A stretch of 64,000 bases of DNA from Branchiostoma lanceolatum. Lineage: Eukaryota; Chordata; Leptocardii; Amphioxiformes; Branchiostomatidae. Where the stretch lies: NCBI RefSeq assembly GCF_035083965.1, contig NC_089726.1:12901501-12965500 (forward strand). Reading direction: 5' to 3'. A program made the position numbers and the translations under genes. Positions 1-64,000 of this stretch are shown here, piece by piece; position 1 is the stretch's first letter, and each line of letters begins with the position of its first letter. The notes under the pieces were generated by a model, which saw nothing but the letters and a program-made list of their open reading frames with translations, did no database searches and had not been told where the DNA came from.

Positions 1-2551
1 ATAGAAAAAAATCACCAGCAACTGCAACTTGAATGCAATCATCATCTATAGTTACAATCTCTCAATGCAATTAAGATCACGGGAATACTGTAGCTACAAT
101 GTCCCTGTGCAAATCTGATAAACACATCAGCCACCTGGCAAAAGCTAACAGAACTGCAGGGAGATTTTACCCAGACATGAAACTGAGTCAATACACACAT
201 TGCAACTTGCAAGCTTTCTCATTGTGAGTGTCAATAACTGCAAAAGTGTTTAAGTTGCATCAAAAAAATTAGGCACCCATAAATATAAATATCCTTGCAC
301 TTGCATGTTTTTTCCATTCATAAACAAGATGTCACAAAACTGTGAGATGTTCCATTTCTATACCAACCCCCAACTCTTCTGTTTATTGACACTGGTCTAA
401 ATAAACAAGTATAATGGCTGTGTGATGAAAACTTTGACAAACAAGACATACATATAACACAAACATCTTATGTTAAAAGAATATCCAGCCCAAAAAGAAC
501 AAATAAGAGGAAATGTTGAAATAACAAAATCCATCACCAGGAACAGAATTCCAAGGTCATATTCATCAGTGACATTTTATCATATCAGGTATGTACCATA
601 TGGTAAAATTCTACAAAATTCCAGGGCAAGAGAAAGCAAGGTTTCAGTACAGCACCGACTAAGCGATATGTTAACAGTATACTACTTTACGGTGATGTGC
701 TTTGCGAGGAGCACACTAAGGTATATTTTTTGCGGTTCTCTCATAGAGCAAGGATGTTTATTTGTGCAGGATAACTGTAACTTGACACACAAAGTGTCCT
801 CTATGCCTGTATGTGATTTACTTTAGAAATTGAATTATGGCTGTGAAAACATACAGCCTTTACAGTGGAATTGGGTTGGAAAGTGTTTCCTAATGGGAAT
901 TCAATTTACATAACCTTTGATCCTTTGTCCATAATACAATTGGGTGGAATGCACTTTACCTTGCACAATATGGCAACATGTGATTCAACAGGTATATATT
1001 ATGCCTAATATTACTGCCAAGTTGTTAGAATATACAGGTGGTAATGCAAAAACTAATTTGAATAATAAACAGGTCTACTACATTCTCAATAATACATGAT
1101 AAGGAGAAAGGTGCTACACATTCATTTGTTTGCTACATAGGAAAAGAAATCACTATCAGAACTGTGTCTCAATTCAAGTTCAAAGACTACCGATAGGAAA
1201 CATTATCCCTGTGCTATTGACCTCCTACCAATGCAATGAGCAGCGCTTCAGCTAGATTATTGGTTTTCCCGCTCCCAGCACAAATGTACATCTCCCAGAT
1301 AACTGGCCTGGGAAACGAGCGAACGCCAGGGGTGCTCCCGTTTAATTGCCTCGGTCAAGCTGTGCAAATCCATTTTCTGACCTTGGCAGTGAAATGTCAG
1401 GATATGCAGAAGATACATGTCTGCCCTAATCCCATGCAGTTGCCATGGAAATTGCCACTTCATATGCCTTAACACACATGAAGGTCACAGGTCCCCTAGG
1501 CGCATCATCAAATCATATATAGTACAGTGTGAGAAATATGCAGCGATTTACATATATATGTAATTACAGCACCATGTAATATTCTTTGTTTAGGTCAGAT
1601 GAGTTTCACCTTGGTGACTCAGGTATGAAATCATGCTTATTCCCTGTGGTACATCGGCTTACTCACTGACATTCAAACTATTGCATCAGGGACAGGTGCG
1701 GTTTTTCTCTATGCCAAAACACAATAAAAGCTTTATTGCCTCAAATACTATAAAGTCTACCTGGTATCAACCCACAGGGTACACTTCAAACCTATATATC
1801 ATATTTGTACGGAAAAATTTTTTATGATGTATAAAACTCAGTTGAAATTTTATGGAGAAAAATTAGTTCCTTCCGTTTCAATCCCTCTGATGATGATAAT
1901 CAAAGTTATTGATGCCAATAAAATGGCTGATATTGCTGTAAACCCAGCGTTAAATGCCATAACTACTGTTGGGACACTGCAATCTGTGGTTTGACTTACA
2001 TACAGCGACATTCACTTTACACTGCACCCATAAATAACCAGACTTGACAGCACTGCCTGAGGGGACAACAATTCACCTCCGGCATGGGAACAAAGCAGTT
2101 GAAGCTTTTCATAGCAGTGAAATTGGTGCACGACAAGCCACAGTGATGTGATGCATGCCCCGCTGTCTCTAACAATTACCAAACAGGATCGCTCAACTCG
2201 TATAATTGGACGAGGTGATCATATTAACAATGCCCGAACAGGGAGCAAACCTTTTAGAGCACAGGGGAGACTAGAAGGCCATTCATAAGCAGAAACATTT
2301 CATCGATTGATCTGGTTGTATTCTCGTAACTATTATAGTAGTGCAGTACTTAGAATACTGATGATAAAACTTTGTCTGAATAAAGATGAAATAGTAAAAA
2401 GAAATACCTTCTAGGAGTGTGAAGGAGATGACAATGCATAAAAGCAATTCAGCTCCTAAAAGTGTGACAAATTGATCAAGGTAGGTACCAATTATGTAAT
2501 TGTAAATTGTGTAAGAAAATTTAGCAAGGCCTGCATGCTACAATCATCCAG

Positions 2552-2615
2552 CTAGGTGGCCAGGGCTTTCAGGGTGTCCGACATTCCGGCAGCCCAGTTT
2601 CCCACGCCTTGGACG
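2552..2615 (-). CDS. Candidate terminal coding exon inside the MAGI-like intron
   Basis: On the minus strand a pyrimidine-rich tract followed by TTGATAG makes a good splice acceptor. After one leading base there are 20 codons with mostly G/C third positions, reading VQGVGNWAAGMSDTLKALAT, then TAG. The surrounding DNA is AT-rich and non-coding in character, so this island stands out. The incoming phase needed (2) does not fit the phase-1 donor of the upstream PDZ exon, so it would belong to intervening exons or a nested gene. I do not recognise the peptide. Chance is a real alternative for so short an exon. Confidence 0.28.
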
Positions 2616-3410
2616 CTATCAAGAAAAACAGACGCTGTCAATTTTACCAGGATGCAGTTGACACACAGACAGATACAATGCTGGACCTACTTCTATACTT
2701 ACTCTGCTTTGTCAGATGAAAACAAATGAATCTAATCTGAAACACTAGTCCAGGACAGCCGTATATCAACATTGTGTCTACCATAACATGGCTGGGATGA
2801 TAATGAGACACCATAAACAGGGCCCACAGCTCCCATTTGCTTTCTGGTTATAATTATACCATGTAAATAAACCTGACCAGGGAGGAAGGGTCTGAAGGGG
2901 TGACTGACAGTGCTGAGGATGGCCAGCATGACAGTTTCAGTAACTTGAGAGGAAATAGGTCAGAACCTGTTGATTACAAGTAGCAGTCTGTAAACAAAGT
3001 ATGGCTTCAAATGTAGCTACCAGACATAGACACACATACACAAACACCAAAACATTTGTGAACTGCTACCTGTAGCTGATTGTGCCCCCTGGTGGAGCCA
3101 CCTTAAGTGGCCGTTAGGAGTATGATCCCAACATTACTTCATATCAAATGTATACCAACAGGATCACCACTGTACAATATGTAAGAAGCCATTTTGTCAT
3201 GATCACAATCAGAGCACAGGCTTACATTTTGATATATAAGTTATAACACTGTCACATGCAATAGTACATATATATCTAGTCTGTATAACCAAACTCCAGC
3301 TGTCCGGGGATTTCTGTCCCCTCCCCGCGCTATGCGGTTACAGGGCAGCAAGCCGTTACAGGAGCTTCATTGAGTTCAGGCTAATATATATCCATGTATA
3401 TATATCCATG

Positions 3411-4469
3411 TACTGTAAGTCTACTTAGATCCGCGGGGCCTAAAATCCGCGGTTTCGGGCAAATGGAGAATCCGCGGTGGTTCTAAATTCGCGCTGGGCG
3501 ATGAGTAGAAAAAAATAACTGAATACTGCCATCAGAAAATGTTTGGTTAATTTTTAAAAATCAAAAATGTTACGAAGGTCGCCACAAAACTGCTTCAAAA
3601 TCGTCAGAAAATGCGGTCCACGCCGAAACTGTGACGGGGAATTCCCGCCTTGTGATCACGTGAAATCTTGCAGTCAACCAATCAGAGCAAAGTTTTTCTG
3701 ACTCAAACCAATCAGCGCTTAGAACAGGCGGTAAACAAGAGTAAACAAAGATGGCGGCCCAGCCCGGCCCTTGCCGCTAGCGCGCTGTATTTTGAAGTAA
3801 AATCACGGCGTAAACACGACTCATCTACCCTACCTAAGCAGAATTTCCACGGGAAGAAAATTAAAGGGATAGATTCTCCAGCGAATACGACCACAAATGG
3901 CGGCGAATGGCGGCAAATCACAGCGTAGGGACTCAAATGCTCGGGCGAAAATCTTTTTTTTCTTTACGTATTTTTGCTGGCTTTCTTGAAAAACAGGTTT
4001 TTAATGAGATCAACATATGTCAAAGGCACCGATATCGATGGTTTGCAAGCATAACAATAGCAAGAAACAAAAGAGCGTGATTGTACGCCGGTAAACGGCG
4101 TCCCCACGCCCGTAACAACAATGCAAAGCCAAAATTGTGGCGTGTATCTCCATAGTTATTTTCTGATTTCTCGGTAAATTACTCTGTGTGTAGCGGTCGG
4201 GAGTAGCGACGCCGCTCGGCCAAACTCCTGCGAATCATATGTAATATCTCTTGTTAACTCGTATGTACTGTGTAAAAGCTTGTCATGTTTTACACAATCG
4301 CGTGCATTGTTTATGTGTCGCTTTTCCCTGAAGTCGAGCTCACTCGTATATGTGGGGAGGGGGGCAAAAGTACGATAAACATATCCGCGGGGAAATTGAT
4401 TCGCGGCGCAGAGGTCGCCGCGGATCCCGCGGATCTAATTATACCGCGGATCTAAGTAGACTTACAGTA
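3411..4469. mobile_element. Non-autonomous DNA transposon with TA target duplication
   Basis: Perfect 26-bp terminal inverted repeats occupy 3411-3436 and 4444-4469 (outer bases TACTGTAAGTCTACTTAGAT). The outermost TA on each side is best read as the duplicated target, leaving CTGTAAG...CTTACAG ends. CCGCGG-containing subterminal repeats follow at both ends. The interior (about 1 kb) has CCAAT-like boxes and an AAGATGGCGGC start-like context but no transposase ORF. TA duplication and this end structure fit the Tc1/mariner superfamily (pogo/Tigger-like); that assignment is inference. Confidence 0.8.
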
Positions 4470-7400
4470 TGTTTAGGCACTAAAACGGTCTAACAGCTTT
4501 AAATCTGCAAGACTTTCAAGAGTACATTTAGCATATATACTCAAGCTACAAACACATGTTTGAAGATGCTATATATAAGATTAGACAAATATATAAAATG
4601 TATGCAATGGCACAACAATATAGTATCTGTGACCTACATGTACACAAAACTGCAGCTGTGTAAAACTGGTAACAGATATCATGAGTAGCAGCCAAACCGT
4701 TAATGCTGGACAATTCCTGTTTACTGCTAGACTTCCGCTCAACCACACCTTCTATTGTATGAAGACTCATGTTCCCTTTCAAATATAGCAGATACAAGTT
4801 ACCTGTACAAGCAGTCACAACATTTTACACCCAACTCAACTGTATGCAATGACTCACCTACAGAGGGGTGGAATTCTTAATGAAAAGTTCCTGATATTCT
4901 AGAGCTTACTGAGCTACCTAAAAATGAAAGGGCGCAAACCTTTTCACCTAGCAGAGGGGCAACCGTTACAAAGGAAACAGTTCCGGGGCAAAAGGTCACT
5001 AACCCCAGCCCTGACAAGTCTCCCAGGGGAAGATAACATCCCTGGGTAACCATAATTTGAAAGTTAATGACTGACAGAGTCCAGTTAGTACAGGATAGCA
5101 AGCTACACGAACAGGGGCAAACTGTACACCTTACAGTATTGGCATTTCAGATGTAGAAAAAGTGAGAGTGCTCACTGTTCACACCGAAAACCAATCCTCT
5201 CACCTGTTTGCACAATTAGCGCTATTTACATTAAACAGGCAGGCGACAGGTAATTCCTTACTCCTGTTACATTGTTTGGTCCCACGAGGTTCAGCTGTGG
5301 TCACATTTAACAGACTGGGAAGGTACAGACTGCAGGAACTGCACGGAACAGTTCAGTAACAACAACAGAACTGTCAACAGTGAGCATGTTTGTATACGCC
5401 AGGTCTGTGGTACACAATGGTACAAAACCATGGACAGCCCTGCCTGAACCTCACTTCTCCCTCGGTGGTATTTTTAGAACCACACCAGACAATGCCAATC
5501 GTAAACAAAATGTTCTTCACTACATTGTGTTTCAATATTTTGGTTCCTTCAAAAACTGATATCTTCTAGTGTAGAATTTACCAACCTTTTGCCAGGAAAC
5601 AATACATTATTGAAGTTATGATCTACTCAACGTGCATGCCAGTCACATTATAAGCAACATGCTGTTTAGACTACAGCCAATCCCCACTTTCCTATGTACT
5701 ATAACAAATCCTTGCTGGTATAGAAACATTCCATGTTATCCTAGTAAACATTGCAAGGAGATTGCTGTTAGCTCACTCACTCAATAGAACAACAGACTTA
5801 CATGTGGAACCAGCAGGTTCATGTCTGTCTCCAGGCAGGTCCCACCAACTGTGTGTGCCCCACCTGTCTCACACACCTGTCTCACACAATAGGATCTCAT
5901 TATCCGCAAGGTAGCCTGCTTATGTATGCATGCGAATCAATGGATGATATTTCAATCAAGTGTGCTGCTTTTCAATTATCTCCATGAAGAAAAATAAGCA
6001 CTTTCTATTCATCTGTTATCTGCAGGCACTGTGACATCTATATGTATGGCTATGAATCATGCATGCTACACAAAACATTTATAACTTCGGTGCATATGAA
6101 TATGATGAATGGACATGAGGCGGAAGTATGACTATCCTAGTGCAAGCCAAGAAATACAACCAATTCCCAATTAATTTTTGCTCTTGATCCTACATAGACC
6201 CATCATACCCCTTCATCAGGCAACAGTAACCATCCCTATTTCCTGGTAAGCAAAGTTTTTAAATCACACTAACTAGCTGGTTATAGATCATCATTAGCTT
6301 GATCAAGATAGTTTAGGTTTGACATCTCTATCTGTATACACAGCAACTTTGCAGTAATCTAACCTAACATCTTTCACAGTCTGTCTTTTCTTCTGGAAAA
6401 CATGTCCAGGAATTCTAAGTAATGTTTCCCTTGGCCTTCAGTACTACATTATGGCCACATGGTATGTCTGACAAGGAAATGACTTTGGTACAACCCCCAG
6501 ACTCTTGAGCGATAAGATAGCACATGCGCTAACAGCCAAACGACATGGATTAACTTGGCAAGTTTTACAAGCATGGACCGCACATTCAGCCTTGTCTATC
6601 AGGCTTTCAGGCCAAGAGGTGCTTTTGCACGATAACTTGCAGCTGTGCAAAAGACAAGATGAAATGTCTTCACGGATAACAACTTTGTACAGCTGCAGTT
6701 CTGTGTATCGTACAGGACCTGAGCCATGACACTGCCCACCACTCACTGCATAGCCTCCTATTGTTACACAAATACAGGCAAGCCAACGGTACGCTATACA
6801 CACAAGCTGAGTCATGCAACCTTTCATCCTACAGATACATAATAAACAACACTGCCAATGTCTTCAAAAATGTCCTAACATTTGCAAATTTCTTACGGAT
6901 TGTCCTTAGTCTACAAAACAATGACCACACCATACGTCCCAAATCTACCAAACCTACCTTTCCATTGTTCAGGTGTTGAATAAATATGATCACGTCCACT
7001 GCCCAGATCGGGTTGCCTGGTGGTGGAGAGGGTATGATAGGGGATTTTGAAAATACCATTTCAGCCTTACAGGTTTCTGAAAGTCCTCATTTCCAGACTT
7101 AGGTACAGTGTTCATCAAGTATTTAATGGCTACGTAGTCCTTCATACAAGTTTGACTTTGGACTACGCCCTTTATTGCAATGTATAAACGTATCCCTATG
7201 AGTCACTGAAATAACTTTGTCTTTGTTCTACCCAAGACAACTTACATGTGCAAATAACAACGAACCATAAGAAAACAATGAACCATCCAAAAGAATGTGG
7301 AAATGACACTTGATATATGGCACACCTTGTTAGAACAGGATATAAACAATGTAAAACATTCCTTCAAAGTATCTCTGAACACCCCAAAGGGCTGGAAAAA

Positions 7401-8142
7401 TATATGTTATTTCATCGAACTACAAATAACACAATGGCACTGGCATGGAAATCCAGGGACTTCATACCATGAAAGACATTTCCTTACTATAATAAATAAC
7501 AGAAATTCTTGTTATTGTAGTGTGTAATGCATGATGTATAAAGTTTAGATACAAAGAGCAAATTCCATTCTAACTGCTGTCCTAACACTTGCTATTTGCT
7601 CTTGTACTTGTTATAGGGTACATACATGTATCTAACCTAGGAGCCTTATCACCACATACAGTGCTACTTCAAGCCAATTCAACAATCCTACAATTAAAAG
7701 GGGTGTCACCTGTGCGTTAACTGTCTCCACACCTTTGTTAATCTGTGTTCCTTTGTGTATCACAGGTAAACTGTTTTAATGTGTCAAGCTTCACACAGTG
7801 TCCAGATGGGTCATTGATGGTGACTAAGTACTGCTAAACACACTGTCATTAAACATGTCCCATGGGTGGACCAAAGTTTACACTGCTGTTTTCACAAATT
7901 CTCTCAACAAATTTTTTACATCAAACCAATGATTTTATTGAACTTGTTTACATAACAGTAATACATGTATACAATTGTTTAGTACTTTATTTAGAGTACT
8001 AATGTTTATCCTAATTAGACCTAGTATTTTTGTACCAATCAAATGACCTGTGCAAGGTGCATTATGGTCAACCATAAGAAGGAACTCTTACAACGAACCT
8101 ACAACGAAAGGTTAATCTACAATGTAAAAACCTAAATGATGA

Positions 8143-8225
8143 TGATGATGATTATGTTCGTCCCAAACAACTCATATCTCAGGCTCTAATAGGCCTTATA
8201 ATTATATAGATCTATTACCTTACTT
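8143..8225 (-). repeat. Possible LINE 3' tail with ATC microsatellite
   Basis: Read on the minus strand, a GGGACGAACATAATC segment ends in an (ATC)n run. This resembles the plus-strand tail at 25940-26022 (GGGGCACGAACATACAATAAA then ATC repeats). Both look like 3' ends of L2/CR1-type retroelements, which finish in short tandem repeats. No coding remnant is attached. Confidence 0.25.
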
Positions 8226-9793
8226 AACATTTATATGACATGGAAACTATAACCCTTCTGGTCTGTGTAATAGTAAAAACCATAAAGAAAGGCGTTACAA
8301 CAAGAGTAACAAAGTGAGAAAGAAAGTAAACCATACCTTAATTATTGTAGATATTCATAGAGTGAAGAAATCGCAGTTTCCCTCATGGCGAACGTTACAG
8401 CGTCCTGTCCTTGCCTACATACCTTGCCTCTGCTCTACCATACACGTCTCTTTCCTGACAACCTTTCAGAATGCTGAAGTACAGAATACAAAGTCCAGAC
8501 AAACGCTGTTTGACGCGTGGGCCAGTCAGCGGCATTGTTGTACTGAACTAATGACCCTGGTTTCCCTTGGAGAAGGGCTCTGAGGAACAATGACTGGTCC
8601 AGCCTTTTCTTCTCATAACCTGGCCAATTTTCAGCACAAAAGGCTTCAGTTGTGAAGATGATAACAGTCATGTAATGTACAATGTGCGCATCTTCCAGGC
8701 TTCCTTGCACAAGAGTGGTGGTTCATGTCCAACCTTGACAAAAAACTGCAGCTTTGCCAATATCACATTATCAGACATACTATATGCACAGGTATGACTA
8801 AAGATAGAACTAATCGTAAAATTGAGCCTTATATATCCCTATCCCTTGAACACATACCAATAAATAGCCCAGCTGCTATTGTATGTCATACTTAAAGTAA
8901 GTAGAATGGCTCAAGGTAGAGTGAACTGACGCATTAATCTGAAACAACATCTGCCTCTTCCCCCATAAAAGTACTTTACGTAGGGTAAAATTGATTTTAT
9001 CCCTGGTGCGTGTACCTAGTGTATTTCTTAGCCACTTTTAAATTTTAGTTGAGAGTATGAAACATTGGAAGGTCTTTTTGAAAATAGTCACATGGAATCG
9101 TTATAATCGTATCGTGTAACAAACTTGTATCTCTATTTATATTTATAGGTGTGACTTGATGTAAGAGTGAAATAGGATTGTGACATTTTGGTAACACATG
9201 AACAATGGGCTCAGCCCCACCCCCCTCATGATGCACATTGCAGCCATTTGTCAATATGGACAGCACCAAAAGCATGATAGCTAGGCAGTTGCAGTACAAC
9301 CCATAATCAACAGGTGTCTCTGCTATCCATAAGTCACAGATCCACCAGGCTTGATTGAAAAGCATAAAGCGTGAAGGCTTAATTTGGCTTCATTTTCTTC
9401 CCCATTTGTCATCTGCTGAAGGATAAAAAATCAATCCGGGAGGTGACCCGTACGACCACATAAGCAATTCACTCGGAAGTGATGCGCCTGGGAAAGGGTG
9501 ATGCAAAGGTTATCTGAATCTGTCATAGTTACACCTGAGTCCTAAACGTGTCATTATCTACACCTGGTGTATACCAAACCTGCATTTCAGCATACCTGTC
9601 GGACACCTAAGGTGAGAAAGAGATGATTCCTCTAGTTCATCAGTCCATTAAATCAGCACTTGACTGCAAGCCATTAACGACACATGGCGGAAGGGGGAAA
9701 ATAAATCATACATGAAAGAGTGCAAGGCAAACGAGATGAGATTAAAAAAACACCCAGTGGTATTGACAATCTACTTCTGCTCCTATGATGACA

Positions 9794-9853
9794 CTGTACG
9801 GGAATCGTTACAATCATTGCCACCTGTACGGGAATCGTTACAATCATTGCCAA
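9794..9853. repeat. 30-bp direct tandem duplication
   Basis: The unit beginning CTGTACGGGAATCGTTACAA is present twice in immediate succession with no internal mismatch. It is a simple local duplication with no coding content. Confidence 0.9.
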
Positions 9854-10542
9854 ATGTACGTCACTGAAATACTTTGTCAATTACTCAGGAAGATGGATAA
9901 GAATGCGACAAATCCTACCCTGTGGAATAGACAATGCAATTATATCAGATCCTCTCCACTCGGGCTGCAGTGCTATCCACACTGTATGGGGCGTTCAAGT
10001 AAAATCCTGTGGTATCGTCAAACAGCCTAAGGCAAGAAGGAGGCATCTGCAGACAGCCAAGATTATCAAGTACAGATGACAGGGAGAGGCAATACAAGAC
10101 AGCCGGGATGCTCACGTTCCTTCCAAGGTCCGAGACACTGCTCGACTGCTGTGGAGCGCACGTCCGATTCGCCCGGCCCCTTCTGCACCATCAGGCAAGA
10201 TGGTACCGCATGATGTAAAATTGATGCACCATTACGAGGTGCTGGAGTCCAAGTACCCGCGCTGTGATCGTGTTTGGAGAAGTTGAATAACCAGAAGTTA
10301 TTGGGAGGGGACGGCTGCCTCAGTAATGTCACATTATAATGTCCACAAATTGAATATCCTCCACAAAATGTGTTGAGGGTTCGTAAGTAGAAAGTGGTTT
10401 TAAGGCTGCCAAGAAGCAGTTCCCAGGTGCATTCTGTTCCTTGAATTATTATACTGCTTTGGTGGGGGATGCCCTTGCGTAGACATAACAGTTTTATGAG
10501 GTTCTATCCCTATAGTCATCAATCATTATGGATATCGTGGTA

Positions 10543-11271
10543 GAGTCAATTCTACATTACCGAGAGGGTGTTTGTTGCCTTTTGTTCTAACATTTACAAA
10601 ACCTTTGTAACAATCTATGTGAGATAAGTAACTGTTAAGAACAATTTCCGACATTTATTTGGTGTTCTAAATATTTTCTGCTGTGTTCCAACAGGTTAAA
10701 CAAATTTCCAACATTGAACACATTATTTGTATTAGTTTCTAGACTGTTGCAACATAGATTGATTATTTGTTTGAACATGTTCCAACATTCTACAAATATG
10801 ATATAACTGGGTCAGTGGGCTGGGAACAGGGCAATTCACACATCTCTTCAAAGTATAGGGGATTAGGCCTAGGTGCCATGCATAGACACCTAAAGACAAA
10901 AGAGTTGCCAGTGTCCAGACGTGAAATCTAAAAATATACAGAGGCAGACAATAGAGCCTGATTAGCAACTACTTTTATGGGGGCAATAACCCAAATCTAC
11001 CATTTTGAGAATGATGCAAAATGTTGAAACATGTTCCAACAGTAGAACAATCACACAGATGTTTGAAAACTGTTCTAAATAAAGAGATATTTGTGCAAAT
11101 ACTTTCATAATATTTCCAAAAATATATAGATGAGTTCAAACATGTTCAAACTTTCATTTCTAATTGTTTGAACGGTCTGGAATTATTTTGACTGAAATAG
11201 TCTTTTCTCTAAAATTGTTCAAACTTATTAGCAATATCATCTGAAAACCCTCTCGGTGACATGGAATTGAC
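10543..11271. mobile_element. Non-autonomous TIR element flanked by TA
   Basis: Imperfect terminal inverted repeats of about 30 bp (left begins GAGTCAATTCTACATTACCG, right ends in its near reverse complement) are flanked by TA on both sides. The interior is AT-rich with no transposase ORF. It carries many variants of a TGTTCYAACA motif in both orientations. TA flanks suggest a Tc1/mariner-type origin, but the ends match no family I can name. Confidence 0.72.
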
Positions 11272-14200
11272 TCTAACATACAATATACCAAAATTTTTAT
11301 TTTGAAGCATTTTTTTGAGACACGGATCAACGGCACTATGCTCTAAATTTCTTTTTGGAAATGACAAAATTGTTTGCTGCTGTTCTAATCTTCCGACTGA
11401 GCTGGTAATCTGCACCTTACACAAACATTCACTTGCCATAAAATGAACAAAAACGTCTCCTGTGAGCCCTCAGGCAGTGTTGAGTACGGAGAGTACACAC
11501 GTAAATCACCACATCTTCTACAGCTTGGAAACTGATCTCTAAAAGCATACTATCTGATGTTGAGAAATGTCTCGGGCACTGCTTAGTTGTGAATCATAGC
11601 AATATGCCATGGAAGGAAGGTAAGTTCAAAGTCACTGCTGGCAGGAATTTACGACAGTAGTTATCAATCTACCGTGGCGACTGCTACCCTGTTAATATGA
11701 AGCTATAAAACTGTGTAACTTTCAGCAGTATTTCTATGACTGGTAATAAAAGCTGTCTCTTCCCTCAAGACTGGGTTATAAATTGCATAACTGATCAGAA
11801 GTGATAGTAGAAAATGTTTCAGGCAGTTAAATAATATGGCTGTGTTTTATCCAATAAGGACATGAATAAAAATATAAAATATTCTTTGAGGTCACAACTT
11901 ACAAATTAACAAAATTACAGATACAGGAATGACTGATGGACAATTAGATCTTAATCAATCTTGCTCCATATAGATGGCTAGACAGCCCAACAAATATTTC
12001 TATCTTTACTTCACATCTTGCCCCTTACTAAGTCTTTGTTTCTTCTCTGAACAACATCAACCAAGGCCCTTCAAACCAGCTTGTTAAAAGAAATGCATAA
12101 TTTTGTCTCTATCAAATGCACTCTTTGAAGTCTTTCTCCTGTAATTCACGGTGCACAATACAGGATACAGAAAAAAATAAATCATATGTTATTTAATTTC
12201 ATCTACCTGCAATACCAGGCCAGCTTTGTCAATCCCTGACCTCCAGGAACAGATGAAAGGGTGTGAATGACAGATATAACTGCTAATAAAATGCTTTCGG
12301 TTGGCAAAAAATTACTGCTAGCATCACTCTTCCACTTCATCAAAGGAAACGACCCTGACAGAAGTCTGGCAAAGCCTCCTCACACAAACACCTCGTCACA
12401 CCTGCACTGAAATATTCATACCTGATGATATAAAAAGTCTTTCCTGACACATGATGAAGTTTCTTCTCTGATCTACCATGGGTGGTACTCTCCATCTTGT
12501 CTTTATCCTGACTTTGAAGTTACTTTCCAAACACCCGTGACTCTGGCAGTTCCTTATGACGCCATCAATCGTAGGTTCAGCACCAAGGAAAGCTCACAGT
12601 GCTGCAACACTCCATAATCCACTAGGAGGGTGCCTAACACTTACAAATGGTTATACTTACAGAGAGACCTGCGGGGAAACTTTATTTCCATATACTGGCA
12701 GCAAGGGAGATCTGGAGATAGACTGAACGTTTATAGCAACATTCAAGGCCGTAAAAGATGTGATGCTGCAGCAACATACATAGTCTTCATTGTCTGATCT
12801 GAATAGAAACAAGGCCGTTTTTCTTGTAGGTTATCTTCAAAAAAAGTAAAGATAACTGGGAAGGATGACAATGCAGCAGAAACAAAAAATGGCATATCAT
12901 CTAAATCATCAGACTAATATTTAGACTTTATTTAGGTCTTTTCTGTCTTGCCAATTGCCAAGTGTCTTCTTCCTATTCATGGCCTATTTCCAGTTGACCC
13001 TTATACTTATGCTGGACATCGGTATCGCCAGTGTCATCACTTTTATCACTGTCTTAATACAGACATCTATCTTCTTCAAAGGTTGAGGGATCCAGTCAAT
13101 CTCTCAGGATTTTATATGACATAACAGCAGGCTGGAAACATACTTTAGAGAGATGGTACGTTTCAGATAAGATCAAAGAAGTACCTTACTTTCTGGCAAC
13201 ACCAAAGGACACTGTTTACAGGTCTCCCACTGGTACTATCAGTACTCCACATCTCTTCTCTGTGTCTCCGAGCAGGTAACCAGCTCTATCTCACAGGAAA
13301 GGATTCTCGCAGACAAAAACCTGTTTTCAGCTTGCAGAGATGAAACCAAAGATACCAGTAGCTCCCTTTTGCCCTGGGGGTAAAGTTGTTGGACTGCACA
13401 ACAAGTTGCTAACTGCTTGTGATCGTGTTGCCGCCTATTTTTTTTTGGCAGCAGAGGCACCTAGAAATGGGCAACATTTCCTTCAAGTTCTGTAATCTTT
13501 TATTTAAGTCGTCGAAACATCAAACGAATTCAGCTTCACAGGGGAGCAAAGCCATTGAGAGTCTTTTTCCACCAAACTGGAGCATGCTTAGATCAAAGAT
13601 AAGATGCCCCGAAGTGAAGTCAAATGCAAGAATACTGAAAGTGCCATTAAATCTACATTTGCAGAGAGTACTTCCATCCAAATGGTGTTCGATTGACACC
13701 AACATCAAGGACAAGTCTGTTGGGGTAATTCTCACATCAATGCTTCCTTTGATCTTGTACATCGTTGCTGTTTATTCAGGAAGCTCCAGTATTGTGGTCA
13801 AAGCAGCTTAGCTCTTACCTGAGCAGACATGCTTTCGTCTCAAGGAAGTGCCATGTGTTCTACTGGATCCTGTTGCATTTATTCACTATCAAACCAACAC
13901 ACTGATAGACATACATCAAATGGAGCAGGCTTCTAATGCACAAGGCTGTTTGTGGCTGTTTATGCAGGAAGAAGTTCCAGGGCCCAGTATTATTGCCAAA
14001 GCTGCTCTTGCCCACACAGACTGTTTGGGACTGAAGGAAATGTCCTGTGTTCGAACAAGTAGTTTAAACATGTAGATATCAGCTCCGCATGGTTTGAGGC
14101 TCTGCTTATGCCCAGGCCAGTTGCTGACAAAACGATACACTTACAGCAGTAGCACCAATGCACATATTGTACAATGGTGGCACAGAATAATGCATATTTC

Positions 14201-15818
14201 AACTGTGATGAATGCGATGGTACATGCACACAAACAAAAAGATGCAGAGATTTTATCCTAGATTCCAACTATCATCAGTACAGGGTTGTCTCTGAAATTT
14301 GCTTGTTGGGACGCACCGTGTCTGTCCAAAAACCTGACCTTCATGACACGAAATTGATGAAAATGCATTTTTATAAGCTTAAAATGACAGACTTAGTGAT
14401 GAAAATTAACAACATTTGCTCCCAAACAATGAGTGGAATGAGAAAAAATTTAAAGCATTAGCATATCCTCCAAATGAAAAAGGACTATAGCAATATCATT
14501 CCGTTTGTTTCTAGAAGGGCAATAAAAGTACTTGAACGTATCTAAGACAGCATGTCTTCCTTGATTTCCAGTAGTTCAGATACCACTTGCTGTAGTAAAG
14601 TATTAAAGTAAGGAGTTATCTTGAAAGCAAATCAGCATGTAACAGTGGGTGATCCAATTATCAACTCAGTGGGAAGGTGGTTGCACTCCATGATAACAAC
14701 CGCAATCCTGTTTTATGCTCTTTATTGGCAGGTATACCCATAAATTCATGTTGCACTGTAGCATTCAGTGTGTAGCGTTCCGTCTTCTCTTATCTAAGCT
14801 TCCAGAGAATCAGCGTGTCGTCTTCCTGCGTTGATGAAGACACTGTACATTGCAGTACAGCCATGCGTGCTGAAGTCTGCTCCAAACCAGGAACATTATG
14901 ATCAGTGCAGCGAAAAAGACTAGCCTCCACCAGGCCTTCCTAAGGGTTATGAATAATTGGCCAGGACAGCTCTAGCCTTTGATAAGGGTAACATTTCCCC
15001 TTGGACATTCACAGGCAAATGATACCCTATGGGGCCAAATTTCCCTGCCAAATCATTCTCTCTTTTGGCTAAATCTTACTAGTTTTCAGCCAGTGTAGTA
15101 AGTCTAGCGAGGACTAGCCAAGGACGTCCTTACTGCGGCGAATCATCCACACATAAATAAAAGGCAAAGCCCTACAGTTTGAATGTCAGTGGTTCCCGAC
15201 TGGTTGAGTGAGATGATTATTGAATTGAACCGGGCATCTAAGCAGCATATCTTCATCAGTAAGTAATAAGAACATACGGAACTCTTCATCCCCAAGGGAT
15301 AACATAAGCTCTTTCACCTTTCTCTGTAAAGGGTATAGAAACCACCACAAGAGCTGACATTAAACACAAGTACTTTTATAATCATGAGCAATAGCACCTA
15401 TAGGTGTATTTAGGATGAAGGGGATTAAAGTGGCTTTTTTTATAGGAAAAGAAAATGCATTGATGCCCTTTCTATTTTTACCCGTCAGCCCATGCAGTTT
15501 AGTGTATCATCTACATCTCTGTTTTCATTTTTTTTTAGATACAGCACTATACAGGAAGAAATATTAACCATTTGGACTACTGCAGTACAAGTGGTTTATT
15601 TGTTGAACATGTGTTTGAATTTTCAAGACAGAAGGGGAGTTATTATAATGAAGCCACAAGTTTATCAATAAATTTGTCAAAATCTTGATATCAAATATTG
15701 TGTACAATTTGCTACTTTTAGACTTGAAGAGAAAAAAAGTACCAATCTGTCTGCCAACAGGTTGGTCATCAACTGAGTCAACTGATCCGTCAAGCTTGCT
15801 CAGAACCATTCTGACTAT

Positions 15819-16543
15819 GACCCCGTTCACACTCATTTTTTTCAATCGCGATTGAAGTATAATCGCGATTGAATCGATCCGATCGCGATTGATTTTTTCA
15901 GTGTGAACGCTCCCAATCGCGATTGGAACGATCCAAAACGATCCAATCGCGATTGGATTGTAACTACCTCCGGAGGTAGTTTGATTGGATTAATCGCGAT
16001 TGGATCCAATCCAATCCTATCAAATTTTGAGTGTGAACACAACTACGATTCATTCCATCGCGATCGGCGGAGATTTCGGCTGGTTCCGGGGGTGGGAGGT
16101 CATACATGCGGGTATGTGGGGTCATGGTTCGCATCGCGCGGGAAAACAAACCCAATCCGCACGTCAGATCGCTCTTTTACAACAACAACAACTTTTCATC
16201 GTCAACAATGCCCAAGAAGAAGGATAAAACTCCGTCAGCAACTTCAGCTGGTGGCAGATGGCGCGATGAGGAGACCAGGGTACATTTACCGCACCAAGTG
16301 ACAATGTCTAGCGGAAAAATAGACACAAAACAAGGACAACAAGGACAACAACAACATTTACCAGATGATCGCCGATAGCATGCTTCAATCGTGCTTCAAT
16401 CGCGATCGGATCACGGCGTACTTTAATCCACTTGGCGAAAAGCAGTGTGAACGCAAAAGTTTCTTTGCGTTCAATCGCGATCGGATCGAACAATCGCGAT
16501 TATACTTCAATCGCGATTGATAAAAATGAGTGTGAACGGGGTC
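15819..16543. mobile_element. PIF/Harbinger-like non-autonomous transposon
   Basis: Perfect 22-bp inverted termini (outer bases GACCCCGTTCACACTCATTT) lie at both ends and are flanked by TAT on each side, a 3-bp target duplication. The body holds about eleven copies of the palindromic octamer ATCGCGAT, mostly within TCAATCGCGATTGA-type 14-mers clustered near the two ends. The 3-bp duplication and a Myb/SANT-like remnant inside (16208-16400) point to PIF/Harbinger, whose autonomous members encode a transposase plus a Myb-like protein. Confidence 0.75.
16208..16400 (+). pseudogene. Decayed Myb/SANT-like reading frame in the Harbinger-like element
   Basis: An ATG at 16208 opens a frame starting MPKKKDKTP and reaching GRWRDEETR, the typical first helix of Myb/SANT-like DNA-binding domains of Harbinger elements. 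In another frame, from 16359, the text YQMIADSMLQSCFNRDRI resembles the later helix of such domains (IA..L...G..R). The middle of the domain is missing and the parts are out of frame, so this looks internally deleted. The similarity is by eye only. Confidence 0.4.
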
Positions 16544-18328
16544 TATGCCTCTCCACTTGTTCCTATCCTCATAGATCTATAAACCACAAAATGAAATTGG
16601 TCTGGCCCTAAATTCAAACCCCAGATTGTTCCCACAAATGACCCCCAGGGAGAATGGCATCCCATCCTGCCGACAGCATCAATAGGACCTGCTGCATTTG
16701 GGGCGCAGATGAAAAATCAATATGGACGCTCACTCACAGCAAATGTACCTGTATCAGGCATGGCAGCGCAAATCAGCACCAGATAGGAAACGCAATGACG
16801 GAGAATGGTGCTCCTCATAATAGCAAATTTGCCCTTCTGTCAGTTATTATATATTTCACATTTCCTGCAGGAACAGATGGCTGAGGAGCCCCTGCTTTGT
16901 GAACAAGTACCGTGGAAATTACAGGAACAAATGAGTAACAGTCTGGACATCTGGGAACAAATGCTCAACTGGTACAAGACAGCCAGTATTCAGGAAAAAT
17001 CTGAGTTTTTAATTCCTACTGATATCTGGCTCTTTACTTGCTCTTTCACCATCGAACGACTGCCTCCAGTTTTTAACAATCTAAATCTTTCTTGATGATA
17101 ATCATTCTGTATCAGATCTTACGAATTCAGCATAAAGCTTTGCAACTGATTCATATTGACAATGTCTTACCTGCTCAAGTGGACATGAAAGTGTGCAAAT
17201 AAGCTCCAGTCCTGCTTGGTAACTGCATGCAGCAGCCATGGATAGATGTATGGCACCTGCTGGCTGGATGTATACATACAGCTTCAGAGCCTTCTGATGA
17301 AAATAAAAGGCTGGCGCACAGGGAAAGTGTGTGGAGAAAACTACCCTTCAGTGCAAATGGTTTGGCTACCTTTCTGGGAATTATGCATGACATTTGCGGC
17401 CGTTAGTTGCAGTTATCAATCAAAACCTAGGGGTGAATATTGGCTTTTCTGCTGCCAGTGTCATTGTATGGATACAGCCTAGAGCGTAATGCTCCAGGAT
17501 ATAGCAGGATTCAATATGCCTGGATTATGTTGTACCCTCAGCATTCAGTAATGTGTATCTGAATGACCTACATTATTCGCCCTGAGAATTGATACAGGAC
17601 ACCATGTTCTAATATCCTGGAGTTTGCTGAAGGCATGTGCTGGTCTCATGGCCTGCCTTCTTGGCTTAGCTAAAAAATCTTTTTTTTACACAGGGGAGAT
17701 AGCAGGTGCACTGTAGGCTACACAAGGCCTTATCTTCCTCACAGCATAGGCTGCCCCTGTGTTCCATACTTTTATCTTTCTATGAGAATACTAAAAGCAA
17801 TGTTTGGTGATCATAGTAGTGGTGAACATGCCATGGTATACGTTATCTGGCATGATTGAGAGTTGTTTTACAGCAGGGGCAATTAACTTTACTGCCCTGT
17901 TTGCCCTTCTGTGCTATCTCCTGAACCATCTTGACAACAATCATTTCAAAAAGGATTGTACAGGCAGAGAAGGCAAGAGAGCATGCAAGCACAGTTTGTT
18001 TGCATTGAACCAACTCTGACATTTAATGTCAAGTCAATTAACAAGACATCAATCAGGACTATTTCTCAAGTCTCCACCATGTAGGCACAACTGGTTACTT
18101 ATAAGGGTTAGAAGGCCACTGATTCTTGGTCATTAACTGATAAGAGGGAGATTATATACAATCCTGGGTGCAGATGAACATGGACAGGTGCCAGAAGTCA
18201 GCTCAGCAGTGTTCCTCCCTTTCTCCCCATGTACCAACAGTCCAACACATCTGTCTGTGCTCTCTTGTTGCTGAGCAGGGAATACTGTCTATCAAGTATC
18301 ATCAAGTCTTCATTAATTTCCAAGTAGC

Positions 18329-18411
18329 AAAATTGTAATGTTTCTCAAGCTCCCAGTTGCATGGAGCAACAGGCCTTTTGGAACCGGGAGCTTGAGAAAC
18401 ATTACGATTTT
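18329..18411. repeat. Short hairpin (foldback) sequence
   Basis: Arms of about 25 bp (left includes GTAATGTTTCTCAAGCTCCC, right its reverse complement) are separated by a loop of about 35 bases. It has no ORF. It is probably a small MITE or foldback remnant in the MAGI-like intron. Confidence 0.7.
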
Positions 18412-21400
18412 CCCTTTCTATATCTGCTTGGAGATTAAGTATTCATATCCATAGGCCTACTACATGTACCTGTAGAATACACGCTGGATTATAGTGGGAT
18501 GTGTGATTCTCCACTTTCATAGTCTGTGTCACAGTGGCTTTTACATGTTTAGTTTCACCATTAGTAATGTGCTTATCCATGTATGTGCACATGTGTTTTC
18601 CTGTTAGACTAACCCCTTTCAGGGGCTGCAGCTGTTGCCAAGGTAACACAAAGTTCACACCCTAATTAGGGCGGGACAACCTGAGTGGGATTGACTTTCT
18701 CCAATGGAAGTGACCTTGGTGAGTGTTAATTAGAACAGCTGGGTTCCACCACAAGGGACGGAATGACCTCAGGCAATATGCAGGCAAGGCTCCGTATAAA
18801 TGCTCCACTGATAGTTGCTGATCAACCGAACACCGAGGATTCAGCAACAGTTAGGAAACAAATTCCTCTAATTCCAGACTAGCAACGTAGTTTATTACAC
18901 TTCAAAATCCTGTTAGAGCACTTTTTAGGTCATATCCAGGCACGGTTAGAATTGATTCATACAATTTGGCTTGCATGACTGGTTCTGGGTGATACATCAC
19001 GCCATTAGTGTGCTGAGAATTAACTTGTAACACTTGCCTACACTCATAAACGTCTTTCAACTATAATTCACAAGAACTGAATGCTGAAATGGAGATTGCA
19101 ACAACAGTAGTATTTCTTGTTGTAATCATTATGTACAAAAATACAGGTTATGCATAGGACAGACCGTTAGACCATGAGATGACATTGACAAGAAGATGTT
19201 GAATATCAAATCATCCTAAAAAGGACTTTCACTTTGGTTAGCTTCCGGTGCAAACTGCACAAAACACTTTTATATGTAACATGGACAATACAACAAAGGA
19301 CAGGCAAAAGCAGAGAATGATTGTGAAGTAGTGAAACAAAGTCTGCAATGGGTCAAAAACAGAGACCCTTACACCTTTCACAACCTGGCTACTCTTGAGC
19401 TCAGCCAATTAAACAGAAATGACCAGACAAAACCCTTGGAATTTCTTTTATAATGTATCAGATCTACAAGTTCTCCTTTTGACTTCTTCATCTTTTCCAC
19501 ACCCTCTAACCACCTACTGGGGGTTGCTAGATATAGAGGGTATGGAAAATACTACTCCTGATGCTAAAAGAAAAATAGGTTGCCCATACATGTTTATTTG
19601 GAAATGAACAGAATGATACAATGTATGAAAATATGTACTGGAGGTTGAAATTGGTTTCCACTCCAACTCTGTAAATAGTACGATATCACTATTAGATACA
19701 TATAGATAGACCTTAGCTGCAGTAGTGATGTTTACACCTAGATCCAGTGTTGGGCAAAGACCATGACAGTAAGGCTGACCGCATGATCAAGGACATACCA
19801 CACTGTTGACATGAACATAGCCAGACAAACACATTGTACACAGACTGACCCACATTCTGACACCAGTAATGGCCGCATGTAACCAGGCTGACAGCAGTAT
19901 AATACACCTCCGACAATGACACTGAATCAGTATGACGGGCAAAAGATGAACGACTCTGAAACCAATTCCTTCCCACCAGAGCTGCAGACAACCGAAAAAG
20001 CTGGCTTTGATTTTACCTGCCATTTCAATCAACAAGTGGATGTTGTGCATATTTCTTGAGACATAACAGAAATTTTGCTGCCAAGTGCTCTTCTATGTTG
20101 ACATATTTCCCCGACACTACAATACTCACCAGCTAAAACATGGCTGTGGGAGAAGTGAAAGGTTAAACTCAGCTGCATATTTCACAGTCACACCACGCTG
20201 GGAAAGCATTTCAATGGAAATCACAGACCTAACTAGCAGCTAACGACAAAACGTCTAATTTGTCAGTTAAAGCTCGCACCCTTGCATCAGTAACAATGAT
20301 TGATCCCTTCATTCATCCCACAGAATGAATTCTTGCCAATAATGGCATCACTGATGGAACCTTTTACAGGTCGGAGGAAACTGGAATAGCACAAGCCAGA
20401 TTCCTATCAGGTTGCCAATCAAAACAATGCAGTGGAACACCTGGTTCCCATTGCCTTGTCTTACACTGCCAAATCTCAACCTACGCCATTGTTGTCCCAG
20501 AAAGATAGGCATCTCCAACCCAACCACATGTCAAGGACTGCCATTTAAAACCAACTACTATCTACTAGTACATGTACAGTACTGTATATAGTTTTCAGAG
20601 ACCTCAACTTTGAGGAACTGTGATATTTCTTCCTTCCAATGTTACATGCTGGCTTATAGTTATACAAAGCAAGGTAAAAGCCCAGTAATGAGTCTGGTTA
20701 TCAGGAAATGTTGGGGAAATCCCCCGGGGTATGTATGTTCAGGTATGATGCACCTTGGGCCATTCCTACACAGTATGTGAACCATTACATGAGGACACAG
20801 TGAACTTTTTTGGCAACATCCCAACAACCTGCCATAACACTAATGAATCATAACAGTCCATTAAACTGGCACTATTTGTCAGAAAGGGACTATGATTAAT
20901 CATGTGTCACCTTTTCCACTACTTATTAGAACAAGGATTTGAGAGAATAGTATTTCAAGCATGCAATATGCCTTGAGGCAACTTTATGAGAATGTCTTTT
21001 TATCGAGAAATCTTTACCAATTTTATATCAAGTCCTATACCAATAAAACTGGTAGTGGTAGTAATGAAGTTTCCCAAGAGGTACCTTTTGAGGATTTGCT
21101 ATTCTGTCAGTACCCAATTGCACTGACAGTCAGTTCGTGATAACAGATAAGCACAAAGAAAGACGACTTTTGAAAGACAGTATTTGAAACATTTCATTTG
21201 TTTTCTACAAAACCTGCATTCTTTTCAGCTTGCACCATGCAACTTGTTGATACTTTTTTCTGCAATCTCAGCCATTTTTCTGCATGTTACAGGTTGCAGT
21301 GAGTAATTCAAACCCTGGAAGAGTTACTTAAGCATCACATTTCGTATATTTTGGCACCGATATCATTTTCGTTGACACCTGCAGCACCGTATATGGACTA

Positions 21401-21980
21401 GAAGTTGAAGTGCAACCAAGTGTAGTGCTCCAACATGTGGCCAGACTGGCCGTGATGAGACAGGGCCTGACATTGGCCTCCAAACCTACAGGCAGGGTCA
21501 GTCTGAAGGTGTGTGGAGGCCCTGGATGGCTTCCACAGCAAATTCTTGTGCAAGTATTACCATAAGAACAGGCTGGGTTTAGCTCTATACCCTCCCCTAC
21601 TGGGAAGACAGGAATCTGAGTGGGCGACCTCCAGTACCTCTGTAATCAGCAGCTATTGAAATCTCTGTCAAGTTCAAACCAAAGCTGGCCCTATCTGTGC
21701 AGGGGTGGCATGCCTGTGTGTAGATAGCGGCCCGACAATTTGGAGTGGTTGTGAAGAGCTGGTGGGCACGGGTGGCCCTCTCTATTCCCACCCTAGGCAA
21801 ATAACACTTGCCTGCTAACGACACCACCTCGCACACAGGCCGTGTGTGCTCTATGCGAGCCCACCAAACAGGCATATCCGATACTATTCTCGGCAGACAC
21901 GTCCGTGTGTTGTGCCCAACAGACCGGTGAAGGGTTTGTTGTGGCTGGACTTACGTTAATGTACAACACAACAGGCTCAC

Positions 21981-22308
21981 CTGGTTTGACAGTTTTCAGA
22001 GACACCGGGTCCTTGCTGTCCTTGATCAGCTCCTGGACATCTTTCAGGGTAAACCCCGCCACCCTTGTGCCATCTACTTCCAGGATTATGTCGTCTGAGT
22101 GGAGCTTTCCCGCCCTGTAGACGATTTTGTCGTGTTTGGCCTCCCCAATGAAGGTGAAGAGTGCATTCTCGGCCCCTCCCTTTATTGTGAAGTTGAAGCT
22201 GCCGTCCTCTGTTCGGGACACGAGGGTGTCCCGTACGCGTTGGTACCAGTGTTTACCTCCCTTCTGCTTCTCCCGCCCGCCCGAACCGGGACGTTTGTTC
22301 CTGTTCAT
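21981..22308 (-). CDS. MAGI-like scaffold protein, first coding exon (N-terminal PDZ)
   Basis: MAGI proteins are multi-PDZ, WW and guanylate-kinase-like scaffolds at cell junctions and synapses. This exon encodes residues 1-109 plus one base (phase 1). After a basic N-terminus containing KHWYQRVRDT comes a PDZ fold with KGGAENALFTFIGEAK at about residues 43-58, then KLHSDDIILEVDGTRVAGF and KDPVSLKTVKPG. This parallels MAGI2, where the GGAENG..PYLGE, LLLEVN..PVAGLT and KDPLRLK..KQG blocks occur in the same order and the first coding exon also ends there. A GTGAGC donor follows at 21980. The start was chosen as the ATG just before the basic stretch. The rest of the gene lies beyond the left edge. 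Confidence 0.82.
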
Positions 22309-23038
22309 CTCGTCGGAGTTACCCTACATTGAAGGCGAAGGACAACAACAACAAACTGCGTCGCAAACGAAGCGGAAAATCTGTAGGGAAAAGGGACGGG
22401 AAGCGGGACGCCTCCGGGGTCACCTCTTTTCTGTGGAGGTCAGTCACTCGCGAGTAGGAGTTGTTCAAAACAAACCTTAGCAGACGGTTTTCTGCGACTC
22501 GAACAAGGGAAATGGAACTATTTGCTTGTTCCCGTCCTCCAAGGACGCTCAAAGTACAATCGATGATCTAAACAAACAGGCAGAACAGGAAAATCTTCTC
22601 AAATTCACGAGGATAAAGAAGTTTTACGGTCTCTTGCAACTCTTTTGAAAATCCTCTTGAACACTCGATACGAACGGTCGACGAGGGGCGTCTCTCACAC
22701 CACCAGACTCGGGAAAAACGCCAACAATGTACTCCCTGGGATGATGGCGACCCAAGCAAATTCCTCCAGCATCATCGGAGTGCAATGCGAACTTCTAATG
22801 AAGGGAATTCCAGTCTAAACCCTTCCTCGGGCGAGCAAAATAACTGTTGATCGGCAGATCGGCAGCCCAAGCTTTCAGCCACTTAACTAGTACGCATGCA
22901 TGTAACGACTCACGGCTGTCGTATTTTACGCATTTACGACAATAGTCGTAAATCGGCACGCCCGTAGTCACGACGTCAAGCGGATTTAGTAGTTACTGCA
23001 ATTAAGAAGTGGCTACTATCACTAAGTAAAGAGATGAT

Positions 23039-23098
23039 CCTGTCAGCAGTAGAAAAAGTTGTACTGCTGACAGTGCACATTTTTTTACTGCTGACAGG
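23039..23098. repeat. Small inverted repeat built on CTGTCAGCAGTA
   Basis: CCTGTCAGCAGTA at the left is mirrored by TACTGCTGACAGG at the right. A third copy, ACTGCTGACAG, lies between them. It may be a small MITE end pair or a hairpin. Confidence 0.7.
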
Positions 23099-23255
23099 AC
23101 CATCCTGTCAATAGCCTCAGGCCTAGAATCAAGTATTTGCGCTTTAGTGGCAAATAAAGACTCTCGGAAGGAGACAACCGGCTAACATTAGCTTTAGGCA
23201 ATAAAGTTTGGCTTCATTTGGACTTTCATGGCCCATGTGTACTTAATTTGAACTT

Positions 23256-23717
23256 GAACCACTAGCGGGTTGAAACTGAAATTTGAACATGAACCACTAG
23301 TGGGTCAAAACTGAACCACTAGCGGGTCAAAACTGAACCACTGTACTAGTGGGTCAAAACTGAACCACTCGCGGATCAAAACTGAACCACTGGTGGGTCA
23401 AAACTGAACCACTAGTGCGTCAAAACTGAACCACTAGTGGGTCAAAACTGAACCACTAGCGGGTCAAAACTGAATCACTAGCGGGTCAAAATTGAACCAC
23501 TAGTGGGTCAAAACTGAACCAATAGCGGGTCAAAACTGAACCACTAGTGCGTCAAAACTGAACCACTAGCGCTAGCGGGTCAAAACTGAACCACTACTGG
23601 GTCAAAATTGAACCACTAGTGCGTCAAAACGGAACCACTAGCGGGTCAAAACTGAACCACAGCGGGTCAAAACTGAACCACTAGTGGGTCAAAACTGAAC
23701 CACTAGTGCGTCAAAAC
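23256..23717. repeat. 22-bp minisatellite, about 21 units
   Basis: Tandem units of the form GAACCACTAGYGGGTCAAAA plus CT repeat almost without interruption. Units vary mainly at two places (AGC or AGT, and GGGT or GCGT), and one carries a short internal GCTAGC duplication. Units abut without unique spacers and CACTAGTG is partly palindromic. It sits between two divergently transcribed genes. Confidence 0.93.
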
Positions 23718-24943
23718 GTCTTCATTGTCAGCCTTATTCGACTATTATAATCCTCTGGACGAAGGTACTAGTTAGTAATTGATTCTGGCAAGGTGGTCTT
23801 CAGGTCACGTTTACGGGGCAGGGGTGTCATCATGCGGACACTGTCAGAACTGCAAGCGCTGGTGAAGCATTACTACAGGATATCAAAGCAATATCGCCAT
23901 TATGAGAAGGAACCAACTGAAAGGTTTTCCTATTCATAAAGTAGTGCCAATATTCCTATCATTCTTCTTGGGTAAAGCACAAAGTTGACGTTATGTACAT
24001 TTTATAGCTTGAGACGTTCGCGTGCCTTTCACATACATCATACAGTATATAGGCGTCGTCTGAGTGCTCGGGTTCATAGTTAGGGTCACTGAGTGGTTCG
24101 ACTTGTTTCTCAGAGACTGCACACAAAATGGCACCCACTGGGCGATTTTTAACCCAATGATTACAACACTTTTACCATCTTATATGTCCAGGGAAGGATT
24201 ACGGCTTGATAAGTCACCACAGTAGTTTGTGGATTTGCCGGTGTATAGCATACTGCATCATACTACGGTAGGTCACTCTAAAGATCGTTTCGCAAACTGT
24301 TCAAGGAGGGGAGAGTGACACTAAGTCCGCAGTGCACGTTCATGTCATGTAGCTACTATCGAGAACAAAGATTAGAGCATGTAAGTCTATCGTCTATGTC
24401 TGTAAACCACTGAACATCTGATACAATGCGCCATTATGAGTCAACTCGAAGACGAAATGACCCAGAAAACAAGCAAGGTGAGCAATGACAACGGAACAAA
24501 TTATCGCAACATTATTTAGCTATATAACGTTATGTATATATCTATATATATACATTTGCATATAAAAGATACTAAAGCTACAAAAATGATCGCCGAATAG
24601 GTTGACGGACATTCATCCGGGTTAATTGCCTGTAGCACAAAAATTTAAATGAATGTAAACATTTTGTTGTGCATGTAAATTTTCAACCACCACCTACTAC
24701 ATGTACATGTACGACTCAGGTCATGGGGGTCGCGTTCGGGTGACGTCACGCGGCGGATGAAGCACAGACGACATCGCCCATCCTGCTTTCGTCACACCAC
24801 AAACGACCCCAGTTCAGTCTTTTTACACTTTATTGTCGCCCGGCTCATCAAAGTCCCTCGTGATCACTATTGTGCTTCACAAAGATAGGAATCAACTGTG
24901 TGTGTCCTTTTCCTGTAATCTAGTGACCAGCTGAAGTTGACTG

Positions 24944-27730
24944 ATGGAGAACGAAGAAGTCGATAAGGACTCCCGGCCAGTGAAGGAATACTTCGTAGCC
25001 GCCGTCAGGACCGGGAACGGGGTCGTGATGGAAGAGCTTCTGAGCAATGGGATGTCTGGTAGGGCAAATTTTCTATTTTATTGCATTGATATGATAGAGT
25101 ATTGAATTTGAAACGTTGTCTTTGTGTGTCACACTCCATGTAGGTATAGATGTCAATATATACTGTGCGATGACTGGTGTTGATATATATTATTAATTTT
25201 CGAAAACCTTGACAGACACCTGGCTGTCTGTCTGTTGTAAGGTGAAAGTGATTCAGTGCTATAATAAAGCAATGAGAGACTGCGTCTTTACATTTGTGAA
25301 GTTGACGAGGTCATGGCAGTAAATGGGGACTAGGCAACACTGTAAGCAGCTCACGTTTTTGTGATAAAGTATTGATGGGGACAGATGCTATTGTCCTTGA
25401 GCAAGAGCTAAATACAAGTAGTAAATAAACCACACGCCTCCAGATATCCAGGAGAACCCACAATGTCCTTGTTGTTTCTTATAATTACTGCAATGAGAAG
25501 CCAATTTCTTAACAGCAAGTCAGGTTATATTATTTCTTTACAGTAAGTCATGTTGTTTCCCATTTGGTTCAGTTTTAGACATGGGGGAAATCGACGGGAT
25601 GTGCTGTGAGGAACACCTGACGATCTCCGGACACAGTGAAGCTCTGGAAGTCGTCCTGAAACATTCTCCTGTTAAAACGTGGATCAGCGAGTACCACCAG
25701 ATACTGAAGAAACGTGAGTTGCATGTCGTTCCCGATCCCACACGGTGTCTAATACAATTATTTCTCCAACTGTTTTCTGTGATTTTAAAAGTGAAGATAG
25801 TTGGTCTGTAAATGTGCAAACATGTATTCATCTAACTTGTGTGCAACAATAGTCCCATTAGTACATACATACATAAATACGTACATACGGGGAAATGGAA
25901 ATCAGATATTATTTCATGATCACTGTATAGATGTAGATGTTAGTTAGGTTTGTGTTAAACGACCTGTATCTAGCCCCTCGGGGCACGAACATACAATAAA
26001 GGTCTTCAATCATCATCATTAATCAGTTGTAGACATGGCAGTTTGTCTAGTTTGTCTTTGACAGCAACCATATAAGTGTCTTACAGACAGCACAATATAT
26101 ATATACTAGACGAGGAAACTGATACACCTAACCACAAGCACAGGCTTTTTGTCCCTGTAATCAGATTAAACGAAATGTGCAATGTTTACTGAAAAAGCCT
26201 GTAACTGTATAACGTTAGTTTGTGTCTAGTCAAAAGATGAACATGACTGTATCGTAACTAAACATGAGGTAAGTGTTTGAACCAAACTTGTGAGCACTGG
26301 TTTTTTGTTCACAGATATTAAAATTGACTTGATACTTTTAGATTTAAATAGCATGCGACTTTTCTGTGTATCCTTTTCTGTGCAACATTTTTGTGGAAAT
26401 GCCGTTAATTTCGGTTGAAATGCCGCTTTCTCCAGACAATTCGCGGGAATACTTGATCTGGCAGAAGAAGAACAGCTGCCGCCCGGAGATGACGACCATG
26501 AACCACGAACTGGCCAACAGGAAGGCCGCCATGTTTGCTGCCATTCGGTACAACCAGCCGGCCTGCCTCGATCTCATCCTCACACACGGGGTGGACTTCC
26601 GAGCCAGGGACTTCGTCATCAACAAAGGGGTGCAGCAGCACATGGCCACCGTGCACCTGGCAGCGGCACTGGGTAAGGGCTGGAGCTGCCTTTCAACTAG
26701 CCCGAGTGTCATCCTGTTTCAGGTAGAGCCTGGAACTGAAACAGGATGACACTCAGGCTAACTTTCAACGTAGTTAATGCTATGACACAATATAAGAATC
26801 GAAACAAGTTGACAGATTGAGACACACCTTACCATATTATACAAGTTAGATACAAATGTACTAGCTTCCTTTATTGCTTCGAATCACTTCGAATCATTCC
26901 AGCAGTATTAAGTTATCGCTGCATTTTCTTGTTATGCCGTTGATGGTGCAAATATATATTTGAAAATATATATGTTCATTCCATGAATTTTTTACACAGG
27001 TATGTCGGACTGTATCGACGTCCTGATGCGACACGAGACGAGAGCCTATGCGGACAAGTCCAACCGGGTGTCTGGGATGCGGTTCTACAGAAAAACACGT
27101 GACATGAACGGCAAGAGCTGCTGGAAAACACCGATGATCTTCGCAGCAGAGTACGGGCACCACGAGACCATATCCCGACTGAAGAAACACAACATCAGCA
27201 TAGACGGGACTAACAAGTACAACCATTTGAGCTCTTGCATTAGGTTTGGAGCTGTTGACACCATATTTGTCTTATGTCAACATGGCGCTACATGCTACTC
27301 AAAACCCACTGATCAGTTCACCCCCGAAGGTCCCCTGCACCACGCCATCAAGACAGGGAATATCCGTATAGTCGACGTCATGCTCAGAACGCTGGGAACG
27401 GTGGACTTCAGGCCGATGATTACCGACAAGACGGACGCGCAGGTGGCAGAGTTGCTGAGGAAAATGTCGTCTGCACCGAGAACACTGAGTCATCTCTGTC
27501 GGCACGTGATCAGAGGAATGCTGGGAGAAAAGAGATGCTACTTTGGGGTGGAGCTGTTACCACTCCCCAATAGACTGAAGAGTTTCGTCAGATTAGTAGA
27601 GAGTAGTATAGTAGGGGGAGAACGTAGCGCATTTTGGGAGGCGCCATCGGGAGGTGCAGGTCAGGGGTCACCAGGCATGGAAGCCACCTTCGAATTCCTA
27701 CAACATGCCCTTGCACATTCAATTTGGTAG
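24944..27730 (+). CDS. Ankyrin-repeat and SOCS-box (ASB-like) protein
   Basis: ASB proteins are substrate adaptors of Cullin5-Elongin B/C ubiquitin ligases: ankyrin repeats bind the target and the SOCS box binds Elongin B/C. Four exons join in frame at phase 1 each time (24944-25058, 25573-25713, 26436-26672, 27000-27730), giving about 407 residues. Ankyrin-type helices are visible, for example HSEALEVVLKHSP, RKAAMFAAIRYNQPACLDLI, THGVDFRARD, TPMIFAAEYGHHETISRL and LHHAIKTGNIRIVDVML. Near the C-terminus PRTLSHLCRHVIRGMLG followed by LLPLPNRLKSFV is a convincing SOCS box (LCR...IR..LG, LPLP..LK). About 40 residues follow it, longer than usual. The start is the first ATG before an acidic N-terminus. 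The family is clear; the subfamily is not. Confidence 0.85.
25940..26022 (+). repeat. LINE-like 3' tail in intron 2 of the ASB-like gene
   Basis: A short hairpin (AGCCCCTCGGGGCACGAAC) precedes CAATAAAGG and an ATC trinucleotide run, the layout of L2/CR1-type 3' ends. No coding remnant was found upstream. A similar tail is at 8143-8225 on the other strand. Confidence 0.35.
26699..26759. repeat. 61-bp hairpin just after a splice donor
   Basis: Arms around GAGTGTCATCCTGTTTCAG and its reverse complement are separated by about 13 bases. CTTTCAAC lies on both outer sides, so it may be a tiny foldback insertion with a short target duplication. It begins 27 bases downstream of the exon 3 donor of the ASB-like gene. 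Confidence 0.75.
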
Positions 27731-27789
27731 ACATATGGATATGATTATTTTAGTGTTTGACGTATAGACATAATGTGTGTTTTATGGTC

Positions 27790-27795
27790 ATTAAA
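27790..27795 (+). terminator. Probable polyadenylation signal of the ASB-like gene
   Basis: ATTAAA lies 60 bases after the stop codon. It is a common variant signal, and no better candidate is nearby. Confidence 0.4.
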
Positions 27796-27839
27796 GTATA
27801 TAAGTATACAGTAAATAAGAAGGGACTTGTAATTTTATC

Positions 27840-28060
27840 ATGTATGTATTTGTCCCTCCTCCAACGGCCATAGTCAATGAAGGCATTGTGTCGTCAGTGG
27901 TAGTGGGTATATGTCATATCTAATCATCACGGCAGTAGTGTTGAGTGTGTATCTTTCATGTGTGCATATTTCCTCCTCCTCCTCCATAAGCCATGCCTCC
28001 CTTCCTCCCTCCTCCAACTCCTATAGTCAATGAAGGTATTGTACCAGTGGGTAGTGTGTA
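27840..28060. repeat. Diverged direct duplication downstream of the ASB-like gene
   Basis: The block CCCTCCTCCAAC..CATAGTCAATGAAGG followed by an ATTGT..CAGTGG segment occurs at about 27853-27905 and again at about 28006-28045. Related TCATGTGTG..ATATGTCCTCCTCC text recurs near 28700. No gene is seen in 27796-28896 apart from this. Confidence 0.5.
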
Positions 28061-28896
28061 ACGTAACATGACCTATTTACGTGCAGAACCTATTTACGGC
28101 CTGTTTGGCTCATGTCCACATGTCGCGGTGTATTATGCCAAAGCCTGTTCTCATGAGCAATAAAGAACATCATAAGTATGATCCTTAGCCATCTCTTTAA
28201 TTTTTGCATAGCAAAACATAATCGCCATGCGTTTACCACGTGCACGCCACGTGCCGCGCATGTGGGGGAAATTTACAGATAAACATTGTTTTTTTTTCCA
28301 TCGCGTTAAGCAAGTGGCCGGACAGACGTAGTGATTTTACTATCATTTGTCTGCAGACTACTTTGGACAATTACTGTGCATTTTTTCTGATCTATGTTCT
28401 TCAAGCATAGCGCTAGAAGGGAAAATATTCAGAAGTGGACAATAATAGGTTACCCTAGCACAATTCTTCATCATGTACCTCAGTATGAATACATGCTCGC
28501 ACGGCGTTAAACAGGCGGAGAAAAACTTACAGACTATGCATTTTCTTTTTAGAAGAGCTGATATTTCTGCCCATGGGTTTGAAATTTGGCTCTGTCCGCG
28601 CGGTTGTAAGATAAATACGTTTTGAATAAATCGGACGTAAATTGGTGATGTTACGTTATATGTTATATCTAGTGTATATCGTTAGTGGTGTGTATATGTC
28701 TTTCATGTGTGTATATGTCCTCCTCCGTCCTTTTTTTTATTGATAGAACACAAGTAACGCATTCAAACTCCCGGACACGAAAACACATTCTCAGAATTTT
28801 TTATTCGCCTTATGTCGGTCAAGATAACATGGCAACAATTAAAGCTATCTTTATTGTACTATCAATGTTTCTTTGACAAGATGAGTTCATGTCATA

Positions 28897-29573
28897 TCAG
28901 TACAGTACAAGGTATCCATGATCCCTCTGTAGACTTTGTTCTGAGACCCACTTTTTCTCGTACATGATGGTGGTACTATTATAGGGCAGCCAAGCGAATT
29001 CTACTAGATAGAACGTTCTGCCAAATCGCCTGGTCTCCTTGATGACTTGCTGAGGAACTTCTCCTTCATTGTGAGGTTGTAGGATGGTCCAGTCCCGGTA
29101 AAGCGTCCACTCTTCTTCGCCCTCCATATCGCCTTCATTGGCATCTTCTTCTTCTTCATCCTCCTCTCCCTCTTCACAACTTGTCACAGATCCGTCCAGT
29201 TCAGAATCGGTTTCTTCTGAATCATCTTCTGTTTTCTTCTTCATCATCCTCCGATGTGATTGACTCAATCTCTTCGTCGTCGTCCTCCTCCTCTCCATCC
29301 GATGAGCTGAGTATTTCCATATCGGACTCAAATGACATATTGGAGTCGTCATCAAAAATATCTGGATCCAAGGAAGTCTCTGTTTCTAGGCCCATGACGC
29401 GGTCCTTTTGTTCCACCTCTTGACTCCTCCGCGTGCTGCTCTCGCTGATGGCGCCGCAAGTTGTCCATGCGAGTGAATTTTCTAGCACAGTCGTTACATA
29501 CGTGTGGCATATGTTCGCTGGTCTCTGAGAAAATGATTTCGTTTTCTACCCGACAGCTGTATTTATACCTCAC
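28897..29573 (-). pseudogene. C2H2 zinc-finger plus acidic-region gene, frame-broken
   Basis: Three minus-strand frames overlap end to end. The first (29573-29352) starts MRYKYSCRVE and contains one classical finger, HVCNDCARKFTRMDNLRRHQ, with C-x2-C-x12-H-x4-H spacing. The second (coding part about 29420-29222) is very acidic (DPDIFDDDSNMSFESDMEIL). The third (to 28897) continues acidic and ends in a hydrophobic/aromatic module (RRFGRTFYLVEFAWLP, then KKWVSEQSLQ) that faintly recalls a chromo-type fold. Two frameshifts separate the parts and no convincing introns explain them, so I call it a decayed gene, possibly transposon-derived. A real multi-exon gene is the alternative. Confidence 0.45.
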
Positions 29574-30784
29574 ATAATGGCCCGCTTATGTTTACCGTAT
29601 GTGCAGTATTCGCATACTGGATATAGACACAAGTACACATTTTCAGCCCGTTTGATAAAAAAAGGCAGAATTCCCACTGAGAAATGTAAATATCGTAATA
29701 TTCCAAGCATTCGATGATATAAGAATGGACATTGTTGTCTAATAAAGGGCATGTTTAACCAATTTATCTGTTTCAAGAAAAAATGGCTGTTGAACTCAGT
29801 TGAGCAACATTCCTAATGAAAGTCAGGTTATAGATTACTATCATTTCGTTCGAGTACTTTCACAGTCATATCGCATTAGGTCTAGCCCTTGTTACACATC
29901 TGAGAGTATAAGTAATAAATTTGAGTGTGGTTGTTCTTGCTATTTAAATTGTGTATTCACTGAGATATCACATCATTACGTTTTCGACGGGCTCAATGTT
30001 TCATAGTAGCTTGAAGTTACTTAGGAACCCATTCATTTATTGTCCTGGTATTGATTTTGAATTTATTGCGGCAAATTGAATACATCCTATAATGACCTCC
30101 ATTTCAAACATCAGAAGCTCTGAAATGGTAGGTTACAGTTTTATGGCCTTTACTACTGTTTATAACTCTTCAACCAAACTAGCATCATGGACTACTGTCT
30201 GGATCCGAACACAGAATAACTAGATTTGTTATAACTAATGACATGAGTCAGCCAGACGGCACAGTATTGGCCGTGTTAAGAACAGGGACGATAGACTAGT
30301 TATCATATTGACATTTTTTCTATTGACACGGTGCTATTGAAGAGATTCTTTGTTAGGTTTCGCATGATGGTTGATCAATGGGGATTGACGCACGGCATAG
30401 GTGACAGCTGGTGCGTCTAGTCTTTGACTGTTATGAAAGAATCAAGAGTATTTTGCCTTATCTTTAGGGACTAAACACTGGACACCATTCAGGAAGGTCA
30501 GGGACGCGTACACCCCTAAAATGTCAAAGTCGAGCCGCGAGAAAACCGTGACATTACGAGAGGTCATGGAGACAAAAGGTACGAGTCAAGACCATTGCTG
30601 TTTTTGTTAAAGACGTGCGTCATATTGGCGCGTTTTTACGACTGTCAATCGATAGAGGGATAATGTACCGGCTGCCTCACACTACAAATAGTGAAGGTCT
30701 TCATATTTTGCTTTTGAATTACTAGCGAATAACTGATGGCAAGATTCGTCGAGGGAGAGCACGTCTATTCAGCCCCACACAACT
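29574..30784. other. Intergenic interval with possible upstream exon of the glycosyltransferase gene
   Basis: It is mostly AT-rich with no supported gene. A short coding-like stretch at 30521-30578 begins with ATG in a good context (MSKSSREKTVTLREVMETK) and ends in an AAG-GTACGAG donor. If spliced to an acceptor just before 30767 it would read into a stop, so it could be a 5' UTR exon with an upstream ORF. This is unproven. Confidence 0.3.
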
Positions 30785-32702
30785 ATGTCTGCCATGTCTG
30801 TTAGCAGACGACATTTGGTGATCCTGTTCGCCGCAGCCATGGGTGGGATGTACTTTGTCACGCTGCTGTACATCTTTCCTAAAGACGAGGAGACTAGTCC
30901 ATTGCCTCGAAGGTACGTAGTTTTAACAGCTCATAGACTAATATTCGTTTTCAGCTATAAACTGCTACAATAGTTTATTCCTTGCCTTGCGCGTAGACTA
31001 AAACGTAGCCGAAGGACCCCTTTCCCACTAGAAAGCGAACGCTGAGCGACCGTACAGCGACCATAGTTGTATTTTTGTGACTCTTGATTTCATTATAGGA
31101 ATATAATGCAATATGCAAAAATTGATTTAGAAGACAACTAAGCACACCAGACGTAAAACAATTTGTTCTTTGTGTATGAAATTCGTTGAATGATCTGTCA
31201 AATTTGGTTGGTCAGCCGTTATGACTTAGAGATAGTCCAAATGTTTGAAATGGGATGTGAGAGGCCTTTCGGCATTTCGGTCTTCCAACTTTTGAGGGCT
31301 TGTTGTTCACAGGGAAGGACAAAGTAGTCACCTTTCTGTAGTCAGGAAGGTCTACCTACAGGAAGACACTCCCGGACAGCCCTCACTCACTTCGGTGAAG
31401 AGACCAGACGAACGCGCGGGAAGCGCTGCACAGCCTTCCCCTCCACTCAAGGTGTTCGTGTACGACCTGCCTCGGGAATTCAACCTTGACCTTGTCGACT
31501 GCATCCAGGTGAAGAATAGATGTTACCAACTGCAGGATTACGGGACGGGGCTAGAGTTTGCCCGGTATGGGAACGTGTCGTTCAGGAGCACGCACATGTT
31601 TTCACTTGAGATTATCCTCCACAACAAACTTTTGTCCAGTACCTACCGCACCCTAGATCCAGAGGAGGCCGACATGTTCTACATTCCCTACTACCCCGCA
31701 CTTGCTTCAGCCTGTGAGCCGATCAACACTATCGACAACCCCTTACTAGACAGAGAACTGTGGCAGTTCCTTACGGTAAACTATCCTTACTTTGAGCAAG
31801 GAAAACCACATATGATGGCACTAGGTAGGATAGAAAGGGAGCATGCTGACGTCACAGGTGGGATCCTAAAAACTCGGGAGTCTCGCTCGGTAACGTTCGT
31901 CGGCATCGAGCATGAGTCGGACCCGAAGACTTTGAGATTCATTGGACGAAGCGGGTTAACAATGGTGGTGGCGCCCTATCCTGCCTTTGGACATTTTCTT
32001 TCCAACAACAACTTTGGAGGAGAATCAAAGCTCGAGGGAACTTTGGACATGCCGCGGGACGTGTTTGTATTGTTTGCAGGGAGCAGGCGAATGTCGCACG
32101 ACATACGGCAGATTCTCAGTCGACAGCTTCGTTCAACATCAAAGAAATATGACGCATCTTCTTCAGCTGACAAGCGACACGTGTGGTTCATCACACAGGA
32201 ATGTAGAGACAGGAGCTGGCAGGCAGATCTGGTCGAGTGGATGCACCATTCTGTGTTCTGTCCCCAGCCCCCTGGAGATTCCCCAACCAGAAAGTCCTTT
32301 TACGACGCCGTTCAGTGCGGGTGTATCCCTGTCATATTCAAGTTAGACTACGAACCCATGTATCCGTTCGACGACGTTCTAGACTATCCCAAGTTTACGG
32401 TTAAAATCACAGACGAGGACTTCTTTCGAGGGAAACGGTCTATCGTTGACATTCTGCAAGGCATTCCAGAAGCGGAGATTGCTGCAATGCAGGAGGAACT
32501 CCGACAGGTGACGCCCTTACTACAGTACTCGTACCCGCCGTTACCAGAGACAAAAGACGCGTTTGACATGATTATGAAAGAAGTAGGACGGACCAAGGTC
32601 CTTGGACGGACTAGGGGAGGCAGAAGTAAAGTTATGCGCCGTTATGGGAGTAAAGTAAGGAAAGTTGTGGGCAGGGGAGCGGGAGGCTGGATTGTGGAGT
32701 AA
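30785..32702 (+). CDS. Exostosin-family (GT47-like) type II membrane glycosyltransferase
   Basis: The GT47 exostosin domain occurs in Golgi enzymes that add sugars from nucleotide donors to polysaccharide or proteoglycan acceptors. Two exons (30785-30912 and 31313-32702, phase 2 junction) give 505 residues. A short cytosolic tail (MSAMSVSRRH) precedes one membrane segment (about residues 11-31), then a Ser/Pro-rich stem and the domain. Domain landmarks are LKVFVYDLPREFN, DPEEADMFYIPYYPAL, DVFVLFAGSRR and the signature SVFCPQPPGDSPTRKSFYDA followed by CGCIPVIF. The C-terminus is Arg/Lys/Gly-rich. The motif pattern resembles the single-domain plant-like exostosins rather than the two-domain EXT1/EXT2 of heparan sulfate synthesis; no GT64 domain is present. 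Acceptor and donor cannot be told from sequence. Confidence 0.88.
31015..31240. repeat. Diverged MITE-like copy in the glycosyltransferase intron
   Basis: The segment contains GAGCGACCGTACAGCGACC near one end and ATGAAATTCGTTGAATGATCTGTCAAA near the other. These match in order the parts of the elements at 35697-35925 and 59646-59880. Termini are eroded. Confidence 0.4.
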
Positions 32703-32897
32703 TCAAAAAGCTCACAGTGGAAATGTTCGTACTTTTCAGTTAGTAGAGGTACGTTTACAGCATTATTTGCTACAACAAGTTGTTACGTCACAGAGTAAAC
32801 CACGAGATCGATGAAATAAGTTACTAATGTGATTACCGTGTTCCCCGCGGCTGGCCCGAGGGTCGAACATATGGTTTATGGCGTTTTAAGCTGTGCC

Positions 32898-32903
32898 AAT
32901 AAA
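32898..32903 (+). terminator. Polyadenylation signal of the exostosin-like gene
   Basis: AATAAA followed by a GT-rich stretch lies about 195 bases after the stop codon of the exostosin-like gene. Confidence 0.7.
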
Positions 32904-33628
32904 GTGTATGAAGGAGCACTTCTTGTTGAGTCCATGACACTGCGATTTCTTTGTTGTTAAGAATATATACCACAAGTTATGTTCCTTTAGTCATACCGGG
33001 TTTACACAAGAGTGCATGTGTCCCATTCCGGTGGTTATTCTATCAAACAGCTGTCATCCGCGCTTATTTCTCACAAGATTACCAGCCCTGCGGTCTCGTA
33101 AACAGGCATTTGGGAGAAGGTATTGTTCCTCTTTGCCGACAGCTGGCATGTACCGTCTTTTAAAAATATGGTATTTACGGCATTTCTCTTGGCAACCGCA
33201 AATTCTAATTTCCCATTAAACGACAGAATAAAGTTTGCATTGTTTTCAATACAAAAATTATGTGCTTAACGTACGCTAGGTAAGGTGCGGCTGTTTTCAT
33301 GGCAAATAGGGGTAGTGATACTTTTGTTTACTTGGATGAATGATGATAAGGGTGTATCGACATTCTTGATAGCACCTGTACAGTTACGGAATCCCGCCCC
33401 AAAAGTAATGGTGCGTCACAGTTTTAAAAAGTTCAAGAAGCCACCGATAACAAATACACGAAATGGCCATAAAATGTTACTTACGATGAACATTATCGTG
33501 TCATAGGTTGACTCGTAGTTTGGACGTTATTACATAGAGCATTATTGTTGCTCCACACTTTACTTTACCTTCAAATCATCCCAATATCCCATCGCCCTTC
33601 ATATTGTATCTGTCCCTTGATACATCGA

Positions 33629-33800
33629 TGAAGGTCAGACATCCAGGTATTAATTATAAGATACGCAAGGTAACAGTTACTCAAGCAACTGGATACATGT
33701 AGGGGTGACAGAAAAGGAAAACAAACATTATGTTTGCAGGACCTTGGTTATGGTATTAGATATTTGTCCATTTGCTTGAGTAACTGTTACCTTGCGTCTC
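33629..33800. repeat. Dispersed repeat with long inverted arms, copy 1
   Basis: A lead segment (GAAGGTCAGACATCCAGGT then ATAAGATAC) is followed by perfect 25-bp arms at 33664-33688 and 33772-33796 (GCAAGGTAACAGTTACTCAA and reverse complement). The same lead and the TTACTCAAGCA arm recur at 39460-39588, so this is a family, probably a MITE. Confidence 0.7.
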
Positions 33801-33887
33801 TTGTATCTATGAAATCTAGCACACCGCTTCAATACATACACCTTTCTTCACAAAATAGACAGAAGCCTTTTTTGCCATCAGTGATGC

Positions 33888-33893
33888 TTTATT
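33888..33893 (-). terminator. Polyadenylation signal of paralog A
   Basis: AATAAA on the minus strand lies 50 bases after the stop codon of paralog A, preceding a purine/pyrimidine-mixed downstream region. Confidence 0.8.
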
Positions 33894-33942
33894 AAGTCAT
33901 AAGCTGTTGGCTCAGCTATAGCTACTCTCTGCGACAGGTGGT

Positions 33943-36331
33943 TTAGGCGGAGATACCGGCACCGAAGTTCTCCTGGAAGTGGTTGGTGACAGAGTTGATG
34001 ATGGTGTTGGCGTCATCGACGTAGGGCTGCACAACGGCGCCCAGCTGGTCTGTAGGGGCGGTAGGGAAAGGATCACGTATTTACTTTTTGCAACAATGCA
34101 AAACAATGCCCTATTGAAATGTATCGGTTCCTCAACATCCTTCAGTTTTTGGGTTAGGTTTCTCCAACAAGTTTCATTTGTTACTTTCATGACCAGCTGA
34201 TTCAGAGCATCCAACAATATAATCGACAGAATCTTTTACTTTGTCTACGTGATGTAGAGGGTGCACAGGAAGTGACGTCACTTACCGGTGACCTGGTTGA
34301 AGGTGGTGCCGACATTGTTGGCGAAGTTGGTGGCGTGGCCGACAACGGCGCTACCGAGGGCGGTGGCTCCGTCAACGAGCTGAAAGAAAACATAATTGTC
34401 GTTATTGAGTGATTGATTGATTGATTGATGGATTGATCCTAAAGCTAGGCCCTATAGTTGAAGTCACCATTAAGTTGAACTTACACACTTCACCAGCTAG
34501 GTTTGTTTTATCATTCATCATGCCCTGAAATACAGCAAGTCAACAACTATAATTATGTTTTGGAATGATACCAATGATCAAACACACATGTATCTATCAA
34601 TCAGTACACAAGTTTGTGATAAATTAGAATTTTTCTGAACCAATTAGATTCCACCTCACGTCACATAACACAGCGTATTTCATGTTTGTTTGTTATCTGG
34701 TTGTGAATTGGCGGTTGATACTTAGTACTTACGTTCGTGAAGGCCTGGTCAGCGGCGTCCAGGACAGGCTGCACCAGGTCACCCAGGGCGCTCACAACCT
34801 GGTCCAGGATGCGGGCGCTCTTCACAACCTTCAGCTGAAAAATAATGAACACATATTTTCAGTATTCGTCATAAACATAAAATATAAAACACGATATGTG
34901 CAGCAAGTGAGAGATTGGTCGGACTTGTGGTCGACGCTTGTGCATATGATTCTATCTAAGTATCCATAAACAATTTCTTTACATCTTATATTGACGTATG
35001 TATAACGTCATCCATTCATAAATCGATACAAAGTTAGATAGACACAAATGCAAGTTAAGTATGTATTACATCGATTGTATATAGCTAGATACTACTCTCC
35101 AAGCAGATCGAGGTTCTTCGGCTCTGGCTTGTTGTTCACGTCTTTTTAGGCGTTTTTGTCGGGCTTTCTACTTTTACAAAATAGAAAGCCTGAAAAAAAA
35201 AACGCCCCAAAAGACGTCAACAACAAGCCGGAGTCGAACCTCTGCTTGGAGAATAGCTAGATAGAAAGTTGACAAGGGGAAGACAAATATAGAGAGGGGC
35301 ACACAGATACAGCATCAGAGCGAAAGATGGTCTGTACCTTCTTAGCGATGACGATGGACATCTTCTTCATGGTGCTCTTGCTGTCCATCCCCAGGTGCAT
35401 CCTGCTCTTCAGGTTCTGGTTCTTGATCTTACGGTAAGCCACTACGAGGAAACAATTCAGCAACGTTATGTTCTATCTTATGTATTTAGGTTGCAACACT
35501 GCAGACAACAATAAGCAGGTAGGGAATTGCTGGTATCGTGGAACAGTTTTTTCTATTGAGCCGTGGTATGGTAGCAGTGTCATCAGTCTTACTGATTCGT
35601 TACTCTGAGAACACATCATTTGCTGGGCAAGTTTACACCATTGCAACGTCCTTCAACTTCCTAGGACTCTACGAAATAGATCACTCCCGTTGTTAAGCCC
35701 CTATCTCACTGGACCCGCGGCACGTTGGCGACCTCGCTGTGATCGCAGGTCCGATTTGACAAAGCGCTCAACGAATTTCATCAATAGAAAACGAATCCTT
35801 TTACGCTCCGTGTGTTTAGTTGTCTTTTTGGTCGTACTTTCTTGCATGATATTCTCGTTATAAAGTCAGTAATACCAATCCGGTTTAGAACACAGCGACG
35901 CCGCCAACGTACCGCGGGTTCTGTGATAAAGAGTTTATTTGTGCCACTACATGTATATCAAACATGATGAACTCACGTTTCCTTGTGGTCATCTCGGTTT
36001 CGGGCTCGGGAGTGAAGAGGGAGGTGAGGGAGCTGGTGAGGCTGGTCTGGACGTTGTTGATGGCGTTGGTGGCGTGCTCCAACATGGACATGATGCCGTC
36101 GTGGAGGATCTGTCCGATCTCGGTCTGCAGTCCGATCTGACGCTTGCCGGAGACCAGGTCGGTCAGCCATGTTCCTGCGTTCTGGATGGCCTCTCCTACC
36201 AGCTGCTGGGCGGCCTGGCCGATGATGGGCACGTAGGTGTCGACAAGGCCTAGAGTAAGATAGATAAGAAATCTTTATCGACACTACAAAAGTACAGCAA
36301 CCTTTGGTCTAAGCTCTTCTACAACTACATG

Positions 36332-36381
<50 letters not shown>

Positions 36382-36892
36382 AATTAGTGAACACAAATGT
36401 ATTAATCTAAGTATATGAATGAATCAACATATTGAGTTTAATGTATCATTTACACTACTGATTCTAAGCTTTGAATATTCTTTGATGTTACTCACGATGT
36501 GCCATACAGTTGCGCATATATTCTCAAAGGTATTTACCTAGAAAGCACATAACTCTGTAAAGAAAAATGTGATGGCTTTTAACGCTACAAGCACACTATG
36601 AGCTTGCAACCACAAAATGGCAGCAGTCTTTCCAGACTTTAACGTCCTTTAGTATCACAGTAAGACGTTTCTACTGCGTCTCGCACGACAACGTCTTTCT
36701 TCTACTAGATAGGAAGACCCAACATCGGTCAAAAGGAAACTGTTGGTGCTTACTCTGTCCGACGGTCTGTGCGTGGTCCAGGATGGAGGAGGCGGCCTCG
36801 GTGATGGCGCCGGAGATCGTGTCCAGGATGCGGGGCTCAGCGGAGCTTGCGCCCGACAGGGCCAGCAGGACGAATACGGCAAGGAACTTCAT
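33943..36892 (-). CDS. Paralog A of a secreted helical protein family (unknown function)
   Basis: Six coding exons (36892-36754, 36249-35977, 35441-35338, 34834-34733, 34379-34286, 34049-33943) join at phases 1,1,0,0,1 to give 272 residues. A signal peptide (MKFLAVFVLLALSGASSA) is followed by a helical acidic region, then exon 2 with DTYVPIIGQAAQQLVG, a basic SGKRQ site and TEIGQILHDG. Exon 3 is strongly cationic (about ten Lys/Arg, one Asp). Exons 4-6 are amphipathic helices ending in VVQPYVDDANTII and an Ala C-terminus with TAA. The mature protein has no cysteine. I recognise no named family. Helix pattern and lack of cysteine recall apolipoproteins; the basic central exon recalls cationic peptide precursors. 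A is the most diverged copy at exon 4, where RGFFDDL is absent. The start is the only ATG giving a signal peptide. Confidence 0.85.
34411..34436. repeat. GATT simple repeat
   Basis: A short imperfect (GATT)n run lies in the intron after exon 4 of paralog A. Confidence 0.8.
35081..35263. mobile_element. Foldback MITE, copy 1, with 11-bp flanking repeats
   Basis: The hairpin runs from CTCCAAGCAGA (35097) to TCTGCTTGGAG (35251). It is flanked by the direct repeat ATAGCTAGATA at 35081-35091 and 35253-35263. The arms contain GGCGTTTTTGTCGGGCTTTC. It has no coding capacity. It sits in intron 3 of paralog A. The long target duplication suggests a Mutator-like mobiliser. Confidence 0.82.
35697..35925. 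mobile_element. MITE-like inverted-repeat element (GCACGTTGGCGACCTCGCTG family)
   Basis: Left end CCCCTATCTCACTGGACCCG then CGGCACGTTGGCGACCTCGC is mirrored imperfectly by AGCGACGCCGCCAACGTACC at the right. CAAAGCGCTCAACGAATTTC lies inside. It is shared with 59646-59880 and, weaker, 31015-31240. It lies in intron 2 of paralog A, and its right end approaches the exon 2 donor. Confidence 0.6.
36334..36377. repeat. CA/TG dinucleotide microsatellite
   Basis: About 21 uninterrupted AC units lie in intron 1 of paralog A. Confidence 0.95.
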
Positions 36893-37290
36893 TGCAGATT
36901 CTTCTGGACAGCATAACAATTAGAACAGCATAAAAAATATCAAACCAGTAAGCACAAAAATGATCAGTTATTCACACAGCCTATCCAGCATCTATATGGA
37001 CGATACTTGAAGGTATGACTACGCAATGTACATGTTAAGATGCTTCAGTTCACTATCGCTTAGAAAAAATACAGCATTTGAAAGACCAAAAACTTTTCGC
37101 GTGTACCGATACGTTAAACATGGAGTTGTAACAGACTACCCTGTACAAGTGGCCACTACAAAATTACATGTGTATTACAGAGTAGCTATATTTATAGGAG
37201 AATCATAATGCTCGACATCTTCGTTCAATGCACCGCTGTCTCGTTAGTTATACGGACAAGATCCAAACTCTCCCATAGGAGTGCACTCAC

Positions 37291-37375
37291 CTGTTCTGGA
37301 TGCAGTAACACCGATGTCTGTCAGTCTTGTTCTTGTGATGAGTGAGGCTGGTTGTCCGAAGAGTCCAGGTATATA
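37291..37375 (-). promoter_or_regulatory. TATA-type promoter and non-coding exon 1 of paralog A
   Basis: On the minus strand a TATATA box (37375-37370) is followed by about 50 bases of likely 5' UTR that end in CCAGAACAG and a GTGAGT donor (37290). The 10-mer ACAACAGGTG (plus strand) sits just upstream at 37391-37400, as in paralog B. The TSS near 37340 is inferred from spacing. Confidence 0.6.
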
Positions 37376-37400
37376 TCCATGGATGTACAAACAACAGGTG

Positions 37401-38800
37401 TCTTGTCCCTTCCGACATTCCCATCCGCAGGTCCGGAGAACAATATTTATTGTTTACGTCCGTTATCACATTTCTGACCATTCTTAATGCACGGTGATGC
37501 ACGGTAAACTCATTTTCTACTAATGTTATTGACAGTTCCTCTGGCGTCATGCGGGTGCGCTTGATTAGGAATAAATGCTTACTAAAGGAATGGTTAGAAT
37601 GATGTTTGCATCTCTCATTTTAAGTCTTAGAGGGAAAAATAGCATTTTTGCTTGGATCTTATGATTAGCCGAAACGTTAAGTATGAGTACTTTTCTAAAT
37701 CATTTTCCTTTATATAGGAAGCATAGATTCAATCAAACTCTGAACTTCCAAGAAATGTCTCTCACGTATATACCTGATATATGACGTCAAGGAAATAAGA
37801 CATGTTCTTACTTACATGTACAAGAATGGTACCGACGTAATAGAAAGATTATCAATTCCACACTTACGATGCACTAATGATGTTGTTGTTACCCTAAGGT
37901 TAAAAAACGAAATGTTGAGCATTGCACGTATTTTTGCTATAAAAATCATTCAATGAGTAGAATATTTCTAGTATCCAAAATACTACTCTTGCCACTAAGC
38001 GATACAAACATGCTTTTAATTTTTTTTCAATTCTAGAAATGAATGGGATGACGTCATCACCACCAGTAGTTATTTCCTCCACTTACTGAGGACACACAAG
38101 ATACTGTTTGCTTTCGGAAACGACTATGATAATTTCATAAACAGGTTTTAAGTACACAAACATACGCCTCCCACGAATAGATAGTTGCCATTGTGACCTT
38201 AGTGCCTTGATACACGTAGGAACCTGCCATTAAAAAGCCTGAAAATCCTGGCGGTTTTAGGGTGATCACCAAGAATGTATCCTACATCTGTATGACGGGA
38301 CAATAGTGTATCTTTGAGGGACTTCACAGTTCTTGGACCTACTTACATTTGATATATTTCATCCTATATATAAATTCAATTACATTCTAGCTGCGTTCGC
38401 TTCTTCACTAACTGTGTAAAAATAGGTAAATATATAAAATAATGTTTAGATATTAGAAGTAGTAGTATAAGTGATACGTTAAACTCGAAATTTTGATTTA
38501 TTCATATACTGGTATGTAGGGTAATCCCTTTACATCCACTTATTTGTATGTATAGCTGCACGACCTTACGAAAGTCGCTGTACTTTTGATGTGTCAATAA
38601 AGATTGATGTCAAACGCATATAATCACGAGGTGTGTTACGTTCCTGTGTTGATTTACCGTTTGATAAAGAGCTGTATCAAAACGGAATAAACATGGTTCA
38701 TCCAGATAAGTAGGAATGTGTTCAGTCAGGAACAAATTAAGCACAAAAGGAGATGTCATCATTGCTTTACCCTCTAAAGCTATAATCACCATCCTAATCA
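37401..38800. other. Intergenic, with a possible LINE tail near 38530-38614
   Basis: No gene is supported. Around 38545-38614 a small stem (CGACCTTACGAAAGTCG) followed by CAATAAAGATTGATGTC resembles a plus-strand LINE 3' end. The rest is AT-rich unique sequence. Confidence 0.4.
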
Positions 38801-39011
38801 GTACCCGGTATCACTCTCCAAGCAGAGGAGTGGGTCCGGCTGTCTTTTGACGTGTTAAGGCGTTTTTGTCGGGCTTTCTACTTTGTCAGATGCTTTTTTG
38901 TCTCACTGTGTGGGTTGGTGATGTAGATAAAGTGGAAAGCCCTACAAAATCGCCTAAATTCACGTCAAAAACCAGCCGGACCCAGTCCTTTGCTTGGAGA
39001 GTACCCGGTAT
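38801..39011. mobile_element. Foldback MITE, copy 2, with 11-bp flanking repeats
   Basis: The hairpin begins CACTCTCCAAGCAGAGG and ends TTTGCTTGGAGA. The direct repeat GTACCCGGTAT is present at both flanks (38801-38811, 39001-39011). The arms share GGCGTTTTTGTCGGGCTTTC with copy 1; the loop is longer. Confidence 0.82.
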
Positions 39012-39459
39012 GGCAATGCTGGGATCTGCCACCGTTATATGAACATGCCCATACATACGTCAGATCTGTCTGGTTCTCTCTTTCAATATTCTCTCAGCGT
39101 TTGTGATTTTCTAACTTGACAATCTTTACATTGAAATATCAGATGGTGGAACATTTCGAACGAAACAAAATAAGTATCTTGTCTCAGACTTTTATTTCTT
39201 TTCACTTTAATAGTACAAGGTGTCCCGAAAGTAAATGTCCCGATTCAGGACAGAGTTTCGTACGAGTGAAAATCCACCAGGCTTTTCGTGAATTTACTTC
39301 AAAGTTCTCGTATTTTCTAATATTGTCTTAACTCCCTCTACCTTATACTAGTGTTTGCTGGCCGGCAGCATCCATGTGTACTGTATTGGGATGACATCCC
39401 TAGAGTGGTATAGATACCGTCAACAGCTACTGCCAGAACTATGGAACCGACGACTGAAG

Positions 39460-39588
39460 GAAGGTTAGACATCTAGGTTATAAGATACACAATACAAAAG
39501 TTACTCAAGCACCTGGATAAGTTTGTAAACGGTCACTGGCAGTTAAGAAACTTACCCAATTGCTTGAGTAAATTTAGTATTTTGTGTG
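39460..39588. repeat. Dispersed repeat with inverted arms, copy 2
   Basis: It has the same lead (GAAGGTTAGACATCTAGGTT then ATAAGATAC) and the same TTACTCAAGCA/TGCTTGAGTAA arms as 33629-33800, but is shorter and more diverged. Confidence 0.65.
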
Positions 39589-40186
39589 AAATCGATTTTT
39601 AACTCAAACGTCATACCAACTGTAACCACTCGTGATGTCGTCATGAGATGAGTCGAAAAAAAGACAAGTATGTCTACTATACGGCCAACTGACCGACTGA
39701 CCGTCTTTTGGTGGGCAATGTACGGGCTTTTTCATGTAGGTGTCAAAGCAGCATTATAATAAACGTCTTAGCTATATTTAAGTACCTGAAGACATGAAGT
39801 GACAGTTACATCTCTACAAGGATGACCTGACCTATATTTGCTTGTTCAACTGATTTGGCCGATTGAGTAACGCATGCTATCCCCTGTGCCTGTGCTGAGA
39901 ATGTACTTGAGCTGATATGTAACACATCACAATTTACGTGGCCTCCATCGTTCGTTATTTTTTTTATTTTTTTATTAAACAACATAAACAACAGATACAG
40001 ACAGGATGGCAACGAACTCAAGTTAACAAAACTTTTATTACGTGCCATCATACAAAACAGGAATATCTTAAACAGTAATATACTTATCTACACAATAACA
40101 ACAGAACAATGAAAGCGTTCAATACATGTGTTGCAATATGATTCGTTTCCTAAGCGCAAACCTCCCTTCCCCCCGACTAAATATAA

Positions 40187-43100
40187 CTAATAGGATGGGA
40201 TGTACCAATTTCCATGTGAGAACCGCTTCGTAAGTATGATATATTCTTGAGTTAAACTCATTATGTTACAGTTTGAACTGTGGGAGCAAAGAGATGATCC
40301 GTAGATTAACAGGTGTTTAATAGCATCGTCCGAGAGTGACTTGATGTCGAAAATGTGTCCTATAATTTTGGAAAGTTGGTCAAGTAAAAGTAAACGCTGG
40401 TTAATATGTAATGGGCAGTGAAGTAGGAAATGAGAGATTGATTCGCATTGACACCCGCAGTAACATGCCGGGCTATCAACTAGCCCACGACTGAAGAGAC
40501 TGCCATTCAAGCCGTGGGTGCCAATGCGAAATCGTGCCAAGAGTGAACAAGCATATCGGGGACCATAACTGAAATGACTAGGTTTGGAAGGTCGTACACA
40601 TTTAAATAGGTACATCCGAAACTTAGAGTAGCTGTAACTTCGTATTCCAACATCCAGTTTGTTCCAATGAGTTAATGAGTATGGAACAAAGGACTTAACA
40701 AAACGGTTTGTTGAGCCTGTCAGCGATCTTAGATTCATTTTGTTACGAAGATCATACAAACATGTTGATGAAATGACTGCAGGGAGTAAATCAGACAGAT
40801 AGCTACGAGTAACACCATGAATAATTTTGTAAAACAGTAATAGTCGATGAATGTGCCTCCTATCCGATAATGTCTCCCAACCGAGTTCTTTACAAGTTAA
40901 GGAGTACGATGAACCTTTGACAGCACCTGCAACAATAAGGGAACAATGATACTGGATTCTTTCTAAAAGTTGAGATTCTTCGTATGTGCAGCTCTGCCAA
41001 ACGACATCACCGTACTCTAAGCAGGGGCGAATAAACGATTTGTATAATATATCCAGAACATTACGAGGTAGTTTAAATTTCAATCCTTTAAATGTGGCCA
41101 AAGTTTTGGAAATTTTGTTCAACATGTAGTTGGTATGAGATTTCCAGGACATATCGGAGCTTAATGTAGCTCCGATATGTTTGTGGGAGGATACAGACTG
41201 GATAACACAATCGTTTAAGAGAAGAGGTGGGTGTACTAAATTTGCTCTTTTGGTTGAAAAGATCATTTCTACTGTTTTGGTTGGATTAAGTTCCATTAAC
41301 CACTGAACAGCCCATGTGTGAATTTTTTCTAAATCAGCATTTAAACAGGAAGCGGAGTGAATCGGATTATCAACAACATGAAGAAGAGAGCTGTCATCAG
41401 CAAAAAGAAATGGCTGGGAGACAAGATTATCAACAATATCATTAATGTAAACAAGAAAGAATAAGGGACCTAATACAGACCCTTGTGGAACTCCAGCACT
41501 AACTAAACACCAGGAAGAACATGTACCGTCTATTACAACCCTTTGAGATCTGTCACTGAGATATGAATAAATCCAGTTTATAAGAGGCCCTTCGATCCCA
41601 TTACAATTTAATTTGAAAATAAGGCCATTATGCCACACCTTATCGAACGCCCGAGAAAAATCAAGAAATACAGCTCGGACTTCTTTTCCGGTATCCAGGG
41701 CTTTTAAAATAGTATGACAAAAATACGCTAATTGACAAACAGTAGAATCGCCTCTTATAAAACCGGATTGAAGCCTATACAAAAGATTATTTTGCATCAG
41801 GTGGTTGTAAAGGTGCTTATAGACTATTTTTTCTAGGACCTTCGACAGGGTTGGAAGTAGGGACACGGGACGATAGTTGCTCTTATCACTAGCATCGCCC
41901 TTTTTGAAAATAGGTACAACATTAGCATATTTCCAGATTTTAGGAAAATGACCATGACACAATGATAGATTAAATACGTAACTAATTTTGTCAGCTATAA
42001 ACGGAACAACTATTTTTAGGAAACGGTTGTCTATGTTGTCATATCCGTGTGACTTATAAGTATCTAGTTCTTTGACATAAAGTTGAACTTCTTCTGGTGT
42101 GGTGGTAACATGAAGTAAACGACTACTTGTCAGGTAGTGAAATTCAGGCAGCGATGCATTAGATTCATCTATGGAGGATTGAGAGACAAAGTATTCATTA
42201 AAAAGTGAAGCCTTCGCCATCGAGTCAACAATAAACGTGCTGCCTTCGTTCAAAGGGGGAATAGAAGTAATTGTTTTAGGTTTGTAAAAGTGTTTTACTA
42301 CATGCCACCACTTCTTGCCAGATAAAGAAGGATCCTTTAAAGAGTCAGACAGACGACAAAAATACTTGGACTTGCTGGATGAGATGGCATTCGAAAGCTT
42401 ATTGCGGATTTTACGGTATGCTGCCCAACTAACCTGAGAGTTTGATAGCTTAGCCAACTTATGAAGTTTATTACGGGATCGCATAAGCTTCCGGATTTCT
42501 TTTGTTATCCAGGGTTTATCTTTTGGTCTAATTAATATGCTTTTGCTGGGGATACAAACATTTTTTGCCTCAATAATAAGTTGACATAGTTTTGACGCAG
42601 CTTCGTCTACAGATGGAAGGAGAAAAATGTCATTCCATTCCGAGCAGGAACAAAATTCAGACAGTTTATCGTAATCAATGCGAGAATAATCCCATACAGT
42701 CCGTGCATAAGGTTTGGGTACATACATCGAAAAGGCCATGGAACAAATGGTGGGACAATGGTGACATCGTGAAAGAGGGGCTTGGACTGACACCGAGTCG
42801 ACATAGTTTGAGGCATCGGTGAGTATAAGATCAATAAGGGAAGCGTGACGCGAAAGGTCACAGGTGGGCTCATTAACAATTTGTGAAAGATTCAGGAGCT
42901 GAGTAATTTGGTATAGCTCGGAGCCAATGGGAGAAGTCGTGTCCAGGTGCCACCATTGATGGTGTTTTGCATTAAAGTCACCGACAACTATAATGGCATC
43001 GGGACGCGACATTCTCGCCATCTGGACAGAATCAGAAAATGAAGACAGAAAATCAGCTGCAGTAGTTGCATCCTGACCGGGCGGCCGGTAGTACACAGAA

Positions 43101-43627
43101 AGTAGAATGTTAAAAGATTTGATTTTCAGCTGAACCCAAATTGCTTCAAACGATTGGGGCTCAAGATCTGTGCGCCGTTTGAAAGCAATAGAAGACGAAA
43201 CGTAAACCAGAACACCTCCGCCGTGCCTGTTTCGATCTCGACGGATCGGGGGCTGAAAATTCGGGACAGTAAGGTTTTCTGAGGTAACAACGTCACTTAG
43301 CCACGTCTCAGAAATTGCAATAATGTCCAGTTTGAATTGTTTAGACAACAAAGAAAGCTCATCCAGCTTCGTCCCTACAGTTATACTATTAACGTTGGCG
43401 TGTAAGATATTCAGGTATTTGGATGTAGTACTTGAACAGGTGGGTCCCGGATTAGGGTGAACATCATTTGATAAAACAATCAACAACAACAGTAACCACG
43501 TGTAAAGTGTAAACAAACTTGTACAGCAGTAGATCATAGCCGTGAAAACTGGGCCTTTGTTCAATACAAATTCATACCGTGTATAACTAATCCTCCCTGT
43601 TACTGCCCGGTTTTTGAGAAGCATCAA
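40187..43627 (-). CDS. LINE ORF2: AP endonuclease and reverse transcriptase
   Basis: The 1146-residue protein nicks target DNA and reverse-transcribes element RNA from the nick. Residues 1-50 are hydrophobic and signal-like, followed at 55-62 by DVHPNPGP (2A-like). The endonuclease spans about 70-300 with HANVNS, SETW (106-109), YYRPPG and GDFNAKH (216-222). The RT spans about 565-830 with NYRPVSLLPTLSKVLE, LDFSRAFD (655-662), GVPQGSVLGP (712-721) and the catalytic FADD (742-745). A Cys/His knuckle-like C-terminal region (CYCGCQCE..SHFLLHCP) follows. At 286-291 the usual S-x-C-D-H pattern reads SRCHHC, so the expected catalytic Asp is His. The reading frame has no breaks. Confidence 0.93.
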   Translation of the reverse strand: MMLLKNRAVTGRISYTRYEFVLNKGPVFTAMIYCCTSLFTLYTWLLLLLIVLSNDVHPNPGPTCSSTTSKYLNILHANVNSITVGTKLDELSLLSKQFKLDIIAISETWLSDVVTSENLTVPNFQPPIRRDRNRHGGGVLVYVSSSIAFKRRTDLEPQSFEAIWVQLKIKSFNILLSVYYRPPGQDATTAADFLSSFSDSVQMARMSRPDAIIVVGDFNAKHHQWWHLDTTSPIGSELYQITQLLNLSQIVNEPTCDLSRHASLIDLILTDASNYVDSVSVQAPLSRCHHCPTICSMAFSMYVPKPYARTVWDYSRIDYDKLSEFCSCSEWNDIFLLPSVDEAASKLCQLIIEAKNVCIPSKSILIRPKDKPWITKEIRKLMRSRNKLHKLAKLSNSQVSWAAYRKIRNKLSNAISSSKSKYFCRLSDSLKDPSLSGKKWWHVVKHFYKPKTITSIPPLNEGSTFIVDSMAKASLFNEYFVSQSSIDESNASLPEFHYLTSSRLLHVTTTPEEVQLYVKELDTYKSHGYDNIDNRFLKIVVPFIADKISYVFNLSLCHGHFPKIWKYANVVPIFKKGDASDKSNYRPVSLLPTLSKVLEKIVYKHLYNHLMQNNLLYRLQSGFIRGDSTVCQLAYFCHTILKALDTGKEVRAVFLDFSRAFDKVWHNGLIFKLNCNGIEGPLINWIYSYLSDRSQRVVIDGTCSSWCLVSAGVPQGSVLGPLFFLVYINDIVDNLVSQPFLFADDSSLLHVVDNPIHSASCLNADLEKIHTWAVQWLMELNPTKTVEMIFSTKRANLVHPPLLLNDCVIQSVSSHKHIGATLSSDMSWKSHTNYMLNKISKTLATFKGLKFKLPRNVLDILYKSFIRPCLEYGDVVWQSCTYEESQLLERIQYHCSLIVAGAVKGSSYSLTCKELGWETLSDRRHIHRLLLFYKIIHGVTRSYLSDLLPAVISSTCLYDLRNKMNLRSLTGSTNRFVKSFVPYSLTHWNKLDVGIRSYSYSKFRMYLFKCVRPSKPSHFSYGPRYACSLLARFRIGTHGLNGSLFSRGLVDSPACYCGCQCESISHFLLHCPLHINQRLLLLDQLSKIIGHIFDIKSLSDDAIKHLLIYGSSLCSHSSNCNIMSLTQEYIILTKRFSHGNWYIPSY
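43442..43465 (-). other. 2A-like ribosome-skipping motif in LINE ORF2
   Basis: Codons 55-62 of ORF2 read DVHPNPGP, preceded by the hydrophobic run LLLLLIVLSN. The 2A consensus is D(V/I)ExNPGP, where the final Gly-Pro bond is skipped during translation. Such motifs are established in APE-type LINEs of several animals. Here His replaces the usual Glu, so activity is uncertain. Skipping would release a hydrophobic leader of about 61 residues from the enzyme. Confidence 0.75.
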
Positions 43628-44026
43628 TTGACAGAAGGCGGAGGTCTCAAGGGCAGCAAACTTGTCACGAAGACACGGGGAAGGGGGAAGGATATGCGCT
43701 TGACTAATCCCCGATTACATACATACATATCAAAATACAAAATGATGCTTTCAAGTGACTTACGACGGAATACAAACAAACGAATACAGACGATGGGATA
43801 CATAATTACGACTTTATAGGTCATAGTAAATAGCAAAACACGGTAAGTTCTCAAGAAAACGTCTCTCTCGGCCTATACAGTCCTCCTTTTTCGTCCGTTC
43901 TAAATACAAATAAACAGAACAAAAATTTCAAGGGACTCAGAGAGAGAAATGAAACAGACGATCAAGATATTCTGGATGAAAAGTCCAGACGCCCAGACGT
44001 GCCGGCTTAAATAATACAAGTTATAT

Positions 44027-44830
44027 TTACTGTCCCTGATGAGAAGACTTGAAGTAATCCTCAGGTGATGTGAAGGTCTTTCCTGCTACGCAGAGGGTCA
44101 TGGTTGCTCCTTGGAGTCGGAACCTGGGTCTGGCGCCCTTGGCCTTGGCATGTTTGAAGGCTTCGCGGAGCTGTTGTTTCTGCCTCTGGATCGCCACAGG
44201 AAGGTGCTCGCTAACTCCGATCCCTGACTTTGACTGGAGACGGTAGGCATGGCGCAAGACGTTGTCCCGCTCAAGCATTGAAACAAATTTTACAATGATA
44301 GGATTACCGTTCATCCGCGGCATGCGGTGCACGTTGACGAAAGAGAAATTCCTGGCATTCACGACCCCCAGTTTATTGACAAGAAAGTCGTAGGCTTCTT
44401 CGACCACATCTTCTTCTGTCTTGGACGGGATCCCCCAGAGAAGAAGGTTCTGTTTCTTAGAGTAGATCTCGTTGTGAAGAAGTTTATCTTCAAGCTCGTT
44501 GATGCGTTTGTGGAGATTCTCCGATTCTTTCTTCGCGTCCACTTTGACCCCTTCGATTTCTTGGTGTGCAAACATCACGCTGTCTTTGACACTTGACACT
44601 TCGAGCCGCAAGGTCTTGATATCTTCGCTCATGTTTGAGACTGATTCTGTAAGTTTCACGAAGCTTGCAGAGGTTTGGCTTGCCAGAGCAGTTAGCTGGC
44701 TTGCAATACTGGACAGTGACACAGCAGCCATCTTGGTACTAGTCACCCCCTCCTCTCTGAAGGATTCGTCAGAAGTCGAGCTGCGGGGGTCCTGTTTTCG
44801 CTTCCTCTTAGCCCTCCCGTGTACAGGCAT
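44027..44830 (-). CDS. LINE ORF1: coiled-coil RNA-binding-type protein
   Basis: The 267-residue protein has a basic N-terminus (HGRAKRKRKQDPRSS), a long heptad-rich coiled coil (about residues 40-115, including INELEDKLLHNEIYSKKQ), then an RRM-like region (NLLLWGIPSKTEED, VHRMPRMNG, NPIIVKFVSMLERD) and a C-terminal domain ending KTFTSPEDYFKSSHQGQ. This is the layout of L1-type ORF1 proteins, trimeric nucleic-acid chaperones that coat element RNA. It precedes ORF2 by 400 bases on the same strand. Confidence 0.85.
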   Translation of the reverse strand: MPVHGRAKRKRKQDPRSSTSDESFREEGVTSTKMAAVSLSSIASQLTALASQTSASFVKLTESVSNMSEDIKTLRLEVSSVKDSVMFAHQEIEGVKVDAKKESENLHKRINELEDKLLHNEIYSKKQNLLLWGIPSKTEEDVVEEAYDFLVNKLGVVNARNFSFVNVHRMPRMNGNPIIVKFVSMLERDNVLRHAYRLQSKSGIGVSEHLPVAIQRQKQQLREAFKHAKAKGARPRFRLQGATMTLCVAGKTFTSPEDYFKSSHQGQ

Positions 44831-44980
44831 CCAAAGCTAAGATGTTGGGCACAAGCTGGGAGTCTCAAATGTAGAAAATCAGGGGATATGAATGAAAGAA
44901 CCGGCACGGACGGGGAGCTGGGTTATAGACGTATCAGCTCTGCCGCCATCTTGAAAACCATTTGAAAATCGTTCGTTATT

Positions 44981-45564
44981 GACCATGGTAAAATCCTAAT
45001 TGATATCAGCCCTACAGCATCGGCTATGGATAAATACATGTACATGTAGTCCTATTCGAAAATTAGTCTCAACTGACTCAGCTATTGCATAGTATTTATC
45101 TGCGGATCCGTTTTTCCTTCTGCGCTGTACATCATTCCAGCTTTTCCTGTTTTAGCTGCCTGGACAGCATGGATCTCCAACTGCACTTGCAAGGTAGCCC
45201 CAGTGACGCGTACTATTGATATTGAAATATTAATACATCACATGCACATTGCGCGTTTGGAAATCATGATATCATCAGTCAGAAAATTCACAATTTTTTA
45301 CAAATAGATATCTGTGCATATTTATGCTGACCTTCTATGTAAAACCTCTAACACTGTATGAACCAACACCTCCATAAAAGTTTAATAGTTTCTCCGCCCA
45401 GAAAAAAAACCGTTTCTATGTCTAAAAACGAGCCTTCCAACACGGGCAATTTATGTTCTCCATAGTCTCGTGTGATTGATGCAGTCAGAAGTTATATCCG
45501 ATGTAGATTAGGAGGAAGACCAAAGAACAACACGACCCAATGGCTTTAATATTCTGACAAATAT
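44981..45564. other. Intergenic sequence between the LINE and paralog B
   Basis: AT-rich sequence with no supported gene, RNA or repeat. Confidence 0.5.
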
Positions 45565-45570
45565 TTTATT
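45565..45570 (-). terminator. Polyadenylation signal of paralog B
   Basis: AATAAA on the minus strand lies 90 bases after the stop codon of paralog B. Confidence 0.8.
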
Positions 45571-45659
45571 GTGCGTACTTGACAAAATAAAGGACGGCAC
45601 GACACAGTGGAACAGACATTGTCAGCCAGTGTGTCCCTGGTATGAGGTATATGTGTAAC

Positions 45660-48116
45660 TTAAGCAGAGGTATCGGCGCCGAGGGTCTCCTGGAACTGGT
45701 TGGTGACGGAGCCGGCAATGGCCTGGGCGTCATCAACGTAGGGCTGGACAACGGCTCCGAGCTGGCCTGTAGGGGGAGAGGTGTATGTAACATTTTAATC
45801 TCATATCGTGCAGCTGCACTGTGGAATCAGGTTAAATAGGGCTCATCTTATGGTTTCATTTTCGTAGTCTTTCCCCGACCAAAATCTACTAATAACTATA
45901 TCTGAATGTGTTACGTAGAGGCCAACCTGTCCAACCAACTGTGGTACGATTACCGAACTGTTAGTTCACTTTCAGCTGCCTAAGTAACTGTACAAATGCT
46001 CAGGTCTTTGTGAGTGACAGTGTGAGTATTACATTTTACAACATCTATGTTCCTGAATGGTTTAGCGGTGCATGAGTGTAACACTTTAAAATACCTTAAA
46101 TAAAAAATAATACATTCTGTTTTCTGAGTTTCATACGTTTACAGCCGCTAAGTACGTACCGGCGGTCTGCTGGAGAGTGTTGTTGATGTTGTCGACAAAG
46201 TTGGTCGCGTGGTCAACAATCTGTTGTCCTGCAGCGGTGGCGGCGTCAACAAGCTGTCAACAGACGAAGGAGAAACACAAACAAGGTTAGGTGAATGTTT
46301 ATATCATATACGTTGGGAGATAGTAGTACAGTATTGACCCATTGTGTGACCACTGTCCCCTACATTTTCCTTATAAGATCTAATGGTAGTCTTATAGATA
46401 GAAGTACAGTGTGTTATGCTGCAGCTGCAGTATTTTTGCGTTACCTGGTTGAAGGACTGTGTGGCAGCATCCACAACAGGCTGGAAGAGCTGGCCGGCGG
46501 CGGCGCTGAGGTCGTCAAAGAAGCCACGCCTCTTGGCCTGGAGTTACGGAAGGGGGCGAAATGTGAACGCTTTGTGTCAACGTCAACAACGTTCTCGATA
46601 CTTTCCTTACAAATCCTGCACAACGTCCACAAAAGTATCAAGATTAATTTCTTTTCATCTGGAGACAGAAGAGACTCACCATTTTGCTGAGAGACTTGGT
46701 CAGCTGCACCATCATCTGCTGAGCGCGCTTCTTCATCACCCCCTTGCTCTTCTTGTTGATCATCTTCATATCAACTGAAAAAAATATGGAGGATGATTTT
46801 ATGTTGGAACAAAGGTTAAAAACGCACAGTGATGCAGGATAGTCATGGATTATGAAGGACACTCAATGCAATATAACTATTTCTTATGCAAGTGAGAACA
46901 GATTTCATAGAGAGATTTGATGGCGAGACCAGGGACTGACAATAAATCATGACTTTCCATCAGTATTTCATTCACCAAAGAAAAGTATATATTCGAGATT
47001 TGTCACCGTGTTATAAAGAGACGTGATTGAACTCCTCTATTGGTTAATGGTAGAACCCTCGTTTCCGATATCTAAAGTTGACGAGGTTGAAAGAGACGTT
47101 GGTAAGAGCTGTTGTGTTAGATAACAGTATATCTGTTCTGGACTGAACAGAGTTTGCATCTTTTTGTATTCACAAAACATAAAACACACAAAAGGGACAA
47201 GAGAAAGTAGCGACGTACTAAAGTTAACTTTATCCTCGCCGCCACTTGTAAAGCTAAAAAATTAGATCTCCAACAAGGCAATCAAAGATACGGATGATAA
47301 GAATACAAAAACAAGAACGGTGTTCTCACCCAGCATCTTCTCGGAGCTGTCGAACATGTTGGCGACGCTGTCCTGGAGGTTCTGGCTGATCTCCTGCACG
47401 GCGCCGATCACGACCTGCTCCAGCCACTGGATGCCGCTCTGCAGCACGTCCACCAGGCCGCCGACCATGTCGAACCTGCTCCCGGAGCCGGTGATCAGGC
47501 CGGTCAGCGACTCTCCTGCGTTTTGTATGGCTTCTCCCACCAACTGTTGGGCAGCCTGGCCGAGCACGGGCACGTAGGTGTCGATGAGGTCTGGATTGAA
47601 TGAAAAGTGACGTGTAAGGATGATTTTTCGAAATTTCAAACAATGAGCCAGAGTAGGCGTCGCGTAGGAGTGTGTTTGGGCCAAAACCGAGAGGTCCTTT
47701 GTCCGAATCCCCTCACATGCCACTGATTTTGTGCCCTTGCCACTGATGCTTTGCAATTTACACGACTTTCCTCACTCCATCCAGATGTAAAAATGGGTAC
47801 CTTACTAAGGTCTGGAAGCTAAAAAGCGGTGGAAGGAGAGGGGTGGACTCCGCCTTCAAATACCGTGCCCTAGACACGGTGGATTACAACCCACTGCCAC
47901 TACTTGCTCAAAAAGGCAATCGGACTACCTCTACATTTTGTCAGGTGATAACTGAAAACACTAACCACACAACTATGAGTACTAACTTTGGGCGGTTTGC
48001 TGGGCGTGGTCCACGATCGGATTCACGAGCTGGTCCTGCACTCCGTCCCACAGGTCGCTCCAGAAGTCGGCGCGGGCGCACGCCACCAGGGCGAAGAAAA
48101 TAATGAACTTCTTCAT
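45660..48116 (-). CDS. Paralog B of the secreted helical protein family
   Basis: Six exons (48116-47987, 47590-47330, 46774-46680, 46537-46445, 46253-46160, 45766-45660) with phases 1,1,0,0,1 give 259 residues. A signal peptide (MKKFIIFFALVACARA) is followed by DFWSDLWDGVQDQLVNP, then exon 2 with DTYVPVLGQAAQQLVG. This copy lacks the TEIGQILHDG motif and the KRQ site and has instead a longer amphipathic run (LVDVLQSGIQWLEQVV). Exon 3 is cationic (MKMINKKSKGVMKKR), exon 4 begins AKRRGFFDDL, and exons 5-6 match the other copies (LVDAAT..GQQIVDHATNFV; PYVDDAQAIAGS). The mature protein has no cysteine. Function is unknown. Part of exon 2 is nearly identical to paralog C at DNA level. Confidence 0.85.
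47690..47905 (-). repeat. Dispersed SINE-like repeat in intron 1 of paralog B
   Basis: Read on the minus strand it contains GCAGTGGGTTGTAATCCACC, GGTACCCATTTTTACATC, GGAGTGAGGAAAGTCGTGTA and CAGTGG. The same blocks in the same order occur on the plus strand at 57036-57175. A family identity beyond that is not claimed. Confidence 0.65.
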
Positions 48117-48249
48117 CTAGAATGTAAAAACAAATTCCTGTATTTTACAGTTCTGCATATGTTAGTGTTAACGTTGAATAGAATGTTACAAAAAAAAAAA
48201 ACTTGATTAATAAACTGAGTGCTATAAAACAAAATCGTTGGACAGCTTA

Positions 48250-48340
48250 CTTTGAATAAATGTCTTGAGTCGGTACGCGGTGCTCACGACAGTACAGTCT
48301 GCAGGTATGTGACACACACCCGCCCATCTCCCGTATTTAT
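48250..48340 (-). promoter_or_regulatory. TATA-like promoter and non-coding exon 1 of paralog B
   Basis: ATAAATA on the minus strand (48340-48334) precedes a likely 5' UTR exon ending TTATTCAAA with a GTAAGC donor at 48249. ACAACAGGTG (plus strand) is at 48357-48366, matching paralog A. The TSS near 48305 is inferred. Confidence 0.6.
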
Positions 48341-48366
48341 GTCTGTCCTGTGAGACACAACAGGTG

Positions 48367-49068
48367 ACAATCAGGAAACGCATCTTCCTCAGGGGGAGGT
48401 AAATAATGTTTGTTTTTACACTGAGGTAAATTGGAGAGTTTATTTGCTAGATTTCGTCAAGATCGGCGCTAGATTTCGTCCCTCATGTTATCATTGGAGA
48501 CATCAAAGTGCGTCATAGTTTTACTTCCCTTGATTAATTTGCAACGATGACGTAACATTCCTGTACATATTGTGTCACACACTAACATAACCCTGCTACT
48601 TGTATAGTATAAAGCTGATGGACTTATAAATGGTTTGTCCTTTGTTGCACTACCACAGCAACGGTCATACTGCAACGTTTTGCTGCATCGTTTGTTGCAG
48701 CCTGGTGTCACCATCACTGGGCAGAAATGCACGTGATAGATCGGATAGGGCACCCTGCGTCAGTGACCTTAGACCACGCCTATATGACATCACCGACAAT
48801 TTTCAGCAATGATGATAAGGGCGTTTCCGTCTCTATGGACCAACTCGTCGACTTTAGGACTGAACTTTGTCACTGCCACTGTGAATTAAGTAAAGGGAAG
48901 ACTTTAACCCTGATAACTAACTGTGAATTGTATTCGGAGTTATCTACGTTCATTTATGCTTGATCCATCTGTTGAGGCGTCATTGAGACAACAGGAAATT
49001 ATCCTACCGGCTATTGGTTCCGCCGGATCACTGATGGCCTCGCGCCCTCGCCTCTGTGTGCCTGTAGG
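48367..49068. other. Intergenic, upstream of paralog B
   Basis: On the minus strand AAAACAAACATTATTTACC, a forkhead-type motif candidate, lies close to the promoter of paralog B. No gene is supported. Confidence 0.4.
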
Positions 49069-49356
49069 ATGTGCGCTGAGATTAACGTGCAGTTATCGAG
49101 CAGGAATGTTCCGGCGGAACAAACAAGCATTCCTCATTTTTTACTCCACTGCCCTAACTACAGTTATCAACGCTCATGCCTCCTTGACAGACTTGTAAAC
49201 TTGAAAATAGCTTTGTTAGATATTGATACTTTATCTGATAATGCTTTCGTACACCTTTTGCTTAATGGATCTTCTTTGTTACCATCAAATATCAATGTGC
49301 AAACTCGGTTTATAACTCAACTGTATATATTGGATACTAAGCGTTTTCATAATTAA
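49069..49356 (+). pseudogene. Truncated LINE ORF2 C-terminal fragment
   Basis: The plus-strand frame reads IPHFLLHCPNYSYQRSCLLD, then LSDNAFVHLLLNGSSL and LYILDTKRF. This lines up with the last residues of the intact LINE ORF2 (SHFLLHCP..QR..LLDQL, LSDDAIKHLLIYGSSL, IILTKRF). It is a related but diverged, 5'-truncated copy in opposite orientation to the intact element. Its 3' UTR probably continues toward 49560. Confidence 0.75.
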
Positions 49357-51100
49357 GCTAATGAATTGTTTTTGTTATATGTATCATTATTCGCACCTCG
49401 ATTACTGCATGACATTGTATCATTCCCGTACTGTTAATGTTTCATACTTCGTCACATGTTTTGTTCCTTGTGTTTAGTGATGTCGCTTAAATAAGCGTGT
49501 TTGCCTGAGTGCGGCGTCACAATGTGTTGTTTTTTTGATGTTGCAATAATTTTCTTTAACACGTGTTGGGCTGTTGACGAGCCTCACGTAGCTTGATACG
49601 ATATAGAAGGCCACTGTAATTTTCTTCCAACAGTAAAACGCTGGATGGGAAGGCGGTCTCGTGTCGATGTTGTAATGTTATGATTAACGGCGACACATTC
49701 TCGACACATAACAGTCTGTCGTACTAAGACTTAGTTAAACTACTTCTGTTGATCCACTCTGTTTTGCAAAGTGCGCTTTTGCCACCCTCGATTGACAAAC
49801 ATTACCGTGTATATTATAGCGATTTGTGCAATTAGGCCATGGTGATTCAATTATGTGGATGACATCCGCGCGCGCGTCAATTTTCGTCCGTTTAAAGAAA
49901 ACGTTTTTTTACTATAATACTATAAATCGTACAAAGCAGCTGGAAAATGAGAAAATATGCGTAAATTGCAAATAAAGTAGTATCGAAAAACGGATACTAC
50001 TGTCTTAGAATGCCAAAGTCCATTCGAAAGTCGAAGAAGATGTGATAGAACATAAATGAAGACTATTGATTGTTTGGTATACCATACTCCATGTGTTTAG
50101 GCATTTGTTCAACCTTCCTGACCACGTAGATTTTATGATAAAGGAACTCTTTTTTGCCAAACGTTTTTTTTATTATTATTCGCACACACGCATCAGAAGA
50201 TGTCATCCATATAATCAAATCAACATGGCCTTAACCAAATCAATTGCAACATGGTCTTAACCAAATCAATTGCAACATGGCCTTAACCAAATCAACATGG
50301 CCTTTACCAAAAAGCAACATTAGTTCCTTCAGATCAGGTGATGGACCATTTCACACTGCAGTGTGGCTCTATTATCGCAGGTGTCGACAGAGGGCGTGCG
50401 ATTGAGAAAGTACCAGTTAGAAAGCGCCGTTACACCACAAAATATGCAGTTTATTCTGCTTGATCTATTCCCAGTATTCGCGTAGATCAAATATTCACCT
50501 GGGTTTTTACTTTGGTTGAAAAGAATGAATAAAAGGTGACTATATTTGTAGCTTTTTGAGGTCGAAATTCGAATGATTAATATCATCAGATAATTCTTTC
50601 ACCCGAGTGTGATATGCCCCTAGGATTTTTCTTTGGAACTACAGAGTACGAGCGTATAAATCCTGCAGCGCACTAGCATGACATATTGGCGAATGGTTAC
50701 CGTTGCAAAGCTACCCGACAGCGACACTGTTTCTTCATCTGCACGGGTCCGGTGGTGCACAAAAGCTCTTCAAATGATCTTGCTCTTCAAATGCGAAGAG
50801 TTCGACAGTTCTGTCCCGAATTCTTTTTTTCATCCCTCTCTTTTACAGCGAATCTGCTTATGTTGGTCAACGGCTTGGGCTAATTGTGGCAATGCTACAT
50901 GACTGATAGAATGACGCTATGATTTTTTAAAAATCTGTACCTACTGACGACTCACAATTGTATATCTGTTTCTGAATTGGTTATTAAACATTGCCCATAG
51001 TTTGTCTTTATCTATACTGTTCATTATTGTAGACAAATATCTAATCTGTACACTCATCGTCAAAGGACACTCGACAAGCAGAAATTTCTTTCTAGTCAAT
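49357..51100. other. Intergenic between the LINE fragment and paralog C, with a short tandem repeat
   Basis: At 50217-50312 a unit of about 27 bp (TTAACCAAATCAATTGCAAC then ATGG) repeats two to three times with a shortened last copy. The rest is AT-rich unique sequence without a supported gene. Confidence 0.6.
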
Positions 51101-51106
51101 TTTATT
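51101..51106 (-). terminator. Polyadenylation signal of paralog C
   Basis: AATAAA on the minus strand lies 89 bases after the stop codon of paralog C. Confidence 0.8.
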
Positions 51107-51194
51107 CATTCTAGGATCTCGCGCGGTGATTTTGCGTGGTGTAGTTGCCGATGTTGAATATGACTGCAACTCGGTTCCGTCGCTGCTTGTTTCT

Positions 51195-53835
51195 TTAAGC
51201 GGTGGTGTCATCGCCGAAGGTCTGCTGGAACTGGTTCTGGATGGAGGAGACGATAGTCTGGGCGTCATCGACGTACGGCGTGGCGACGTCCAGGATGTCC
51301 TCTGTTGTACGATAAAACAAGACCGAACAGATTACAGATTATCCTTTCTGTCCTTTATTGAACTGTTTTTCTGTCCCTTCCCCCTCCTCAACACACAAAT
51401 ACTGCTTGGCGAAAAGACATAAATTTCTAGTTTCTTGTAGAATATATTCTTGAGTCAAAAATTTCACTGGTCATCGAATTCCAAAAACAAAGTAGGAACA
51501 TGTTGTATGATGTTGGCCATTGTAGTTTGAATTGAAGGTATCCAATGTAAATTCAGTGTACTGTGGTCAAACGCGTTTCTAGTCCTCTTTGCTCAAGCTC
51601 CATTTCAGAAAGAGTACCTTTGATAAAACGTTTCTCTGTTAGGTTTATGAAACTTCTGTTCGTGCTTACGGTAGGTCTGCTGCAGCTGGGCGCTGACGTT
51701 GTTGACCAGGTTGCTGCCGTGGTCAAGGATCTGCTGTCCAGCCTGGGTGGCGGTGTCAACGAGCTGCAGGACAAATGTCAATCACGTGACTCCAACTGCC
51801 ACCATACGCATAATTTACTACAATCTTGCTACGATTTACATAAAGATGTTGTTACCTGATATACGTTCCTTAGTCTTTTGTACCAAGAATATGATATCTG
51901 TGGTAGGTCCACTGTTAGATGACGATAGAACTTTCTAAAACGTAGCTATGAGGTGAATATGTGAATGTGCATATAAATGTGGAATGTATGTATAACCACA
52001 ACTTACGCCGTTGAAGATGGCGGAAGCCTGGTCGATGGCGGGCTGGAAGATGGTGGACACACCGGAGGCCAGGGAGTCGAAGAAACCGCGGGTCTGTTCA
52101 CAAGGAGAAAGATTCTTCACCAGGGGAAAAAATCTCACTAAAATGGAATGAGCGGGAAAAACGAGGAGGTTTCTAACGCCCCGCTGCTGAAGTAACGTTG
52201 CACCATAGTACTGACAAGGATTAAACTGGTAGGGCACAACAAAACAATATAACAGAAAACATGTCTTTTTGTACAAGTACCAAGTCATTACGCTTCAAAA
52301 TGCCACAAAGGGTAGTTAACACTGAGCTGAAACCTTTAAGGTAATTTCTTTTTGAACAGTCTCAATTGGTGTATGCTCGGAAATCTGAGATGACAGAGAA
52401 GTGTGGTCTACCTTCTTGGAGATAGCATAGTTCAGGGTCTTCATCATCTTCTGGCCGGCCTTCTTGATGTTCATCTTACCCTTGATGGACATGCGGATAA
52501 GGGAGCCTGAAAAAAAGGAGACATCTTACACACAGGTATGTTTCTCAATAACTATTCAACTCATTAAGAACTTTTGAAAATGACTCAACACAAAGTACTT
52601 AAAATGATTTAAATGAAAGTTATTTGACGATAATAAACACTGTCTGTAAATATTCTATAAAATCTCTACATTAATTAAAAGGACTTTGTTTTTTCCGCGG
52701 TGTTAGTAGCTTCTGACTGTAATGTCGTCACTACTATAAAGTTTTAAAAGGGTTAATTCGGGTGGCGCGCATCTCCGTTTCAATAGCCGTTGGGCCACAC
52801 AACTCTGTGCAATCACTACAGCAGGGGACTGGGCTAGGCTACTGGTAGTGGTGTTTATTCAGCTACCATACTCTTTCACTGGCGCTATTAGTGCTAAGTA
52901 GAGAACGCAGTATGAACCATTTTCGGCTGGGGATCAAACTCACGACCTGCCGTATGCAAGGCGAGCATTCTACCGACTAGGTCATTATGTCACTACTGTG
53001 TGGGATAGAGATGCTGTACCTCTGGTGGCGGGGGCGGGGTCAGAGCCGAAGAGGTTCTGCACGGTCTGGGTGACGGTGTTCTGCACGTTCTGGATGGCAG
53101 TGGTGGCGCCCTCCAGGACCCCCATGATGCCGTCGTGGATGATCTGTCCGATCTCGGTCTGCAGGGTGGCGGCCTGACGCTTGGACCCGCCGCTGATGAG
53201 GCCGGTCAGCGACTCTCCTGCGCTTTGTATGGCTTCTCCCACCAACTGTTGGGCAGCCTGGCCGAGCACGGGCACGTAGGTGTCGACAAGGTCTGGAAGT
53301 AGAAGAGGGATCAGCGTGTATTTTGGTATGTAAGTATCCGCGTTGGCGTTGCTGCCATAGGAGAGTAAATCCGTTTTTCTAGAACGGTGCAAAAATTCAA
53401 CATTGCTTTTGCATTTTTCTTGCATCTATTGATGCTGTACAGTATACGTAATAGCTGTGATGTATGTAAGACAGATTCGGCTTGTGCCAAACAAAAAAGA
53501 ATCATAAGAATTATATTATATTATTGTAACTGAATCCGAAATGAGACGGAAACGGCACAAAATTCCTTCAAATGGAGCATGCATGAAAGTAATTTGGTTT
53601 AGTGATACCAATTGGTATGTACAGCGTATGTAAGAACTCTAATTCAGTTGGGATTTCTTTCCCACCATCAAAGCAGTTCCTAGGATAGGAGTCTGTACTT
53701 ACTCTGTGCGGTCTGCTGGGCGGTGTCGATGACACCCTGGAACGCGGCGGTGGCTGCAGCGGCCAGATCGTCCAGGAGACTGGCCTGGGAGCCGCCGCAG
53801 AAAGCGAGGAGAGCGAAGATGACGAAGGCCTTCAT
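51195..53835 (-). CDS. Paralog C of the secreted helical protein family
   Basis: Six exons (53835-53703, 53292-53020, 52506-52412, 52093-52007, 51763-51670, 51301-51195) with phases 1,1,0,0,1 give 262 residues. A signal peptide (MKAFVIFALLAFCGGSQA) precedes a helical Ala-rich region. Exon 2 has DTYVPVLGQAAQQLVG, GGSKRQ and TEIGQIIHDG and is exactly as long (273 bases) as in paralog A. Exon 3 carries nine Lys/Arg and no acidic residue (SIKGKMNIKKAGQKMMK) and is followed by KKTRGFFDSL. Exons 5-6 give LVDTATQAGQQILDHGSNLV and PYVDDAQTIVSS. There is no cysteine after the signal peptide. Exons 5-6 are closest to those of paralog D. Confidence 0.86.
52757..52986 (-). repeat. tRNA-derived SINE in an intron of paralog C
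   Basis: The minus-strand head has a Pol III A-box-like TAGTCGGTAGAATG and a B-box-like GAGTTTGATCCC at tRNA spacing. A body follows, ending in GTGTGGCCCAACGGC and GAAACGGAGATGCGCGCC, a tail type I associate with SINEs of marine invertebrates and amphioxus. It is not a functional tRNA: no closed acceptor stem is seen. Confidence 0.72.
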
Positions 53836-54129
53836 TTTGCTTTGCTTTTAGCGTTGCTGCAAGAGATGAAAGAAAATTAGATTCACCCTGCTGTTTGTAA
53901 AATTTTCAGCTTCATGGTTGACCGATGAAGAAAATTTTTTCACTAAGTTTCAATCTCTATCTCACGTACTCATTTGGGGAGTCTATATTCAACGCTTCGC
54001 AGAGTATAGGAAAGTTCAATTGCACATACTACAGTATGAGATGTGAATGAGCGAGGTCCAGCATGGGACGATCGTCGTCTTAATAAAATCAGAAAAACAC
54101 ACGACAGTATAGTATCAGAAAGAACTCAC

Positions 54130-54203
54130 CTTGAGTTGCTGGTAGCGCAAGATCTGAGCTTGAATCAAGTGAGGCAGAGTATGGACAGGTGAGCTGATTT
54201 ATA
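54130..54203 (-). promoter_or_regulatory. TATA promoter and non-coding exon 1 of paralog C
   Basis: TATAAA on the minus strand (54203-54198) is followed by a likely 5' UTR ending GCAACTCAAG with a GTGAGT donor at 54129. The TSS near 54170 is inferred from spacing. Confidence 0.65.
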
Positions 54204-55164
54204 GTGTGAGTGAGTGAACGTGGCAGCTGGCTCCACACCTACTGTCTGACATCATGTCCGCCGGTGATGTCTCCCTCCTCGTACCACCACACATTACGAG
54301 TCACAGTATATTAATTCTAGAGGACATCGGTACAGGGTTACAGGAAGAATAAACAAGAATTAATGGTGATTCGCATTTTTCCCTCCTGTCCGGGGTGTTC
54401 CTATCTATCCAGGACAGGGACAGTGTATGCAGCTGACTCGAGAAGACATGTTCCCCGGACCCGGGTCGCTGGTAGAGGGACAACTTTGTACATAATGGAG
54501 ATGATGAAATATTTAACAGCAAAGGGGTAATGACCTTAGGCTTAGACGATAGAAATCATTTCGGCAATTTTCAAGTCTTCAGGTGGTACACGGTGCGTTG
54601 AATATGTCAGGTGCATTGGGTATTTTCATATCTTCAGGTAGATACTTCAAAGACAAAGCTGGTGGCCAAGGTAAGTTCATGTACCCAATGTTCATGTTGA
54701 GTGTACGATGAACACAGACAAAGGGCGTCCGGGACACTTCACACTGAACCTGTAGTGACTAATGACAAATGTAACGTTATAGTTAGGTGTGGCTAGTGCC
54801 AAGGATTGTCAGCTCCTAGATCCTGTAGCATCTTGATATATCTTCTAAACTGTTATCGAAATACTTCTATCGCGTTACAAATGAATACTATATAGGCTAT
54901 GTATGAATATTTATTTCACACTACTTGGTACACGTTTCAAATTAGTTGCATTTTAGTGGAAAAGTTTTTTTGTCACCTATCGGTCAGTGACCCGTCTGAG
55001 TCTTATCTCCAGCCGTACGAGTCAATGTTAGTTTGGTAATTTCATTATCAGCTGCACACGGCTTACACACTGTTCATTTTGTCTAAGCAAACAGAAATAC
55101 TTTCTACACCATTAAAATTGGCAAAAGTTGGAAAGGTTGATACGTTACTTTCAATGATATCAGG
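54204..55164. other. Intergenic sequence upstream of paralog C
   Basis: No gene, RNA or clear repeat is supported. It likely holds distal regulatory sequence of paralog C. Confidence 0.4.
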
Positions 55165-55370
55165 TATATCCCTGTAGCTCAACTGGTAGCAGCCTCACAG
55201 TTGAGCTCCTGGTTCCTTTTAGTTGATAACTGGGGGGACTCCGGTCCGAATCCGGGGAAGGGCGTCCTGGTTGAAGCTGCATTCATCTCCCCGAAGGGAC
55301 CTAAAATTGAGTTCCCGTGATCGAGAAAGTGCCTCGAGAACGTTAAAAAGCCTCATTACTCAGATGGCGC
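55165..55370 (+). repeat. tRNA-derived SINE
   Basis: TAGCTCAACTGGTAGCAGCC resembles a tRNA A box and GGTCCGAATCC a B box, with an unusually long gap between them. A body (CTCCCCGAAGGGACC, TTCCCGTGATCGAGAAAGTG) follows. The layout is of a tRNA-derived SINE different from the one at 52757. Confidence 0.55.
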
Positions 55371-55779
55371 CTACTAACTGTACTTCAGATGAATATCACA
55401 AGTCCTGCATTGTAAGTTTCAAGAAGACGGGCCTATATAGCCCTAGCCTGAACATGTGTGCACGTTCGAACTTTGTACGAAATATACGGTTTTCCGTATC
55501 AAATATGTATACAAACTTAGTGATTCCATTCATTTGAAATCATATAAATTTCATGAAACTACAACAATTTACAAATTATAGCTTGACAGTTTTGTGTCAC
55601 TGAACAATCTAGTATTTGCGTTACATCTAATGGCATCCTACAGAAATGACGCAATAACGAAGTAGGGCTGAAAGCTGAGTGTCACGAGCTGTCAGACCAC
55701 ATGAACGTCATGGTTTGTACACGGTACGTCATTTCCGGCCATGTGCTGTTGAGATCGACACACCTAGCTTGTGTGCGTG

Positions 55780-56010
55780 GAAATCAGCTGATATAATCTA
55801 TCCAGAGGGCGGAGGTTCCAACCCCGTTCGGGCATGGTGCGAGGGATTGCTTTCGTCATTTCGTATGGTGACGTAAAGCTGGTGGTCCGTGTATGTGGGA
55901 ACCTCAAGTGACAAACACCTGCATGTAAGAAAATATTCATTGAAAGAGTAGGGGTGATCTGGTGTGCTTTACAGGAAACGCGATATTGCACGTCTACCAG
56001 TTGCACGAAA
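55780..56010 (+). repeat. SINE-like repeat, copy 1 of a second family
   Basis: GAGGTTCCAACCCCGTTCG looks like a B box. It is followed by TATGGTGACGTAAAGCTGGT, GGTGATCTGGTGTGCTTTAC and related blocks. The same blocks occur in order at 60838-61040 inside paralog D. Confidence 0.6.
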
Positions 56011-56150
56011 AAGCATCATGCTTCACCTCAGTTGAGGATAACTGCTTTACGTACCTTTTATGATTATGTAGAAGCCGAACTGAACAAATCTACATTAACA
56101 CAACTAACGCATTAAAAACTGTTTATCAGTCGATTTGCCCGTCAGGACGA

Positions 56151-56211
56151 CTGACAAGAGAAATAACAAAGTAAAATCATTTAAATGATTTTACTTTCTT
56201 ATTTCTCGTCA
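56151..56211. repeat. Near-perfect 61-bp palindrome
   Basis: CTGACAAGAGAAATAACAAA and following bases are mirrored around the centre CATTTAAATG, ending CTCGTCAG. There are only a few mismatches and essentially no loop. Confidence 0.85.
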
Positions 56212-56423
56212 GGGAATTTTACGCAGACCTACACTACAGATAAGCTTCATGTAACCTCTCTGTACCAGACAAAGTTAATGGGTTGGTCGATAAGGTTCCC
56301 TGGTGTACCCAGGTGTTACCGGTAAGTAAATATTAACATGGCCCCGATGGGACGCCTTTCCCATAGCGGTTTGTGGAGGTGGATGTGTGTGTGTCAGCAT
56401 AAACCATACCTTACCTTAGACCT

Positions 56424-56592
56424 TAGATCCTCCCGCAACTTTGTTGCATAGGTCAACTTGGCTTCGTATACTTCTTCTCCAAAGGTTGCGGTCTTGTGCC
56501 GCTGCTGCCATTTCCTCCAATGAATGTAATCCCAGCTTCTTCCCGTCGTTTTGCAGTGTTCGCCTGAGAGTGACCTTAGGCCATAATTAAAT
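56424..56592 (-). pseudogene. RTE-like LINE ORF2 C-terminal fragment
   Basis: The minus-strand frame reads TLRRTLQNDGKKLGLHSLEE, then AQDRNLWRRSI and a stop after GGSKV. Retroelement ORF2 proteins of the RTE group typically end in a WRR..(E/D)...LG....A.DR..WR pattern. It is a short 5'-truncated relic. Confidence 0.6.
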
Positions 56593-57035
56593 GTAATTAT
56601 CTACCGGCAGATCTATCAACCGACAGAACACTTACGCTGTATATGTCCATGTAAGATTAATCAAATTTACTTGGAAGTTTTGTTCAGCATTTCTCAGCTT
56701 CTTTTAGATATCCATAAAACAATCGCCGTTTTTTTGTTTGAAAGAAGTAACACTGGAAGCAAACGTGAACGATACGATGGCATTATCTAAATCATTCATT
56801 AAAGGTCTAGTGACTAGATGGTTGAAACGACGAGTAGATTTGCTCAAAGCAGTAAAGCTAGTGATGACCTTATCTGAGGATACTAATTGAGTAACATAAC
56901 TCAAGTCATCAACAGTGCAGTTGGCTTTGGGGCGTAAATCAAATTAATCATATCGTTCAAACTCTCTATTCGGTATTCATTACTATATTGACCAGAGTGA
57001 GCACCAAAATCCCACAATATACTGTTAATCTATAG

Positions 57036-57175
57036 CATAGACTTTATGAGGCCGTAGGGGCAGTGGGTTGTTATCTACCTCCCCAACCGAATTCAGGTAC
57101 CCATTTTTACATCTAGGTGGAGTGACGAAAGTCGTGTAAAGTGCCTTTCCCGTGGGCACAACATCAGTGGGACGT
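57036..57175 (+). repeat. Second copy of the SINE-like repeat at 47690-47905
   Basis: It contains GGGGCAGTGGGTTGTTATCT, GGTACCCATTTTTACATCT, GGAGTGACGAAAGTCGTGTA and CATCAGTGGG in the same order as the copy in paralog B. Confidence 0.65.
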
Positions 57176-57920
57176 CAGATGACCTCTGTTTTCTGGGCGG
57201 AGCATCCTGACCGTTACGCCGACACGACGCCGCAGGCAAATAGCCCAGGTGTATATCAACGTAGCCATCTTGGAACCTGCTATGTAAGGTCAACCGTGGG
57301 ATGGCATCAGCTGGGCACACATTATGTAAGTTAAAGAGAACATCCTTGGACCGGATCGTGCATATGATTAAAATTCAAATCATTAAGTGGTAGCCAGTAA
57401 AAGGCTTCAGACCAGTAAAGAAGATCATTCTGAAACACAGACGTCCCCCCCCCCGTTTTTTGACGCCCAGCTTCTAGACGCCAAAGGGTTTCCTACCTAA
57501 TACCTTTTCAATGATTCCAACAAACGTTTTCATGTAGACTTTTCGATTCCATATGTATATGCGTATAATATTTCTTATCGGCGAAACCGGGAATCAAGAC
57601 AACGGTTGGCTGTTCAATGACTAGGTTAACTCATGATAAATAGAATATTGAGAAAATGATAATTCTTTTAGCCAGTTGGAGGATGCATTAACGATCTAGG
57701 CCTTATGAAATGAGGAATTCTTTACAATTGACAAATTATCTTCGAGCTAGCGGTTGTTTTATGTTAAACCGACAAGGACGCTATTAGCTATGGTCCGTCC
57801 GGAAAGGCCACCTGTGAAAGTAAACAGCGGAGTGTTTGTCCTCGGATGTCGGACGTATGGCGTGAGGTGGAACACTGCTGCGTCAGGGCGAACTTTGGAC
57901 GGACGGCACAAACGTTAGGT

Positions 57921-58027
57921 TATAAATAATACCGTAGGGAAAGTGGACAGCTTTTGGCGGGAACCTGAACAGACACGGACTCAAGCCGATTTCTTCAACT
58001 CGTGCGAAAGCGAACTATTTGGACAAG
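57921..58027 (+). promoter_or_regulatory. TATA promoter and non-coding exon 1 of paralog D
   Basis: TATAAATA (57921-57928) precedes a likely 5' UTR that ends TTTGGACAAG with a GT donor at 58028. About 110 bases upstream CACCTGTGAAAGTAAACAGC combines an E-box and a forkhead-type GTAAACA. Sites are by eye only. Confidence 0.62.
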
Positions 58028-58078
58028 GTACTACTTATGCAATACTCAATTGCAAGAATCTGTTGTTTAGAATAGAGC

Positions 58079-58130
58079 AAAGTACAATTTTGTCACGTAA
58101 TCATGGTTATATGACAAAAATTGTACTTTC
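58079..58130. repeat. Short hairpin in intron 1 of paralog D
   Basis: AGTACAATTTTGTCA and TGACAAAAATTGTACT form a stem with a loop of about 19 bases. Confidence 0.7.
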
Positions 58131-58365
58131 TGGTTGTGCCATATGTTAAGACACTCTGCAAGCAGATGTGCCTTGAAGATAATGAGACAATTCTGAAAGG
58201 AAAAAAATATCATTGCTCTAATACTCTGCTTTGGCTGAATAGAATCGTTTCCGTTACTTTTCATACTAAACAAGGCTCAAATATAGGCCAGCGCATGATA
58301 ACCTTGTATGTTGTGGCTACTTTAGTAATGATGTACATAAGAACTAATATGTACGCGTCCTATAG

Positions 58366-61300
58366 ATGAAGACAGCGGTGGTACTATGCGCGCTCTTCGC
58401 CTGTGCGAACGCGGGCCTCATCTCGGGTCTCCTGGGAACTATCCACGAGAACTTCATCGACCCTCTCCTCGGCTCTGCGCAGCAGACGGCCCAAGGTACG
58501 TACTGGCTACATGCCGATTTAACCCAACACACTGCAGACATAATTTCTTTATCATTATATATCATGCCCATAGTCTAATTGCAAGGGTACACTCAGATAC
58601 AACAACGTGAAAAGTAACAAATGTCTATGCTATAAATCTATTTGATGTTTCTACGTGCATTACAGGGTGGTTTGACTTCTTCGGAGGCAGTGGACAATGA
58701 CATGTCTAACCTTTTTTTAATGATAATTGGGTTTTGCGATTTTAGTAGAACTGTGGTAAGATATCATAAAGCTACACTTTCTGCTCTTTGGCCTTGCCTC
58801 AAAAATATACTAAACTTCATATCAAAGTTGTTTGTCGCAGAAACTTAATGAGTACATTGCATTGATGATTTGACATTGTCTTTCGCCACATAGATCTCCT
58901 TGAGACGTACACGCCGATTCTCGGACAGACGGCCCAGCAGTTGACCGGCTCGGTAGTGCAGGGAGTAGGGGGTGTGCTGACGGACTGGGGGATCGTGGAC
59001 GAGCAGACCGTGGTGGAGACGGGACAGTCGCTCCAGGAGACCGTGGGACAGACCATCGACGGCATCGGTGATGGGCTCAACACTCTGGTGTCGGGCAGGA
59101 AGAGACAGGTAATGCTATGGGCACATTTCCAAACCAATGTCCGGCCGGGAAGTTTGCGGGAACGAAATGTTTGATACTTAAGACAATAAAACACACAAAA
59201 CGTTAGAAAAAAATTAATAATGAGCATAACTTATATTTCTTGACATACACTTATATTTTTCGTTCACGCAAACAACCCTACCGGGCCCCGGTTTAGCAGT
59301 GTGATCATACCATATGGTAGTGCACACACATAAGTGACTTTGTGAGTGCATGGAACAAGCGTAACTGGAGCTGCTGAAGAATAGTAGTTGGGTTTGATTT
59401 TTAACATTTTCACCCTTTTCGGCTATATAAGAGATGTATCATCATTTATTCACAGGAATGGGACTTTTAAGCAGATCCAACAAAGCCCAGGCCTGCAATG
59501 GCATTTTGCAGTCCTGAAACTGTGGATTTGACTATGGGTTACGGACGGCAGCTTCATATGAAGAAACAAATATTGAATTGACCGTTGAAATGATAGCGAG
59601 GTAGCTTACATATTTTCACAACGTAATACAGTTGCACACATGTTAAAGCGGGTATCTCAGAGGACTGCGGCACGTTGGCGACCTCGCTGCGACCTAAAGC
59701 AGAGTTGTGTTACCCTGATTTTATTGACTTTATAATGGCAATATCATGCAAAATGACAAGTATGACTAAAGAGACGACAAAACACATAAAAAGATTCGTT
59801 TTGTATGAATGAAATTCGTTGAGCGCTTTGTCAAATCGCTCGGTTACAGCGAGGTCGCCATCGTGAGATACCTGCTTAACAAACAAACAAACAAACGAGT
59901 ATGTGTGTTTCCACCGTAGATTGAGTTCCAGACTGAGATCGGCCAGATCCTCCATGACGGAGTGATGGACCTGTTGGAGCACACCACCCAGACCATTCAG
60001 AACGTACAGCAGTCCATCACTGGCGCCGTCAACGCCGTGTTCGGAGAGCAGCCCGCCACCAAGGGAAGTAAGTGACAAACATTTTCCCCTTACATTTCTT
60101 TACACAAAGTCATTACCAGAAAAATACTCAAGTCTGACATACACCAGGCACTTCAATGCCTTACGATAACGATTATATGACGAAGACTTACGTGCATCGA
60201 GCTAAACGAGAACTTTCTACATAGCCTACACAGCACTTTCTGTATATGGCTAATACCCATATTGTTGTATTGCAGTCCGTGTGTCTATGAAGGGCATCCA
60301 GATTGTCGGAAAGTAGGGGCTGAAGCTCAAGGCGAAGAAGCTCCTGAAGCAGCTCAGCAACGCCGTCAGCAAGGAGGTTCGAACACTTGTCTTCAAAGAC
60401 AATTACAATCTTAAATCTGATCACTAAAGAACGTTCCTGGAAATGTTCATATTCTTTCTGTGATAAAATTTTTTAGCGTGACAGAGAATTAGATTACCAA
60501 TACATGTTAAGATGATTTAGAACCTATACTTTTCTTGTACACTTTTAAAAGTATGTTCATGAAGAGATAACTGTGGTGGCAGGCCTATCCTTATAGCAAC
60601 GACTTGTTCCTTTTCCCACCAGCGCCGCGCCCGTGGGTTCTTCGACGATCTTGCCTCCACCACGGCTGCAGTGTTCCAGCCCGCCATTGATGCCGCCTCT
60701 CAGGCCTTCAACCAGGTAAGGTCACAGCTAGCAGACAAGGATACACACAGTTGCTTCATGTCATTTTATTTTACACTAGTTATCAACAGGCATACACACA
60801 CACAAGGACATAACACTTTTTACTTGATGATACTAGTCACTTTCGGATGGTGACGTAAAGCTGGTGGCCCTGTGTATGAGCTAGGGAGCTTCAGGCGTAA
60901 GCTTTGCACGTAAAAGAACGTTAACCCAACACACAAATCAAGAAGAGTAGAGTAGTGATCCGATGTGCTTGGCTAAACACAGGAGCCGTAGCGAAGCCGC
61001 ATTACGCTACATGTACTAGCTGACGAAAACGCGCCATGATTCCTCCTCATGCGGAGGTTCGACCGCTTTACCTTTAGTAGCCACTTACATCTGGCATTGG
61101 ATAAGATGATAACGGCCTGATGCCGTTCCAGCTTGTTGACGCCGCCACCACCGTGGGTCAGCAGGTTCTGGATCACGGCAGCACCCTGGTCAACAACGTG
61201 CAGGCTCAGCTGCAGCAGACCTACCGTGAGTATCGCACAGATATCAATATATCATACTTCCTTTCGATTGTAGATCTACTGATGGCGATGCAGCCATGCG

Positions 61301-61652
61301 CTTACTAGTACCGCTGGACCATACGGATGTAGTGTCGCCAAGGCGTACACATATGTCCATCAGGTACAGGACACTGACCGGTGAAGAAAGGTTGGATGCA
61401 GTGCAGTTCTTGTTTACAACAGAGGCCAGTTGTTCAGCAACATTGCAGCATGGCGAGGCATTTTCACTCCGTCTGTCGCTGCAGTACCGATAAAAACCGT
61501 TATCATAGGTGTCTCTTAATGTGTTTCTTTTAAACCATGATTACACCACAGAGGACATCCTGAACGTCGCTCAGCCGTACGTGGATGACGCCCAGACTAT
61601 CGTGGCCTCCATCCAGAACCAGTTCCAGCAAGCCACCGGCACGACTGCTTAA
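58366..61652 (+). CDS. Paralog D of the secreted helical protein family, with in-frame TAG
   Basis: Seven exons (58366-58495, 58894-59108, 59920-60067, 60276-60376, 60623-60715, 61132-61225, 61552-61652; phases 1,0,1,0,0,1) span 294 codons. A signal peptide (MKTAVVLCALFACANA) is followed by ETYTPILGQTAQQLTG, SGRKRQ and TEIGQILHDG, a cationic exon 4, then RARGFFDDL, LVDAATTVGQQVLDHG and PYVDDAQTIVAS, ending TAA. Against A-C it has an extra intron exactly at KRQ and about 30 additional codons before it. Codon 178, inside the cationic exon (60314-60316), is TAG, although splice sites and frame on both sides are intact. As it stands the product would be 177 residues unless the stop is read through or is a sequencing or allelic difference. 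It is transcribed opposite to the other three. Confidence 0.8.
59646..59880. mobile_element. MITE-like inverted-repeat element, second clear copy
   Basis: GCGGGTATCTCAGAG then GGCACGTTGGCGACCTCGCT at the left is mirrored by CAGCGAGGTCGCCA and TGAGATACCTGC at the right. GAAATTCGTTGAGCGCTTTG inside matches the copy at 35697-35925. It lies in intron 2 of paralog D. Confidence 0.65.
60838..61040 (+). repeat. SINE-like repeat, copy 2
   Basis: GATGGTGACGTAAAGCTGGT, CAGGCGTAAGCTTTGCACGT and GTGATCCGATGTGCTTGGC parallel the copy at 55780-56010. It lies in an intron of paralog D. Confidence 0.6.
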
Positions 61653-61767
61653 GTGTACATCACTCACGTGACGCGCCATGACGCGTCATCCGTCTACAGT
61701 AACCTGGAAACTGTGACGACATTGGACTCACAATGACGTCACGTTTATTAGACTTATCACACTGACT

Positions 61768-61773
61768 AATAAA
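61768..61773 (+). terminator. Polyadenylation signal of paralog D
   Basis: AATAAA lies 115 bases after the terminal stop of paralog D. Its presence argues the 3' end of the gene is still transcribed or only recently lost. Confidence 0.75.
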
Positions 61774-62184
61774 GAAACATACGGCTTCAATGTGTTGTTT
61801 TCTGTTTCAGTCTTTATACGCAATAGTACATACATCTACTACAACAACTGCCTAATTGGGGCGTTTATTGTGGATCCACATGCTGCTCAGAAGTATATAT
61901 AAAAGAGGTATGTGGGAGTTGTACATGTGATGGGCTTTATGCTTTTATCTTAGACGTTCGAGAGCTATTCAGTGTCGCATGTAACTTGATATTATCTCAG
62001 TCAACTCGGTTCGAAGTGCAGACAAGAATACTGCAAGGTAGAACAATGCATACTTCTGGACCCCTGAACTTCCAGTAGCGACGAAATCTTATTTGGTAAA
62101 AACTGTCACATAAGTAGTGAGATCTTTACATTTCCTATCTTAGATCTCAGATAATTTTGCTGAAGTGCGAAAGCGACATGACCT

Positions 62185-62346
62185 TAACATAAACTTAGTC
62201 TCCAAGCAGAGGCTTTGATCGAGAGGGGTAGTTTTGTGCGGGATTTTTTACGTACCTCTTCTCGTGTGAGAGAAGAGGGACGTAAAAAATCCCGGACAAA
62301 ACTACCCCTTTCGATCGAAGCCTCTGCTTGGAGAATAACATAAACT
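62185..62346. mobile_element. Foldback MITE, copy 3, with 11-bp flanking repeats
   Basis: A near-perfect hairpin runs from CTCCAAGCAGAGGC to GCCTCTGCTTGGAG. It is flanked by the direct repeat TAACATAAACT at 62185-62195 and 62336-62346. The termini match copies 1 and 2 but the arm interior (GGGATTTTTTACGT) is unrelated to theirs. Confidence 0.82.
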
Positions 62347-63104
62347 GGCATAAGCAACAAAAAAGAAACAAGAGTTCGTAGACCTCATTTCTCCATGAAC
62401 TATTCTGTTTATGCAAATGACTTACACATTTACATAATATATGCTTGGTCACAAACACCTTTAACAAACTTACACATGTCGCAATATTGACAGTCCTATT
62501 ATTTACCACTTAGATGAATCATGGCGCTTTTGCATTAATTATGCAAATTATGAATTTATTTGAATAATTGGTATCTGTTGATGCTCCACTTGCCATAAAC
62601 TACACATGTTACATATATTTGAGTCTTATGATTGAAAACACTGCAAATATAAATTTTCCTCATTAGTTATGCAAATTAAGTCCCAATTAGCATAATTTGC
62701 ACTTCATTATGTACATCTCTGTCCAAGCTACCTGCATACCAAATATCATGGAAATCCAACGTTCCTCTGTTCAGTTATTCTCCTTAGAAGATTTTCACAA
62801 TAACGCCCCTGCAGTTCCAGAACAAGCTGCCAGGGGACCCAAACCTACACCACTTCTTCATTACATCACCAGCTATCTGCCACACAAAAAATCAAGACCA
62901 TAGGTCAAAAGATAGAAAAAAATCAAGTTCTGCTGCAGTACCAAAATCACATACGAGGGGGCCCAAAATTGACCTTGAATTTGGGCTTGACAACACCCGC
63001 CCACATACCAAATATCATCGTAATCCATCAAGAGGATCTTGAGTTATGCTGCTTACAGTAGTCCGGGAACACACACAGACACACCCAAAACTATATCTCC
63101 AAAA
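62347..63104. repeat. Dispersed repeat with two internal ACATACCAAATATCAT-type units
   Basis: CTGCATACCAAATATCATGG and CCACATACCAAATATCATCG each start a diverged unit of about 55 bases ending near TTCAGTTAT or TTGAGTTATGC. Earlier, ATGCAAATTA-type motifs repeat. There is no gene; it looks like a transposable-element or satellite-derived region leading into the array. Confidence 0.45.
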
Positions 63105-63484
63105 GTGAAAAGGTCGCAAAAGCTTACAAAAGTTTACAAATGTTTACAAAAGTTTACAAAAGTTTACAAAAGTTTACAAAGTTTACAAAAGTTTACAAAT
63201 GTTAACAAAAGTTTACAAAAGTTTACAAATGTTTACAAATGTTTACAAAAGTTTACAAATGTTTACGAAAGTTTACAAAAGTTTACAAAAGTTTACAAAT
63301 GTTTACAAAAGTTTACAAAAGTTTACAAATGTTTACAAAAGTTTAGAAATGTTTACAAAAGTTTACAAAAGTTTACAAAAGTTTACAAAAGTTTACAAAA
63401 GTTTACAAATGTTTACAAAAGTTTACAAAAGTTTACAAAGGTTTACAAAAGTTTACAAAAGTTTACAAAAGTTTACAAATGTTT
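63105..63484. repeat. 10-bp satellite array, left part
   Basis: Units GTTTACAAAA and GTTTACAAAT alternate irregularly. Since the unit is not a multiple of three, translations give a 10-residue pseudo-repeat with no meaning. Confidence 0.93.
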
Positions 63485-63697
63485 AGACTCTACCAGTCTC
63501 CCCGGGTCGCTGGGAAAATAGTAGAAATTGGCCAAATAGAGTCAAATGTGAAGGGAGTCGGCTACGGAGATAAGGTCAAATTGGCAACCCAGGAGCCAAT
63601 TTGACCTTATCTCCGTAGCCGACTCCCTTCAAACATTTGACTCTATTTGGCCAATTTCTACTATTTTCCCAGCGACCCGGGGAGACTGGTAGAGTCT
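63485..63697. mobile_element. 213-bp palindrome inserted in the satellite
   Basis: Arms of about 100 bp, starting AGACTCTACCAGTCTCCCCG and ending in the exact reverse complement, enclose a loop of under 15 bases. One arm differs by only one or a few bases. ACAAATGTTT on both sides may be a target duplication, but it is also the satellite unit. Confidence 0.8.
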
Positions 63698-64000
63698 AAC
63701 AAATGTTTACAAAAGTTTACAAAAGTTTACCAAAGTTTACCAAAGTTTACCAAAGTTTACAAAAGTTTACAAAAGTTTACAAATGTTTACAAAAGTTTAC
63801 AAAAGTTTACAAATGTTTACAAAAGTTTACAAATGTTTACAAAAGTTTACAAATGTTTACAAAAGTATACAAAAGTTTACAAAAGTTTACAAAAGTTTAC
63901 AAAAGTTTACAAATGTTTACAAAGGTTTACAAAAGTTTACAAAAGTTTACAAAAGTTTACAAAAGTTTACAAAAGTTTACAAATGTTTACAAAAGTTTAC
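63698..64000. repeat. 10-bp satellite array, right part, running off the window
   Basis: The same GTTTACAAAW units continue after the palindrome, including a local run of the variant GTTTACCAAA, and reach the window edge. Confidence 0.93.

Follow-up and report, generated by a model that had tools for sequence, protein, structure and literature searches.

The window, meaning the whole 64,000-nucleotide stretch of DNA analysed here, contains four neighbouring paralogous genes, of which genes 1-3 lie on the minus strand and gene 4 on the plus strand (Table 1). The exon models were built by hand and checked by script; the splice sites were picked to preserve the reading frame, so the models are self-consistent and are known here from the genomic sequence alone. 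GT..AG borders are found at 21 of the 21 introns within the coding regions of the four predicted models, and genes 1-3 translate without interruption. The gene ranges given in an earlier note on this DNA are reproduced as start-to-stop spans. The phases of the coding introns, which had been described as common to the cluster, are identical in genes 1-3 (1,1,0,0,1); gene 4, with its additional intron, has 1,0,1,0,0,1. One exon is 94 bases long in all four genes, and the terminal coding exon measures 107 bases in genes 1-3 and 101 bases in gene 4, in agreement with the identical exon lengths noted before; the landmark motifs TYxPxxGQ, TEIGQ, GFFDDL and QPYVDDA are likewise present. Cross-gene tblastn gives a best E-value of 2.5e-28 (gene 1 against gene 3), the scores indicating paralogy beyond chance, and every match of the four proteins over the window at E <=1 falls within the four gene spans, as expected of the tandemly expanded family that had been proposed. 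Column identity in the alignment of the four proteins averages 59 per cent. The window contains no Rfam family at gathering score and no tRNA.

Table 1. Positions of the genes and sequence features in the window.
Feature	Position	Strand	Remarks
Gene 1 CDS	36892-33943	-	6 coding exons: 36892-36754, 36249-35977, 35441-35338, 34834-34733, 34379-34286, 34049-33943; 272 aa; uninterrupted across its GT-AG introns; paralogue of genes 2-4
Gene 2 CDS	48116-45660	-	6 coding exons: 48116-47987, 47590-47330, 46774-46680, 46537-46445, 46253-46160, 45766-45660; 259 aa
Gene 3 CDS	53835-51195	-	6 coding exons: 53835-53703, 53292-53020, 52506-52412, 52093-52007, 51763-51670, 51301-51195; 262 aa
Gene 4	58366-61652	+	7 coding exons: 58366-58495, 58894-59108, 59920-60067, 60276-60376, 60623-60715, 61132-61225, 61552-61652; interrupted by in-frame TAG
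Gene 1 candidate TATA box and presumed non-coding exon 1	37290-37376	-	TATA box 37370-37376; exon ends before donor GT 37290
Gene 2 TATA-like and donor-like stretches	48250-48341	-	CATAAATA 48334-48341; donor-like GT 48250; both picked by eye, weak
Gene 3 candidate TATA box and presumed non-coding exon 1	54129-54203	-	TATA box 54198-54203; exon ends before donor GT 54129
Gene 4 candidate TATA box and donor-like GT	57921-58028	+	TATA box 57921-57926; GT 58028 picked by eye
Gene 1 basic exon (exon 4)	35338-35441	-	10 K/R per 34 aa
Gene 2 basic exon (exon 4)	46680-46774	-	9 K/R per 31 aa
Gene 3 basic exon (exon 4)	52412-52506	-	9 K/R per 31 aa
Gene 4 basic exon (exon 4)	60276-60376	+	9 K/R per 33 aa; contains TAG
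Gene 4 in-frame TAG	60314-60316	+	reads as premature stop in this assembly or haplotype
Gene 1 final two exons, end of C-arm	33943-34379	-	K/R-free; corresponds to the last two exons in genes 2, 3 and 4
Gene 1 possible convertase site 1	36140-36145	-	Lys-Arg before Gln; sequence motif
Gene 3 possible convertase site 1	53177-53182	-	Lys-Arg before Gln; sequence motif
Gene 4 possible convertase site 1	59097-59108	+	RKRQ; sequence motif
Gene 1 counterpart of site 2	34811-34822	-	KSAR
Gene 2 counterpart of site 2	46526-46534	-	KRR
Gene 3 counterpart of site 2	52412-52417 and 52088-52093	-	KKTR, across the exon 4/5 junction
Gene 4 convertase-like site 2	60623-60634	+	Arg-Arg-Ala-Arg at start of exon 5, before GFFDDL; sequence motif

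The reading of gene 4 comprises 293 codons and a stop, with one internal TAG. Its additional intron lies directly 3' of RKRQ, at a point where genes 1-3 have none. The last two exons of gene 4 share 81 and 84 per cent protein identity with those of gene 3; since the exons 3' of the TAG are still so near to gene 3, the interruption looks like a young stop, an allele or an error. Splicing around the TAG, either by skipping exon 4 or through an acceptor immediately past the TAG, was followed by hand and rejected, as exon 5 is out of frame both ways. The earlier reading had overlooked the TAG and the additional intron, as well as the concentration of basic residues in exon 4 described below.

A common promoter type and a non-coding first exon had also been proposed. 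A scan for a TATA pattern, covering 1600 bases for gene 1, gives six matches there, two for gene 3 and one for gene 4, one match being chosen in each of these genes, and in genes 1 and 3 a first-exon donor was likewise located by pattern. The two pattern matches of gene 2 are both more than 1.1 kb away; its TATA-like and donor-like stretches, and the donor-like stretch of gene 4, are weaker and were picked by eye. The proposal is thus borne out only in part, by the candidate TATA boxes of genes 1, 3 and 4 and the donors of genes 1 and 3.

Each protein model begins with a signal-peptide-like N-terminus, and the look of these N-termini suggests that the four proteins are secreted, as had been claimed. 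Cysteine is absent beyond residue 18 in all four, so the description of the mature products as cysteine-free is accurate, and so is that of their richness in amphipathic helix (z of 7.0, 7.8, 9.8 and 8.9 for the four proteins against residue shuffles). The hydrophobicity spectrum, computed in 44-residue windows and identically for the control proteins, peaks at 98.0, 97.5, 96.5 and 98.0 degrees in genes 1-4, peaks equalled by none of 200 shuffles in each case; spectral power is 5.48-7.92 at the peak as against 1.87-2.82 at 103 degrees. Among the controls, apolipophorin III peaks at 98.0 degrees (power 4.66), human ApoA-I at 99.5 (3.39) and tropomyosin at 103.0 (4.79). In the unnormalised spectrum the summed peak of the family is at 97.5 degrees with windows of 22, 33 and 44 residues. 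Helices of the 11/3 type that lie on lipid surfaces, such as those of the exchangeable apolipoproteins, have a period of about 98 degrees, whereas coiled coils have one of about 103 degrees. A coiled coil was considered and rejected, since all four peaks lie below the heptad period.

The two arms that flank the basic segment differ in their regularity, the N-arms being less regular than the C-arms. All four C-arms peak at 98.5 degrees with a power of 19.6-24.1, the highest of 500 shuffles reaching 8.2-11.5. The N-arms of genes 3 and 2 are strong, at 95.5 degrees (power 22.8) and 93.0 degrees (18.3), respectively. That of gene 1 is marginal (94.5 degrees, power 9.0 against 8.9 for the highest shuffle), and that of gene 4, at 98.0 degrees and a power of 7.7, passes the 95 per cent level (6.6) without reaching the highest shuffle (9.7); three of the four N-arm peaks therefore fall at 93.0-95.5 degrees. 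Internal repeats were scored as the best ungapped 26-residue self-match, with 200 pattern-preserving permutations per gene as controls. The scores of 43, 42, 51 and 42 in genes 1-4 exceed the permuted 95 per cent levels (41, 39, 42 and 40) in all four genes, and exceed every control only in gene 3 (highest permutations 53, 57, 50 and 44). The best self-match of genes 2 and 3 joins the beginning of the N-arm to the early portion of the C-arm; that of genes 1 and 4 has both partners inside the C-arm.

In composition the four proteins contain 5.3-7.1 per cent K+R, 13.0-17.8 per cent Q+N and 8.2-10.4 per cent D+E; the corresponding values for apolipophorin III are 5.6, 20.4 and 11.1 per cent. Period and composition are the reason for a working likeness to the insect protein (PF07464; the Locusta sequence was used), which is similarly poor in K/R, rich in Q/N and free of cysteine. 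It is shorter (162 aa used), and the family has no significant match to it: PF07464 is found by gene 2 only, at E 0.75 and 10.4 bits against a cut-off of 36.3, and a profile of the family scores it at 5.9 bits, which 28 of 300 permuted copies equal or exceed.

The distribution of charge along the proteins is uneven. Outside exon 4, and leaving out the first 18 residues as in all these counts, K and R number 8 in 220, 5 in 210, 4 in 213 and 7 in 242 residues in genes 1-4; the enrichment in exon 4 has Fisher p values of 1.0e-5, 4.0e-6, 1.4e-6 and 1.1e-5, to be read with the exon having been chosen post hoc. K and R are missing altogether from the last two exons of every gene. The C-arms (91-93 aa) are entirely without them, and so do not fit the definition of class A helices, in which K/R flank the apolar face; the N-arms (115-149 aa) have 2-5. 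This crowding of basic residues into exon 4 leaves both arms acidic, with a net charge of -7 to -13, while the basic segment including its junction carries +10 to +12. Of all exons, exon 4 shows on average the lowest conservation (pairwise identity 18-35 per cent), and its charge is nevertheless kept; the other exons span 24-84 per cent, with exon 2 (26-42) and exon 5 (24-62) overlapping its range. The glycosaminoglycan-type motif XBBXBX is present in all four basic segments, but it was chosen post hoc and has a probability of 0.22-0.31 in shuffles of each, and it was set aside.

The basic segment is accompanied by convertase-like motifs. The first, Lys-Arg before Gln in exon 3, occurs in three of the four genes and is absent from gene 2; in genes 1 and 4 the Gln is preceded by Gly-Lys-Arg or Gly-Arg-Lys-Arg. 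At the exon 4/5 junction all four genes have a basic motif (site 2 and its counterparts in Table 1), which is a complete Arg-X-X-Arg in gene 4 only. These motifs suggest that the proteins may be cut beside the exon 4 segment.

Cathelicidin- and amphibian-type antimicrobial precursors hold a masked cationic peptide that is freed by cleavage, and the cluster resembles them in its conserved acidic parts, its divergent cationic segment and its basic cleavage-like motifs, the last recognised solely as strings of residues. It is thus conceivable that the proteins are host-defence precursors, in which the acidic arms would mask the cationic exon 4 peptide until a convertase releases it against microbial membranes; the basic enrichment of exon 4 in all four genes, its retained charge despite low conservation, the motifs at the exon 4/5 junction, the Lys-Arg before Gln in three genes and the acidity of the arms would all suit such a function. 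However, the cationic segment is internal here and C-terminal in those precursors, and its amphipathicity is not clearly above that of shuffles (best 18-mer, p = 0.73, 0.07, 0.059 and 0.077 in genes 1-4). It is the arms, not the basic segment, that are conserved, and their regularity exceeds what a mask would need; the cleavage itself is putative; gene 2 lacks the first site, and only gene 4 has the full Arg-X-X-Arg at the second. We regard this explanation as rather doubtful.

Comparison with the vertebrate exchangeable apolipoproteins A-I, A-IV and E raises a second alternative. These proteins are secreted, their genes are clustered and the first exon is untranslated; an amphipathic period near 98-100 degrees is common to them and to the present family. 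Unlike vertebrate apolipoprotein genes, in which the repeats are mostly in the last exon, the cluster genes have repeats spread over several exons, and K+R make up 15.2 per cent of human ApoA-I. The Pfam profile of the vertebrate family, PF01442 (apolipoprotein A1/A4/E), matches gene 3 at E 3.2e-5, gene 2 at 2e-4 and gene 4 at 0.096, and gives no match to gene 1 at E <=1; all matches are below 25 bits (best 24.2, gene 3), against a curated cut-off of 90. Ten controls were made, five each from genes 2 and 3, in which the first 18 residues and the places of apolar and polar residues, of G and of P were kept and residues were permuted within classes. Since seven of the ten also match PF01442 at E <=0.1 (best 1.6e-4 for a gene 3-derived and 0.0069 for a gene 2-derived control), the matches were not accepted at face value. 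Genes 2 and 3 each outscore their own controls, gene 3 by little, which with only five controls apiece is weak evidence for a true relation. Further Pfam matches, to SH3BP5 (3.7e-4, gene 4) and Prominin (1.5e-3, gene 2), indicate how readily helices of this kind attract matches, and no Pfam match lies above its curated cut-off. Against the family profile, human ApoA-I scores 5.7 bits, a value reached by 7 of 300 permuted copies, and tropomyosin 0.8 bits, with 86 of 300 as high; three of the four members align one C-arm stretch to residues 51-105 of ApoA-I, with E-values that refer to a three-sequence database and are not comparable with the others. A profile search of PDB sequences at E <=10 returned one bacterial chain, at 1.1, and no apolipoprotein.

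The cluster could accordingly encode true cephalochordate members of the vertebrate apolipoprotein A/C/E family, such as the amphioxus (Branchiostoma belcheri) ApoA-I of Wang et al. 2019, which is cited in PMC7431520, in which case the family is already named. According to the citing paper, the recombinant protein is reported to bind LPS and LTA and to be active on Gram-negative bacteria; the present family may be the same one. Apart from this published protein, the PF01442 scores of genes 2 and 3 above their own controls and the ApoA-I profile alignment speak for such membership; the ease with which permuted sequences match PF01442, the failure of gene 1 to match it, the scores far under the cut-off, the scarcity of K/R in the arms and the PDB result speak against it, and we think it unlikely.

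The other searches were no more informative as to a name. NCBIfam gave nothing useful (best E 0.012), and pattern searches for relatives yielded 58 candidates in viral contigs and 13 in prokaryote genomes, none of which was confirmed. Peptide strings of the family have no match in the paper texts searched. Among the matches listed for amphioxus or Branchiostoma apolipoprotein, apolipophorin III and antimicrobial-precursor literature, none is recognisable, from the portions available, as describing the cluster. Membership of a named family is thus not established by the Pfam, NCBIfam and PDB searches, and to this extent the earlier view of an unrecognised family stands; it is qualified by the amphioxus ApoA-I and, as the main risk to novelty, by the possibility that the family carries another name in animal databases.

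The relationships among the copies differ from exon to exon. In the last two exons the greatest identity is between genes 3 and 4 (the values given above); genes 1 and 2 share 74 per cent of the final one, and exon 3 is most similar between genes 1 and 3 (64 per cent). In the first part of exon 3, fourfold-degenerate sites are alike at 18 of 20 positions between genes 2 and 3, as against 19 of 34 elsewhere (p = 0.008), and at 13 of 16 between genes 1 and 2, as against 18 of 41 elsewhere (p = 0.011); for genes 1 and 3 the excess has p = 0.06, and the three pairs involving gene 4 have none (p = 0.82, 0.67 and 0.24), all p values being uncorrected for the six pairs compared. Such a pattern is consistent with patchy gene conversion between the three copies on the minus strand. 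Synonymous divergence is high, and the per-exon pairwise dN/dS values were for that reason not taken as proof of selection. GC3 is 0.80-0.86 in the four genes. Three other host frames, read from stop to stop and hence partly non-coding, have values of 0.57-0.63, and a retrotransposon frame has 0.38. Strong codon bias accompanies high expression in many animals; the high GC3 hints at high expression here, and other causes are possible.

As the best explanation of these observations we propose, with a probability of roughly 0.45, a tandem family of secreted, exchangeable-apolipoprotein-like proteins, probably made in quantity and built of two acidic arms and a basic segment. The periods of the whole proteins and of the C-arms, the composition, the charge layout, GC3, the internal repeats and the lack of cysteine all count in its favour. 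Against it count the PF01442, PDB and profile results, which establish no homology to apolipoproteins, the K/R-richness of human ApoA-I compared with the K/R-poor arms, and the irregular N-arms of genes 4 and 1; apolipophorin III, moreover, is not known to have a basic central exon or segment. Apolipophorin III opens onto and coats lipid surfaces, and by analogy the acidic amphipathic arms would open out over the surface of a lipid or membrane and coat it, be it a haemolymph lipoprotein, a secreted lipid or a microbial envelope. The basic segment would then dock the particle to an acidic partner such as a glycosaminoglycan, an LDLR-type receptor or LPS, and cleavage at the adjoining basic motifs may come first; it is best read as a separable module with a docking or antimicrobial role.

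The earlier note had named lipid transport, immunity or reproduction as typical roles for such a family. Period and composition favour a protein of lipid or membrane surfaces; in view of the basic exon, an immune role is still a candidate. The apolipoprotein-like, host-defence and true-apolipoprotein explanations overlap in nature: for amphioxus ApoA-I, PMC7431520 cites both the binding of LPS and LTA and an action on Gram-negative bacteria. By comparison, it is improbable that the proteins are processed at dibasic sites into secreted signalling peptides, or that they are structural or mucus proteins whose acidic and basic helices pair. The Gly-Lys-Arg or Gly-Arg-Lys-Arg ahead of Gln in genes 1 and 4 would be suited to amidation and pyroglutamate formation, and the arms and middle are oppositely charged, but cleavage would give long pieces (arms of 91-149 aa), no short peptide is conserved between the sites, gene 2 lacks the first site, and the period differs from that of a coiled coil.

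A more specific form of the apolipoprotein-like explanation, which we consider unlikely as a whole, is that these are independently evolved or very early chordate-side exchangeable apolipoproteins with a repeat-per-exon organization, in which K/R-poor 11/3 arms would coat lipid and a fast-changing, convertase-bounded basic exon would supply a detachable module for receptor docking or microbe killing. If the principal exchangeable lipid carriers in an invertebrate, which may be a chordate relative, are encoded by these four genes, the cluster would be relevant to the origin of the vertebrate plasma apolipoproteins and also to the link of lipid transport to antibacterial defence; as the basic segment is confined to a separate exon, its docking or antibacterial role would be directly testable.

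Genes 1 and 2 of the cluster of four paralogous genes for putative secreted, apolipoprotein-like proteins are separated by a non-LTR retrotransposon, the longer frame of which carries endonuclease and reverse transcriptase domains. Both of its long frames are open, which suggests that the element is young. Upstream of gene 2 lies a frame that resembles, as judged by eye, the C-terminal end of the long frame of this retrotransposon; a Pfam search with this frame gave no match at E ≤0.01.

Features in and around the gene cluster (window positions)
Feature	Position	Strand	Details
PDZ-domain exon	21793-22323	-	Pfam E 5.3e-12
Tandem repeat	23290-23717		22-base unit, 19 copies
ASB-like gene	26987-27730	+	SOCS box, ankyrin repeats
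Exostosin-type glycosyltransferase (GT47)	31296-32702	+	Pfam E 6e-43
Non-LTR retrotransposon	40187-44836	-	
Its longer open frame	40187-43714	-	1175 aa
Its shorter long open frame	44027-44836	-	269 aa
Frame upstream of gene 2	48976-49356	+	126 aa
Hairpin	62195-62338		Arms 69 bases, loop 6 bases
Frame	63024-63521		165 codons
Tandem array	63117-64000		10-base unit, ~87 copies

The cluster is adjoined by the glycosyltransferase gene, and the window also contains the ASB-like gene, the PDZ-domain exon and the 22-base repeat. The 10-base array extends to the window end, and the 165-codon frame enters it. The arms of the hairpin show 93 per cent complementarity, and the hairpin looks like a small inverted-repeat element.
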